Positions 1 to 64,000 of a stretch of DNA of 64,000 nucleotides are shown piece after piece. Positions within the stretch are counted from its first letter, which is position 1. The number at the start of each line of letters is the position of its first letter. The DNA is taken from positions 57,110,713 through 57,174,712 of the forward strand of contig NC_089272.1 of the NCBI RefSeq assembly GCF_963678975.1, in the 5' to 3' direction. Under the pieces are notes generated by a model. That model did not search any database, was not told the origin of the DNA, and saw only the letters and a program-made list of their open reading frames with translations. The position numbers and the translations under genes are program-made. This DNA is from Dysidea avara (taxonomy: Eukaryota > Porifera > Demospongiae > Dictyoceratida > Dysideidae).

Positions 1-654
1 CCCTTTTCTCTATTGGACCATAGCGAATAGCAGTCATCCACATTGCAAACCATATCTCAGACAGTCTGATCCATCAACAGATAGAATGAAAGGGTAAAAT
101 TGTCATAGTGGTCAATGCCTTCCTGTATGCACATTCTCTTTTTACACAGCTGCATGTAGCATAGCCAGCCAGGAGGTATTGGAGAGGCAGAGTTCGCTAA
201 TATGCACTCTCATAACATGCTCAACAATGCCAATGGTTGTATAGACAAAAGGCTAATGATCCAATGATGGGCTAGCCAACATACAGTGTTGTATTCTAAC
301 TGCTAACAATGAATCATAACTATGTATGCAGCCACTCTAACTGTTTGAGCTGGATCGAGCCTTGTCTCACGTGCCTCAACTGTACTCCAGCATATTCATC
401 CACTAGATCTATGAAATGCTTAAAGCTATCTAAAGTGTTATAGCCAGCTACTTACCTATACAAAGTCTGTGTCCTACTCCTGGCCACACTGATTTTATCA
501 AACCTCTGTGATTCCAAATTCTCCTAAATTCTAATTTCAAGTCTATAAGCCACAGACCTGGGTTCCATCTTACTGTTACAGCAGTTGGTCATAGTCAAAA
601 TAGACGTAGATAAAAGTTGTTTGGTGCCATGGCATGATTAAACTTTCACTATAT
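1..654. other. No gene seen
   Basis: AT-rich sequence with many stops in all frames. I see no coding exon, RNA gene or clear repeat in this stretch. Confidence 0.5.
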
Positions 655-940
655 ATAGTATAATACAGCACAATAGTACTGTATAGTAGGGACATCGAAG
701 GTGTGGGCATGGCCAGTGATATAATAATATAACCCAAAAACCTGCCTCGATTTTTCCTCACAACAACACGACAGTATCAGTTGGGTAAAATCAAGCCCAA
801 AAGTGTCTTCAGATTGACCTGAAATGTTTCCGTCAAGTTGCTACAGAATATAAATATATATATATATTCAAATGATTTTTCTACTGCCTGCCTGACGCCT
901 TCAGTCAAGCGAAGCAGAAAGCTGGCTACAGCTACAGCCC
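655..940 (+). repeat. Dispersed repeat, GTATAGTAGGGAC family, copy 1
   Basis: The stretch starts near AGTACTGTATAGTAGGGAC and continues with ACCCAAAAACC, a CCTCGATTTTTCC segment, AAGCCCAAAAGTGTCTTCAGA and CAAGTTGCTACAGAAT in the same order as the copies at 5464-5660 and 58255-58560, and inverted at 57530-57700. It is a non-coding interspersed repeat. The superfamily is not identifiable from this copy alone. Confidence 0.7.
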
Positions 941-1262
941 TAATTCTGCTGCAGAAATGTTTCTAGTTTCCTTAAGAAAAAATCTTTGGTATATTGATAA
1001 ACATACAAATGCTTGTGCTATTGTCTTACCTTTTATCCTTCTTTACCATGGCCATCAGTCAAGGTTCTACCACTGAGACTGAGTGTTAATAAACTAAAGT
1101 GGGGCTTCCATCTACAGGTGTATATTGCATCAAACTGTTCGAATACACGTGGTTGTTGCACCAAAGTATTTGAATATACGTGGCTCGCCAGTTTTCAAAA
1201 TTGGCAGTTGATATCGATCAGTGAGAGCAACTCGCAGCAAAGTGTAAGTCAGTTTAGTAACA

Positions 1263-1322
1263 ATGTTAAAACCAAGTCGGGTCATACAGGTCCTGCTTTA
1301 CAGATTATCCAGGTCTGACCCC
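1263..1322 (+). repeat. Degenerate end of the CCGGGTC hAT-like element
   Basis: The stretch AATGTTAAAACCAAGTCGGG, then TCATACAGGTCCT and ATCCAGGTCTGACCC, matches the left end of the intact element at 58980-59495 (GCGTTGAAACCGGGTCGGGT, then ATCCAGGTCTGACCC). Only about 60 bp is recognisable and no partner end was found. Confidence 0.55.
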
Positions 1323-1713
1323 ATGTGCTATGTAAACAAGTTTGTTTGTGGTAATTTGTACCTGAGGTTTGCTGAGCTACCATACTTTAATACCAATGGC
1401 TTTTACATTAATACCGCATTAATACCGCATTAATACCTCGATATTTAGTAATACTGTGATACTTTTATGGAAGGTATACCGTTTGCTCTTTTTCAAGCAC
1501 TAATGTTGTCTCAGACTGGTGTTGATGATTTCATTCTACACTACATGTTGAAGAAAGGCATATGGGATATAGTAAAGGCAGGCTAATCAAATATGGCAAG
1601 CACTGTGATTGATAATTACTATTGTCTCCCCACCCGTCATGCCAGGTACACAAACTATAGGAAAAGGTATTAATGTCAATAACATGCACAGCCTCAACCT
1701 AGGTTACTATCAG

Positions 1714-2020
1714 TGGCGGAGGAAGTAGTTGATATGAGGAAGGGCTGACCAGGGGCGGAAATGAACTGAGGCACTACATTGTCTCTGGTTTGGTAAGGTG
1801 AGACTAAAAAAAAGGTCGCAGCCAGCTGATAACAGCTGCCCACCTCACCAGCTACGCATTTATAGCTGATAAACTATATAAAAATCTTTATATACCTCGC
1901 TACACACACTGCTCTAATACTGTAACTGCTTTTTTAGAGTGACTGCTCTATTAGAGTATCTCGATCTTTATCAAGGTTTTCAGCCCCACTCCAAAAAGGA
2001 TAATTTTGACGTGATCCCGT
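1714..2020 (+). repeat. Dispersed repeat R, copy 1
   Basis: It begins CAGTGGCGGAGGAAGTAGTT and runs through CTCTGGTTTGGTAAGGTGAG, an A-run, TTTATAGCTGATAAA, the GACTGCTCTATTAGAGTATC motif and TTCAGCCCCACTCCAA. The same order recurs at 50056-50310 with short indels. Non-coding. The copies end soon after the GACTGCTC motif, so that motif may belong to this repeat's end. Confidence 0.75.
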
Positions 2021-2795
2021 TATTTTGAGGGAAGCTAACCCCCCTCTCAACAGACCGAAGGGGGGCTTCAGCCCCCTAGCCCTCCCTTTCTGCCACCTAT
2101 GGTTACTATATACACTAGACAGACATTGAAATGTATAGCTAGGTTCAAATCAGGAAATGATCACATTAACTTCTCGGAAAGTGTGCAATTTCCAGTATAG
2201 CCTGTACAAAATTACTGAGTTAAGTTCAGTGAAATTCTTGTTATCTTTGATCAAATTAATACCTTAACTGATGATAGAGAACTGTTGATTGATACTTACT
2301 AGTGTGAATATGGTCAAACCTATTATTCTGTGAACAGGCTTGACTCAGTGATATCTATGGATGTATTTCAGTTTGATACACCCTCTGAACTCTTGGTTCT
2401 GCAGAATAAACATCACTCAATCTCATATGGTAATCACACCCAGATCTCGTTGTGACCGGTTCCCTTTCTTTCTCTCCATACCAGAGTATAAAGTACCCCA
2501 CAACCAGTCTATCAAACTGTATTATAATTTTTTTAATTAAAAAACAATTACTTGTTGAGAACTAGCTACTGAGTAAAAAGGTCTCCTAGAGGTTTTGAAC
2601 ATTAGAATACCATTATTGAAAAGGAATGTCCTTTATTGAAAGGGTTGAGGCATGAAATAACAAGATTTGCAATTTTGCATACCTGTTAGAAAGTCAGCAG
2701 TTTTCAAGGTTTCTATAAAACAGGTTACCAGTGTTTCTGCTTTTTAGTCTTGTATTGATCTGTGTAAGTGTTGGATCTATTTTCCCTAGATATTG
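2021..2795. other. Upstream region of the TRIM-like gene
   Basis: No coding exon recognised. The stretch 2180-2290 shares words with 55600-55740 (AGCCTGTACAAAAT, ACTGATGATAGAGA), so part is interspersed repeat. A pyrimidine-rich TTTTCCCTAG just before the first ATG could be a 3' splice site, suggesting an untranslated first exon further upstream. Confidence 0.4.
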
Positions 2796-4375
2796 ATGAT
2801 GGCAGCTAGTCAGATAAAGAAGGTGCTCAGCCATCTCACTTGTCCACTGTGTAACAAACTCTTCAACAAACCAAAGTGTCTACTTTGTTGCCACTCCTTT
2901 TGTGAAGTATGTATGGCAGTGAAATATAATTTTGAAGAGGAAGATAGTAGTTGGAGCATTATGTGTCCTACATGTGGAAAACGATCAAGAATACCAGGAG
3001 GTGGATTTGAAGATACCTCTATGATCACTAATGTTTGCTCTATGGTGAATGAATTAGTCCCCAAGAAGGTAAAAGATGATGAACCAGATGTGAAATGTGA
3101 CAAATGTGCCACTGCAAGTGGTGAACCAGTAGACACTTATTGTGGTGATTGTAACTTGTTCTTTTGTCATATCTGTGATGTATACCACAATTACAGTCTC
3201 ACATTCCACATACAGTAGTTCTGATGGATTCACAGTCGATTGCACATCAATTCTCCCCTACATTGCTAGATCCTCAAATGTGTGAAACACTTCATCTCCC
3301 AAAAGACATCATTGCTGGTAGGAAGGTGCAGTATATTGTCATCACAAAAAATGGGAACGGTCATCGTTGTTACAGGCAAGGGGATAATGTCAGTATACAA
3401 TTATTGGTAGGAGTTGCTGAGCCAATAAACGTCATAAACAATAATGACGGTGTGTACATGTCCACTATGGTGGTTGATAAAATCGGAGAAGTGGAACTGT
3501 CAGTATTAGCAAATGGAGAGCACATCAAAGGGAGTCCTTTTAAATTGACGGTCCGGCATCATTACACATTGTTATGCCAACCTAGTGAAATACACCAGGA
3601 ATGGTTGCATCCTTATTTTGTTGCTTTCAATAGAAGTAAATGTTGGGCATTTTCTGAGTCAAGTGTGGTGGTACGTATTAGTGAAGGCAGAAGCAAGGTT
3701 ATTGATACGCAAAAATTGGAAGATCCGTTCCATCATCCAGCGGGAGTTTCTTTTGATGAGGACGACAACCTTTACATTATGGAGCAGGCTACCAGAAATA
3801 TTTTCAAGTTCACTATTGATGGTGATCTCTTGCTGCAGTTTAGCACACGTAGATCTGATGATGTACAACTAAATTGTCCAAAAGGGTTCACTGTGCACAA
3901 TGGTAAGGTATACATTGCTGATCCTGGCAATGGCCGTATCACAGTACTTCACACTGATGGAACCTTTCACCAGATCATTGGTAAAGGACAGATGGGTATG
4001 CCATTTGATGTTACAGTCAACATTAATGAGGAGCTACTTGTCACTGATATAACACATTTCTGTATCCACAGGTTCACCCTCGATGGCATGTATATTGGCA
4101 AGTTTAGTAGCTATGGTAAATCCAGGGATGGATACCCCAACACTCCTCATTGTATTACCAATGACTCCAATGGCTACATACTAGTAACTCAACTTGGTGA
4201 CAAAAATCAGGTGGTTATATTTGACAACAATGGCCACTATGTACACAGCTTTGGGCCTCATGGATCTGGTGATGGTGAATTCTCAAATCCACATGGAATA
4301 GCTGTTAACAATAATGAGGATATTTACATTTGCGACTTGTGCAATAACAGGATACACATTTTCCATAATGAATGA
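2796..4375 (+). pseudogene. TRIM-NHL-like gene (RING, B-box, filamin, NHL) with a frameshift in the B-box
   Basis: Two overlapping frames together make one TRIM-type protein of about 525 residues. Residues 1-65 hold a C3HC4 RING (C16, C19, C32, H33, C36, C39, C57, C60). A B-box follows (CDKC...YCGDC...CHIC). The first frame stops at 3216. The second frame, readable upstream of its ATG at 3224, supplies SHIPHTVVLMD, the expected end of the B-box, so the frame changes by one base near 3188-3197. The second frame then gives a filamin-type immunoglobulin domain (about 13-115, ending GSPF) and five or six NHL repeats to the C terminus. Such proteins are usually E3 ubiquitin ligases or RNA-binding regulators. 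The start at 2796 is the first ATG (a second follows at 2799). Whether the shift is a real lesion or a sequence error cannot be told here; the rest is intact. Confidence 0.85.
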
Positions 4376-4734
4376 TATTACTGTTTTCAAACTGACTAAA
4401 CCTGAACAGTGATTACACATCTTAGCATAATGTACTACACATTTTGTAGCTACATGCACAATGGTTGATTAATATATTCATAAAATCACAGTTTCAAATA
4501 TATGCACTGTAAAGCACTGGTTGAAACTTGAAATTTAATTTGTTACACTATTAGGGAGCTAGCTGTAAGAGCTTTCATCTGAAACTTCTACCCCAGCACC
4601 TCCAGATGACGACAGTGCCTCAAAAAAATAATCAATTGTTCCTACAGCTACTTTTAAAAATTGCATTTCTATGGTACACTGGACAGTGAAACATTGCTGG
4701 AGGGTGATTATTTGCTATGAACTATTAATACTAG
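4376..4734. other. Downstream region of the TRIM-like gene
   Basis: AT-rich sequence with no recognisable gene. It should contain the 3' untranslated region of the TRIM-like gene, but I see no clear polyadenylation signal to end it. Confidence 0.4.
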
Positions 4735-5122
4735 CTATAGTATGTTCACATTGAGCTGAATCCTGAAAAACAGCTAAAAATTAAAAGTGGATTTTTTCTC
4801 AACAGAGTTAACATTTCAGCCAACCAGATGATTATTGGTAACAGCAAAGGTGTCAACAACAGACACGTACAGTTTGGCTCCATTAAAAGTTTGGGAAAGG
4901 GTTGTAATGGACATTGCTCTTATATGGCTTCCCAATAGGAAATTTATTGTGAAAATTTTGATTGGCTGTAAATATTATGTCATATTTGAACAAAAAGATT
5001 TTAAAATATTTTTAGCGGGTCAAGCAGTACTACAAATGCGCCAAATTTCAAGATCGTGTGTAATTGCATCAATGAGTTATTAAATGTTTTTGAGGATTCA
5101 GCTCAACGTGAACATACTATAG
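4735..5122. mobile_element. 388-bp element with about 36-bp terminal inverted repeats
   Basis: The left end CTATAGTATGTTCACATTGA continues GCTGAATCCTGAAAAA. The right end is its inverse (TTTTTGAGGATTCAGCTC, then AACGTGAACATACTATAG) with one mismatch and a one-base offset. There is no transposase frame, so this is a non-autonomous MITE-type element. No convincing target-site duplication was identified. Confidence 0.75.
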
Positions 5123-5463
5123 GTAGCTAGCTAAATAATTACAGCCACAATAACCATCGTGTTTCAGTTTACACTGAATATTTCCTTCCATTGAAGTGGC
5201 TTAAAACTTTTCACTTGGTTTGTCCATGTTTAGGCCTTGCAATGTCCATACAAACCCACAAAGGAGGGTCTGGTGCTTGCTGTGGAATTCTCCCATCAGG
5301 TTTGGTCAAGACCTGATCAATGTGGCTAAGAAGTATGCCGATCATGGAAGTTGCTCGACATCCTTACAAGAGCTGTATGTTAATGGGTAATTATATTATA
5401 TAAGTGACTGTTGTGTGTTTTGAGTGTTTGTCTGATATATCCATGTTAGTCTGCCGTACAGTA

Positions 5464-5660
5464 CGGTAGTACTGTATAGTAGGGATCATGCAAAATTGGG
5501 CTTTTCCAGCCAAAAATATCACCCATAACCAGCCTCAATTTCCCTTCATGACAGCTTGGCAATATTGGTTAGGCACAGTCAAGCCCAAAAATGTCTTCAG
5601 ATCAACTCCAAACCCTTCAAAAAAGTTTCTATGGACTTCTAAAAATTATGGAATTTTAAA
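5464..5660 (+). repeat. Dispersed repeat, GTATAGTAGGGAC family, copy 2
   Basis: TAGTACTGTATAGTAGGGAT is followed by ATCACCCATAACCAGCCTCA, ATATTGGTTAGGCACAGTCA and AAGCCCAAAAATGTCTTCAG, collinear with 655-940 and 58255-58560. Non-coding. Confidence 0.7.
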
Positions 5661-5825
5661 AATTTTCTATTTAGAATTTTATTCTGGCTAAATGATGCCT
5701 AGTGATGACATCAAACAGTGAAAAAGTCACAAACTGTTAATTTTTATTCGTGATGGTGCATTAGTGGCTTCCTTAGCTAATAATTTATTTAATGTGCACT
5801 GCTCTACTTTCTGTGCTGGCTGGTA

Positions 5826-6008
5826 CATTTGTTTCTCGTGCACTCGAGTTCAACAGATTGTTCCAGACGACGACAGATTGTTCAATGTCGTCTGGAACAA
5901 TCTGTTAACTCATACACATCATCGTCTGGAACAAAAAGTTGAACTCAAACACACAAGAAACAAATGAGTTCTTATCCTACACCCATTGTCAATAGGATAA
6001 GAGCTCAT
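5826..6008. mobile_element. Compound fold-back element
   Basis: Three inverted repeats lie together. The outer arms are CATTTGTTTCTCGTGCACTC+GAGTTCAAC at 5826-5854 and its near-inverse at 5938-5966. Inside is a strong hairpin (GTTCAACAGATTGTTCCAGA+CGAC at 5848-5871 against 5887-5909). A third hairpin follows (GAGTTCTTATCCTA / TAGGATAAGAGCTC, about 5967-6008). No protein is encoded. The left flank of a related sequence at 7060-7090 repeats the GTTCAACTGACTGTTCCAGA word. Confidence 0.6.
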
Positions 6009-6270
6009 TTTTAGCAAAGTAGAACAGGCATGTGCTGATTAGTTGGCATGGTTTAATCACTTGTGTTTCTTACAGGTTCAGTTTGGCAATTGAATTCGTC
6101 ATTTTGGCATTAGAATTCATCTTGAGACATTGGGGGCCGAATTCATTTTCCAAAGTGATGAATTCAATCACCAAAACAACGAATTCAATTGTCAAAACCT
6201 GTAACACGCTAGCGCTGCTTTGCTGTGTTGTAAGTTGCACTAAATTATTTCATTCTATTTTGCTTGTTTA
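6009..6270 (+). repeat. Local duplicate of 7087-7225, interrupted by a small insertion
   Basis: TTAGCAAAGTAGAACAGGCA and the following TGTGCTGATTAGTTGGCAT recur at 7106-7145 (one base different). The matching halves resume after the GAATTC-rich element: GCTTTGCTGTGTTGTAAGTT here and CTTTGCTGTGTAAGTT there, then TATTTCATTCTAT in both. The two copies lie in direct orientation about 1.1 kb apart. Confidence 0.65.
6074..6206. mobile_element. Small inverted-repeat element with five GAATTC sites
   Basis: The ends are CAGGTTCAGTTTGGCAATTG and the inverse of CAATTGTCAAAACCTG. The body is built from GAATTC words separated by about 20 bases (GAATTCGTC, GAATTCATC, GAATTCATT, GAATTCAAT, GAATTCAATT). It interrupts the sequence shared with 7087-7225, which shows it is an insertion. 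It has no coding capacity. Confidence 0.6.
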
Positions 6271-6590
6271 TCTTAACTGATATACACTGGGTAAAAATTT
6301 AAAACAATAAACACTGTTAATTGTAGGTTACGGAATAGTTTTAAATGCGTGGGCGGAACAAATTACAAAACCTGCTTTAAACCAGGCAGGGATAAATAAT
6401 TTCAACAACTGTGTTGTGTTAGCAATACAACTAATTGTGCTTGTTTGTTTTTACTACAGAACAACGACTGTTCTTGGGTGTGTGGTCTACAATAGAGCGA
6501 TGTTTTATAAAAATGCGCCGCCAAAAACCAGACTAACAGATTACTGAATCCTTATAATTTCAACACAAGTGACTAAACAATTTAAATATC

Positions 6591-6739
6591 TAGGTCCTGT
6601 GGAAGCGATTTTTTAAGTTACTGGTTGTATAGACGTTTTATTGAACTTTTAGTAGTTTTTTCGAGTGAAACAAGCTCTTTGAAGGCATGTATCTGAGTCA
6701 CTGGGAAGAAACACGCCAAAAACGCTTCCACAGGACCTA
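6591..6739. mobile_element. 149-bp MITE with perfect 17-bp terminal inverted repeats
   Basis: TAGGTCCTGTGGAAGCG at 6591-6607 is exactly inverted at 6723-6739. The element is short and non-coding. Both ends carry TA at the border, as in Tc1/mariner-like elements, but a duplicated site beyond that is not clear. Confidence 0.75.
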
Positions 6740-7679
6740 ATAAATTTAATATACAATATCACTATGCCCCAGAAAAGCCAATAGAGCCTACAGCTTTTGT
6801 TGTATTTGGCGGCGGAAAAACATGGTAGTGACAGCTGGAGCTGAGCGATGTATGGGCTGACTTACTTGTGTTACTACAACAAATTGTAGTGTTCCACCTG
6901 CCTCAAACTACACTGTAGCTACATAAAAACATTAAATATGAAGGGCTTCACCTTCATTTAAAACTTTTTACGCTGCTAGACTGGTTTTATGGCCTTCTCA
7001 AAAAGTATCGATAGGCATTCAAAATTTTGAACGATTGCCCGTGACTATACCGTAACCTTAAGTTCAACTGACTGTTCCAGATGACTGGTGGAAGAACTCA
7101 ATCTTAGCAAAGTAGAGCAGGCATGTGCTGATTAGTTGGCATGATTTAATCACTTGCATAATTGCATTTCTTAATGCACCACTTTGCTGTGTAAGTTCTT
7201 TGCACTAAGCTATTTCATTCTATGAACACTGATGATGTAATGGCTTACAGCTGTATGCCCAGCTTGTTGTATATAACTGAGATTGGCTGCTTAGGGCACT
7301 TTATATCTGCGACACTGCTAACCAATGTATCTTGTGCATGCAAGTTACCATTCAGAGCTATTAAGCCATTGGTTGATCAAGCTGCCAGAATTGCAATATC
7401 CTGCTCATACAGAATTTTCAGTGCTCACTCCTCAGAACTATGGGATCTGTCAGATCTGTTAAACTAATTTATTTAACTAATATTTGATGTATGTGTGTGT
7501 TTTGTTTCTTTTTTGCATGTGTGTGTGTTTTGTTTCTTTTTTGCATGTGTGTGAGTTTGCCTTGCCAGGGCTCCAGCTGCTTTAAAGCTTCTTGGTACCC
7601 CTATGTCTAGGTTTCTTTCTTATTTCCTGTACGCTTGTCTTAAACCATAAGACATAATATATATAAATTAATCTATTAA
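6740..7679. other. No gene seen
   Basis: Contains the second copy of the local duplication (about 7087-7225) and a short tandem of TGTGTGTGTTTTGTTTCTTT near 7490-7550. No coding exon recognised. Confidence 0.5.
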
Positions 7680-7892
7680 ATCAATCGTTGTAGTATATCA
7701 GTACACCAATCTATGTGCAAAATTACAGTTTGTGTTTAACGAAAAAATTGATGGCGCCTTCTTTGATTGACTTCCCATAGCTACATCAATTAAAGATTGG
7801 TGTACTGATATACTACAACGATTGATTGGTGATCAATCTACCTAAACATAAAGATGAATTATTCATCTTTATGTTTAGGTAGATTGATCACC
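7680..7892. repeat. Two adjacent hairpins, one a near-perfect 65-bp palindrome
   Basis: Arms at 7680-7713 and 7793-7827 are inverse (AATCAATCGTTGTAGTATAT and continuing). Immediately after, 7828-7859 and 7861-7892 are exact 32-base inverse copies around one T (GGTGATCAATCTACCTAAAC and continuing). Together they look like a fold-back element. Confidence 0.75.
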
Positions 7893-7915
7893 AGTTCTAT
7901 ATATAAAAAGAGCAG

Positions 7916-8218
7916 GAACAAGTATAGAAAAAATTAGGATTTTAAACTAGAGTAGGGATCAACTAGAATATAGTGCACCAATAAAAGTACTGAAACAAGC
8001 TTGAGTTGGTATATTATGACAGCAAAATACTGTAACACAAAAAGAAGTGAATATCCCTACTGTGCATTTCATTAGAGAAACTCCACAGCACAGTATGGAT
8101 ATTCACTTCTTTTTATGTTACAGTATTTTGCTGTCATAATACATTAACTCAAGCTTGTTTCAGTACTTTTTTGATGCACTATGTTCTACTTACTCTAGTT
8201 TAAAATTCCTACAAACAA
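7916..8218. mobile_element. Fold-back MITE, family F, copy 1
   Basis: Arms of about 130 bp are inverse: AGTACTGAAACAAGCTTGAG, AATACTGTAACACAAAAAGA and AGTGAATATCCCTACTGTGC on the left are mirrored on the right. The same element, about 80% similar by eye, is at 56125-56427. No coding capacity. Confidence 0.8.
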
Positions 8219-8220
8219 AT

Positions 8221-10830
8221 CACCCTGTGTATAGAGATCAGCTACAGACACTTCACCCATTCAGCTACAAATAATTCACCCTGCAAAGTTCAGCTACAAG
8301 CTAGGAAAATTCAGCTACAAACAATTCACCAGTAGAGAGAGAGTTCAACTACAAGCAAATCACCCTGTGGAGAGTTCAGCAACAAACAAATCACCTTGTA
8401 AAGCATTCAAACAAATCAGCCTATGCAGAGTTTAGCTACAACTGCATAAGCCACCTTTTAGATTGGTAGAGAATTCAGCCTAGAAATGAGTTACTGGTAG
8501 AGTGTTCAGCTATAAACAATCACCCTGTGGAGAGTTCAGCTGCAAACAAGCCATCCTGTAGAGAGTTCAGCTACAAGAAAGTCATCCAGTAGAGAGTTGA
8601 GCTACTGTTCAGCTACAAACAACTTACCTGTAGAGAGTTCAACTACAAACAAGTCCTCCAGTAGGGAGTCCAGCTACAAACAAGTCATCTGTAGATAGTT
8701 CAGCTACAAGCAAGTCACCTGTAGATAGTTCAGCTACAAGCAAGTCACCTGTAGATAGTTCAGCTACAAACAAGTCACCTGTAGATAGTTCAGCTACAAA
8801 CAAGTCACCTGTAGATAGTTCAGCTACAAACAAGTCACCTGTAGATAGTTCAGCTACAAACAAGTCACCCTGTAGATAGTTCAGCTACAAACAAGTCACC
8901 TGTAGATAGTTCAGCTACAAGCAAGTCACCTGTAGATAGTTCAGCTACAAACAAGTCACCTGTAGATAGTTCAGCTACAAACAAGTCACCTGTAGATAGT
9001 TCAGCTACAAACAAGTCACCTGTAGATAGTTCAGCTACAAACAAGTCACCCTGTAGATAGTTCAGCTACAAACAAGTCACCTGTAGATAGTTCAGCTACA
9101 AACAAGTCACCTGTAGATAGTTCAGCTACAAACAAGTCACCTGTAGATAGTTCAGCTACAAACAAGTCACCTGTAGATAGTTCAGCTACAAACAAGTCAC
9201 CTGTAGATAGTTCAGCTACAAACAAGTCACCCTGTAGATAGTTCAGCTACAAACAAGTCACCTGTAGATAGTTCAGCTACAAACAAGTCACCTGTAGATA
9301 GTTCAGCTACAAACAAGTCACCCTGTAGATAGTTCAGCTACAAACAAGTCACCTGTAGATAGTTCAGCTACAAACAAGTCACCCTGTAGATAGTTCAGCT
9401 ACAAACAAGTCACCCTGTAGATAGTTCAGCTACAAACAAGTCACCCTGTAGATAGTTCAGCTACAAACAAGTCACCCTGTAGATAGTTCAGCTACAAACA
9501 AGTCACCCTGTAGATAGTTCAGCTACAAACAAGTCACCCTGTAGATAGTTCAGCTACAAACAAGTCACCCTGTAGATAGTTCAGCTACAAACAAGTCACC
9601 TGTAGATAGTTCAGCTACAAACAAGTCACCCTGTAGATAGTTCAGCTACAAACAAGTCACCCTGTAGATAGTTCAGCTACAAACAAGTCACCCTGTAGAT
9701 AGTTCAGCTACAAACAAGTCACCCTGTAGATAGTTCAGCTACAAACAAGTCACCTGTAGATAGTTCAGCTACAAACAAGTCACCTGTAGATAGTTCAGCT
9801 ACAAACAAGTCACCTGTAGATAGTTCAGCTACAAACAAGTCACCCTGTAGATAGTTCAGCTACAAACAAGTCACCTGTAGATAGTTCAGCTACAATTAGT
9901 CCACCCCGTATAGATTTCAGCTACGTATATACTGTAAAAATAAATCATCATCCAGAGAGTCATCTACATGCAAGTCACACAGTAGAGAGTTCAGCTACGA
10001 ACAAGTCACCATGTAGAGAGATCAGCTTGAAACTGTTACCCTGTAGAATGATCAGCTGGAAACAAATCTTGCTGTAGAGAGATCAGCTAGAAACTGTTAC
10101 CCTGTAGAAAGATCAGCTAGAAACAAATCTTGCTGTAGAGAGATCAGCTAGAAAAAAAATTGCTCTGTAGAGAAACCACCTGCACCTTGTGGAGAGATAA
10201 GCTTGATATAAATCATCCTGCACAGATTCCAACTACATTTCAAGTCACCCTGTGCTGCCTGTGGAGAGTTTAGCTACAAAAAAAAATCTCTCAATAGACT
10301 GATCAGCGAATTACCCTGTACAGCATTCAGTTAAGAAACAAATCACACTGTAGAGAGATCAGGTTGAAATAAGTTACACTACAAAGGTTCAACTAATTTT
10401 CAAGTCACCCTATATTGAGATCACCTAGAAACAAGCAACCCTGTAGAGAGATCAGCTTGAAACAAAATGAGAGTTTAGCCAAAAAGGAGTCACCCTGTAG
10501 AGCAATCAGTCACCCTGTAGAGAGATCAGCTAGCTAGAAACAAGTCACCCTGTAGCGAGATTGGCTACATTTTAAATCACCCTATACAAAGACTAACTTG
10601 GTACAAATCATCCCGTAGAAGGATAAGTTAAAAACAAGTCACCCTGAAGAAAGATCAGATAGAATCAAGTCACCCTGTAGAGAGTGCAGCTAGAAACAAG
10701 TCACCCAGTAGAATGATCAACTAGAACAAATCACGCTGTAGAGAAATCAGCTAAACAAAAATTACTCTGTAGAGAGATCAGCTGGAAACAAGACACCCTA
10801 GAGAGTTCAGCTACATAGTAGATCTGCTAA
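8221..10830. repeat. Satellite array 1 (30/31-bp unit)
   Basis: The core at about 8640-9895 is more than 40 near-identical copies of GTTCAGCTACAAACAAGTCA+CCTGTAGATA (30 bp) or the 31-bp form with CCCTG. The flanks (8221-8640 and 9895-10830) are diverged units with AGAGAGTTCAGCTACAAAC or AGATCAGCTAGAAAC. Units abut with no unique spacers, so this is not a CRISPR array. The long reverse-strand reading frame here (VAELSTGDLF repeated) is a product of the 30-bp period. The unit matches array 2 at 37850-40425, which runs in the opposite orientation. Confidence 0.95.
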
Positions 10831-12199
10831 GCAAAAAAAAATCATTCACTTTTTGATAAAAGCATCAAACTCGGTACAACATTTGCTTAATTCATACTAT
10901 TTCATATTAGATACGGTGCCATTAAAATTATTAATTGTATTATGCTCAAAAAACTCGAAAAATAAAATCAATATTGGGGAAGCCATAAAGTGCTCTGAGC
11001 TGGCTTGATAGTACCCAGTAATCAGTTATTATGTTGAGTCTGTTTATGGCAAATACAACAGTGCAAGTTTCAATTGCAAGTCTGTATTATTATGTTCATT
11101 AGTTATAGTCATTTCATTAGACACATTTTAGTAGATTTTCATACAACACTGTATAGGTCTTGCAGGGGCATTCCGGGGGGGCTTCCAGAAACCCCTACTA
11201 AAATTGCCAGTTAAGTAGCAAGCAAGCCTAGGCCATAGCGCTGTTGTTGATGTGTTTGCAAACAAAAAATCAATTACATCAATATACACTATTATCTATG
11301 CAGGGGTGGGGCACAATCCCTCCCAAAAATGGTTATGCAACATCGAGATACTAGAGCAGTCAGTGAGATATTCTAATAGAACAGTCTCCGCATGTAACAC
11401 TTACAATCTGCTACAATATTATTATTATCTATGATAACTTGCATCTGCAGCAATATCCCATTAGCCTGCTAGGATTATTATTTTTGTAAATCAAATGTAC
11501 ATGGTCCTTGGTACATAATTCTATGCTGTATTTACTGTAAGTTCTTAACTGGACTACATGAGTACTCATTACTGTCATTGATTACCACCACTCTTGATGT
11601 ACTGCATGTGTAATGTTAACTGGTACTCTGTTGCTAAACCGTTAGCTAGCTAACTAGTTAGAACTAGGTATATATATTATATATGTATTATATTTTATTG
11701 CATGATATTGAAGGCGGCAAACAAATTATAACCGCTATAGTATATTCTTTACTAAAATAACTATGTCATTGATATAAGATATGTGTGAGTGTGTGTGCGT
11801 GCATGTGTGTGCGTGTGTGTGTGCGCGTACATGTGTGTATGCTTGTGTATGTGTGATCAAGATAATTACAATGTAGGTCAGTTCAGTGACTAAACTTGAT
11901 GTATTTAATGTACATTAAATTATTATGTAGCAGTCAGACTACTGGCTTTTGACAACCTGTAAAATTGTCATCAGCATGTGGGGGCTGCATCCCCAGAGTT
12001 TTTGCATCTACTTTCCAGTGGAAATCCTCTTTGAAAAATCCTAGGCATACCTCTGTCTTGTTTTATACTATATACTGTAACTCCAAAAGTTCTTGGCATA
12101 CAGAGATGATTCGGATAATAGTGTATTAACTTTGCTACACGACTGTCATATCATGCATACAATCAAGTGAATAATATTATTAATATTGCCTTGAGAGTT
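10831..12199. other. No gene seen
   Basis: AT-rich intergenic sequence. It contains a reverse-orientation pair of the GACTGCTCTATTAGAG motif at about 11345-11395 and a GT-rich simple repeat at 11785-11850. Confidence 0.5.
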
Positions 12200-12420
12200 T
12201 AACTACTTTGGATGAAATAAGAATTAGGTCTGAGTAACATGATGACCAAGACGGAATAGATAACTCCGTTCCACACTGTCTGCAGAACATGTCAAGTTTT
12301 CTTTGTGGATGAACAGGACAAAGTTCCGAAAGGGGCGTGGTGGTAGGAATATTCAACAGAACAGTCACTACAAGTTATGGCATCTTGAAGTTGGTCAGGC
12401 CCGAATTGTCAAAATGTTCC
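12200..12420 (-). pseudogene. Remnant of a TRIM-type B-box region
   Basis: On the minus strand one frame reads DAITCSDCSVEYS, typical of the start of a first B-box. Another frame reads LCPVHPQRKLDMFCRQCGTE, typical of a second B-box (C-x2-H ... F-C-x2-C). The two lie in different frames and no RING, coiled coil or NHL part is visible nearby. I read it as a frameshifted fragment of a gene from the same broad family as 2796-4375. An unspliced exon with sequence errors is the alternative. Confidence 0.5.
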
Positions 12421-13323
12421 ATCAAAACCTGAGCCACAGAAAATACGCGAATAGAAGCTAGTAATACGGAGCTAGCGAACGGTGGGGGTGACAGGGAGCT
12501 GCTAAGAGTGTTGAATATTTTCTGGATTTATTCAAAGCTAATCAACTAGCTGTTGAAGCTCACGTGAAATTCCAGACTATATAGCTATCAACTATGCACA
12601 GAGGTAGCTATGTGACTGACAAAATAGTCTACATACGCTGTATTATTCGAGCAATGTAATCTTTTCACGAATGGCAGCACACTTGTCTCGCGCGTAACAG
12701 GGTGCGTAAAAAGATCGAGCGCGAGAATAATCATTTTCACAATTAAAATACTGTAATAAAATTAACGTGTAAAATTAAAACTTACGCGAAAATTACGTCA
12801 ATCAAAAAGACACCTGTACTCGCCAGAGCACTGTGTATACCTCGGCGTATATGCCATAATGGGTATGTCATTTGGAATGAAATAGATAAAAACAGAAATG
12901 CGAGTTAACTCTGGCACTGTGCTCTTAGTTCTCCTATTAATGCACACCTAGTGTTCATAAGAGGATTTGAGAGTCTGGCTCTGGAGGAGGTGGTAGTGTG
13001 AGAGGAGACAAGGGACATGAAGGTGACAGTGTAATGTCATAGATCCTTTACATCCCTCCTAAAAATAGATCTATTACACAGAGATTCTATTGCATAGTCT
13101 TGTATAGCCAGCACTTCACACAAGATGGTCTGGCTATGCAAGAATATAACTGCACACTCCAAGGGGTTCACCAAGGGTCCACTACTTCTGAAACTGTGTG
13201 CAAGGTTTTGAGATTTTGTACTCATATCAGGATATGTGACCGGCATTTTTCGAATTCTACTTAGCCAAATGTGTACTCTGGCAAAGTTTCAACTAACAAC
13301 TTGGAGTTACAGCCAATAGCAAG

Positions 13324-14638
13324 CAGTGTTAGGCAAGTTACTTTGTAAAAGTAACTAATTACATATTACTTACAACTGAACTATTTAGTTACAGTTACTT
13401 AAACCCCAGTGCGTGGGAGTATCAAAGCGCCGCGCTGGGTTGTAACTACCATACAGCTAGACAGAGCGGTGCTGCTACTGTACGATATATTAGTTATCAC
13501 CCAGTGATATCTAACTTATCACCCTGTTACGGAGCCACTCAGTCTCTTTCGTGACATCATAATAACCACGAATGGCATTGTTTACCAATGGAACAAAGAG
13601 CCAAATAAGGAAATATTGATACAAAACACACCAGTACAGCACTTAAAACTACCTAAATCTTACAAGAAAACTGTTAATCCTTTACACAATAACACTACAA
13701 GTTACCAATACCGTGATAACTAGTTTAACAAATGTCAAGAATAGTCCGTGATGATTTTCGCTCCAGCAATCACTCCCAACGGTCACTATGGTGAAGAAAT
13801 AACTTCCTCTAGCTTCATCGTTCTATCTTGGACTATGGTAGCCACTTGTTGGTCTTTATTTTTCTCTTGCACACCACGCGACACCACCATACCAATTTCT
13901 GACGAAGGCGAATCGTACCTGGAACCGCTGCTTCATAACACCGCCCTTCGCTACAGTTTGTAGGCAGTATGTAAGGTCTCTCTTGTAGCTACGAAGTAGA
14001 ATCTCCACACAATTCAGACGAAATCTTGAACACAGTGACAGGAATTCAAACCGGAACTTAATTTACTATCTGTAAACTTCTGCGCACTCCCGCGCACTGG
14101 GATATAAAACAGTTATATCCCGTATACTCGGATGATATCATTGTTATTACACTCGTCCTCGGCTCCGCCTCGGACTCATGTAATAACAATGATATCACCC
14201 TCGTACCGGGATATAACTATAACATATTACACATAAAATAAAGTAACTATAATAATATTACATATTATATTACTTTGTGTCCACGGCCTTAAGCTGTCAT
14301 GTGTGAAACTACCACTTTATCACCTGACATGATTGCGTTGTTGGACAATGTGCAAATCTTGGTTATAAGTAAGAAGCTGGTGAATGAGCTTCATTCAGTA
14401 GGCTTCATTACTTTGTTGTGGCTAGGCGTTACTCAGTGGATTACTAACGAGATTAGTAACTGCATTACATGTAGTAATAATATTAGATTCATTACAGTAA
14501 CTATATTACTTAGGTAACACGTTACATTTGTAAGTAAAGTAACTTGAGTTATATTACTGATTTTTATAGCGTATTTCGTTATATTACTTAGTTACCACGA
14601 AAGTAATAATATTTCGTAACGCGTTACTCCCAACACTG
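13324..14638. mobile_element. 1315-bp hAT-like element, no transposase
   Basis: The ends are CAGTGTTAGGCAAGTTACTT and the inverse of GTAACGCGTTACTCCCAACACTG's terminal part. It is flanked by an exact 8-bp duplication, ATAGCAAG, at 13316-13323 and 14639-14646, the hallmark of hAT-type insertion. The subterminal regions are full of GTAACT/AGTTAC words. No transposase is encoded; the interior carries a second element. Confidence 0.88.
13405..14101. mobile_element. Element nested in the hAT-like element
   Basis: CCCAGTGCGTGGGAGT at 13405-13420 is inverted at 14086-14101 (one mismatch). The stretch between is GC-richer than its surroundings and separates the GTAACT-rich halves of the outer element. 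A hairpin (GATATCATTGTTATTAC and its inverse, within 14130-14200) follows at its right. I could not fix a target duplication, so the right border may lie nearer 14212. Confidence 0.55.
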
Positions 14639-14646
14639 ATAGCAAG

Positions 14647-16113
14647 TATGACAACATTATCAATAGCAGAAATATATCAATAGAACACAGTATTTCAACC
14701 GGTTAATAAAAGTTTGACCAGAAGATAGATCTATTTATGCAGTACAACAACAATACTGATTTTCAAACTCCTCTTATGTACAGTATTTATTTTTACAGGT
14801 TAACAGGTTGTTTCAACCTGTTATTATTTCTGTTATATCGATAGCAGAAATATCAATGTACATAGCAAGTATAGGGAAAATAAATACTGTAACTTGTGAA
14901 TGTAATGATATACAGTGTAGTGAGAATTACACCTTGCACCGTTGTATTTGCCATGGATAGGGAATTCGAAATTTATTGCATGCTGGGTAAGTTTTATCTT
15001 GAATCACCTTTCTTCACTACAGTGGAACCTCAAACCCCTTGGGACCAGGGGTGGTCCATAAGTATGAAAAGTATGTATCTTTGAAACTGTGTATGAATAA
15101 CCTTAAAATAGCATAAATAAAATAAAAAATAGAATATCTGTGTTTTCAACAACCCTAATAGAACAGTCATTTCTGTAGTTTGGTTAACCGAGAGTCCAGA
15201 TAAGTGGTGTCGGGATAACTGAGGTTCCACTGTACATACAGAGATGAAATCATGGAAGAAAGATTGATCATGTATGATCGCCTCGATGTGATGTAATGAA
15301 ACAAAAAGCTCCTCTTGAGTAGGCAGCGAATATGCATGGGAAACAAGCTTGATCGTGTACTGGCTTTAAAAGTCACCCATTGAGACACGAGATTTTAATT
15401 AATGTATGCCAAGTTTGCGGAGTGTTGGACTGCTCAGGTGCCGTGTAGCTACTGTACTATATGATACTTTTACAGTGATATTTGATTTTGATCACTGACC
15501 TTCATCAAAATTTCTCTTGACTATTGATCAATTCTGTCTATGGCTACTTACACACACAGCTTTGACTCTACTTGGAAAACAGCTACAGTACTAAACTTCA
15601 CTTTGACCAAAGTTGTAGATTACAGACATTGCACTAGTGTTGTTTTAGTAAGGAGTTATAGTTTTAGTTATAGCAAGAGTAAATAAATAAATGCTGCTCT
15701 TGATTATAGTCATAGTTAGTTTCGTCAATAATTTTAGTTCCATTTAGTTATGGTTATATTCTCTGTGTTGTTTTAGTTTTAGTATGTGAAAATCTTATAT
15801 AGTTTTTAGTAAAACTTATATAAACCGTTTGGTTTTAGTTTTAGTTTTAGTTGTACAGTTATAGTTTAACGTAGTCTTTCCCAATTCATTATAGTTTTAG
15901 ATTTAAATTATTCCATTGTTTTTTAGTTTTTGTTTTTAGTTATAGTTTTAGTTAACTAATACATATTTGTCTTACTAAAAGTAGTTTTAGTTTAAATCAC
16001 AAACTATAGCAGTATAATTATATTGATGTTTGGATGCTATGTACATATAGCAAATAAATTTCATTCTGTATTTCATTGTATCTGTAGAACATAATGTGAA
16101 CTTATATGTGCAA
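14647..16113. other. No gene; low-complexity TTTTAGT-rich tract
   Basis: No coding exon recognised. From about 15655 to 15990 the plus strand is dominated by GTTTTAGTTTTAG-type words, a degenerate simple repeat. It is not telomeric TTAGGG. Confidence 0.6.
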
Positions 16114-16335
16114 TACCGTAAACGAGGAAAGCTACGCATGAGAAAAGTTTCACGAATTGCACTCCACTGTGTATACCGGCATAAAAGTTTTGCGATGCTG
16201 ATTGTGCATACTAATTTTCTTACTGTACAAATGCAAGAGTTTAGCAAGCTAACCGGCGTAAAAGTTTTGCAATAGCTACTGCAATCATGAAATTTGCAAA
16301 CTTTTTCCCACGCGTGACTTTCCCCGCCTATGGTA
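16114..16335. mobile_element. 222-bp MITE-like inverted repeat
   Basis: The left end TACCGTAAACGAGGAAAGCT and the inverse of the right end (TACCATAGGCGGGGAAAGTC) align, continuing with ACGC(A/G)TG(A/G)GAAAA on both sides. Non-coding. Confidence 0.55.
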
Positions 16336-17678
16336 GTGTGAGCAACTAATTTACGGTACAGTAACACCCCTTTGACACAGTATTGTGGTTCACAATAAAA
16401 AGTATACTTGAACAAAATTACTCCCCGCCTAGTACCTTAACTTGTAGGGTATACTGATATGTAGCACAACACAATAGCTTCTTGTAATGCTGCAAATTTT
16501 CAAATAGTGTAACAATCATTGGAGAAAACAGTAACATTTTATCCTACCATAATGAATGCAGATGTTTCAGCTGTCAATTTGTCACATTGTTTTATATTAA
16601 AAATTGCCTGTATACCCCTGGTATGTGTTGATGTTGATATGGAAATGGAAATGTTATCGCTTATTGAGCTGGGAACCTGAGTGTACTTGTTTGGCTTCTT
16701 TGTAGCACATTGGATGCAATGGGAAGAATGACTCACCATGAAAACTATGAGGGTGAAGAGTGCTGCTACAACATTGGTCTAATATAGTCTCACATACTAT
16801 ACTTGAAAAGTTTTGATATGTGTCATTCAAAAAGAAAGCAGTTTGGTCATGCAAGACTATTGATCTAAGCTAACACCATAACATGGCCCTCAAGACGGTC
16901 CATTTGTACACAGAATGGAATTGTTATTAAGCTTGTTTAGTATGCGGAACTACTACCATGTAGGTACTGTTCATGGTAATACAGGATGGATTCAGTACCT
17001 TAATTTCTGTTGTGTGACTTGGGTCGATTGCAGAGTCGCTTCTCGTATACTGTTCTTCATTTGTAATGAGGTGAGACATAGCTATAACTGAAGCAGTAGT
17101 ATTCCACTTTGTGTTTCAGTTATTATTGATAGTTGGGACCACGTTCAGTTGTAAATTCTGTAGTTAACTGGATTGATTGCAGGAGCAGTTTTTGTACTGT
17201 TCCTTGCTTTTGCAATATATAGCTAAAATGAAAAGAATAACCGCTTTACCTTTCGGAAAGGGGTACATGTTCAGTCATGCAACTAATTTATAATGGGTGT
17301 GGCACCATTCCATCCTTTGATGTGGTATGTGATGGTTTACCAGAACTACTGTATGTATGTAATTGCAAAAATGCAAACAAACAAGTGTAAGGAAAAATTA
17401 GAAATTTTACAATATGAAGCAATGAAACAAGGGAGGTCATGTAATATCATGTAAGTGGATAGTAAATCCCTACTTTTAGTCCATGTATGGTTATATTGTG
17501 ATCAAAAAGGGATTTAATGTCTACTAGTATGGCTGCAGGTATAGTTTTTCTGCTTGTTATTTTTTCTATGATGCCCACTCAAATTTAATATTTCTGGTTG
17601 TTAGTGAACTCTTCTTTTCTTGTACAGCTAGCAGTGTATAGTGTAGTGTACACTTCCAGTTATGTCATCATCTTGTAG
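16336..17678. other. No gene seen upstream of the MMAA-like exons
   Basis: I searched this stretch on the plus strand for the P-loop and middle exons expected upstream of 17679 and found none. Short repeated words (GCTTCTCGTATACTGTTC, GCAGTTTTTGTACTGTTCC) recur at 55480-55500. Confidence 0.45.
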
Positions 17679-18309
17679 GAGTAGGATATGGTACGGTGAT
17701 AGTGGAGACTGTTGGATCGAGTAGGACAATCTGAAATAGCAGTAGTTGATATGGTGGACATCTTTGTGTTGTTGTTGCTTCCAGCAGCTGGGGATGAACT
17801 ACAAGTGAGTACACTATAGTGTGTTTGTACATATGTGAAGATGTTGTGAGACAGTAGAGTGGCTATAGGGGACATTCACTACATGGGTCACTATGTGACT
17901 ATATTTAAAAGAATTTGTGCTAGTGTATGCAGATGTGTTTGTGCACACTCACTGTAGTGTCCATGCCTATACATGCAACACAATCCCATGTACATGTACT
18001 GTATGTATATGGTTCATGGGAATTTGTGATTTACTGTATCACACATTCATGTGTATTTAGTTAAGCTTGTGTATGTCACTACACTCCTTTGTTTTAATAC
18101 ACACAGGGAATAATCAAAGATATGTAGAGATGATTGGTGTTATAGCTACCATAAAAGTCTCCTGTCAGTTGCTAGGAGGATACAAGCAGAATACACTAGT
18201 GCTCTGAAACTGATCAGAAAGAAATCTAAACACTGGTCACCACGGGTAGGCGTGTGTGTATGTTGGTTCGTATTAGGAAAATGCCGCGAATGCACAGGTA
18301 ACAGTAATC

Positions 18310-18990
18310 ATTAGTAAAATTGGTACTTGAGCACTTGTTAAGGCCACATGACCCATCTCACATGATGTGTTTGTCACCATGAAAGCTGAAGAATTTGATT
18401 AGTGTAATTTAATGTACAATGCTTGTCAGGAACACTAACATCAATACTTTATACACTGTGTATTACTTGAAATAGTTGTAAAGTACTTATTGTCCAGTAG
18501 AGTTGCAACGATACAGTTTGTAGACGTATCGATATATTGCCTTTGGTGTATCATGATACAGCGATATATTGTGCAGTCTAAGCAATGGTCTATGTTGTTT
18601 TTTTAATGTTGTTTTTTTTGTTTTTTTAAATAAATAAGTGAGCTAATTTTTTTTTTGAGAAGCATTAAATGCTATTCAGTTTAACCACAATGTACAATAA
18701 TTTGATTGTCAGCCATGTTAACAAGCCACGATATGTCGATATATCACGATACACAATATATCGATACGGTTTGAAATATCACTGTATCGATACGTCACTA
18801 CATATCACTGTATCAACATCACTGTATCAATACGGTTTGACTTTGTATCGATACAGTGATGTTGTCTTAATACGATACGATACGCGATGATATATCGATA
18901 TATTGTTGCATCTCTATTGTCCAGTATAAAACATGTCACATGGTATAACTAGTATTTGTGAGTACTTGATCATTAATACTAGAAAGTGCT
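18310..18990 (+). repeat. Dispersed repeat G, copy 1, split by a hAT-like insertion
   Basis: GGTACTTGAGCACTTGTTAA, TTAGTGTAATTTAATGTACA and ATGCTTGTCAGGAACACTAA, then GTGAGTACTTGATCATTAAT, recur in order at 29310-29640 and partly at 35270-35490. The repeat ends inversely in GTACTCAAGTACTTG-type words. This copy carries the insertion at 18498-18916. Confidence 0.75.
18498..18916. mobile_element. 419-bp hAT-like MITE with a matching empty site
   Basis: The ends are TAGAGTTGCAACGATAC and the inverse TATTGTTGCATCTCTA, with many TATCGATA words inside. The exact 8-bp duplication TTGTCCAG flanks it (18490-18497 and 18917-18924). The related repeat at about 29550 has TTGTCCAG once with no insertion, an in-window empty site. 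Confidence 0.9.
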
Positions 18991-19062
18991 CAAATACTAA
19001 AAACCTATGATTGTAGTCTCTTTGAATTTAGTGTACCAACTTTTGGTCTGTGATCAATGGTT

Positions 19063-19985
19063 TTTACTAGCTCAGTGTATTATTGCAATAATGTACATGT
19101 GTAGTTCAGAGGCACACTACTATTCATACCATAAAGTCAGGTTGTTAACCGCATGCGCTTATAATTTTCGGAGAAAACTTTTTGTAAAAATCGTACTATC
19201 TGTTAGGCAGATATGCCTAATAAATAATTATGGTGAGTGTAACACGGAATCATTACATTGTAATAGAGTAGTTAATAGTTTGTGCCGGTAACCATGCCAG
19301 TACTAGTATGTAAGGATATTTAACTCCATTTCTGGGTGAAATCCTTCGTGATGAACGAGATTATCACTATCCAGATGGCTGATTTGCTGTATACATAGCG
19401 AAGAGAGACCTCAAGGGAGACGTATAAGCACATTAATTTTTCAGCATTTCTTGCTGTGTGTAGCTCTATCATTGCATTTTGCCGTGTGCGCTTATCATCC
19501 ATGGTTAATTACAAAAAATGTGTATGCGCTTAAAGATATATTCGCTTAACAACCCAACTCTATGGTATAGCTTCATATGTAATATGATACAGTATATCAT
19601 AATATATATCACAATAATTACGATGCACATTGTATCTTCACTTCATTGATGCAGATTTCTGGCTTTAATCAGCTACGTACAAAGGCTGGTATTTTTGTTC
19701 ATAGTTGATATTCTACAATGAATTAGTCTAATACCAATAAACGAGGAACTTGAAATACAAGTGTTTTAACAGCATGAAAAATAGCAGTAAGCAACATTTT
19801 AGTACAGTTTGACTACATGTTCAAATTAATTACTATCCTGAATTAAATTCCATAGTTACAGCACGATGTAAGCATTGCACTATTGTACTGTATCATCACA
19901 AGTTATGTATATCATGATATATCATGTATTGTGATTATCATGACATCACTAGTTCAATCTAGTTTCATAGTTTTGGTCCTATGGT
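19063..19985 (+). repeat. Dispersed repeat H, copy 1
   Basis: AATGGTTTTTACTAGCTCAG, TTATTGCAATAATGTACATG, then CAGATTTCTGGCTTTAATCA and AACTTGAAATACAAGTGTTT recur in order at 33877-34343. This copy is interrupted by the element at 19129-19565. Non-coding. Confidence 0.8.
19129..19565. mobile_element. 437-bp MITE inserted in repeat H, TA duplication
   Basis: CCATAAAGTCAGGTTGTTAA and the inverse of the right end (CCATAGAGTTGGGTTGTTAA) form the terminal repeats. TA flanks both sides. The copy of repeat H at about 33945 reads straight through (ATTCATATGGCTTC), giving the empty site. A TA target and short ends suggest a Tc1/mariner-type non-autonomous element. Confidence 0.75.
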
Positions 19986-20155
19986 CTTCAAACTTTGTCA
20001 TCTGCTACCTGAGTATATTTGTAGCAAAGTATGGAAGTAATTTTTTCGAAGTACCCTATTTGTTCAAATGATGAGCTATGGAATTCTGTTGAAAAAAAAC
20101 ACAAATCTCCTCCTATTTGGTTTTCTGAAGCTGTAGTAGTCAGTTAATACATTAG

Positions 20156-20499
20156 ACCACTCCAAATGAGACTGCAGTTTCACGTCACGATGTTTCAATA
20201 TTTGGTGCAAGCGGGAAGCTTATTATAATTTTTCATTATTAATGATGTGACTGCTCTATTGGAGTATCTCGATCTCGAGGGGGACATGAAACTGGCTTCT
20301 TTGCCAGATAGCAACCACCAGAACTAGAACTGGCTTCTTTTCATTGTGTTTTTAGCATTGCATAAATGAGGGCAGTACCCTGGGAAGTTTCTATATAGCA
20401 GCACAGGAAGTGATTTTGGAAAAATAATTACATGTAGTGCATGCAGACCAGATGTGACGCAGGCAGAGAGCGGGAAACTACCATCTCATTTGGAGTAGC
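20156..20499. mobile_element. Inverted-repeat element with CTCCAAATGAGA ends
   Basis: CACTCCAAATGAGACTGCAG with AGTTTC on the left is mirrored by GGGAAACTACCATCTCATTT with GGAGTA on the right. One GACTGCTCTATTGGAGTATC motif lies inside (about 20248). Non-coding. Confidence 0.5.
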
Positions 20500-20693
20500 C
20501 TTTACCTACAAATCTGTTTCCATACTATTAAAGATAATACTAATATAAGCCACTACAAGAATTTTCGGAGAGTTTCACAAGATCTAAGAGAACAGTCAAT
20601 TTTAGTGTAAAATTGTGGTGTGTTCCAACTGTGCGGTATTTCACTAAGATTTGTATTAAACAGAAGTTCAGTGTACATGTGTTATTTATCAGA

Positions 20694-20770
20694 TGGTGTG
20701 TGTGTATGTGTGTGTAGATATGCGTGTGTGTGTAGTTAGCATATGCATGCGTGCGTGTATGTTTATTTGT
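20694..20770. repeat. GT-rich microsatellite
   Basis: Imperfect TGTG/TATG repeats on the plus strand. The reading frame rich in threonine and histidine across it is an artefact of the repeat. Confidence 0.8.
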
Positions 20771-21148
20771 ACTCATGTGTAAGTTAATGGTGTAGTATGG
20801 TTATTTGTTGTACAATGATCAGGCCACTTGCCTAAAGTGGCCTTTGTGACTTCCCCACAGAGCTCAAAATAACAATTCGTCACCTGTCCTTTTCCGACAA
20901 GGACTGACCAAATTAAAAATGGTCCAACATTCTGACCTATCAAAATAAGCATTTAAAAGCTAGTAAAATACATATTATTATATACCAATCACCAACTATG
21001 TTGCATGTTGGTCTGTTATTTTGACAGATCATGTAAAAAACATTATAACGAGCACTGTTACTACACATGAGTGTTTACTGCTCGATAGGTTTAGCTCAAT
21101 GGTAAAGGGATTAGAGATTTTACTGTAGGGAGGACAACTAACTATATA

Positions 21149-21793
21149 TGTGACAGGATCTGCAAAAACCCGACATATTGGTGCAAGCCTAAATTTTCAG
21201 TATAAGCCATTGATTTGCAATGGGCAAAATATTTGCGTAATCGAAAAAAAATTCGTAAAATTTTTAAATGCCTTGGTCTTTGTGAAGGAAGGGTCCTATG
21301 ATAAAACCCTGGATATCACCTTATTCGCCTACTCAAGAGGAGTTCAAAAATCTTTGTTTCGTTGCAGTGGACTAAAGGATACGTAAGTTATGGGCGTTTG
21401 TTTACGTCACGTCGAAACGATCGTACGCGATCGATTTTTCTTCACTGATTTCGTCTCTGTATGTAGTGAAGAATGGTAATAGAAGAAAACAACTTATGGA
21501 CTCCCCTATGCATGGCGAACACAATGGTGTAAGTTGCAATCCTGTACTGCATTGTATTTGTAAGTTACAGCCGTTTTTGTAAGCGCATGTAATTTATTTT
21601 CCCAATACTTGCTGTACAAATCGATCTTTTTGTTGTTGCTACTTTGTAGGGCTGCAACTCCAAAAGTTGTTGCTATATGAGGCTGAAACGTGGCCAGAGC
21701 ATACACTTGACTAAGTAGATTATAAATATTCAATAATAAAGAATTTGAAAAATGCACCATTATGTCGGGTTTTCGCATGCAGATCCGGTCACA
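21149..21793. mobile_element. TGTGAC-ended element, copy 1 (645 bp)
   Basis: The left end TGTGACAGGATCTGCAAAAA continues CCCGACATATTGGTGC. The right end is the inverse of TGTGACCGGATCTGC...CCCGACATAATGGTGC with a five-base insertion. It is non-autonomous. Its terminal TGTGAC and size match two other elements here (59524-60124 and 61102-61746). It lies inside the intron region of the MMAA-like gene. Confidence 0.75.
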
Positions 21794-22075
21794 TTTTTGT
21801 ATTACAATTACTAAACAATGAATTGAGTTTCATCAGAAGTTTAGAGTGTGATGGAGACACAATGATGAATGGTGGTGTAGAAGTTAGTCCTTCTGTTGTG
21901 TGTGTATTTGAGTGTGCGTGTGCATGTGTGTAATACCACGATACCACATGGTTTTTGTATCCAGGAGGTTGGCACTATCAAAGAGAGAAGAAAAGAACAG
22001 AGAAAGACATGGATGTGGAGCAATATACAATGGCAACTGATGCAAAAGTATAAGCAATTGATATGTATGCCATGT

Positions 22076-22078
<3 letters not shown>

Positions 22079-22112
<34 letters not shown>
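22079..22112. repeat. (GT)n microsatellite
   Basis: An uninterrupted run of about 17 GT units. The histidine- and threonine-rich reading frames on both strands across it are artefacts. Confidence 0.95.
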
Positions 22113-22114
<2 letters not shown>

Positions 22115-22860
22115 TTTGGGGGCACATATATTGTTTATCCATGCATGATGACAATTGCATGGTCATAAATTTTGTTGTAAATAGTGAATAAGATTCAGTC
22201 TGTATTTGAACAGTGGAATGATTAGCTATCAGTTGTTTGAGCAGTTGCTGTCAATTACACCATCAAGTTACAAAAACCAATTGTTAGAGTACGTATAATA
22301 ATTATTATAATGTTATTAGAACATTTCAATATTTTTCATGTTAACATATCCACAGGAGGCTCATCACTCATACGTGTAGGATTGTGCAACCAAGCAGCTA
22401 GCTAGTTGTCAACGCTTGTTTCTTAGCTAGAAAAGCAGGACACTGTATTCTTTGGGGGTGTTGATGTAGTCCATGTGATGAATGATGATAAACCTCCTCT
22501 GGTACATATCTGAATGTTAGCCATCCTGTGATTTCACTTCAAGTACACCTCGAATTGTTTTGTGTTAAACAAATTTTTTTTTAAATAAAATTTTAAAAAA
22601 CAGGGCTAACCCTGCCATATCCTGACACAATACACTACTGATGCAACTGTTTGGTTGTAAAGTAAATGTGTTGATGCTTTAGTATGAGATATAAAGTATT
22701 GATTTATTGACCTAGATTTCAACATCATCCTGAGGTAGTGTACATGATGAATGAGATGGAGATGAAGGTGATGTCAGGAACAATCTCGCCTGGTTTGGCT
22801 GCTGATCAACTGTTAGAAGTGTTTAAAAACAAATTAACCAATGGAGTATAAGCATTAGTG

Positions 22861-23069
22861 TATACTGTATAGAGGAAAACTTTAGCGGGGGAATATTTTG
22901 GCGAATTAAATTTGCTACAAATTTGACAAAGTTTAACTCACCAATTACTCGTAGCGCTGAGAATGGCATCTGTATAGCTATAGACTGAACTTGAATTTGC
23001 CAAAGTTTATTTCGCCAAATGCAATTCGCCAAAGTTTACCCCCACCAAAGTTTCCCTCTATACGGTATA
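22861..23069. mobile_element. About 209-bp MITE just after the MMAA stop
   Basis: TATACTGTATAGAGGAAAAC with TTTAGCGGGGG on the left is mirrored by CCCCCACCAAAGTTTCCCTC with TATACGGTATA on the right. It sits about 10 bp after the TAA of the MMAA-like last exon, in its presumed 3' untranslated region. Confidence 0.7.
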
Positions 23070-23340
23070 ATATCAAATTTATACATCACACAGCCCTAAG
23101 TAAATTAATCATATGTTTTATGTACTTCGTATCCCAGCAAGATACAGGCAGGTCAAATATATACTATTTTCAGCAGTACATGACTGTTAGAGTATACTGA
23201 CTACTGTTCTATTAGAGTATGTGAATTTTTACAAGTGCTTCTGAAATAAAGGGAGGGAGAACTCCATCACCTATGATTGCTTGTACAATGTTTTGGAGTC
23301 TACAGCTTGGTGTTCTTTAATCTAGATAGCCGCCCAGTTA

Positions 23341-23470
23341 TGCCAAATTAGTGTTGTTGCTGTTTCCTTAAACTTTACTCACATTGCTCAAGTCTACTCA
23401 GGTGTTTAAATTGTGGTCTGGTGTCATCTGGAAAACAGCCCACCCAACTATAACATCAATGGGTACCTGG
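23341..23470 (+). mobile_element. SINE-like tail region
   Basis: GTGTTGTTGCTGTTTCCTTA, ACTTTACTCACATTGCTCAA and GGGTACCTGG match, in order, the region after the tRNA-like head of the SINE at 51553-51707. The tRNA-like head is not recognisable here, so this is probably an old or truncated copy with an internal insertion. Confidence 0.5.
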
Positions 23471-24690
23471 GGAAAGCAATTACCAGCTGTACATGTCTCA
23501 TATAGTGGGTGAAAGTCCAGGTAGGATTTTGGGTGCCTGCACCTTCTCTTGTTTATGGCAGTTATTATAAAGTATGTGAAATGGCAAAGGAAGAAAATGG
23601 AGATGTTTAAGGTAGCACATCAGAATTGCCTGAGGTGATTTTGGTATGCCATGCATGAGCTATATAGAAGTTGAGAAAGAAGCTGTTATCCTGATATCTG
23701 TAGTTTAATACACATAGCCAACAGTGCTTCCCATTGAAAGCACTTGTTACCCTTATTAAAATATTGCTTTTTAAATTTTTATTTATGTGTGAATTCATGG
23801 TCCTAATGTGTGCACTTGTAACTTGTAACATTACCAATTTGGGATGATGGTATATTGACAGTGAAGTCAGCTAAGTGTATGCTTGCCTCAGCAATTAATC
23901 ACAAGTTGCATAACAGTTTGAAGTTGTTCTATAAGGTATTCCCAGGTAATTCCCCTTAACATCCTTGGGTATATATGATATCATCTTTATTTTGAACTTT
24001 GTTACATGTTTACTTGATAGTCTGTTATCAATCAGGGAAAAGTGATAGACAGTGTGCTATCAGTATGATGTAAATGGATGCAAGCTGATGTATCTAAATA
24101 AATACTCCTCTGTGGTTAAGCAAGTAATTTACTTCTTAGTGTTGAAATTGAATCACAGCACTGAAATGAGGCAGTAATTTTATTAGCATATTCTGTATAT
24201 ACCAGACATGGCAGAGACCTTTTTTTGGCACAGCTCAGAACCCTTGGTAGTGATAACAATATTAATGATAGCCACACCTTTACAACAAATCTTTCAAACA
24301 ATAGAAACTATTTAGGTGTGGGAAGATGACATAACAGTCACATTTTCAAACTTGCTAGAACAGAATAAATATATCTGAAGTGAGGTAGCCATGGCACCTG
24401 CACCACAAACATTGTGTAACAGTATGCATCATGCTGCATATTATATGTGCTGGATTGTGAATATGATTTTGAGAACAATGTGTGGCATTGTTGAAATTAG
24501 AGGAAAAAATCCCAGACCCAGTGGCAACTTGAAGTCTGGAAACCCCATCAACATGTAGTATAGTTCCATCTTAAATGCCGTCAGACTAATGACCTGTGAG
24601 AAGGCTGTACATATAGGGAATCAAATCATTCCATCAAAGCCTTACTGAATGTCCCAGACTCAGACTTAGTGATGACCTGAACCTTAAGGG
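23471..24690. other. No gene seen
   Basis: Stops are frequent in all frames and no splice-bounded coding segment was recognised. Confidence 0.45.
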
Positions 24691-25333
24691 TGCTCTGTAC
24701 AGTCCGTTAATATGGCTTCCCATTAAATTTAATTTGTTCTATAACTTACAAATGGTTTTAGAAAATGTCTGTACTTTTTTACTGGATATAAGCTAACACT
24801 AGTACACAGTTTAGTCCAAACCCAACTACTAAATTTGCTTTAGAACATGAGTTACAGTTTTTCCCTTTATACTAGAACTAGTCCTACAGTTTACACACAA
24901 GAGCCTTGATACTTTTATGATACACTATGCTAAACAGCAAAAACCATTGTGCGTTTTTATTTTTTGTCTTTTAGCTTCTCAATCATCACATATTTATCTT
25001 TCGGGTTGACAGTCCCAGAAATCCTTTTTTTACTTCTACGTTATTCATCATCTGAACTTGCTATTTCAAAATGGCAAACGCTCTTCTTTGGTAAAATTAC
25101 TAAAGTAGCTTGTGTGAAAATTTCATGTCTATTGGGGTAAAAATGATGGAGTAGTTCTGATTTAAGTGATAAGGTGTAGAATAGCAATATTCGTGTGTTT
25201 GTTGCTATGGGATACCTAATTTACAGGTACCAAAATGCGTCAACATGTCACAGACTAATTAAGTGACCATAATATTTCTTTTAATGCAAAACAGACTATG
25301 TTTTGGGAAGCCTTGTATGAACTGTACAGAGCA
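24691..25333. mobile_element. 643-bp element with about 34-bp inverted ends
   Basis: TGCTCTGTACAGTCCGTTAA continues TATGGCTTCCCA on the left. The right end inverts this (TGGGAAGCCTTGTATGAACT with GTACAGAGCA) with a few differences. No transposase frame. Confidence 0.7.
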
Positions 25334-26486
25334 ACATCCTGTGTAGGTTTAAAGAGCCACCATCTATGGAGCCACAACAGCAATTAAATACTTGTCAGAC
25401 AGTCCCACCTACCATGTAGGCTACCCACCTAACCAGGGGACTCATTTACAAGACAGTCTGCATGAAGGCAAGTAGACGCTTAGGATGATATGGCCTCGGT
25501 CATTGACCTATACTGCATGGCGAGCTAGCTCCAACAAACATAAGGTTATGGCAATATCCCATTAATTCAGTTGCTATCACCTTTGAACCATATGACAAAT
25601 AGTAAACAAATAATGTAATTTTTACAGTGGAATTACCATATACGTAAACAAGGAAACACTATATAGCCCCATAGCTACATACATTTGACTCAAAATGGTA
25701 TAGGTTTTTTTTTCAAAAAAATACCTCTTTGTTGCATATTATATGCTTAGAAGTCTGTCCCCTCCTTCCTCTAATGGATATGCCAAAAGACTAATTTGGT
25801 GACATTTCAGTATACTTTTTATTGAATAATATAGTTCTCTGTAGTGCTGAAATGATTATTTGGATATTTGACTGCTTGGTTGGCATTATTCAATTTGTTA
25901 ATTACATACACTAAGCTGTGATCAGATGAATAAAGCTAACCTAGAAGCTTGAGATTGTGAACAAAAGGGTACGTATATTCACATTGAAAATTTCCATTTT
26001 AGAAATAGCTCTCAGGGTTTACCTTACTGCCCAACAAAGATTTCAATATTATTTTATTCATGCTTTTATAGAATAATCGGTTGTTTTGTTCACGATTCGA
26101 GTAGTAAATATTGCTATTCGTTATAGCATTAGTTCTCTGGACTGTTACAATAATTGACTTATGTATTAGAATAATATTATTATTGGAGCTTACTGAAGGT
26201 CTGACAACAACTGCTGCAGACCTTTGGATTACCTATATATGTTATAGATACCTGTGACTATTCAAGTAGTAAATTGACTACATTGTAGACCATGTATTTG
26301 TTTAAGTGTGGATCCCTTGCATATGGGCCATCATCCACATTTGACATGCCAAACATGCAAATAGTGCAGTATATGTATAATTGTGGGCATTATGGTTATA
26401 CACGACTACAAATGGCTATATATGTACAATACGGCATAAACTACCTTTAAAAACTTAACAATAAAAATATAAAAAGGTTGCCTTAA
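25334..26486. other. No gene seen
   Basis: AT-rich intergenic sequence beyond the 3' end of gene B1. No recognisable coding exon or repeat border. Confidence 0.45.
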
Positions 26487-27629
26487 TTACAATTTTGTTT
26501 CGTCCATCACATTTTCAAGTTGGATTGGTTCATTTACACCATCGGTTGATTGCAGTTCTTCCTCCACCTTTGGCTCAAGCTGTTCACATCCACCAGGTAT
26601 ACATCCAGCTAACTCAAACATGTGAGGGAATCCCTTGGGAAGCCATTTTATCATTATAGTAAACAGAACACTTAAAAGTATTGTAACATACACACCATAT
26701 ATGGTTATGGATTGATCCATACCAATATTATGGTGATATTCTTCTGTTAGTCTTCCACAGTAATCTCGTAAGCCATCCATCACACAGGACCATGCATAGT
26801 GGTTGAGCCACTGACAGATTAACAAGGGAATAATGGAAATTTGAATCACAAATCTAATAATTACCAAAATAAGTTTAATTATGATTATGCAAGTGCATTT
26901 TCTTTTGATTGGAGCATTAACTTTTGGCTTGATTTTCAGTTTACTTCCATTAATGTGGCTAGTTGGGAAAATGCGTTCAAGATAAATAGGATAATGGCTG
27001 GTTAGTGTCTTTTGTTTCAGGATTTCCATCTTCCGATTCAAATTGTCATCGTCCATGTAGTATGTGCTTGCTACCAGCTTGATGAGTTCCTTCTTGAAAT
27101 ATCGTTTGTGCTTCTTCAGTCCTTTAGCTGCAGCATCAACTAATCTGCTAGTACCTTCATCATCATCCAATTTACAACAACTATGAAATGTCTTAAATCC
27201 ACCATAAATAAACAGAAATATTGCCCATATTACTGCAGTCCCAACCGTAATGATACTATAAAACCTTCTGTCACTTGGATCACAACTACACTGGGTCGAC
27301 AGAACAAAGCTTTCATCAGTGTGTTTCTCCCCGAATGCATTATAAAATGTATAAGCGAAGTTAAAAGTGACCACTACAACAAGTGCCACTTTAAACGGCG
27401 TGTCACCTAAAGCCTCCGACAGTATTCCCTTCAGAGAATCAATGTCATCGAAGTCCCCACCTCCCAAAGCATCTTCGATAGCTTCATTAGCAGCTTCGTC
27501 GTATAATTCATCATCTAAGGGGAGTATTCCCTTCAGAGTATCAATGTCATCGAAGTCCCCACCTCCCAAAGCATCTTCGATAGCTTTATTAGCAGCTTCG
27601 TCGTATAATTCATCTTCTTCTAAGGGCAT
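26487..27629 (-). CDS. Four-pass membrane protein, family B (B1)
   Basis: A single-exon frame of 380 residues, start ATG at 27629. Residues 1-70 are acidic and consist of a tandem duplication of 34 residues (ELYDEAAN...ALGGGDFDDIDTLKGIL, twice; 102-bp period in DNA). Four hydrophobic segments follow: VALVVVVTFNFAYTFY, IITVGTAVIWAIFLFIYGGF, a long one ending VIQISIIPLLICQW, and IYGVYVTILLSVLFTIMI. The loop between 1 and 2 has CSC then RRFYS; the loop between 3 and 4 has SCVMDGLRDYC. The basic loop 2-3 and the acidic C terminus are probably cytoplasmic. The same plan and residues occur in B2 (52287-54848). I recognise no named family. It is head to head with A1, 190 bp between start codons. No function is claimed. 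Confidence 0.85.
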   Translation of the reverse strand: MPLEEDELYDEAANKAIEDALGGGDFDDIDTLKGILPLDDELYDEAANEAIEDALGGGDFDDIDSLKGILSEALGDTPFKVALVVVVTFNFAYTFYNAFGEKHTDESFVLSTQCSCDPSDRRFYSIITVGTAVIWAIFLFIYGGFKTFHSCCKLDDDEGTSRLVDAAAKGLKKHKRYFKKELIKLVASTYYMDDDNLNRKMEILKQKTLTSHYPIYLERIFPTSHINGSKLKIKPKVNAPIKRKCTCIIIIKLILVIIRFVIQISIIPLLICQWLNHYAWSCVMDGLRDYCGRLTEEYHHNIGMDQSITIYGVYVTILLSVLFTIMIKWLPKGFPHMFELAGCIPGGCEQLEPKVEEELQSTDGVNEPIQLENVMDETKL

Positions 27630-27819
27630 ATCTCTCCTAGTCCACGAACAGTCCGCTTGTTTCTACACAATGATTGCGCTAAGGTTTGCGCATGCCTATT
27701 ATGACGTCACATTGCACAAGGGAATGCACCTAGGATTGTTGTTGGGTAGGCCGCTGTGCCACTTTTTTTTTGGTATATCAGGTAAAGGCACAAACACACA
27801 ATCAGAGTTTACAGAGGAC
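27630..27819. promoter_or_regulatory. Short shared promoter region of B1 and A1, with a CRE-like site
   Basis: The 190 bp between the two divergent start codons must hold both 5' leaders or a bidirectional promoter. It contains the palindrome TGACGTCA at 27702-27709, a full CRE/ATF site, next to GCGCATGC. In-frame upstream ATGs for A1 exist at 27670 and 27724. The site match is seen; its use is inferred. Confidence 0.5.
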
Positions 27820-28923
27820 ATGATCAATAGTTGCTGCCTCTTCAAGACGATAGGCGACGGTGTGACTCGCTGCTCGCGATGGCGTCTTCTCCCCGAAGTT
27901 CCCTATCTCGTCTACTTGACTGACTTAAAGGTGGTCTTTGTTGTAACAGCTGTATACACGTCCCTGATCTCCCAGTTCAGGAACCTAGCTGTGGGCGAAA
28001 CGGAGAGAAATTTAAATAGTGGAGTTAACTTCAAAATAAATAGCTACTGGTCTAATCATTCCATAGAAGGTGGAGTATCTGATTCAATCCTTTGGAAATG
28101 CAGAGAGGATTCTAGTTCACGTCACTTTTATCTATCACTATACGGCGGTTTGTTTAGCATATTCGGTTCTGTGGTAATCCTGTACTTCATATTTCGGTTA
28201 GCTATAGTAATTCTTACATGCAAGATAGCATGCCACATTGTCTACCCTGGTGTAAATGTGAACTATTTAGTATTGGTTGCAAACAGTTTGAAGAAGATTT
28301 ACCAGCTGAAGAAGAGACTGAGTGACGTGCACGTTAGGGACAAAATAGAGACACAAGAAGCTGTCATCACTCAAATAGCTCATGAATGGCAAAATGAATG
28401 GAAGATGATCACTGTTACATTAGGTGTTCAATATCGTATGTTGGTGAGATGGATCACAACCTTGTATGTAATCCCAATGATTGAGAATTGCATTATTCTT
28501 GCACTGTTGATATTGATATTAACTTCATTTGACGTGCATCCTTTGGGATGCTTTTTTGACATAGACATCCACTACGAAGAACTGACTAAAACCGTCACTT
28601 TACGGTTTTCAAATGTGGTACACAATTATCAGAAGGTTGCGGTAGTTGTAGCACTAATCATTTGTGTATTTTGGATTTTTCTGAAGTGGATTCAGAGCTC
28701 ACTGTTGCCTGATGCCTACCAAACAGATAACAGGTCTATTGATTATGGGTCCCACCTTTATCCTAATTCAGAAGACGAGGTTGTTGATCAAGTTGAAGAA
28801 GTGGAGGTTGTTGAAAAGCTGGATGGCAACCCACTTTCTCATGAAGACAATTCAGACATAGCGTCTCCTTTTAAGGAAATCACATCTGAATCAACAGGAA
28901 CTAGTTGTACAGTTAAATTTTGA
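27820..28923 (+). CDS. Four-pass membrane protein, family A (A1)
   Basis: 367 residues in one exon from the ATG at 27820. The open frame runs further upstream, but that part is antisense to B1. The 27820 start puts the first membrane segment at the same residue (about 37) as in A2, which supports it. Segments: VVFVVTAVYTSLIS (about 38-53), the YLSLYGGLFSIFGSVVILYF region, IIL-rich segment 3 ending LTSFDVHPLGC, and VAVVVALIICVFWIFLKW. An NHS glycosylation site lies in loop 1-2. SDSILWKCRE...RHFYLSLYG matches A2 closely. The C-terminal 80 residues are acidic (EDEVVDQVEEVEVVEKL). A truncated copy is at 34346-34900. No named family recognised. Confidence 0.88.
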   Translation: MINSCCLFKTIGDGVTRCSRWRLLPEVPYLVYLTDLKVVFVVTAVYTSLISQFRNLAVGETERNLNSGVNFKINSYWSNHSIEGGVSDSILWKCREDSSSRHFYLSLYGGLFSIFGSVVILYFIFRLAIVILTCKIACHIVYPGVNVNYLVLVANSLKKIYQLKKRLSDVHVRDKIETQEAVITQIAHEWQNEWKMITVTLGVQYRMLVRWITTLYVIPMIENCIILALLILILTSFDVHPLGCFFDIDIHYEELTKTVTLRFSNVVHNYQKVAVVVALIICVFWIFLKWIQSSLLPDAYQTDNRSIDYGSHLYPNSEDEVVDQVEEVEVVEKLDGNPLSHEDNSDIASPFKEITSESTGTSCTVKF

Positions 28924-29309
28924 TGATAAGTTTTAATGACATAAAATTATTAGATCTTCCAACCACACTTGTACTTAATTTTGTGCATGGATGTTCTGTG
29001 TAGGATGTTGTAGTAGTATAATATGGTAATGTTAAAGTCACATGATATATTCCATTAAAATGGTATGCAAAAGTTAATCCAAACAAATTATTTTAAATTT
29101 TAAGGAAAGTCAAGTCTAACAAATTAAATTAATTGAACACAACCTCTGTAGACCTACAAATGTGATGTGCATATAATGATATTACCCATGCAGTTATAGT
29201 ACAAATTATCAATTGCATGATCTCCATTGGCTATAACTCTTGTCTTCACCAAACCTATTGTTTTCCTTTTTGTATGTGGCACACCAATGATGTTAGTTGA
29301 AAGTTGAAA
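28924..29309. other. Downstream region of A1
   Basis: Non-coding; probably holds the 3' untranslated region. It matches 34813-35230 in copy 2 of the segmental duplication (GACATAAAATTATTA, GACCTACAAA(T/C)GTGATGTGC). Confidence 0.6.
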
Positions 29310-29640
29310 CTAGGGCTGATCACTGCAAATACCGGTACTCAAGTACTTGTTAAGGATTTTGGTACACAGATAGCATGCAAATTTGGTACTCGATTACTCA
29401 TTAAGATCACATGACCAAGATGTATTTGTCATTATAAAAAAGGTTATAGAGTTTGATGAGTGTAATTTAATCCACAATGCTTGTCAGTAACACTAACATC
29501 AGTGCTTTATAGCTACACTGTTATTACCGTTACTTTAAAAAGTTGTAAATTGTCCAGTATAAAATATCTCACATGGGTACTACAAGTATAGCTGGTAACT
29601 GCAGTATTCGTGAGTACTTGATCATTAATTTAGAGACTAA
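29310..29640 (+). repeat. Dispersed repeat G, copy 2 (uninterrupted)
   Basis: CTAGGGCTGATCACTGCAAA, GGTACTCAAGTACTTGTTAA and GTGAGTACTTGATCATTAAT are collinear with 18310-18990. It has a single TTGTCCAG and so serves as the empty site for the hAT-like MITE at 18498-18916. Confidence 0.75.
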
Positions 29641-31623
29641 CAATCCTGTGGTGTTTATTACCATAATTCAAATAATTAATACAGTAACTAGACCATGCCA
29701 CACTACTCAACGCTCGAAAATGATTTTAGTAACATGTTTCTGACTCCCTGCTACACAGTCTTATAGTGGGATAGTGACTAATAATAACGATGCTGAAGTT
29801 CATAATAAAATCAATTGTGGGTGCAATATGGTCAATATTGCAATTGGTAAAAGTAGTTTGTGTACCCATTTCTTTACTTTCATATTATTCAGAATGATGG
29901 TCAGGCTATTACACTGCCTTGAAGTATAGAGATGGGTACACTCATGACATGACAACCATTCAATTTGATTGTGAAAATTGCTATTAAAGTTTTCATACTA
30001 ACCTCAGAGTGTAGAACTTTACACAGTTTATAATTTTCATCCAGACCTAGATCTCTATTAATATTTATGCATACTTTAGATAGGGCCTGCGGTATTGCTC
30101 AAAACCTTTATTCAGTATATTAAAGTTATTACCTTGCATGGTATTGGTATTATAATTGCTCATGAATGGATATAAAGTTATTTGATTAATCACATGGGAA
30201 AAGTAAGTGGCAAAGCAAAAAGCATTAAAAATTTTATACTCAGCAGCTATAGCTATATACATGCAGTTTATTTTGATGCTACAACATACCTATAGCTAAC
30301 TTCTTATTTTCGTATGGAAAATTCTTACATGAAAATTTTTGCAAGATACTCTAATAGAGCAGTCATTCACGCAAATCATCGTATATACGTACATGAAAAT
30401 TTGTATCATAGTGCAAATATAAAATTATGGTAAAACTCTACTACAGTATACAGCTATTCAGTATTTTTGATATTAAAGTTGGTTTTGGTTATGAAGTCCG
30501 ATCCCATAATAGTATTGCTTAGATAATACCTTTAGGTGCAGTATGACTATAAATTATGCAGAGCCCTAACTTTAGAAAGTTAGTATTGAACACAGCATAT
30601 TATATTATGTTATACTCAACATTGTCATTGTATTGTAGCCCACACTTGATCACATTAACATCTTTATGGTATTAAAAATGTGTAATGTGTGCTGACTGCT
30701 CTATTAGGGTATTTTACCACTTTAATAGACTATAATTATCATTTTAAGTGCATTTCCATTCTCACCACCAGAATCAGAGATATCTAACCAATGTGTTTAT
30801 AGCATATCATAATTACACATGAGTCTAACATTGTAAAGTTGGGACTAAACTTTGTTTCCAAAACTTGCAAATATTATTATGCAAACTACGAAAATTCAGC
30901 ATCACAATGCACCTCACCATCACTTTAGCCATATGCATTTTGATATATGATGCTGCCCAGCCACAATGCTGATGAATTGTGCACAATAGATGCATGAGGG
31001 GTAAAGCCATCAAAAATCCATTATTTATGACAGAGCAATTACTACCTTGCTTTGGTCATGTGTCTCCACCTACGTACCATGAAGAATTAATTCTAACAGC
31101 TACAGTGACTCTATACATGTACAGCTCCAGCAGTCTAGGGGTAGGACAACTCTGAGCAAATCAACCTATTTCAGTATGAACGGATGATTTGTAGTATTGA
31201 AAGTGTTGATGAAATGGCACCCACTTCGTATAACTGGTCAAATAAAGATAAAATGATTTCACTGATGCTGGATGTTAGTCATTATAATACGAATATACCA
31301 GTGAAGTGTATAGACTACTAAGATTGTAAGGACATGATTTCCCACAAACAACATACACCACAACACACACTAAACTGCATGCATACAGTCTATTTGTAAG
31401 TGCATGCAAACACGTAGGACAAAAACTTGTAGCCTGCTACACATGCATACCAATAAACAGATCATCTCACAAGGAATGCTTCAGCTTTTGCAAAAATAGC
31501 AGACACAATGCACGTGTCATGTGAGGATCTGGTTGTCAGAAAGAAGTGGTCATTACTAAATATTTAAACAATATAGAATAAATAAATTACTCACAAAACT
31601 TATTAGCAGGTGTAAGGCCAATT
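29641..31623. other. No gene; duplicated 3' flank of the DDX10 copy
   Basis: Non-coding. Blocks match 45360-45850 (ACCATTCAATTTGAT, GTATACTTTAGAT versus GCATACTTTAGAT) and 46480-46880 (ATCTCACAAGGAA, TCACAAAACTTAT, GCAGGTGTAAGGCC). GACTGCTCTATTAGAG motifs are at 30344-30366 (reverse) and 30693-30714. Confidence 0.6.
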
Positions 31624-32322
31624 TAGTATAGCGGTACAACCAAAAAATTGTGCACTTTTTCATAAAGCCATGAAACTGTCCACATAAATAGTAGTCCTCA
31701 ATACATGTATTTTCAGATATAGTGCCATCACTGATTTGACCTTTGGTGACCTTTATGGCCATTTTGTACAGAAAATTGATCATTTTTGTCTTTAACTCCC
31801 TGAGGCAGTAATTAACTTGTTAAAACATGGTACCAAACAAACGATCTTGCTGATAGAAACAACTTGGTTTTTATTTGAAGTCAATAGGTGATTTCATTAC
31901 AAAGTTATGATCATTTGTACTAGCAGCAAAATCTGATAAATTTATGCATAATTAATTATCTGCCAGCAGGTAATAATTCACACCTCAAGGGCAGGTAAAT
32001 TTATCAGATTTTACAAATGATCATAACTTCGTAATGAAATCACCTATTGACTTCAAATGAAAACCAAGTTGTTTCTATCAGCAAGATCTTTTGTTTGGTA
32101 CCATGTTTTAACAAGTTAATTACTGCCTCAGGGAGTTAAAGACAAAAATGATCAATTAGCTGTACAAAAATGGCCGTAAAGGTCACCAAAGGTCAACTCA
32201 GCGATGGCACTATATCTAAAAATGCGTGTCATGAGGAGTACTATTTATGTGGAAAGTTTCATGGTTTTATGAATAAGTGCACAATAAATTATTGCCAATT
32301 TTGGGGCTACGCCGCTATACTA
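31624..32322. mobile_element. 699-bp fold-back element inserted at the stop of the DDX10 copy
   Basis: The ends TAGTATAGCGG and CCGCTATACTA are exact inverses, and the arms of about 320 bp are near-perfect inverse copies (TTGACCTTTGGTGACCTTTA, AACAACTTGGTTTTTATTTG and others). The intact gene reads GCCAATTGTTCATCC at the matching site (46882-46896). Here GCCAATT and ATTGTTCATCC lie on either side, a 3-bp duplication (ATT). The insertion replaces the last residues of the DDX10 copy by a stop (EDEQLV). Confidence 0.85.
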
Positions 32323-33875
32323 ATTGTTCATCCTCAATATAATTGTTATCTGTGTCTGAAGATTCTTCCTTTTCAACTTTACTTAAGCGAACAGACACTT
32401 CTTGCTCATCAGAGTCATCTGCAACTTTCTTGGGTGTGGGCTTCGACTTTAACCTCTTTGCTTTGTGTAAACTCCTAACTCTTTCTCTCTCTATTTTCTT
32501 ATCATCTTTGTCTCTCTTTTTCATCTCTTGCTTGACTTTGCTGACGTCTATTCCACCTTCAAAGTCTGACTCACTATCACGCTCTTCTTTACCAGCTAAG
32601 TGATCGTCATCATCAAACACTACGTGAGTGTTTAGCTTCAATTTCTTGTTGACAAGTTTCTTGGCCTGTGATATTTTTCTCTTCCTGGTTTCTTTAGTAC
32701 TGTCTTCAACAATGTCTTCTGTTGGATACATGATTTTCTTCACTGTAAGGAAGTTAAGGAAGTCTTCATCTTCAGTTTGTTTCTCATCTTGCATGAAGTT
32801 GAATGAAGTAGTACCCATCTCTGTCTCATCAGTTTCACTTTCAACATCATCAGCCTCCAATTCTACATCAGAATCAACATCACAATCTTTTGTGGTAAAT
32901 TTCTTTTCAGCCTTCTGTAAGAACCTTACATTAGGTGGTTGGACCAGACCTAATGACAAGGCGTACTCATTCATTGGTAGCAAATGTACATTAAATACTT
33001 CCTTGTTTGACTGCAAATAAACTGAACAGACATACGAAATAAAGCTCTTTTGGGCCCAATGTTTCATTTCACCATCCTGAGCACAGAAGGCTTCTAGTTT
33101 ACCCTGAATTGGCTGAAGCTTTTTTGGGTTGACCTCAATTTTGTTAATGGGGACCTTCTTGGCCTGTAGCTGTTCAACAAACTTCTCTTCTTCTGATGGT
33201 AAAAGAAATAAAAGTGCCTGGCCATCTTTCTCAAATCGAGCAGTCCTACCTGCTCTATGTACATATGTATTGGCATCTTCTGGGAAGTCAGCCTGAATTA
33301 CCCAATGAACAGCAGGAAAGTCTAACCCTCTTGCAGCAATATCAGTGCAAAACAGCACAGCAAACTCCCTACTACAGAAGTCATTATAAATTGCAACACA
33401 GCACAGTTGTTTTTGCTTTCCGTAAAGCGCCATCAGTGGCACACCAGGCCTCAAGTGATGAAGCGCTTCATAAATGAACTTTACTTGCTCACAACTTGAG
33501 AAGAAGACTATTGTTTTGGATTTGGTGTGATTATGAAGAAAAGAGTACAAAGCGCACAACTTCTGGTGGAGCTCACAAACAATGTAACTTTGGGCTAGTT
33601 GCTTTTTTTTGGTGTGATTGTTCCCTACATCTCATATGTAGAAATATACTTGGGATTCTTTAGACAAAGTCGTGCAAGATCTTGAACAGATTTTGTCTGG
33701 GTAGCAGAGTACAATAGTGTCTGTCTGTCCACAGGTAGGTTTTCAATGATAGCATTCATGGCTGTCTTAAATCCCAGATCTAATATGCGGTCAGCTTCAT
33801 CCAATACCAATATCTTCAAGTTTCCACAGTCAAAGTTAGGAGTCTCGTCCATGTGCTGCAGAAGTCTCCCTGATT
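32315..33875 (-). pseudogene. DDX10: DDX10 copy, 5'-truncated and frameshifted
   Basis: A close copy of the gene at 46855-48978 lacking the first 189 codons (Q motif, Walker A, motif Ia/Ib). It starts at MDETPNF, in the middle of the helicase core. DEAD, SAT, TDIAARG and HRAGRTAR are present. A T-run at about 33600-33610 is five bases longer than in the intact gene (GCTTTTTTTTGG versus GCTTTGG), shifting the frame between codons about 272 and 287. The 3' end is altered by the fold-back insertion. The remaining frame of over 400 codons is open, so the copy is young. It cannot make a working helicase because the ATP-binding N-terminal part is missing. Confidence 0.9.
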
Positions 33876-33876
33876 A

Positions 33877-34343
33877 ATGGTTTTTCTTAGCTCAGTATAT
33901 TATTGCAATGATGTACATGTGTAGTTAAGGGGCACGCTACTATTCATATGGCTTCAGATGTAATATGATATACTATATCATAATATATATCACAATAATT
34001 ACAATACACATTATATAAATCTTCACTTCATTGATGCAGATTTTTGGCTTTATTCAGCTACGTACAAAGGCTAGACAATAATTATTATATTTTTGTTCAT
34101 AGTTGATATTCTACAATGAATTAGTCTAATACCAATAAACAAGGAACTTGAAATACAAGTGTTTGAACAGCATGAAAAATAGCAGTAAACAATATTTTAG
34201 TACAGTTTTGACTACATGTGCAAATTACTATCCTGAATTAAATTCCATTACAGCACGATGTAAGCATTGCACTATTAATTGTACTGTATCATCACAAGTT
34301 ATATCATAGTGTATCATGTATTTCATTGCATTGTGATTATCGT
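33877..34343 (+). repeat. Dispersed repeat H, copy 2, at the duplication junction
   Basis: Collinear with 19063-19985 but without the 437-bp insertion found there. It lies exactly between the truncated DDX10 copy and the truncated family A copy, so it either mediated the duplication or was inserted at the breakpoint. Confidence 0.8.
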
Positions 34344-34345
34344 GA

Positions 34346-34900
34346 CGTGCCGTCATTACTCAAATAGCTCGTGAATGGCAAAATAAATGGAAGATGATCA
34401 CTGTTACATTAGGTGTTGAATATCGTATGTTGGTGAGATGGATCACAACCTTGTATGTAATCCCAATGATTGAGAATTGCATTATTCTTGCACTGTTGAT
34501 ATTGATATTAATTTCGTTTGATGTGCATCCTTTAGGATGCTTTTTAAACATCACTTTACAGTTCTCAAAAGTGGTACACAATCATCAGAAGGTTGCAGTA
34601 GTTTTAGCGGTAATTGTTTGTGTGTTTTGGATTTTACTGAAGTGGATTCAGAGCTCACTGTTGCCTGATGCCTACCAAACAGATAACAGGTCTATTGATT
34701 ATGAGTCCCACCTTTATCCTAATTCAGAAGATGAGGTTGTTGCTCAAGTTGAAGTCATGGAGATTGTTAATCAATTAAATAGAAAAACTGGATGGGAATC
34801 CACTTTCTCATGAATTCAGACATAGCATCTCCTTTTAAGGAGATCACATCTAGTTCATGGAATCAACAGGAAATTGGTGTGCAGTTTTTTTTTGATGAAT
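34346..34900 (+). pseudogene. Family A copy (A'), 5'-truncated
   Basis: The frame 34352-34813 reads as the second half of A1 (VITQIAREWQNKWKMITVTL and onward), including membrane segments 3 and 4, LISFDVHPLGC and LLPDAYQTDNRS. An in-frame deletion of 11 codons follows GCFL. Near 34780 extra bases shift the frame and it stops early. Segments 1 and 2 and the start are absent. It is the left end of copy 2 of the segmental duplication. Confidence 0.9.
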
Positions 34901-35269
34901 AGTTTTAATGACATAAAATTATTAAGTCTTCAGACCACACTTGCGTATATAAATTAATGTTGTATTTTGTGTAGGATGTTGAGTAATGTTAAAGTCACCT
35001 GGTATATCCATGAATATGGTATGCGAAAGTTAATCAGTTAATCTGAACAAATTGTGCACATAGGATAAGTTTAGACTGGTCATGTCTAACAAAATATTTA
35101 AACAAGCTTTTTACAACTTCTGTAGACCTACAAACGTGATGTGCATATAGCTAGCAGAGTTACAGTGCCATTAATTGATTCCCATTATAGCTAACTCTTG
35201 TCTTCACCTGCAACCCAATTGTTTTCCATGTCACACTGATGAATGATGTCAGTTGAAAGTTGAAACTAG

Positions 35270-35490
35270 GGCTGAATACTGCAAATACTCGAGTATTTGT
35301 GAAACATTTTGGTACTCGGATAGTAAAATTATTACTTGTTATGATAATGTGACCAAAATGTATTTTCCATTATAAATTGACACCACGAAGGCTGTATAGT
35401 TTTATTTGGTGTAATTTAATGGGTGTTGCTTGTCAGGAACTCTAACACTAGTACTTTAAACATTGTGTATCTTATTGTTGTTACTTGTAT
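35270..35490 (+). repeat. Dispersed repeat G, copy 3 (partial)
   Basis: CTAGGGCTGAATACTGCAAA and GTGTAATTTAATGGGTGTTG with CTTGTCAGGAACTC match 29310-29560. It is part of the duplicated flank of A1, not an independent insertion. Confidence 0.65.
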
Positions 35491-37356
35491 TTGTATCATT
35501 AACTCTCTAGACCAGGGATACGTATTTGAATAGAAACAATCCATTATTGTTTCAGCCTAGCTTATAGTTAAAACCAGCTCTATGGTGACTGCATAATCTT
35601 TGGTGCTTGTTACTACTGTACCCACAACTTCCCGGGTATACTGGAACAATGTAGTCTGCACGCATTGTGTGTGACTGTGTGTGTGTATAGTGTGTTCATA
35701 TATACCCTGTACTGTGTGATACATCATACTGTGACAATTTCTGCTTAGGTTTCTTGGCTCATAGTAAACACTTCATACGGCAGACTTTGCCTCCTGTACT
35801 TGCCCTCCAATGCCTAACTGGTAAAGCAGACAAACAATGCAGTATTATTATACTGCAATGGTTTGTGATAAAAGACTAGGATATAGGCCAAAAGTTTAAC
35901 AGGGCAAAATTTTAGATGTTACCAAAAATTGAAGTATTTTAGCAAAACTTCACTCATCAAAATTGTCCAATTCATAAAAAATTCCCTCTTTAAATTTTAC
36001 ATTTGTGGTATTCAATGACATCAGTATTGAAGTATGTTGTCAAAAATTTCCTGTGTCAGACATTTGCAATATAGCTATGGTATACAACAACATCATAATA
36101 GTCCGGTAGAATAAGTGGCTTTTTTGGCTGAACCTTGCAATAATTATGGTCTATAGTTTATTTTATGCCACAAAATATCTCTCCATACTATGTATGGACT
36201 ACTCAAAACCACCTGCTGGACCTCCATCAGCATTGGAATATTAACTCAGGAAGTTCTAGTATTTTGGTCATTCCATGCTAAATTATCAAAGAAATTAAAA
36301 TGTTAGCCCACTCTTTTCAAATTTCTTTAAAATTGGCACAAAGACAGTGGATCATGAGTCAAAGTCATACATTAAGTTTCATTTGACTCCTTTGATCACA
36401 TTCCGTGTTATGCCTGTTTGCTTTACTGGTATTTTACTGCATTTGTGATTGCACAATTCTTCTAATATTCAACTATACAATGAAACCTGTCCGACTGGAT
36501 CACTGTATAATAAGGTCACCTGATTTAAACTGACCATTGTAGCAGTCTCCTAATTGTGTCATTTTGTGTACACCGTGACTTTAACACGTTTAATGCAACC
36601 ACCTCCTTAATAAGGCAGGCCTGGCAGAGGTGACTGGAATGAACAAGTTCACTATTACTTTTATGCTGAGTGATTAAGTAATTTTATACTAGTTAGATTA
36701 ATGTAATCTCATTAACTAAAAATAGTTTTAGATGTATATAAATTGTCTAAGTTCTGTTTTCAACATCAGCTTGACTTTCCGCCTTGAATAGAGCACATGT
36801 AAAGTAGTAAATGATGGGATCCATGCCAAAAATTAATAGCCAAGCTGCAGACAGAATAGCCAAACTGTGAAGTAAATCACCAAGAGATTGCTCCAATATT
36901 TAAAATTTCAGCTAGGTCAATACTTTTTACTTTTAGTTTATAGCTAACTCTGAATGATACAGTTGTAGTACCACTACACCCTTTGCATAGCTTGGATTTG
37001 TTGTAACCGAGCACTGTCCCTGTCTACCACTGCATTTCATAAGAACATCAGTTGTATATGTATGTACATGTGCGCATTCAGCATGCACTATTATGAATTA
37101 TTTGTAAAACCATTTTTTGTACCGCATATGTGTGCCACACACGTACATACGGCAGGCTGTTGCCGACCCCAATACATGCAGTTGATAAATGCCAATAGAG
37201 GAAATCACTAGTGGAACAAATAGGTGGCAGCAGGAAAGACTTTTAAGGTCTAATTTTGTTTATGCAATATAATGTAATGGATGATCTTAAAGGCTGAACT
37301 TGTGTCTTCCACACGCAATTGCCAATTGTATGAATAACTTTGTTTCTGAAAATTAT
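35491..37356. other. No gene seen
   Basis: Intergenic AT-rich sequence within copy 2 of the segmental duplication, with no counterpart found in copy 1. No coding exon recognised. Confidence 0.45.
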
Positions 37357-37685
37357 ATCTAATCCAAAACAGCCAAGCTGTAAAAACACAGTGCGGCCCT
37401 CAAAAAGGCTATGGTGAAAAAGATGTGAAATCCAAGGTGGCGGCCAAGAAATGGCTGTGATGGTAGGTTAATGGTAAAAAACTTGATAACGACAATTCAG
37501 GTGAATTTTTGTGCCGCTTGGTTTTGGCAAAAAAATCACCTAAATTGCCGTTATTAAAATTTTTACCATTAACCTACCATCACAGCCATTTCTTGGCCGC
37601 CACCTTGGATTTCACATCTTTTTTCACCATAGCCTTTTTGAGGGCCGCACTGTTTTTTTACAGCTTGGCTGTTTTGGATTAGATT
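37357..37685. mobile_element. Fold-back element with about 145-bp arms
   Basis: TCTAATCCAAAACAGCCAAG, GTGCGGCCCTCAAAAAGGCT, TGGCGGCCAAGAAATGGCTG and GGTAGGTTAATGGTAAAAA on the left are mirrored in order on the right with few differences around a 40-bp centre. It is GC-richer than its surroundings. No coding capacity. Confidence 0.85.
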
Positions 37686-37849
37686 TCATTTCTTTTTGTA
37701 TTTGTATACCATAGGCCAGCTTTGGGACTTTTTTAACCTGTCTTTTTTTTCTTTACCACAGGAAGAAGAAAAGATGAAGCAGATGTACTTTAAATATCTG
37801 ATTTTATCAGTAAATGTACAAATTATATATATAATACATATATTTATTA

Positions 37850-40425
37850 CAGAACTCTCCATGGTGGTTTCTTTGTAACTGAACACTCTACAAGGTGACT
37901 TCTTCTTGCTGCCCTCTCTACAGGGTGAATTGTTTCTTCTAGCTGATCTCTCTACAGGGTGATTTGTTTATAGCTGAACTCTCTACAGGTGATTTCTTTG
38001 CAGCTGAACTATCTACATGATGATTTCTTTGTAACTGAACTCTTTACAAGGTGACTCCTTCTAGCTGATCTTTCTACAGGGTGATTTGTTTGTAGCTGAA
38101 CCCTCTACAAGGATACTTCTTCTAGCTGATCTCTCTACTGGGAGATTTGTTTGTAGCTGAACTCTCTACAGGTGATTTGTTTGCAGCTGAACTCTCTACA
38201 TTATGGTTTCTTTGTAGCTGAACTCTCTACAAGGTAACTTCTTCTAGCTTATCTCTCTACAGGGAGATTTGTTTGTAGCTGAACTCTCTACAGGTGATTT
38301 GTTTGTAACTGAACTCTTTACAAGGTGACTCCTTCTAGCTGATCTTTCTACAGGGTGATTTGTTTGTAGCTGAACCCTCTACAAGGATACTTCTTCTAGC
38401 TGATCTCTCTACTGGGAGATTTGTTTGTAGCTGAACTCTCTACAGGTGATTTGTTTGCAGCTGAACTCTCTACATTATGGTTTCTTTGTAGCTGAACTCT
38501 CTACAAGGTAACTTCTTCTAGCTTATCTCTCTACAGGGAGATTTGTTTGTAGCTGAACTCTCTACAGGTGATTTGTTTGCAGCTGAACCCTCTACATGAT
38601 GGTTTCTTTGTAATTGAACTCTCTACAAGGTAACTTCTTCTAGCTGATCTTTCTACAGGGTGATTTGTTTGTAGCTGAACTCTCTACAGGTGATTTGTTT
38701 GCAGCTGAACTCTCTTCATGATGGTTCTTTGTAGCTGAACTCTGTACAAGGTAATTTATTTTAGCTGATGTCTCTACAAGGTCACTAGTTTGTAGCTGAA
38801 CTCTCTACATGATGGTTTCTTTGTAACTGAACTCTCTACAAGGTGACTCCTTCTAGCTGATCTTTCTACAGGGTGATTTGTTTGTAGCTGAACTCTCTAC
38901 AAGGAAACTTCTTCTAGCTGATCTCTCTACAGGGAGATTTGTTTGTAGCTGAACTCTCTACAGGTGATTTGTTTGCAGCTGAACTCTCTACATAATGATT
39001 TCTTTGTAACTGAACTCTCCACAAGGTAACTTCTTCTAGCTGATCTTTCTACAGGGTGATATGTTTGTAGCTGAACTCTCTACAGGTGTTTTGTTTGCAG
39101 CTGAACTCTCTACATGATGGTTTCTTTGTAGCTGAACTCTCTACAGGTGATTTGTTTGCAGCTGAACTCTCTACGTGATGATTTCTTTGTAACTGAACTC
39201 TCCACAAGGTAACTTCTTCTAGCTGATCTTTCTACAGGGTGATTTGTTTGTAGCTGAACTCTCTACAATGAAACTTCTTCTAGCTGATCTCTCTACAGGG
39301 AGACTTGTTTGTAGCTGAACTCTCTACAGGTGATTTGTTTGCAGCTGAACTCTCTACATGATGGTTTCTTTGTAGCAGAACTCTCTACAAGGTAACTGAT
39401 GTCTCTACAAGGTCACTAGTTTGTAGCTGAACTCTCTATATGGTGGTTTCTTTGTAGCTAACTGAACTCTCTACAAGGTGACTTCTTCTAGCTGATCTTT
39501 CTAGAGGGTGATTTGTATGTAGTTGAACTCTCTACAAGGAAACTTCTTCTAGCTGATCTCTCTACAGAGAGATTTGTTTGTAGCTGAACTCTCCACAGGT
39601 GTTTTATTTGCAGCTGAACTCTCTACATGATGGTTTCTTTGTAGCTGAGCTCTCTACAAGGTAATTTCTTCTAGCTGATCTTCTTCCAGGGCGATTTGTT
39701 TGTAGCTGAACTCTCTACAAGGAAACTTCGTCTAGCTGATCTCTCTACAGGGAGATTTGCTTGTAGCTGAACTCTCTACATGTGATTTGTCTGCAGCTGA
39801 ACTCTCTACATGATGGTTTCTCTGTAGCTGAGCTCTCTATAAGGTAACTTCTTTTAGCTGATGTCTCTACAAGGTCACTAGTTTGTAGCTGAACTTTCTA
39901 CATGATGGTTTCTTTGTAACTGAACTCTCTGCAAGGTGACTTCTTCTAGCTGATCTCTCTACAGGGTGATTTGTTTGTAGCTGAACTCTCTACAAGGAAA
40001 CTTCTTCTGGCTGATCTCTCTACAGGGAGATTTGTTTGTAGCTGAACTCTCTACAGGTGATTTGTTTGCAGCTAAATTCTCTACATGATGGTTTCTTTGT
40101 AGCTGAACTCTCTACAAGGTAACTTCTTCTATTGATCTCTCTACAGGGCGGTTTGTTTGTAGTTGAACTCTCTACAGGTGATTTGTTTGCAGCTAAACTC
40201 TCTACATGGTAGTTTCTTTGTAGCTGAACTCTACACGGTGATTTCTTCTAACTGATCATGAACTCCCTACAAGGTAAATTTTTCTAGCTGATCTTTCTAC
40301 AGGGTGAATTGTTTGTAGCTGCTCTCTCTACAGGGTGACTTGTTTCTAGCTGATCTCTATACAGGTTACTTGTTTCTAGCTGATCTCTTGAATTCTCTTC
40401 AGGGTGACTGCTCTATTAGGATGAC
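37850..40425. repeat. Satellite array 2 (same 30-bp unit as array 1, opposite strand)
   Basis: Units such as GTAGCTGAACTCTCTACAGG+TGATTTGTTT are the reverse complement of array 1's unit. Unit types (ACAGGTGATTTGTTTG, ACATGATGGTTTCTTTG, ACAAGGTAACTTCTTCTAG, ACAGGGAGATTTG) alternate in a higher-order order of about four units. A segment starting at 38037 recurs almost unchanged at 38311, a recent 274-bp duplication. No unique spacers. Confidence 0.93.
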
Positions 40426-41280
40426 TGCTCTATTAGAGTATCTCGATCTCGCACTTGCTGCACCAAGTTGGATTTCGTGTTATAACTCCGTGGCTTTAAG
40501 TCTGATTCTTCTACACCATTGAAGAGCCTTTCTAAGATGATTACTCCTTCTATACAGCGATTTTCAAAGCATTCGCCCTAGCAGTTTATCTGGTAGGCGT
40601 GGCAAGTAGTCGTTTTTTATTAGCTAATCTCGATTGCATAATTGTTACACACTGTTGGTTTTGTCGTTGTATTTTCCTGGTTTTTAGCTCGATTTCTTTC
40701 AAACCACAAAAGGTTTGAGGTTCAATAGTTAACCTATTCACCCACCGATGTTCAGCTTCTTCCCATACGCGGTTTACCCTGTAGCCGTGACAACATATTG
40801 GTGTTATTTTTTGTGAATAATCAATCATAACTCTTTTCCTGTTTATCGTATCCTAGCCAAAGTTGGTACAGAGATGCGCCTTTATACCTCCCTTCTGTGT
40901 GCCAAATTTCAAGGCAATCGGATATAGCGTTCGCGTTTTATAGCAGTTTTTGTAAGTGTGCGAAAAGAAGAAGAAAAATAAGAAGAAAAAAAAAACGAAG
41001 AAACTAAGCCAATTTTTGAAGTCGCATATCTCGGGAACGCTTGAAGCGATTTCGCTCAAATTTGGAATGTGGAGTGCTGAAGGTGGAGGGAGTGTCCACA
41101 GCAAACATCGTCTTGTTTCATCAAGGTAGCACAAAGCTACGGAGGTGCGAAAATTGCGTTTTCTTTCTTCCTGTCAATATACTCACGGGTGTTACGCGCC
41201 GGCTTCTTGGGCCGCACGACACACTACCGTGTGTCTTGATTCTGGTTATCACGGTGTCCACATTTCAGGGTATATAGGGG
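40426..41280. other. Array-flanking sequence of mixed composition, no confirmed gene
   Basis: It begins with a double GACTGCTCTATTAGGA / GACTGCTCTATTAGAGTATC motif and is less AT-rich than its neighbours. A purine tract lies at 40970-41005 and a small hairpin GACACACTACCGTGTGTC at about 41218-41235. Short frames exist on both strands but none has a recognisable domain. It may be the body of the element that carries the satellite. Confidence 0.4.
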
Positions 41281-44200
41281 GCACAAGAGGCAGCTACTAT
41301 ACTGCATGATACCACATATTATGATGCCCCAAATAAGGAATAACTTCCATTATTTCTTGAAAATAAGCTAAGTGAGCTAGATGATAGTGGAACAGGCCAG
41401 GTGTGAAGAATCTAAACACCAGGCAGTTAATAAGCATAGATGAAGAGCACACAAATGCTATTCACTGTATGGTGAGTGTTTTGTGACATACTCCACAAGT
41501 ATATAGCAAGTACTAGTTATTGAGCTTACATTTGATGATCTGCATACATGTACAGTCAGTAACTTCTTTATGTATAAAACTGAAATTCTATCTTTAGCAC
41601 CAATGTTATGGAACATTTTATAATACTGCACCTGATAAATTGTTTGCACTTCATGAACTTTAGCTGCATGAAGAAAGGGTGTATTAACTGAGCTTTTCCA
41701 CACCAGCAAAACCAAAAAGAGGCAAATCAGTATCACTGAGACACTTGATTCTATCATAATGATTTAGAAGCATTCAACAGGAAAAGGTCAGAATTAAATT
41801 TCCTATATACCAGCAAACTGTATTAATGTTGTTCTCTCAAGTCTAAAAGTAATGGTAACCATTATATATAGCTTAAGCTGAAACAAACATTTTTAAAAAT
41901 AAGCAAACTAAAGAAAGTCAAGAGAGCAAATGTGACTGGGCCTGTGAATATAAATATAGGGCATGCGAACACAAAATTTACCAACTTTTCGAACTTTAAT
42001 CACCCATAACTTTATGTTCCTATGTGCTATAGCTTTGAAAATTTAAGCAGGTATTAAGCAATTGATTGACTTTATAATACAGGTAGCAGAATGCGAATAT
42101 TTTACTCCAGTACTGAGATACGTCCATGTTGTGTGACAGGGTGTAGTTTGTGCCTGAGGGCCTATGACAGTTATTGAGACATACGTAACTATGGCATGCA
42201 TGATGATGCCTTCAGGGGTTTATCGGACTAGTTAATTATTCAGTTTTTTTTTTCTGACATTAATTGTAGTACTTCAGATTTGTTAAATGGTCAGGTTATC
42301 AAACAATTATGGGTAAAACTGAAATCCACAGAAGCTATTTTGTGAAATTTGTATGGTTGCTATGCAGCTAATTAAACTTTGGTTGCTATGGCAAAACGCC
42401 CAAGGCTGACACCTGTCCAGCAGGTGGAATATTGTTTTATGTATACAGGACAATCCAAAAGTGCATTAAAATAAACTATAGACCATTTTGCAAATTTCAC
42501 CCTGCTGTCTGCCAGACTATAAGGACAAGTCATGTAGAGGGAGAGGGCTTTGTCTAATTTCATTCACATACAGGTATACTGGGATTTTCCAGTCCATTGT
42601 CCTGTTAAAAATTATGCATGTCATTCATGGGTGATATAGTGGAGTCATAACAACATGATGAGTAAAAGTTTTACTAGCAATCTCTATTCCCATGTTTAAT
42701 TAAAAAAATAAATTTTACACTACATGGAGTGGTTAATTACTTTTTATAAATCCATTTATGCATGGCTGGCTAACATGGCAGTACCACATTTACAACTTTC
42801 CACAGTAACAGGACACGATGCAGTTATGGTACTTGAATCTGCCATTTCCCTCGTATTACCAAGTAGGGCTGAAACAGATAATATTTCAATATCTGGATAG
42901 TAATTTGAAGCCATCAGAATAGTTGCTAATAATTTCATGATGATTTTCTTTGATACAAACAAAGCCTTTACACTGAGTATTATACCACAATCCCATGAAG
43001 ACTATTTGCTTCTTTCTATATCAAGCAGGTTCATGGCAAAATATGTCATTTTTCAATGATGTAACTATCCGTAGGACATCTTAGTTTAGGATATCCAGAT
43101 AGCAAAAATAGCTATCCGCACATGCATTGAAATATTTGAAAATCATCCTTATCCCAATACAACTGTTGAAGAGCACTGAGGAAGCTGCATGGGACACGTG
43201 GAAGTCATTATAGGGTGCACTCCATTGAGGGCTGAAAAAAGATTCACAGCTAAAAATTAATAATGTATGCAGTAACTATGTATGGTTAGCAGGAAGTAAA
43301 TTGTGCGTACAGTGCTACATATACATTATAGTGGAGGGTTTGTTAAAATCTTCATTGAATTAAAATAACACTCTAATAGCATGTAATTATCTGACTGTCA
43401 TTCTGACTATTGAGAGTAAGGTTTAAGAAATGGGTATACACATTACTTAATTACCAATTGCAATACTGACAGTTATTATAATCATCTTGAATTCCATTCA
43501 GTACATGTGTGTGCAGCATGTACTCAGTTAAGGGTGTAAACATGGTGTTTTAGCTCTTTTTGTATCATGAAAAAGAAAACAATTATAATGGATTTAGAGG
43601 AATACAATAAAACTAGAGCATATACACTTCAGCCAATTGCAAGACTATGAAGTTAGCACTATAGTGAGTATATACCTGCACATGAGTGGTACTACAATTG
43701 ATTTTAAACTTTAGCATCATTTTTAAACATCGAATAGTGGTCTAGTCACCGCGCACATTATTATTTATGATAAACACTACAGTGTTTCATATCAATACAA
43801 AAAAATGACAGACTGTTTCATTAGAGTGTTTGAAACATATAACAGAGATAGCTACACTGACAGATGATTGATGTATACAAACATCTTTTAGTTGTTGATC
43901 AGTTGCCTATCTAACCAATGAAATCCCTACAAGTGCAAATTATATTCATATGGCAATATGTGACAGTAATGTCCCATTAATTTTCTTTAACATGATTATT
44001 GAAGGGAATTCATTAGCTCATACAGTACACATAATAGTTGTCTTCAAGGCAAACCCTTCAAGTTTTCTTCAAGTGATCACTGTTTACTATAAAAAAAATT
44101 AAATCCAAACCTGGCCAACTGTTTTATTAGAGATCTTCAAAATAATTGTTATCGTATGTCAGAAACAATTGTACTTAAAACATTTGCTCTGTATTGCCTT

Positions 44201-46854
44201 CTTTAGTGGTCAGCTACTTACTTATTCAAGTAATGAAATCCTTACAACTGTTAAGTATATTCATACCACTCAATGAGACAGGTATGACATATTTGGTTTC
44301 TTAAATGTTATTCATTATTAAAGCAAATTCAATGGTCCATATGATGTATATAGCACTTTACTAAGTGTCTATACACACAAACTTTCTGAAGGTGTTATGT
44401 ATATTAATGAAATCCATGAAGATTGTATTTACATACTCTAATAGAACATTCACTGATGTCGCAAAATTGTTTCCATATGTAATAATTTATGGCAATCAAT
44501 GTAAAATATTTTCACGTCTGTCAAGTCATGATTTGGTCTCATGCTACTGTATAGCTGAATTGAATTTGCAGAAGTGTTAGTAAAGCTACCAGTCAGAGTA
44601 TTTTTGTTAAGAGCTCATAAGTGGTGTAACAAAACTAATTATGTGCATGCCCAAAATTGATACATTCAAGGGTGCACTCTACCTTACCCACACAGATATA
44701 CATGACTTCCTTAGCTACTTAAATTTTGTATCCCAAGTCTCTGCCTACAAAACTTCTATGGGCTCTAGTGGCATAGCAATTCTTTCATGACTACATATCA
44801 GCAACAGTATTCATGCATCACCATACATCACAGTTGCAGATTGTGCCACTTATATTATGGCTTTATGGGCTGTACATAATTACGTAGTTTAGCTATACCG
44901 CTTATAAGCTCTTCAACAAAACTAATGCTCTATGCCTTGGTATGATTGGTAGCCATACAGTACTAAAGCTTCTGCAAATAACACAAATGGCAAATCATGA
45001 CTTGACAAACAAGACAACTGGGACTGCTTAATTAAAAGAATTTCGATTACTCGGACTCACTCCCTGATATCTGTATACTAAAGAAATAGGTTAATAACAG
45101 GAGAGAATCTATGCAGTTAAGTTGTAGCTATGAAATTTGCTAATTTTAGACAGAAATCTCTATTATACTATAATTGTGATTTAAATTCAGTACATGTGTA
45201 CTCTGTAAGGGTGTAACTACAGTGTCGTTTATTTTTGTATCAAACGATTATAAGGGATTATAACAAAACTAGAGGATATAATATATACACTTCAAAAAAA
45301 AAGACTATAGGTGTAGCAATTTAATTTCCGGCTTCAAAGTATAACTTTGCTTCCAATAGTTGATAATTATAGTTTGCATAATGCATTGCTAAGACTGCCA
45401 TGAAGCACTTATGGCGTGATAACCATAACCATTCAATTTGATGGTGATGATTGCTTCTTGTGGTATTAAATTTTCATTCAATATTTATTCAAACTTAAAA
45501 TTTTCATTAAGAGGCAGGTTTAGCTGCTTCGCGATTGGGTGACATAGTTGGCCTGACTGTCATTTCATTGCTATAGATCTGACCCTGAGCATATAACTAC
45601 ACAGTTTAAAAATTTCTAGCAATGACAGTATTATGTATACTTTAGATTGAATCCTGGTATTGCCCAAAACCTGATATCATGTTGGTATTACTAAACAATT
45701 GTCCATGCCATGATGTATACAGAAAAGGATTGTTATTTGATTATAATTAAGCATGGAAAAGTAATTAGTAAGTGGCCACAAGGCAAAAGAACATTTGTAC
45801 TCTACCGTACACACAGAGTTTTTTTTATGTAACAACGTACTAATGCCACTCAGACAATACACATCCAATCACCAGACACATCATAATGTCCAATATAGTA
45901 TGTAGATAGTTGCTGTACAGTGAGTTCTTGAACACCTGTGTGCTACACTAAAAATTAATGTGTTCAGATAAGTGAATTTGTCTGAATCTAGAACATACAC
46001 TATACTCTAATAAAACACACAGTAAGTGTCAAAATACTCTAATAGAACATTCATTCGTACTGTTCGGATAATCGAGTGCCTACTTATACCCTACACTCAT
46101 ATATATATACACACATCCTTTTAATAGAGGTCCTGCAGAATTTATGGCAACTACAGTATCTTTACACGTGCATCTCCAGAACAGCATGCACAGAGCATGC
46201 AAGCCCTTAGGGAGGGGAGGCATTTGCTGCACACAGTTGAAAATTTGCATTTACATATGCATTTTGTTCTAAATATTGTCATGTGGTTGTCCAAACAGTC
46301 CTGCTGGTATACCAGCAAACAGTTAAAGTGAAGACAGGTGAACAACTGACCCCACCCCACCCACACACTACATAACTTTGACTATAATACTGTTCAGTGA
46401 AGTACAGCTTGCTATTTTAATTTTTAAACAACTTTTATAACTAGCTAAATCGCAGCTAACTATTTGGTCATAACTAGCCCCTGCTAAAAGTCTAAGGGCA
46501 GGACAATTCTAAGGAAACAAACTTTTTTAGTGTGAAAAGTAGAGTTGGGTGATTTGTGGTGTTGCCAGTTATGCACTCACTTAGAAGCTGGTTAATTATT
46601 CATGAGCTGTACTCTTATTTTAGATGTTATTGTAGTATGATCATGCAAATGAAGTTCGCATTACAACACACATGCACTAGACTGCTACACATGCAATACA
46701 CATGTATACAAATAAACAGAGATTATCTCACAAGGAAGGAACTATGTAAAAACTCTGATGACACAATACACATGAGAATCTGTTGTAAGCAAGCAGTATT
46801 GTCAATACTGAATAACATAAAAATATACTTCAATAAATAAGTTATTCACAAAAC
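41281..46854. other. No confirmed gene
   Basis: Long AT-rich intergenic stretch in copy 2 of the segmental duplication. A minus-strand frame at 41458-41757 starts with a hydrophobic stretch but resembles nothing I know. GACTGCTC-type motifs in reverse occur at 44433-44453 and 46002-46055. The last 1.5 kb matches the 3' flank of the DDX10 copy. Confidence 0.45.
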
Positions 46855-48978
46855 TTATGTAGAAGTTAGCAGGTGTAAGGCCAATTGTTCATCCTCAATA
46901 TAATTATTATCTGTGTCTGAAGATTCTTCCTTTTCGACATTACTTAAGCGAACAGACACTTCTTGGTCATCAGAGTCATCTGCAACTTTCTTGGGTTTGG
47001 GCTTCGACTTCAACCTCTTTGCTTTGTGTAAACTCCTAACTCTTTCTCTCTCTATTTTCTTGTCATCTTTGTCCCTTTTTTTCATCACTTGCTTGACTTT
47101 ACTAACATCTATTCCACCTTCAAAGTCCGACTCACTATCATGCTCGTCTTTGTCAGCTAAGTGGTCGCCATCATCAAACACTACGTGAGTATTTAGCTTC
47201 AGTTTCTTGTTGACAAGTTTCTTGGCCTGTGATATTTTGGAGGACATTTTTCTTTTCCTGGTTTCATTAGTGCTGTCTTCAACAATGTCTCCTGTTGGAT
47301 ACACAGTTTTCTTCAATGTCAGGAAGTCTTCGTCTTCAGTTTGTTTCTCATCTTGCCTGAAGTTAAAGGAAGTAGTACCCATTTTTGTCTCGTCAGTTTC
47401 ACTTTCAACATCCTCAGCCACCAAATCTACATCGGAATCAACATCAGAATCCCTTGTGGTAAATTTCTTTTTAGCCTTCTGTAAGAACCTTACTTTAGGT
47501 GGTTGGACCAGACCTAATGACAAGGCATACTCATTCATTGGTAGCAAATGTACATTAAATACTTCCTTGTTTGACTGCAAATAAACTGAACGGACATACG
47601 AAATAAAGCTCTTTTGGGCCCAATGTTTCATTTCACCATCCTGAGCACAGAAGGCTTCTAGTTTACCCTGAATTGGCTGAAGCTTTTTTGGGTTGACCTC
47701 AATTTTGTTAATGGGGACCTTCTTGGCCTGTAGTTGTTCAACAAACTTCTCTTCTTCTGATGGTAAAAGGAATAAAAGTGCCTGGCCATCTTTCTCAAAT
47801 CGAGCAGTCCTACCTGCTCTGTGTACATATGTATTGGCATCTTCTGGGCAGTCAGCCTGAACTACCCAATGGACAGCAGGAAAGTCTAACCCTCTTGCAG
47901 CAATATCAGTGCAAAACAGCACAGCAAACTCTCTACTACAGAAGTCATTATAAATTGCAACACGGCGCAGTTGTTTTTGCTTGCCGTAAAGTGCCATCAG
48001 TGGCACACCAGGCCTCAAGCGACGAAACGCTTCATAAGTGAACTTAACTTGCTTACAACTTGAGAAGAAGACTATTGTTTTGGATTTGGTGTGATTATGT
48101 AGGAAAGAGTACAAAACACACAACTTTTGTGGGAGCTCACAAACAATGTAACTTTGGGCTAGTTGCTTTGGTGTGATTGTTGCTGACATCTCATATGTAG
48201 AAATATACTTGGGATTCTTCAGACTAAGTCGTGCAAGATCTTGAACAGATTTTGTCTGGGTAGCAGAGTATAACAGTGTCTGTCTGTCCATAGGTAGGTT
48301 TTCAATGATAGCATTCATGGCTGTCTTAAATCCCAGATCTAATATGCGGTCAGCTTCATCCAATACCAATATCTTCAAGTTTCCACAGTCAAAGTTAGGA
48401 GTCTCATCCATGTGTTGCAGAAGTCTCCCTGGAGTGCACACAACAATGTTAGTTCTCAGAATATGGTTCTGCTCTACTTTCAAATCCTTTCCGCCAATCA
48501 CGAGCCCTCCAGAAAAGTCATGATACTTTCCCACTTTTCGTAGCACCTCAAATGTTTGATAAGCCAGTTCTCTCGTTGGAGATACAAGCAATGCCCCCAA
48601 TCCATCAAGACTACTCCATCTCTCTCTCCACAACTTCTCCAACACAGGAATTAGAAATGCTAGAGTCTTACCAGAGCCTGTCTTAGCTGCACCCAAAATA
48701 TCTTGACCACACAAACCCAGTGGAATACCTTCTCTTTGTATTAGGGTTGGTTCGTAAAATTTAGATTCTTCTAGACCACGCCTCGTTCTTTTAGAAAGCG
48801 GAATATCATCAAACCTCGTAATGTCGAGCTTGTCATCAGCTTCGAGTACGTCATATTCCGATGTAACGGTTTCTATTTCCTTAAGCTCTTTTTTCCAGGC
48901 TGGCTGTTTGCTTTCCTTAAAATGTGTTGTCTTCTTTTTGCCCTTATCACCATGGTACACGCGCGCGTGCTTCTTCAT
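46855..48978 (-). CDS. DDX10: DEAD-box RNA helicase DDX10 (Dbp4/Hca4 type)
   Basis: 707 residues in one exon; ATG at 48978. All core motifs are present: Q motif region (FYEPTLIQREG, about 74-84), AAKTGSGKT (97-105), PTRELA (134-139), TPGR (182-185), DEAD (207-210), SAT (238-240), TDIAARG (357-363) and HRAGRTAR (386-393). The C-terminal half (LGLVQPPKVRFLQK, then acidic and lysine-rich stretches) is typical of DDX10/Dbp4, which acts in the nucleolus in early 18S rRNA processing and release of U14 snoRNA. The basic N terminus and KKRDKDDKK-type tail fit nuclear targeting. It is shorter than vertebrate DDX10 (about 875). A truncated copy lies at 32315-33875. An intronless gene of this length is unusual for an animal but common in sponges. 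Confidence 0.95.
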   Translation of the reverse strand: MKKHARVYHGDKGKKKTTHFKESKQPAWKKELKEIETVTSEYDVLEADDKLDITRFDDIPLSKRTRRGLEESKFYEPTLIQREGIPLGLCGQDILGAAKTGSGKTLAFLIPVLEKLWRERWSSLDGLGALLVSPTRELAYQTFEVLRKVGKYHDFSGGLVIGGKDLKVEQNHILRTNIVVCTPGRLLQHMDETPNFDCGNLKILVLDEADRILDLGFKTAMNAIIENLPMDRQTLLYSATQTKSVQDLARLSLKNPKYISTYEMSATITPKQLAQSYIVCELPQKLCVLYSFLHNHTKSKTIVFFSSCKQVKFTYEAFRRLRPGVPLMALYGKQKQLRRVAIYNDFCSREFAVLFCTDIAARGLDFPAVHWVVQADCPEDANTYVHRAGRTARFEKDGQALLFLLPSEEEKFVEQLQAKKVPINKIEVNPKKLQPIQGKLEAFCAQDGEMKHWAQKSFISYVRSVYLQSNKEVFNVHLLPMNEYALSLGLVQPPKVRFLQKAKKKFTTRDSDVDSDVDLVAEDVESETDETKMGTTSFNFRQDEKQTEDEDFLTLKKTVYPTGDIVEDSTNETRKRKMSSKISQAKKLVNKKLKLNTHVVFDDGDHLADKDEHDSESDFEGGIDVSKVKQVMKKRDKDDKKIERERVRSLHKAKRLKSKPKPKKVADDSDDQEVSVRLSNVEKEESSDTDNNYIEDEQLALHLLTST

Positions 48979-49420
48979 TTCACCCAGTGTTATTTTCTAA
49001 TCAATGCCTATCTACAATATTCCAAATAATGCCACTTTTACTAAGTGGTATGTTGATATCTGTGGGCTGATGTGTTCTCGCTTCTGAACCGCCTTACTAT
49101 AGCGAGTGTGTGTTTGTTCATGAAGAGACAGGTAAATAGTTTCCGTCTTATTTGTACCGTAGGTACGGGCCGCCCACACTTAATTTGAGTGTCAAGTACG
49201 TATCTGGCAGTATTCACTTATCAGTTGTTCATCATAGTGCACACAGTGTTTCAATGCTTAATTACCATTAGGGGCTATACTGACTATGTAATTTATTACC
49301 TTGCTATTCTCATTTCCTCTAACAATCCGCTAAGCTTACAGCCTTTCTTCCTTGCTGGAGGTGATTTTAACTTTCCTTTGATCATATTTAGGCTGCTATA
49401 ACATTGTCTGGTACACGAAT
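48979..49420. other. Upstream region of DDX10
   Basis: No gene recognised. It should contain the DDX10 promoter and 5' leader; I see no TATA-type box placed convincingly. Confidence 0.4.
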
Positions 49421-49630
49421 GTGTGTGTGTGTTGTGTCATAGTGTGTGTGTTGTGTCATAGTGTGTGTGTTGTGTCATAGTGTGTGTGTTGTGTCATAGT
49501 GTGTGTGTTGTGTCATAGTGTGTGTGTTGTGTCATAGTGTGTGTGTTGTGTCATAGTGTGTGTGTTGTGTCATAGTGTGTGTGTTGTGTCATAGTGTGTG
49601 TGTTGTGTCATAGTGTGTGTGTTGTGTCAT
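49421..49630. repeat. 19-bp minisatellite
   Basis: About eleven copies of TGTCATAGTGTGTGTGTTG in tandem, nearly identical. The last unit has TGTCATGG and is directly followed by a transposon end at 49634. Confidence 0.95.
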
Positions 49631-49633
49631 GGA

Positions 49634-50598
49634 CAGACCTCTCAACTCTCACGGTTTAACTGTGAGACTCAAGTTTTTAGCCTCTTCTCAAGGTCTCACG
49701 GTCAGGTACCAATTTCTCAAGGTCACGCTCTGGATCTCGAGGTTTTCGCTTGTAAACAAAACTCAAACCCACAATTGAAAACATTTTGTCAACTTAATAT
49801 ATGAAATAGTACTCGCATGATAAATATTTAAACTTTATGGTGCTCAAATCAATAAAAGACTGGAGCCAATCTGTAGCCCAATGTCGTATTACAGCATGGT
49901 AAGGTGACTTCTCAAATTTGTTTAGTATTAACTAGCATTAATCAACTATAAATGGACTTGGTTATGAATGTAGAAGGCGGGAAATATATCATGTGCCAGG
50001 GCAGAGGCCAGATTTGGACCTAGTGAAAGGATTAGTGATTAGTGATATCTACAATCAGCGGTGGAGGAAGTAGTTGATATGAGGGGGGGCTGACCAGGCA
50101 CTACATTGCCTCTGGTTTGGTAAGGTGAGACCAAAAAAAAAAAAAAAGGTCACAACCAGCTACATCTTTATAGCTGATAAATTACATAAAAATCCTTACA
50201 TAGCTTGCTACACATAGCTCTAATACTGTGACTGCTTTATTAGAGTGACTGCTCTATTAGAGTATCTCGATCTTTATCAAGGTTTTCAGCCCCACTCCAA
50301 GAAGGATACCTTTGGCATGATATCATCGCCTATGTCTACAATCATCACAAAGATAGGCATAAAGCTGAATAGCAGATTTATGACTCCACCGTGCTTGGAA
50401 TTCCAGGTTGCTTAGATTCTGTGTGTAGATTAACATCATAGAGCATAGAAATAAGCTGCAAATAACAGCAGTATGCAGTATAGCTAGTTCATGCTTGTTG
50501 ATATTTTTAATCAATAAAATGTGTGTGTGCATGAACCCCATTGTTGCATGAGGCTGGGATGTCTCAAGGTTAACCCTAGTTCCAAGTTGAGAGGTCTG
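49634..50598. mobile_element. 965-bp element with 14-bp ends, inserted beside the minisatellite
   Basis: CAGACCTCTCAACT at 49634 is inverted at 50585-50598 (AGTTGAGAGGTCTG). CATGG lies just outside both ends, and GT-rich sequence continues on the right, as if the element had landed in the minisatellite. CTCAAGGTCTCACGG words fill the left part. No transposase frame. The ends fit hAT-like elements, but an exact 8-bp duplication is not visible. Confidence 0.65.
50056..50310 (+). repeat. Dispersed repeat R, copy 2
   Basis: CAGCGGTGGAGGAAGTAGTT, CTCTGGTTTGGTAAGGTGAG, an A-run and GACTGCTCTATTAGAGTATC with TTCAGCCCCACTCCAA are collinear with 1714-2020. It lies inside the element at 49634-50598, so it is a nested insertion. 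Confidence 0.75.
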
Positions 50599-50700
50599 CA
50601 TGGTGTGTGTGTGTGTGTTTAGTTTAGCATATGAAGAAGTTTGCTACATGGAACCATAGATATTCTACCCACTGGTCGGTAGAATATCTATGATGGAACC

Positions 50701-50982
50701 AAGGGGTGGCACTCCAACATCTCCTGTTCATCCTCGGTCAAAGTGGTCAAACTCAAAAAATAAGCCTTGACTTTTTACTAAAATTTACGCACAACCATTG
50801 ATTGAATTTCTGTATATTTTAGTAAAATTATGTTCATGTTGCTATTCTAAAAGTATCGATCATGGTTTACGCTTTGCAAATCACACTTGTCCTTTGACCA
50901 GCTGCAAAATTCTAGTTTGACTTGACTCATTTTGACCGAGGACGAAGATCGGAGTACAGAATATATTGGAGTGCCACCCCTT
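50701..50982. mobile_element. 282-bp MITE with 17-bp perfect ends
   Basis: AAGGGGTGGCACTCCAA at 50701-50717 is exactly inverted at 50966-50982. The arms continue with TCCTCGGTCAAA near the left and TTTGACCGAGGA near the right. A separate hairpin (CCATAGATATTCTACC and its inverse) lies just before, at 50652-50694. Non-coding. Confidence 0.8.
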
Positions 50983-51552
50983 TGTGGAATGGACGTTGTA
51001 CTTAATCACGGAAACAACTGAACTTTTCACAAACTATACTGCAAAACTAATACACAATGTTTTTGTTTCATCGTAACACTAATGTAGTGAAGGTTCATGA
51101 TTGTCAAGAGGTCAAAATAGTTTCAGAGCGTTCCCTTCCAAATATCTGCCATTCAGAAAAGTAAGTGATTTTCAACCTTAAAATGGCGTGTTTAATTTTG
51201 GTCTGGAATCTGAGGTATCTATCACGTGTCGCAGGTTATTACACCTTTTATTACATTCCCGTGAAACATCCAATTCAAAATGTATGGGGAAAATTGCTAC
51301 ACTCGGTCGATTTAGGACATTTTGACATTCCGTGGATTGGACTTCTGGCATCATTGTACTCGCAGAGAGTTGTTCTACACGTATCACTCTTGGAAAGTTA
51401 AATAAACAGACTTAAGGTAGGCGGCGGTACACAATAATTAATTTAATTTTAAATGGTTTTCCAATTGAAATGCATTGGACATGCCTGTTCCAGTTGGCAT
51501 TTTGCCATAAACAAAAGTATAGCAAATGTCCCCAAACTTCTTGATATGTGAG

Positions 51553-51707
51553 GCAGAATAGCCAAGTGGCTAGAGCATTGTCCCGGTAATTAAAAGTTTC
51601 TAGGTTCAATGCCAATTTGGTGTTGTTGATTTCTTGAGCAAGAAACTCTACTCACATTGCTCCTACCAGTATACCCAGCTGTATATTGGGGACCTGGTCA
51701 CACCATG
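51553..51707 (+). mobile_element. tRNA-derived SINE
   Basis: It has an A-box-like TAGCCAAGTGGC (51559-51570) and a B-box-like GGTTCAATGCC (51603-51613) at tRNA spacing. The body continues TTGAGCAAGAAACTCTACTC with ACATTGCTCC and ends GGGGACCTGG. The head does not fold as an intact tRNA, and a conserved non-tRNA body follows, so it is a SINE and not a tRNA gene. A related body is at 23341-23470. Confidence 0.7.
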
Positions 51708-52286
51708 GATTAACGTAATATAATACAGTATACACTGATCACAAACCAACTGCAGACATTATTGAAGTGTAGACAGATGCATGTACACAGAGCCCGAAAT
51801 TATGGTCAGACATCTGCCATTTTCGGTTAATGTCTGAACACTTAGAAAAACTTTGTACAGTACTATTGAGTATGTCCGACCAAATAACAGGATTTGTCAG
51901 ATCATTTCCAAAATGTATACGTATTATTTCATGCCCTGATGTACATGTGTGGTAATAGTGTTGACCAGGTGAGAGAGAGCTAACTATACAGTGCATGGTG
52001 TGTGCAACGAATCTGTGTCAAAAGCTACTCTATTATAATACTTCACACACACCACAGAGAAACGATTTTATCACTGACATAAATTATATAAAATAATTAT
52101 ATAATATGCACACACAAGTATACATACACAGTAAAGTATATTTTATGTATTCATATAACAGGCAATACATTAATGCATGTACATATACATCTTGGATATA
52201 GACATTACAATGAAGGTACTACAATGTAATATTATGACTGAGCTTTATCATGCAGTACAACACAAAGTAAAGATGTGTATTAACAA

Positions 52287-54848
52287 TTACATAATACAGT
52301 TTGCACCAGCTGATTTTGCACTTTTGGAACAAGGAAACCATCGTAGTATTGCAGTTGATAAAATTGCCATTAATAAACAGCAATAAAAGGTAAAACCCAA
52401 AGCCGCTTTATCTAATCCAAGCCGATACTGATTAAAATCATTTCTGCAGTAAACGTCATTTGTGACACAGATCCAGGAGTATGTGCCTAATACTTGAAAC
52501 AGCAATAAGGGTACTAGTGCTAGTTGAGCAAATAGCCGCAATATAACCAGAATGGGATACAAAAAGAATCCCACACCAGCGCAGGTCACATCTGCCGCCA
52601 TTATCACAATATTGTCTTGTTCATCAATGTCAGTATACAATCCTTCTGGCCTGAGGTCAACAAAGGAACCGAGAAAACCCTTCTGTTTATTTTCATCATC
52701 ATCATCACTGCCAGATGTTAACCCTAAATGTGAGGAATTAGAATTAGTATCTTCTTTAGCAACAACTGAACTCTGTACTTTTGTATCTGTGGCAGGGGAT
52801 TTATGGTCAGTTGCATCTTTGTGCTTAACAATGGAAGATTTCTGATTAGTAACCTTTGTAGTAGTGTCTGTTACTTCATGCTTTGCATTCAACTTGGTGC
52901 TCTTTGCTTTTCCAGAACTTTTAGCAACCCTAGTATCTTCATTCTGAGTAAAATCCTCTAAATCAGAGTCTTCATCTGAAAAGTCAGGTTCGATAACAAT
53001 CGTGGGTAATTCTGCTGCACCATCATAAGAAGAAGCTTGTAACAATGGTTGAGCTTCTGATTCCACATTACTCTCATCACCAGTGTTTGTTCCATTTTCA
53101 GCATCTCCAAGAATGTCAACAAAAGCAGGAAGTGTATGACTGTCATCCTCAATAGCAGCCCCCACAGAGTACACCTTGTAAAATTCAAGCCATAAAAAGT
53201 TTTCATAGTGTTTTAAACGTTGCAGTGTTTTACGATCAGCAGAAGAAAGAGTTCTGGTCTGTGATTTTTTAGCTTTACCTTTAGCATTAGAAGATCTTTT
53301 TTTCTTTGGTAGCGATTCTTCGAATTCGATTAACTGCATCTTCTTCATTGACCCAGAAAGTGTTGATTTGTTTAATGTGGCAGTATTTGTAAAATTTCTT
53401 GCTGCTGAGGTGTCAGTTTTATTCATTAACCTTTTGGATACGTCATTTTTTGGAAGTGGTGTATTCTGCAGCTGAACTGCATTTTCAAGCATTCCCTGTA
53501 GTGACAATTCAGGTGGGCCTTGATTTGATACCATGGCATCCACAGCATCCATTGCTGTTTCAGTAGGATTTTCCTTAACCGTGGACACTAATTCAGTTGC
53601 CTTGTCTAGCATTGATGATGTTGTCGGGTTTGATTCAACAGCAGAAACAGCAAGCTCCATTGCTTTACTACTCAATAATTCCACTGGATCTTCCCTAGCT
53701 GCTTCCATACCCGCTTCTGCCAAGTCCAGCGCTGTTGATAACATTGATCTGTTAGCTTTCTGTTGTGTCTTGTCTGAGTTCTGCATCTGTTTTGATATGA
53801 TATTGTCAGCTACACCCACAGATGCTGCAAGTAAGGCTTCACTAGGGTTCTCCTTCACAGCAGCTACAAATTCCACAGACTTTGCAAGAATTGATGAGGC
53901 TTGGTTAGGTTGTGTCTTATCATCGACAACCTCCATTGCTTTAGTAAGCATCACATCTGCAGGGTTTTCCTGTATCACTTTGGCACCGCTGGCAGCCAAA
54001 TCTGTCAGTAGAGAACCAGCAGCAGTTTGCTTGGCTGCTTCTACTTTTTCTTCAAGTGGCTTCACAACTTTACTAAGTATAGAATCTTGCCTTGCCATAT
54101 CTATCAATTCTGTTGCTTTTTGCAGCATTGTTGGCTTAGATTCAGCATTGTCATCATCGTTGTCATCATCATCGTCATCATTGTCAGTTTCAGCACTACC
54201 ATCTTGCAATACTTCTAACTTACGCGTCACTGCATTGTTCACAGATGCCATTGTCTTTGTAAGTATCGTATCTATGGGATTCTCCTTCATCTGCTTAATC
54301 CCATCATCGACTACTTGCAGAGTCTCCACCCCGTCATCTATGATATCCAAAGTTTTAGTGAGCATCGATTTCACTGGTATCTTCATGGCTGCTTGAGCTC
54401 CTGCTTCAACCGAGTCAATTGTTCTCTCTAAAAATGAAGTAGCATGTTCTTGAGTCTCTGAAGATTGCGATGACACTTTAGTTTGGTATTTTTCTGGGTG
54501 CCTAGCTCTGTCTTTGAATCTCCAGAATTTATATGCATCCCAAATTGTGAGTACAACAAAACCAACAAACCAGATGAATAAACCGATGATGATAACACTT
54601 CGATAGTAGACTCGGTGCAATATGGGACATCTACAAGTGGAAGAATTTTCTTCCCTAGAATTGCCGCCAACAATCGAATTGAAACCAGTAAGGAATACAT
54701 AAAAGCAAAATAATATACTCAAACCAAGAATTAACTGAGGATCATTCAGAGCCCCGGAAAGTACTCGTTTCCAGTTTTGGAATTGCTCTTTTGTCTTTTC
54801 TCCAATGGAGTCAATCTTGTCTCTTGCTTTGGTAACTCCAGATTCAAC
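52287..54848 (-). CDS. Four-pass membrane protein, family B (B2), main exon
   Basis: The coding frame runs from a splice acceptor (CACCGTTTAG, cut before 54848) to the TAA at 52287-52289, 853 codons, with no ATG near its 5' end, so it needs an upstream exon. It opens with WKRVLSGALNDPQLILGLSI, matching B1's LKGILSEALGDTPFKVAL. Segment 1 and the loop with CRC...HRVYYRS lead to segment 2 (VIIIGLFIWFVGFVVLTIW). A loop of over 550 residues follows, with a D/N run and repeated ENPxxxxLxKAMExV-like units, then Lys/Ser-rich and acidic stretches. Segment 3 (LALVPLLLFQVLGTYSWICV) with a loop ICVTNDVYC and segment 4 (LGFTFYCCLLMAILSTAIL) end the protein. It shares plan and cysteines with B1. Function unknown. 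Confidence 0.85.
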   Translation of the reverse strand, partial: VESGVTKARDKIDSIGEKTKEQFQNWKRVLSGALNDPQLILGLSILFCFYVFLTGFNSIVGGNSREENSSTCRCPILHRVYYRSVIIIGLFIWFVGFVVLTIWDAYKFWRFKDRARHPEKYQTKVSSQSSETQEHATSFLERTIDSVEAGAQAAMKIPVKSMLTKTLDIIDDGVETLQVVDDGIKQMKENPIDTILTKTMASVNNAVTRKLEVLQDGSAETDNDDDDDDNDDDNAESKPTMLQKATELIDMARQDSILSKVVKPLEEKVEAAKQTAAGSLLTDLAASGAKVIQENPADVMLTKAMEVVDDKTQPNQASSILAKSVEFVAAVKENPSEALLAASVGVADNIISKQMQNSDKTQQKANRSMLSTALDLAEAGMEAAREDPVELLSSKAMELAVSAVESNPTTSSMLDKATELVSTVKENPTETAMDAVDAMVSNQGPPELSLQGMLENAVQLQNTPLPKNDVSKRLMNKTDTSAARNFTNTATLNKSTLSGSMKKMQLIEFEESLPKKKRSSNAKGKAKKSQTRTLSSADRKTLQRLKHYENFLWLEFYKVYSVGAAIEDDSHTLPAFVDILGDAENGTNTGDESNVESEAQPLLQASSYDGAAELPTIVIEPDFSDEDSDLEDFTQNEDTRVAKSSGKAKSTKLNAKHEVTDTTTKVTNQKSSIVKHKDATDHKSPATDTKVQSSVVAKEDTNSNSSHLGLTSGSDDDDENKQKGFLGSFVDLRPEGLYTDIDEQDNIVIMAADVTCAGVGFFLYPILVILRLFAQLALVPLLLFQVLGTYSWICVTNDVYCRNDFNQYRLGLDKAALGFTFYCCLLMAILSTAILRWFPCSKSAKSAGANCIM

Positions 54849-55290
54849 CTAAACGGTGATGAAATGTAATCAAATGTAAACAATACCATATTTAGGAATT
54901 TTCCATAAAATTTAATGTTTTGAGTACAACCCTTAAAGTTTTTCTCTTAAAATATTTACCACATGCAAGCGATTTACAAACTGGTTGTGCACAAGATTTA
55001 TCTGACATCATTATGTGCCCAAGTTAGACTCAAACAAATAGTGATATTTATGTAGCATTCAGATTTTCTTTAACAATTAATGACTTTGCCATATTACTAT
55101 GTTAACTTGATGCCATATACGTAGCATGGTTTTTATAGCATGACACAATAATTGTATTACACATTCGCTAATATTAAATCCATGCCACAATAAAAAATGT
55201 GCATTGCCAGAAGTTACATGATGTGGATTGGTCCATTACAGGAAGATAGATTCACCCAACCAATGCTGTGTATCGTTCATTACAGTTGTA

Positions 55291-55380
55291 CTGTATAGTA
55301 AGGGTCATGAGGTTTGAGTTTTTTTATCACCCAAAAAGCAGCCTCAATTCTCCTTCATAACATCTTGGCACATGTAGGGT
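55291..55380 (+). repeat. Dispersed repeat, GTATAGTAGGGAC family, short copy
   Basis: TGTACTGTATAGTAAGGGTC, then ATCACCCAAAAAGCAGCCTC and TTCATAACATCTTGGCA, match the first third of 5464-5660. Confidence 0.6.
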
Positions 55381-56124
55381 CATTGCACTTCGGGTTTTCA
55401 GTAAATGATAGTTAAGGCGCTGGTTTTATTGTAATTATCATATTGACAGGATTGGTTTTAGAGGCGCTTCTTGTACTGTTTTTCCTTTTTATGCAGTATA
55501 AACAGGTGACACATAGTGAAAAAGAGGCGGAATCACCATTATACTTCGTGTAAGTAGGCTGTTCATTTTGTCTTAAGTGAAAACATATCTTTTCTTGTTT
55601 ATATCTAGAACTGCCAATACAGCCTGTACAAAATCACTGCATATTACTGAATAGACAATAATCTTTGAACAAAGTAACACTTTTACTGATGATAGAGATC
55701 TGCTGATAGGTGTTGAGAGCTGTTAATAGGTGTTGAATAACGTAAAACTTTTGCTCTTACCAATGTGTGGATGCTCTATAATACACAGTGATTTTGACTG
55801 AAGGTGTCCTAGTTAGACACTCTCCCTCCCTATTTTTATTATGTACTCTTGGTGACAGCCATTTTATCTTGATAATTGATATTATCTCGGTAATGATATG
55901 ACATCATAGGACTGTGTTTTAAACACAATTTTATGTATTTGTTGGCATAAAATTATGTTAGGTCAGAAATTTTATCACTTCCAACTAGTTTGACACCTTT
56001 CCATAATTTTTCCATCTGACTGTAATTGATTTACAATAGAGTACAAAGATTTACTACTATTAACTCGATAAGCAAATTTATTATTTATGATAGGTGATTT
56101 AGGTATCTAGATAATCTTTTATCT

Positions 56125-56427
56125 AAACAAGTGCATAGAAAAATTTGGAATTTTCAACTACAGTAGGGACCATAGCACATCGATAAAAAGTACTGAAACA
56201 AGTTGGAGTAGTGCACGATATTAAATCACAGTAAAACAAAAAGAAGTGTAATATCCCTACTGTGCTCAAGATACCATAATGGAAATGCACAGTAGGGATA
56301 TAACACTTCTTATTGTTTCACTGTGATTTAATATCGTGCACTACTCCAACTTGTTTCAGTACTTTTTATCGATGTGCTATGGTCCCTACTCTAGCTGAAA
56401 ATTCCAAATTTTTCTGTGTACTTGTTT
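56125..56427. mobile_element. Fold-back MITE, family F, copy 2
   Basis: Arms of about 140 bp are inverse: TAAACAAGTGCATAGAAAAA, AGTACTGAAACAAGTTGGAG, TAGTGCACGATATTAAATCA and AATATCCCTACTGTGC. The order matches 7916-8218. The two copies differ in arm details, so each arm pair has stayed more similar to itself than to the other copy. Confidence 0.85.
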
Positions 56428-56458
56428 GTTAACTTTTTGTAATAGTAATTATTATGAC

Positions 56459-58875
56459 TGGTGAACCCACGTATACCGCATCTGAAATGGCACCGCGCGC
56501 CCCAATTATCGTCTGAAAAGTGAAGTATCCATTACGCTTCGTTGTCAGCTTTGTTCAACCCGTTACACAGCATTTCGAATCAAGAACCTTTCGAAAAGCA
56601 CCTCTGTAATCCAGGGTCGCATACCAAAAGAAAGGGTGCCGCGCCCCCCGGTTATATCAATTATCGTCTGAAAAGTGAAGTATCCATTACGCTTCATTGT
56701 CGGCTATGTTCAACCCGTTACACAGCAGTATGAATGAAGAACTGAAAAGCACCTCTGCTATCAAAATAGCCACTATGACAAATACGGATGATATCCGTTA
56801 CAAAGGGAAGCCATCACGTGCTATCGCCAAATCGACATGTTTCGCTGTCAGCAAAGATGAATGGGACACAAAGGAGGACACTGGTAAGTCCACGAAAAAT
56901 GTATTGTACGTACTGCGGTATGCCAAAAAGGCACCTGTCGGATAGGGTTGAGCGATACTACCGTTTTAGTGATATATCGCGATATTTTGAAAGTATCAAT
57001 ATTGCTATATTTTGTTATTAACTATCGTGATACCATGCCTGTACATTACTGTCATTAAAAAGCCATTTGTTATGAAGTACTAAGCTAAGAATCCTTGTAA
57101 GTCATAACCTGGTTACCCCTGCAGAGAGGTGTGAACACCATAACATAACTTCAAAGCATGTGTTACAATAACTGTTACTGTAAACATAGTTGACAGTGGC
57201 TAGTTTGATGCTACTTTTGAAGACTTCCTGCAGGAATACTGAGGAATACACTATGTAGCACCAGCTATGATTGACATATTTGTAAGTATCGTGAACTATT
57301 CAGTATCGTGAATAGTGGCTTTAGTATCAATCGTGATACTAAAATGGCAGTATCGCTCAGCCCTACTGTCGGACTGAAGCGACATAGAACAGTGAAAAAA
57401 ATCAAGACCGTAGCCTTAGCTGTTATCGAGTTACGCTTGTCTGAAGGCATCAGTCAGTTACTCAGTCAGTCAGTCACTAGAAAATTCCGTTAAATAAATT
57501 ATTTTTAAAATTCCGTAGCAACTTGTTGAAAGTGTTTCGGGTCGATCTGAAAGCTTGTTTGGGCTTAGTTTTACCTAACCAATACTGCCTCATCGTCGCC
57601 AGGGGAAATTAAGGCTGCTTTGTGGGTGATATTATATCGTGGGCCATGCCTACTCCTTTGTGGTCCCTACTATGCAGTTACTATCGTACTGTATGATTAT
57701 CACCCGGCCCTAAACCACCACCTAAATAATCATATTGTAATTCAATAGAATGTGTAGTAGTTGTTGTGCTGGGATACCATTTTGTTTATAATACTGTAAC
57801 ATCCAATTTCTAACTGGCCATTACAGCTAGGGCATTGCATATGCAGATGACAGACTCACAGTGTAAGTTACATGAGGTCATAAAGCAATCATACGGTAGA
57901 ACCCCACAATAATGGACATATTGAGACCAACAAGTTTTGATCCATTTTTGCTCCAATAAAGATGCTGTCTGGTACATGTAGAAATGTATAGCCTGGGACC
58001 AAATCTTTGCTGTTTTCTCTATTGTGCATCCTAAGAGGTTCACTGTACAGAAAACAGTGTCCTCGGTCAAAATGAATTACCATATAACCTAAATATTTCG
58101 AGGGAGAAAAGTTTTGCCGTTTTCAGGGTTTTGGAGGTATCAGCAAAAAATTTATCCTTGAAATACATTAGATCTCTAATATGTACATTTTGGGATTGTA
58201 TGAAAATTTTTTTATTTTTAGCTACATTGCTCAACCTTGCAAATATTGTCCCTTGGCTATCATACAGTATGATAGTACTGTATAGTAGGGACCACAAAGG
58301 AGTAGGCGTGGCCCACGAAATAACATCACCCAAAAACCAACCTCAATTTCCCTGACGACGATGAGGCAGTATTGGTTAGGTAAAACTAAGCCCAAACAAG
58401 CTTTCAGATCAACCGGAAATGCTTTCAACAAGTTGCTACAGAATTTTAAAATTTTTTTTATTTAATGGAATTTTCTACTGACTGGCTGAGTAAGTAACTG
58501 ATTGACTGATGCCTTCAGACAAGCATAACTTGATAACGGCTAAGGCTACGGGCTTGGTATACCGCAGTACATACAATGCATTCTTCATGGACTTAACAGT
58601 GTCCTCCTTTGTGTCCCATTCACCTTTGCTGACTGCAAAAAGTGTCGATGTGGCGGTAGCATGTGATGGCTTCCCTTCGTAATGGAAATTGTCCGTATTT
58701 TTCATAATGGCTATTTTGTTAGCAGAGGTGCTTTTCGAACAGTTCTTGATTCGTAATGCTGCGTAACTGGTTGAATATGGCTGACAACGAAGCGTAATGG
58801 ATACTTCACTTTAATTGATATAGCTGGGGCACGGCACCATTTCAGATGCGGTATTCGTGGGTTCACCAGTCAGAT
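56459..58875. mobile_element. 2.4-kb element with long inverted arms
   Basis: CTGGTGAACCCACGTATACC with GCATCTGAAATGG on the left is mirrored by CCATTTCAGATGCGGTATTC with GTGGGTTCACCAG on the right. The arms (about 56459-57700 and 58255-58875) remain inverse over many blocks: GTGAAGTATCCATTACGCTT, TGGGACACAAAGGAGGACAC, CTTGTTTGGGCTTAGTTTTA. A 153-bp part of the left arm is tandemly repeated (56507 and 56660). The inner borders are the GTATAGTAGGGAC repeat in opposite orientations. The left arm carries the hAT-like insertion at 56943-57365. Confidence 0.75.
56943..57365. mobile_element. 423-bp hAT-like MITE nested in the left arm
   Basis: TAGGGTTGAGCGATACTACC and the inverse of the right end (TAGGGCTGAGCGATACTGCC) are the terminal repeats. 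An exact 8-bp duplication, CTGTCGGA, lies at 56935-56942 and 57366-57373. It contains TATCGATA-like words as the element at 18498-18916 does. Confidence 0.92.
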
Positions 58876-58979
58876 TTCAGCTTCGATGTGTTTATTTGTT
58901 CTACATAACAACTTTTTGCTGGGCTACTTAACAAGATTGGTAAGCTAGCATTTGTACACAAGACCATATATATATGCAC

Positions 58980-59495
58980 CAGCGTTGAAACCGGGTCGGG
59001 TCATCCGGGTCACATTTTCTCCGGGTCATCCAGGTCTGACCCGGTTTACAATTTATCCGGGTCTGACCCGGATTGGATCACGTGAGAAACGAAATTGTTC
59101 GTTTGACGACGTGGAAACTTATAAACGCTATCGCGTAGCTCTTTCGTGAGCCACGCCCACTTATCGCATTACCAACATCCGCTCAGCCACGCCCATTTGT
59201 TAGTAAGTGTAGTATGTAGCACGAAACTGAGGGTATCTATGGTGAGGGGTAGCTATTGTCAGTAGGTGAAGACCTTTTTTTTTTTTGGTCTTCAATCTAT
59301 AGCTAGGCTGAAGTTGCAATATTTACTCAACACGAATGGAACGCTCAAAATGTAGACTCGTTCGCTCGCTCGAGACTAGCTGAAACACGTCTCGGCTTTA
59401 ATTAATCCGGGTCACACCCGGGTCAATCCGGGTCACATCCGGGTCTGACCCGGATTGCTATCCGGGTCAGCAGTAGTGACCCGGTTTCAACGTTG
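58980..59495. mobile_element. 516-bp hAT-like element rich in CCGGGTC words
   Basis: CAGCGTTGAAACCGGGTC on the left is mirrored by GACCCGGTTTCAACGTTG on the right. ATATGCAC is duplicated at 58972-58979 and 59496-59503. Subterminal CCGGGTCTGACCCGGATT words occur repeatedly at both ends, typical of transposase-binding clusters in hAT elements. A fragment of the same family is at 1263-1322. Confidence 0.9.
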
Positions 59496-59523
59496 ATATG
59501 CACTAGCACTTCAGCCACAGATA

Positions 59524-60124
59524 TATGTGACCCGCTGAGCAAACACCTGACTTGTTTGCATTTTCCTCGAACTTTATTTTATGACATTTTGTAGAGGGAA
59601 AAATCAGTGGGCTGTTAAATTTCCAGTCTTATCTGGTAAGCGCTTTTGAAGTTATAGTGATAAACAACAATAATCAATTTGTACAGTGCCTATATGTGAA
59701 AAATTACAGGTGTTTGTTTAATTGATTGTAAGTCTCGAGTGCAACAGGCTACAGAGTTGGGACTTGTGTTCATTCTATTCATCATGAACTGGGGCATTCG
59801 TTCATCAAGGTATAGTTTTTGGCCTAAATACACCATGCTATTAAACAAGAAGGTTGTTCAACGACGACAATAAAGTTAATCTTTATAGCACATAACCAAA
59901 CACACTTAATTCCCGTTTGCTTTATGGTACAGAAATGAAACAAGGATATTTGTACTCTCCATGAAGAGGTGAATCCATTGGTATATTAGATATTTTAATT
60001 CAAGTCTTCCTTCACTGTTTACTGAAGCGATTAAAACATTTTATGCATCCAATGTATTTCAATGGCATTTATCTCAAAAACAGATTATGCAAACAAGTCA
60101 GATTTTCGCTCAGTGGGTCACATA
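59524..60124. mobile_element. TATGTGAC-ended element, copy 2 (601 bp)
   Basis: TATGTGACCCGCTGAGCAAA continues ACCTGACTTGTTTGCAT. The inverse right end (TATGTGACCCACTGAGCGAA ... CTGACTTGTTTGCAT) matches over about 38 bp. Non-autonomous. Confidence 0.8.
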
Positions 60125-61101
60125 AATTATATGCACAAGCACAAGAGCTGCCGAGTGCAGCAAATCACTAATGCCCATGTAACAACTGCAACTGCAGGCA
60201 AGCTTTGCGAGTGTACTTATATTGGGATGTGAATTTTGATCATGGATAACCTACGTAAGAATAACAACAAGGTGTTACTGAGGGACAAGGTGTGATTGAG
60301 GTTGAGCGTAAGTGCAATGCCAAACAGCTTCGATTGTGGGCGTGTAATAAAACTGAATAAAATAAAAAGCATGAACTCATAATGTGAACTCATAATGATG
60401 TTTTAAGTGCACTTAAGTTTTTATTTAGTGCTTACTTTAATAGTAATAGACATGAATAATTTTATACAGTTAAAAGGCTAAAATCCATTAATTGCCACTC
60501 TATGTGCTACATGACACCATCATATGCATCATGTAGGTGTCTATTATCAATCAAAACAAATAAACCTGTGAAATCCATGCAAACTTCAAGTCCATAGCAT
60601 TATTCACCCATAATCGATCCCATAAAGTATCACTATAAGGCCAGGCAAACTTGATTACTTGTTTCTCATCCATGAAAATTTGGGATTTCCATGTGGGCGG
60701 GAGATCATTTTTCATTCTACACTGCAAAAGAAAATACTTCAAATCAAGCTGTCTGTTACTATTGAGGTACTAAAGCCTTTTAAGAACTAGTACTTACGTT
60801 TTACCACTGTTTCTGCGGTGTAAGTGACACTTGCTGTGCTGTAAAATGATAGCCAGCCTTCTTAGCATCAAAATAAGTGTGCAAGTGATTGATAACAGCA
60901 ATAATGAAATTAGAGGCGGTTGGGTAAAAAGGGATGCGGGCAGGGATGAGAAACAATTAATCAAGTTTGCCCGGCCTAATTTTAGCAGAAGCAGAAGAGT
61001 CAACTTTCCATCAAAGAAATTTGATGATTTCTAGAAATGCCTGGAATTCATTAACGAGAAATTGAGGTGGTATATAAAAATGCACTCCTTGCTAGGAAGA
61101 A

Positions 61102-61746
61102 TATGTGACTGGATTTGACAAAACAAGGCTTCGACGCACAAAGCTTTGTTAGGAGATATGACGATTTTAAGGAATCATTGTGTAATAACTTCCCAGTGCC
61201 TACAGCTGTGCGAACAAAATTTGCACCAATTGTTCATCTGTTCACTAGCTATCACTGAGTGGGTGTATACACTTCTGATACCCAACATTTGCCCTGTTTT
61301 GAGCAGCTTTTTTCGAACAGGTTATAATATCACAGATGGTAGTAATAAGGGTGGGAGGGTGGGGGTGGACGGTGGTCTTAATATACGGGTATAAAATGGA
61401 GTAAGAAGACGATTGGAATCCAGAGGCCAAGTTTGGGCTCTCCATGGCCCTCCATGGCCCTCAAATTACTCCAAATTGACTGAGAACACTATTGGCGAGC
61501 TCTCTGTGAAGTCCCAGTTCACTACACACCATTATCACAAAGCCATGGCCATTTAATGGTGCCAATCTCACACTCGTGGCTTTGACAGGGTCGGAAGAAA
61601 GCTGCTACAGAAACCAGACTTGCCAGTGCTGAAGGAAGTACAGTGTGAAATATGATAGTGTATTAGACCGGCAATCCATTTCTGGTAAAATCGTAAGTTT
61701 GATTTTGTGTGTGTGGAAGCCTTGTTATATGAAATCCGGTCACATA
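61102..61746. mobile_element. TATGTGAC-ended element, copy 3 (645 bp)
   Basis: TATGTGACTGGATTTGACAA continues AACAAGGCTTC, inverted at the right as GAAGCCTTGTTATATGAAAT with CCGGTCACATA. Size and ends resemble 21149-21793 and 59524-60124, while the interiors look unrelated by eye. Confidence 0.75.
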
Positions 61747-62332
61747 TAATATATATATATATATTTGTGATCTACTACCTTTGTTTCTCATTAACATATT
61801 CCCAAACACTGATAGCAGTGCCATATGGTATTTATACACCTTTGCTTTCCTTTGAAGTGATATGTGAAAGTTCGGTCAAGCCCGCGAATCAACTAATTAA
61901 GTTGACATGGCCTTAGGAAATTTCACTAAAATAAATTCTTCAGTTGCAACTGACAACAAGAGCAAGATCTTCCTCATAGCATAGCAGTATACATCTGGAT
62001 GTTCACTCAAGGTTCAAAAATAGTTTGTTGCTATACATTTGTTGCTATGAGAACAATGGATTTTAGCAGTTTGACGATGCTGCACATCTGAGGGTAACCG
62101 CACCTTCCGTGGCACTTTAAAACAGCTAGCTAGTACCTGTTAACACCTACCCACACACTTGATGTAACACATGTAGTGTTAAGTACAAGATTTTGCCATA
62201 CTGACTTGTTGAAAGTGCTAGTTTATAGCGTGGATACCCATTTACAGCTAACACTAATACTAGATCAATCATCAATGCTTGGCGACCTCGCCCACAATAA
62301 GCAAGTTCTCTGATACAGCTAGACAATCTAAC

Positions 62333-62353
62333 CTTATCTAACGCTTTATCCAT
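62333..62353 (-). CDS. Proposed first coding exon of B2 (7 codons)
   Basis: On the minus strand ATG at 62353 starts MDKALDK and reaches AAG|GTTAGA, a fair donor, at a codon boundary. The B2 main exon begins at a codon boundary with VESGVTKARDKIDSIGEKTK, so the join is in phase and continues a lysine/aspartate-rich amphipathic pattern. The position, 217 bp head to head with A2, mirrors the B1-A1 spacing of 190 bp. This is inference; other first exons within 54.9-62.3 kb are possible. Confidence 0.4.
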
Positions 62354-62570
62354 TTTTCAGTGTTGCTGGTCTAAGTTGTCCCTCAATCACGAGCTCAAAC
62401 GCTACTCCTGAGACCTCACCTCAGACATGGACATCGCCCATGCATGGCCAATCAACTTTATATTAATTGCGTGCTCTAATTTTTCACGTGACATTTTTAT
62501 AAAATTCTGATCTTGTGTACGTATACTGCTCGGCTCTGACCACCTCAGTATTAGCTATGCGTTAGGTAGA
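62354..62570. promoter_or_regulatory. Short shared promoter region of A2 and (proposed) B2, with CCAAT and E-box
   Basis: The stretch has CCAAT at 62448-62452 and the palindrome TCACGTGA (E-box) at 62484-62491. It lies immediately upstream of A2 and of the proposed B2 first exon, a position equivalent to 27630-27819, where a CRE palindrome is found instead. The motifs are seen; function is inferred. Confidence 0.45.
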
Positions 62571-63665
62571 ATGCGACTGAGGCTAAAAGTGAAGGCACCG
62601 TCTGGAGCGGTGGGAGACCCAAAAAGACACGCCAAAGAGGTATCGCGATTATCCAATTTTCTCCTTATCGATATCAGAGTTTTGTTTATTGTCGTCTCCG
62701 TGTATACAACCGTGGCTGCTGTGATCTCGACTGCTGCTCATAACGAAGCAACGAAAGACACCACCAGCGAAAGAGAATTCAACATAACTGATAGGCCTGA
62801 ACATATGGATGTCATCGTGAATGAAGTATCCAATGCTATCCTATGGGACTGCAGAGCGAAGTCTGTTACACGAAGATATTACAAATCTCTGTATGGATTA
62901 CTGTTCATGTCATTTGCAATGATTGTATTGATATTTATTGGAGCACGGTTGACTGTAATGTGTGGCTGGAGGTCCAGACTGAGTCACAACCTACACAACA
63001 TTTTGTGGCGACTGGTGTTGATAAAGAGATTGAAACAGCTGGTGATACGTTACGGTGCAAATGACCCTCGGACTAAAGAGAAAGCTGAGCTTTATTATAA
63101 ACAGTGGGATAGCAAGCAACAAGAAAAGGTTCACTGGACGATATCGGCAGTTCCTTACTTTGAGGCTCTTTTCCTAGTACTTGCTCTACCATTCATATTA
63201 ACTTCCTATGACATTCATCCATTGGGATGTGTGGTAGGTCCTGATGAGGACTCTATTCAGTACTTTAATGATACCGGCAAAGTTGAACTACCGTTTCATG
63301 AAAGTTTGTTAGTATATCAGAAGTTTGCTCTTGGTGCTTCCATGGTGCTAATGACTCCGATTGCTATCTTTGGGTTTATCCTTGTTTGGAGATACAAGAG
63401 AATCACTAGAGGAATGGGTAAGGAGGTAGACAAAATAGCTGGTAGGATTGAAGATGACGGTGCACCAACTAGTGGTTTTCGTAACAAGCTAGGTCTTGCG
63501 TATGGAGTGGCAAAAGCAGTTGTGAATGAAACGATGGGAGGATTGAGGGATGCAATGCAAACAGAGATCCCAATGGAGGACTTGAACAAAACACTCAGTG
63601 CTCGTCTTTATGAGACTGATGAACTAATTGAGGAAGGTAATGATGAAGATACCACCACTGTATGA
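62571..63665 (+). CDS. Four-pass membrane protein, family A (A2)
   Basis: 364 residues, one exon, first ATG at 62571. Membrane segments lie at about 37-55 (VLFIVVSVYTTVAAVIS), 106-130 (KSLYGLLFMSFAMIVLIFIG), 193-212 (AVPYFEALFLVLALPFILTS) and 250-274 (KFALGASMVLMTPIAIFGFI). Loop 1-2 has an NIT glycosylation site and C94 in SNAILWDCRAKSVTRRYYKS. Loop 3-4 has SYDIHPLGC (C220) and NDT. The long basic loop 2-3 and the C-terminal tail (amphipathic, then acidic TDELIEEGNDED) would be cytoplasmic. It aligns with A1 over its whole length, with the same start-to-segment distance. Sharing of the C...R-x-(F/Y)-Y motif with B1 and B2 points to a common ancestor. No named family recognised. Confidence 0.9.
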   Translation: MRLRLKVKAPSGAVGDPKRHAKEVSRLSNFLLIDIRVLFIVVSVYTTVAAVISTAAHNEATKDTTSEREFNITDRPEHMDVIVNEVSNAILWDCRAKSVTRRYYKSLYGLLFMSFAMIVLIFIGARLTVMCGWRSRLSHNLHNILWRLVLIKRLKQLVIRYGANDPRTKEKAELYYKQWDSKQQEKVHWTISAVPYFEALFLVLALPFILTSYDIHPLGCVVGPDEDSIQYFNDTGKVELPFHESLLVYQKFALGASMVLMTPIAIFGFILVWRYKRITRGMGKEVDKIAGRIEDDGAPTSGFRNKLGLAYGVAKAVVNETMGGLRDAMQTEIPMEDLNKTLSARLYETDELIEEGNDEDTTTV

Positions 63666-64000
63666 TTTTATTACATGAACATATATTTATTTTAAACTAA
63701 TATATGTATAATTGTATATATCAGCATATAATGCCACATTATTCTCCTATGACTTGTTTAGTTGTGTTGCGTTGGTATAGTGCATGACAGTAGTGAGCTG
63801 GGATAGATTGTTCCATTTCAGTACATTTGTAGGAGTATGTATAATATTATTATATTCATAAAGTAACAAGCATGCATCCTCTGTACAGAAAGCAAAGCTC
63901 ATTTGTGGTATAATTAATGGCTCAGTGTAACAGTGTCAACAAGAGGGCTGAATTCATGTTGCTGTCTGTGTGGTTGTGTGAAAGACAAGCAATTTGTGGT
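63666..64000. other. Downstream region of A2
   Basis: Non-coding; presumably the 3' untranslated region and beyond. Nothing else recognised before the window ends. Confidence 0.5.

What the first reader, a model, noticed from the sequence alone, without database searches (positions are those of the whole stretch)
26487..63665. Two head-to-head pairs of four-pass membrane genes (families A and B) that look undescribed
B1/A1 (26487-28923) and B2/A2 (52287-63665) have the same divergent order. All four proteins have four hydrophobic segments, two short cysteine-bearing loops (1-2 and 3-4) and a long loop 2-3. Before segment 2 all share Cys, six to eight residues, then R-x-(F/Y) and usually Y: CRAKSVTRRYY, CREDSSSRHFY, CSCDPSDRRFY, CRCPILHRVYY. 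B proteins have CxC in loop 1 and C-x(6-8)-C in loop 2; A proteins have one Cys in each loop. This is the layout of subunits of channels or junction proteins, but no homology to connexins, pannexins or CALHM is claimed. Pairing suggests A and B are co-expressed and may assemble together.
Basis: partly seen in the sequence, partly recalled or inferred. Interest (0 to 1): 0.85.

Follow-up and report, generated by a model that had tools for sequence, protein, structure and literature searches.

The report
Paired four-pass membrane gene families
An animal genome, probably a sponge's, carries two unnamed families of four-pass membrane proteins whose genes mostly sit back to back and were copied together as couples, which suggests that the two proteins work as one unit.

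Summary
B1, A1, B2 and A2 are real coding genes with four hydrophobic segments and the stated cysteines. The motif is tighter than described: C-x6-R-x-[FY]-Y in all four, and nowhere else in the window's six frames.

The host assembly (550.8 Mb) holds about 28 A loci besides a fragment. Of 24 A-B sets that I read, 21 are head to head and 3 lie on one strand. The A and B trees agree: Mantel r 0.95, 0 of 5000 permutations; 13 of 17 splits shared, null maximum 3. So A-B pairs were copied as units. A and B are probably ancient paralogues.

No Pfam or PDB family fits. Comparisons with innexin/pannexin, CALHM, connexin, claudin, tetraspanin and LRRC8 gave nothing that held up. A channel is an inference from layout. 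Probable N-glycosylation of both A loops speaks against gap-junction docking.

By-catch: the same genome encodes divergent innexins, noteworthy if it is a sponge. Species identity, structure and expression were not established.

The parts
26487..27629 (-). B1: four-pass protein, 380 aa, CxC in loop 1, C-x8-C in loop 2; N-terminus holds a 102-bp tandem duplication
27630..27819 (.). 190-bp B1/A1 spacer, putative bidirectional promoter; TGACGTCA at 27702 and GCGCATGC at 27688
27820..28923 (+). A1: four-pass protein, 367 aa, one Cys in each short loop
34349..34813 (+). A1': truncated A1 copy (TM3, TM4, part of tail), 79% identical; best explained by a tandem duplication whose breakpoint lies inside A1 and a helicase gene
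52287..54848 (-). B2: four-pass protein, 853 codons, about 660-residue loop 2-3 with degenerate repeats; first exon not found
62571..63665 (+). A2: four-pass protein, 364 aa, one Cys in each short loop

Best explanation
A and B are two ancient, mutually related subunits of one surface membrane complex. Each spans the membrane four times with both ends and the long 2-3 loop inside (inferred from charge and sequons). A conserved Cys in loop 1 and one in loop 2 probably form a disulfide that ties the two outer loops together. B has an extra Cys in each loop, both absent from A, so they probably form a second bond. The genes are usually transcribed outwards from a spacer of a few hundred bases, which would supply both subunits together. 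Shown: the families, the four hydrophobic segments and cysteines, the pairing, the co-duplication, purifying selection between copies. Inferred: topology, disulfides, co-expression, binding. Most speculative: that the hetero-oligomer is a non-junctional large-pore-type channel, as pannexin or LRRC8 channels are, rather than a cell-cell junction.
For: 21 of 24 A-B sets head to head, on four contigs (C1, C2, C7, C12). Spacers of 120-444 bp between chosen start codons in 11 of the 21 head-to-head pairs, and 126-811 bp in 6 more where a frame edge or cut stood in for a start. A and B distance matrices correlate, r 0.951, 0 of 5000 permutations; 13 of 17 tree splits shared, null maximum 3, in 20 pairs; the three same-strand pairs sit in matching places in both trees. 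Invariant cysteines: two in 19 of 19 A, four in 17 of 17 B. Basic 2-3 loop in A1, A2 and B1, sequons in outer loops. dN/dS 0.13-0.52 in 8 comparisons between A copies or B copies that gave a value; a ninth was saturated. A-B relatedness: profile E 0.0004, z 5.4, 0 of 200 shuffles, in register over the loop-1 Cys and TM2.
Against: No structure, expression or electrophysiology. Co-duplication follows from tight linkage alone. Three sets have lost divergence, one with A and B 34 kb apart, so the shared promoter is dispensable. No sequence link to any channel family survived controls. B2's 660-residue loop is unlike the large-pore channels I know (recalled). The 2-3 loop is near-neutral or acidic in several members, B2 among them.
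Confidence: 0.5

Rival explanations
1. Linkage only: A and B share a bidirectional promoter and are copied together because they lie a few hundred bases apart; the proteins do not assemble.
For: In the sponge Amphimedon, 11,379 genes lie head to head within 1 kb (PMC4773876, passages), so the arrangement alone is ordinary. Pairs copied as blocks would give matching trees without any contact.
Against: The same two families are paired again and again over deep divergence (A members 17-92% identical to one of them); A and B are themselves related; the pair at C2:10.72/10.75 Mb has matching places in both trees although 34 kb apart.
Confidence: 0.25
2. Adhesion, recognition or sensory proteins: a clustered, expanded, glycosylated four-pass pair acting as surface adhesion or allorecognition partners, like tetraspanins or claudins in role.
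For: 18 of 28 A loci lie in one stretch, C1:55.8-57.23 Mb; sequons are common in the outer loops of A.
Against: The tetraspanin and claudin Cys signatures (recalled) were not seen; claudin-1 comparisons are null and CD81 is null for A and reaches z 2.7 (0 of 30) for B over 21 columns; copies are under purifying selection.
Confidence: 0.2
3. A and B are very divergent members of the innexin/pannexin/LRRC8 superfamily.
For: Same layout. A against LRRC8A alone: score 28.8, z 4.4-4.7, 0 of 30 and 1 of 150 shuffles, end of TM3 through loop 2 and TM4 in both.
Confidence: 0.12
4. B is a remote CALHM relative (CxC in loop 1, two Cys in loop 2).
For: CxC before TM2 in CALHM1, 2 and 4 as printed; a four-Cys pattern is recalled for CALHM.
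Against: Profile comparison with CALHM1/2/4: 8 of 30 shuffles reach the score; no CALHM among the Pfam families shown for 17 B members; CALHM has a short 2-3 loop (recalled).
Confidence: 0.06

Closest known systems
Innexins/pannexins (PF00876)
   Same: Four passes, two short Cys-bearing outer loops, long inner 2-3 loop; co-assembly of different subunits; pannexin outer loops glycosylated (PMC9816575, passages)
   Different: No profile link; one Cys per loop (A), or CxC plus C-x6-9-C (B), instead of two spaced Cys per loop; recurring A-B gene pairs
LRRC8 volume-regulated anion channels (PF12534)
   Same: Four passes, large inner loop, obligate plus partner subunits (recalled)
   Different: No leucine-rich repeats among the Pfam families shown; single-sequence signal not robust
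CALHM channels (PF14798)
   Same: CxC in loop 1 and Cys in loop 2, as in B
   Different: No profile link; CALHM has a short 2-3 loop (recalled)
Connexins (PF00029)
   Same: Four passes, Cys-bearing outer loops, inner loop
   Different: Three Cys per loop in connexins (recalled); no profile link
Sponge bidirectional gene pairs (Amphimedon, PMC4773876)
   Same: Divergent genes within 1 kb; Nrf-1 elements are among the enriched promoter motifs there (abstract passage)
   Different: Here both partners are related membrane proteins and the pair was found head to head 21 times

Membership tests
Innexin/pannexin | Match to PF00876 or to innexin/pannexin profiles | tested here: not met
   Absent from the families shown in scans of 17 B and 19 A members (25 of 30 families shown in each); hhalign 13 (B) and 14 (A) of 30 shuffles reach the score; positive controls LRRC8A z 8.3 and this genome's own innexins z 23
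Innexin/pannexin | Two spaced cysteines in each outer loop | tested here: not met
   A has one invariant Cys per loop (19 of 19); B has two per loop but as CxC in loop 1
Innexin/pannexin | Four passes with two outer loops and an inner 2-3 loop | tested here: met
   Hydropathy, charge and sequons; inferred, no structure
LRRC8 | Pannexin-like TM region (PF12534) plus C-terminal leucine-rich repeats | tested here: not met
   Neither among the families shown for A or B; profile signal lost with LRRC8A+B+C
CALHM | Match to CALHM profile | tested here: not met
   hhalign: 8 of 30 (B) and 4 of 30 (A) shuffles reach the score; genome search for PF14798 did not complete
CALHM | CxC in loop 1 and two Cys in loop 2 | tested here: met
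   Met by B only: 17 of 17
Connexin | Match to connexin sequence | tested here: not met
Claudin/tetraspanin | Family Cys signatures or profile match | tested here: inconclusive
   CLDN1 null (15 of 30 B, 13 of 30 A); CD81 null for A (7 of 30) but 0 of 30, z 2.7, for B over 21 columns; signatures not seen by eye, recalled
Large-pore channel by function | Oligomeric pore that passes ions or dyes | not testable with these tools

The most novel reading that the evidence does not exclude
A and B are the two halves of a new class of obligately heteromeric channel, unrelated by sequence to innexins, connexins, CALHM or LRRC8, that this animal lineage expanded to more than 20 gene pairs, each pair keeping its own matched partners by co-duplication.
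Probability: 0.3. Interest if true: 0.88.

Novelty: new variant of a known kind. Interest (0 to 1): 0.66.

Why it matters
Sponges are said to lack innexins (PMC6391747, PMC10280926, PMC9816575) and to have no reported gap junctions (PMC10280926), and new channel families have been predicted for animals without known ones (PMC6391747); abstract or passages seen. A large, paired, conserved four-pass family gives a concrete candidate set whose partner rule, co-expression and pore activity can be tested pair by pair. The matching A and B trees make it a useful case of two membrane protein families evolving as a unit.

Tried and rejected
Homology searches without a usable result: Pfam and NCBIfam on the window proteins, no match of A or B at the curated cut-off; PDB phmmer with A2 and B1, one match each at E 1.7 and 1.5; PDB hmmsearch with window profiles, none, and with family profiles (102: none; 103: three at E 0.33, 0.64 and 1, judged chance); IMG/VR (23, 24, 112) and prokaryote contigs, none; a minisatellite word in IMG/VR, none; Rfam and ARAGORN on the window, none. 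Single-member Pfam matches at E 0.0002-0.005 in B (Choline_transpo, Myelin_PLP, 7tm_1, DUF2417 and others) involved at most 2 of 17 members, and in A DUF2140 matched 4 of 19 at best E 0.0022; judged chance. PLP1 was then tested: 4 of 30 (B); 0 of 30, z 1.7, over 15 columns (A).

Rejected: my eye-match of A to LRRC8 and of B to CALHM. The palindromes TGACGTCA and GCGCATGC in the B1/A1 spacer recur in two other A1-type spacers (p44, p45), but those two are recent copies of each other, the two sites lie within 60 bp only in B1/A1, and the flanks read of the same-strand copies lack TGACGTCA even with one mismatch; a lead only. A1' at 34349-34813 is a fragment: 13 codons differ from A1 synonymously and 21 nonsynonymously.

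Rows dropped: about 29 A places, counting the window fragment; 24 were read with partners. Left out: C1:57229510, C1:57196503 and C1:55938981 (stops inside), C1:22771936 (E 3.55), and the window fragment. B-only places left out: C1:55931391 (same strand as the A piece at 55938981), C1:56337797/56339978, 56187273, 56220978, 56107405. At least one of these would lower the head-to-head fraction. Four of the 24 sets are not in the tree test (L032, L039, L042, L047). Four of 21 head-to-head pairs are not in the spacer list (L032, L039, L047, B2/A2). In one search my text pattern missed 2 of 19 A and 1 of 20 B, its loop edges are rough, and it printed counts but not the sequon letters. In one search an eighth innexin match (E 3.19, with a stop) was not followed.
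Full report
WHAT WAS CHECKED. Hydropathy gives four segments each. Loop cysteines are as described. The motif before segment 2 is C-x6-R-x-[FY]-Y in all four and occurs nowhere else in the six frames of the window: 4 hits among 127,996 residues, one in each gene. A1 and A2 are related at E 2.5e-24, B1 and B2 at E 8e-14.

A truncated third A gene lies at 34349-34813. It fits the far half of a tandem duplication: A1 ... helicase fragment (32322-33872), then A1 fragment ... full helicase (46858-48996), with the junction inside both genes and a repeat at 33947-34346 there. The helicase has DEAD, helicase-C and SPB4-type C-terminal domains; the name DDX10 is recalled. B1's N-terminus carries a 102-bp tandem repeat.

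GENOME-WIDE TEST. The window lies in a 550.8-Mb assembly of 108 contigs, at C1:57110713-57174712. A2, A1 and B1 as queries gave 43, 33 and 48 matched stretches. I read 24 A-B sets (L029-L053 and the two window pairs). In 21 of 24 the genes are head to head; in 3 (L046; L049/L050, 34 kb apart; L051/L052, 4 kb apart) they lie on one strand, and these three belong to the A1 subgroup. Some sets are broken by stops, frame changes or introns (A or B in L032, L039, L042, L047; B in L041 and L048; A in L040). Four further A loci, the window fragment and several B places were not read as pairs and are listed under Tried and rejected. Between chosen start codons the spacers measure 120-444 bp in 11 pairs; in 6 more pairs a frame edge or cut stood in for a start (126-811 bp). 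B2/A2 is the exception at 7.7 kb.

CO-DUPLICATION. For 20 pairs with both partners usable, A and B distances correlate at r 0.951 (0 of 5000 permutations), and 13 of 17 splits are shared against a null mean of 0.17 and maximum of 3. Nearest neighbours agree in 13 of 20. Tight linkage can produce this, so it shows that pairs travel together, not that the proteins touch. The 34-kb pair still sits in matching places in both trees.

THE PROTEINS. In 19 A members the constant residues include L-W-x-C-R-x2-S-x5-Y-x3-Y before TM2, and D-x5-C after TM3; in 17 B members C-x-C...Y and W, then P, Y-x3-C...C, Y and W. A keeps one invariant Cys per outer loop, B two. Since B's two extra cysteines are both missing from A, they probably pair with each other (inference). 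Sequons stand in loop 1 of 14 of 17 A and 9 of 19 B, and in loop 2 of 12 of 17 A and 1 of 19 B. In A1, A2 and B1 the 2-3 loop is basic, which with the sequons puts it inside; several other members, B2 among them, have near-neutral or acidic 2-3 loops, so this support is partial. dN/dS between copies is 0.13-0.52 in eight comparisons, a ninth being saturated: selection keeps both proteins.

A AND B ARE RELATED TO EACH OTHER, PROBABLY. With the window sequences alone, profile comparison gave E 0.006-0.007 and a score of 26.98, above all 300 shuffles by a small margin (maximum 26.78). With family alignments it gave E 0.0024 in the tool and 0.0004 after gap-rich columns were removed, z 5.4, 0 of 200 shuffles, over 42 columns in register around the loop-1 Cys and TM2.

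RELATION TO KNOWN CHANNELS. Pfam and PDB offer nothing consistent. I compared A and B with innexin/pannexin, LRRC8A, CALHM, Cx26, CD81, claudin-1, PLP1 and PMP22 against block-shuffled controls. The method finds LRRC8A-innexin at z 8.3 and this genome's own innexins at z 23. It does not link CALHM1 with Cx26, or Cx26 with innexins, so families that share only a fold can escape it. A against LRRC8A alone reached z 4.4-4.7, but this disappeared when LRRC8B and C (from memory) were added, and B against the decoy PMP22 reached z 4.0. I treat both as chance. Neither A nor B matches the innexins of the same genome.

MECHANISM. The most likely reading is a heteromeric surface complex of A and B with disulfide-braced outer loops, supplied by outward transcription from one spacer. 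That it is a channel rests on layout alone. N-glycosylation of outer loops is reported to prevent pannexins from docking (PMC9816575, passages; PMC8769644, start of abstract in listings). By analogy A would favour a non-junctional channel.

BACKGROUND. Innexins are reported absent from sponges (PMC6391747, abstract, passages and section 8; PMC9816575, passages; PMC10280926, passages). Divergent pairs are common in Amphimedon: 11,379 head-to-head genes within 1 kb (PMC4773876, passages). My searches of the held library listed no paper that I recognised as describing such a paired family; most subscription papers and bioRxiv preprints are outside it.

BY-CATCH. The tool's 14 control genomes gave none. 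If the organism is a sponge this contradicts the statements above.

LIMITS. No structure, no expression, no named animal proteomes. Counts of family members are lower bounds by the tool's own statement.

Noticed in passing
L054 (C9:10.65 Mb), L055, L057, L058, L059, L060 (C8:23.38-23.65 Mb), L056 (C2:48.05 Mb): Seven divergent innexin/pannexin-like genes in the same genome, 5 of 7 above Pfam's PF00876 cut-off, innexin/pannexin profile E 1.2e-8. Sponges are said to lack innexins, so this matters if the organism is a sponge.
   Followed up: partly
window 28360-35458 and 32322-48996: Tandem duplication of a segment from A1 to a DEAD-box helicase with the junction inside both genes, leaving a truncated A1 and a truncated helicase.
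   Followed up: partly
window 27688-27709: GCGCATGC and the palindrome TGACGTCA in the B1/A1 spacer; TGACGTCA is found 4 times in 219,925 bases (window plus L029-L053), 3 of them in A1-type spacers, two of which are recent copies.
   Followed up: partly
window 52600-54464: The long loop of B2 holds six degenerate repeats around ENP or a variant of it.
   Followed up: no
window 8607-9895 and 37852-40388: Two large minisatellite arrays with 30- and 61-base units that share wording (CAGCTACAAACAA... and its complement).
   Followed up: no
window 2790-4375: TRIM-like gene pieces: filamin and NHL repeats above Pfam's cut-off, RING and B-box only weakly.
   Followed up: no
window 56126-58872: Long inverted-repeat elements between B2 and A2, with relatives near 660, 5457 and 7900.
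   Followed up: no
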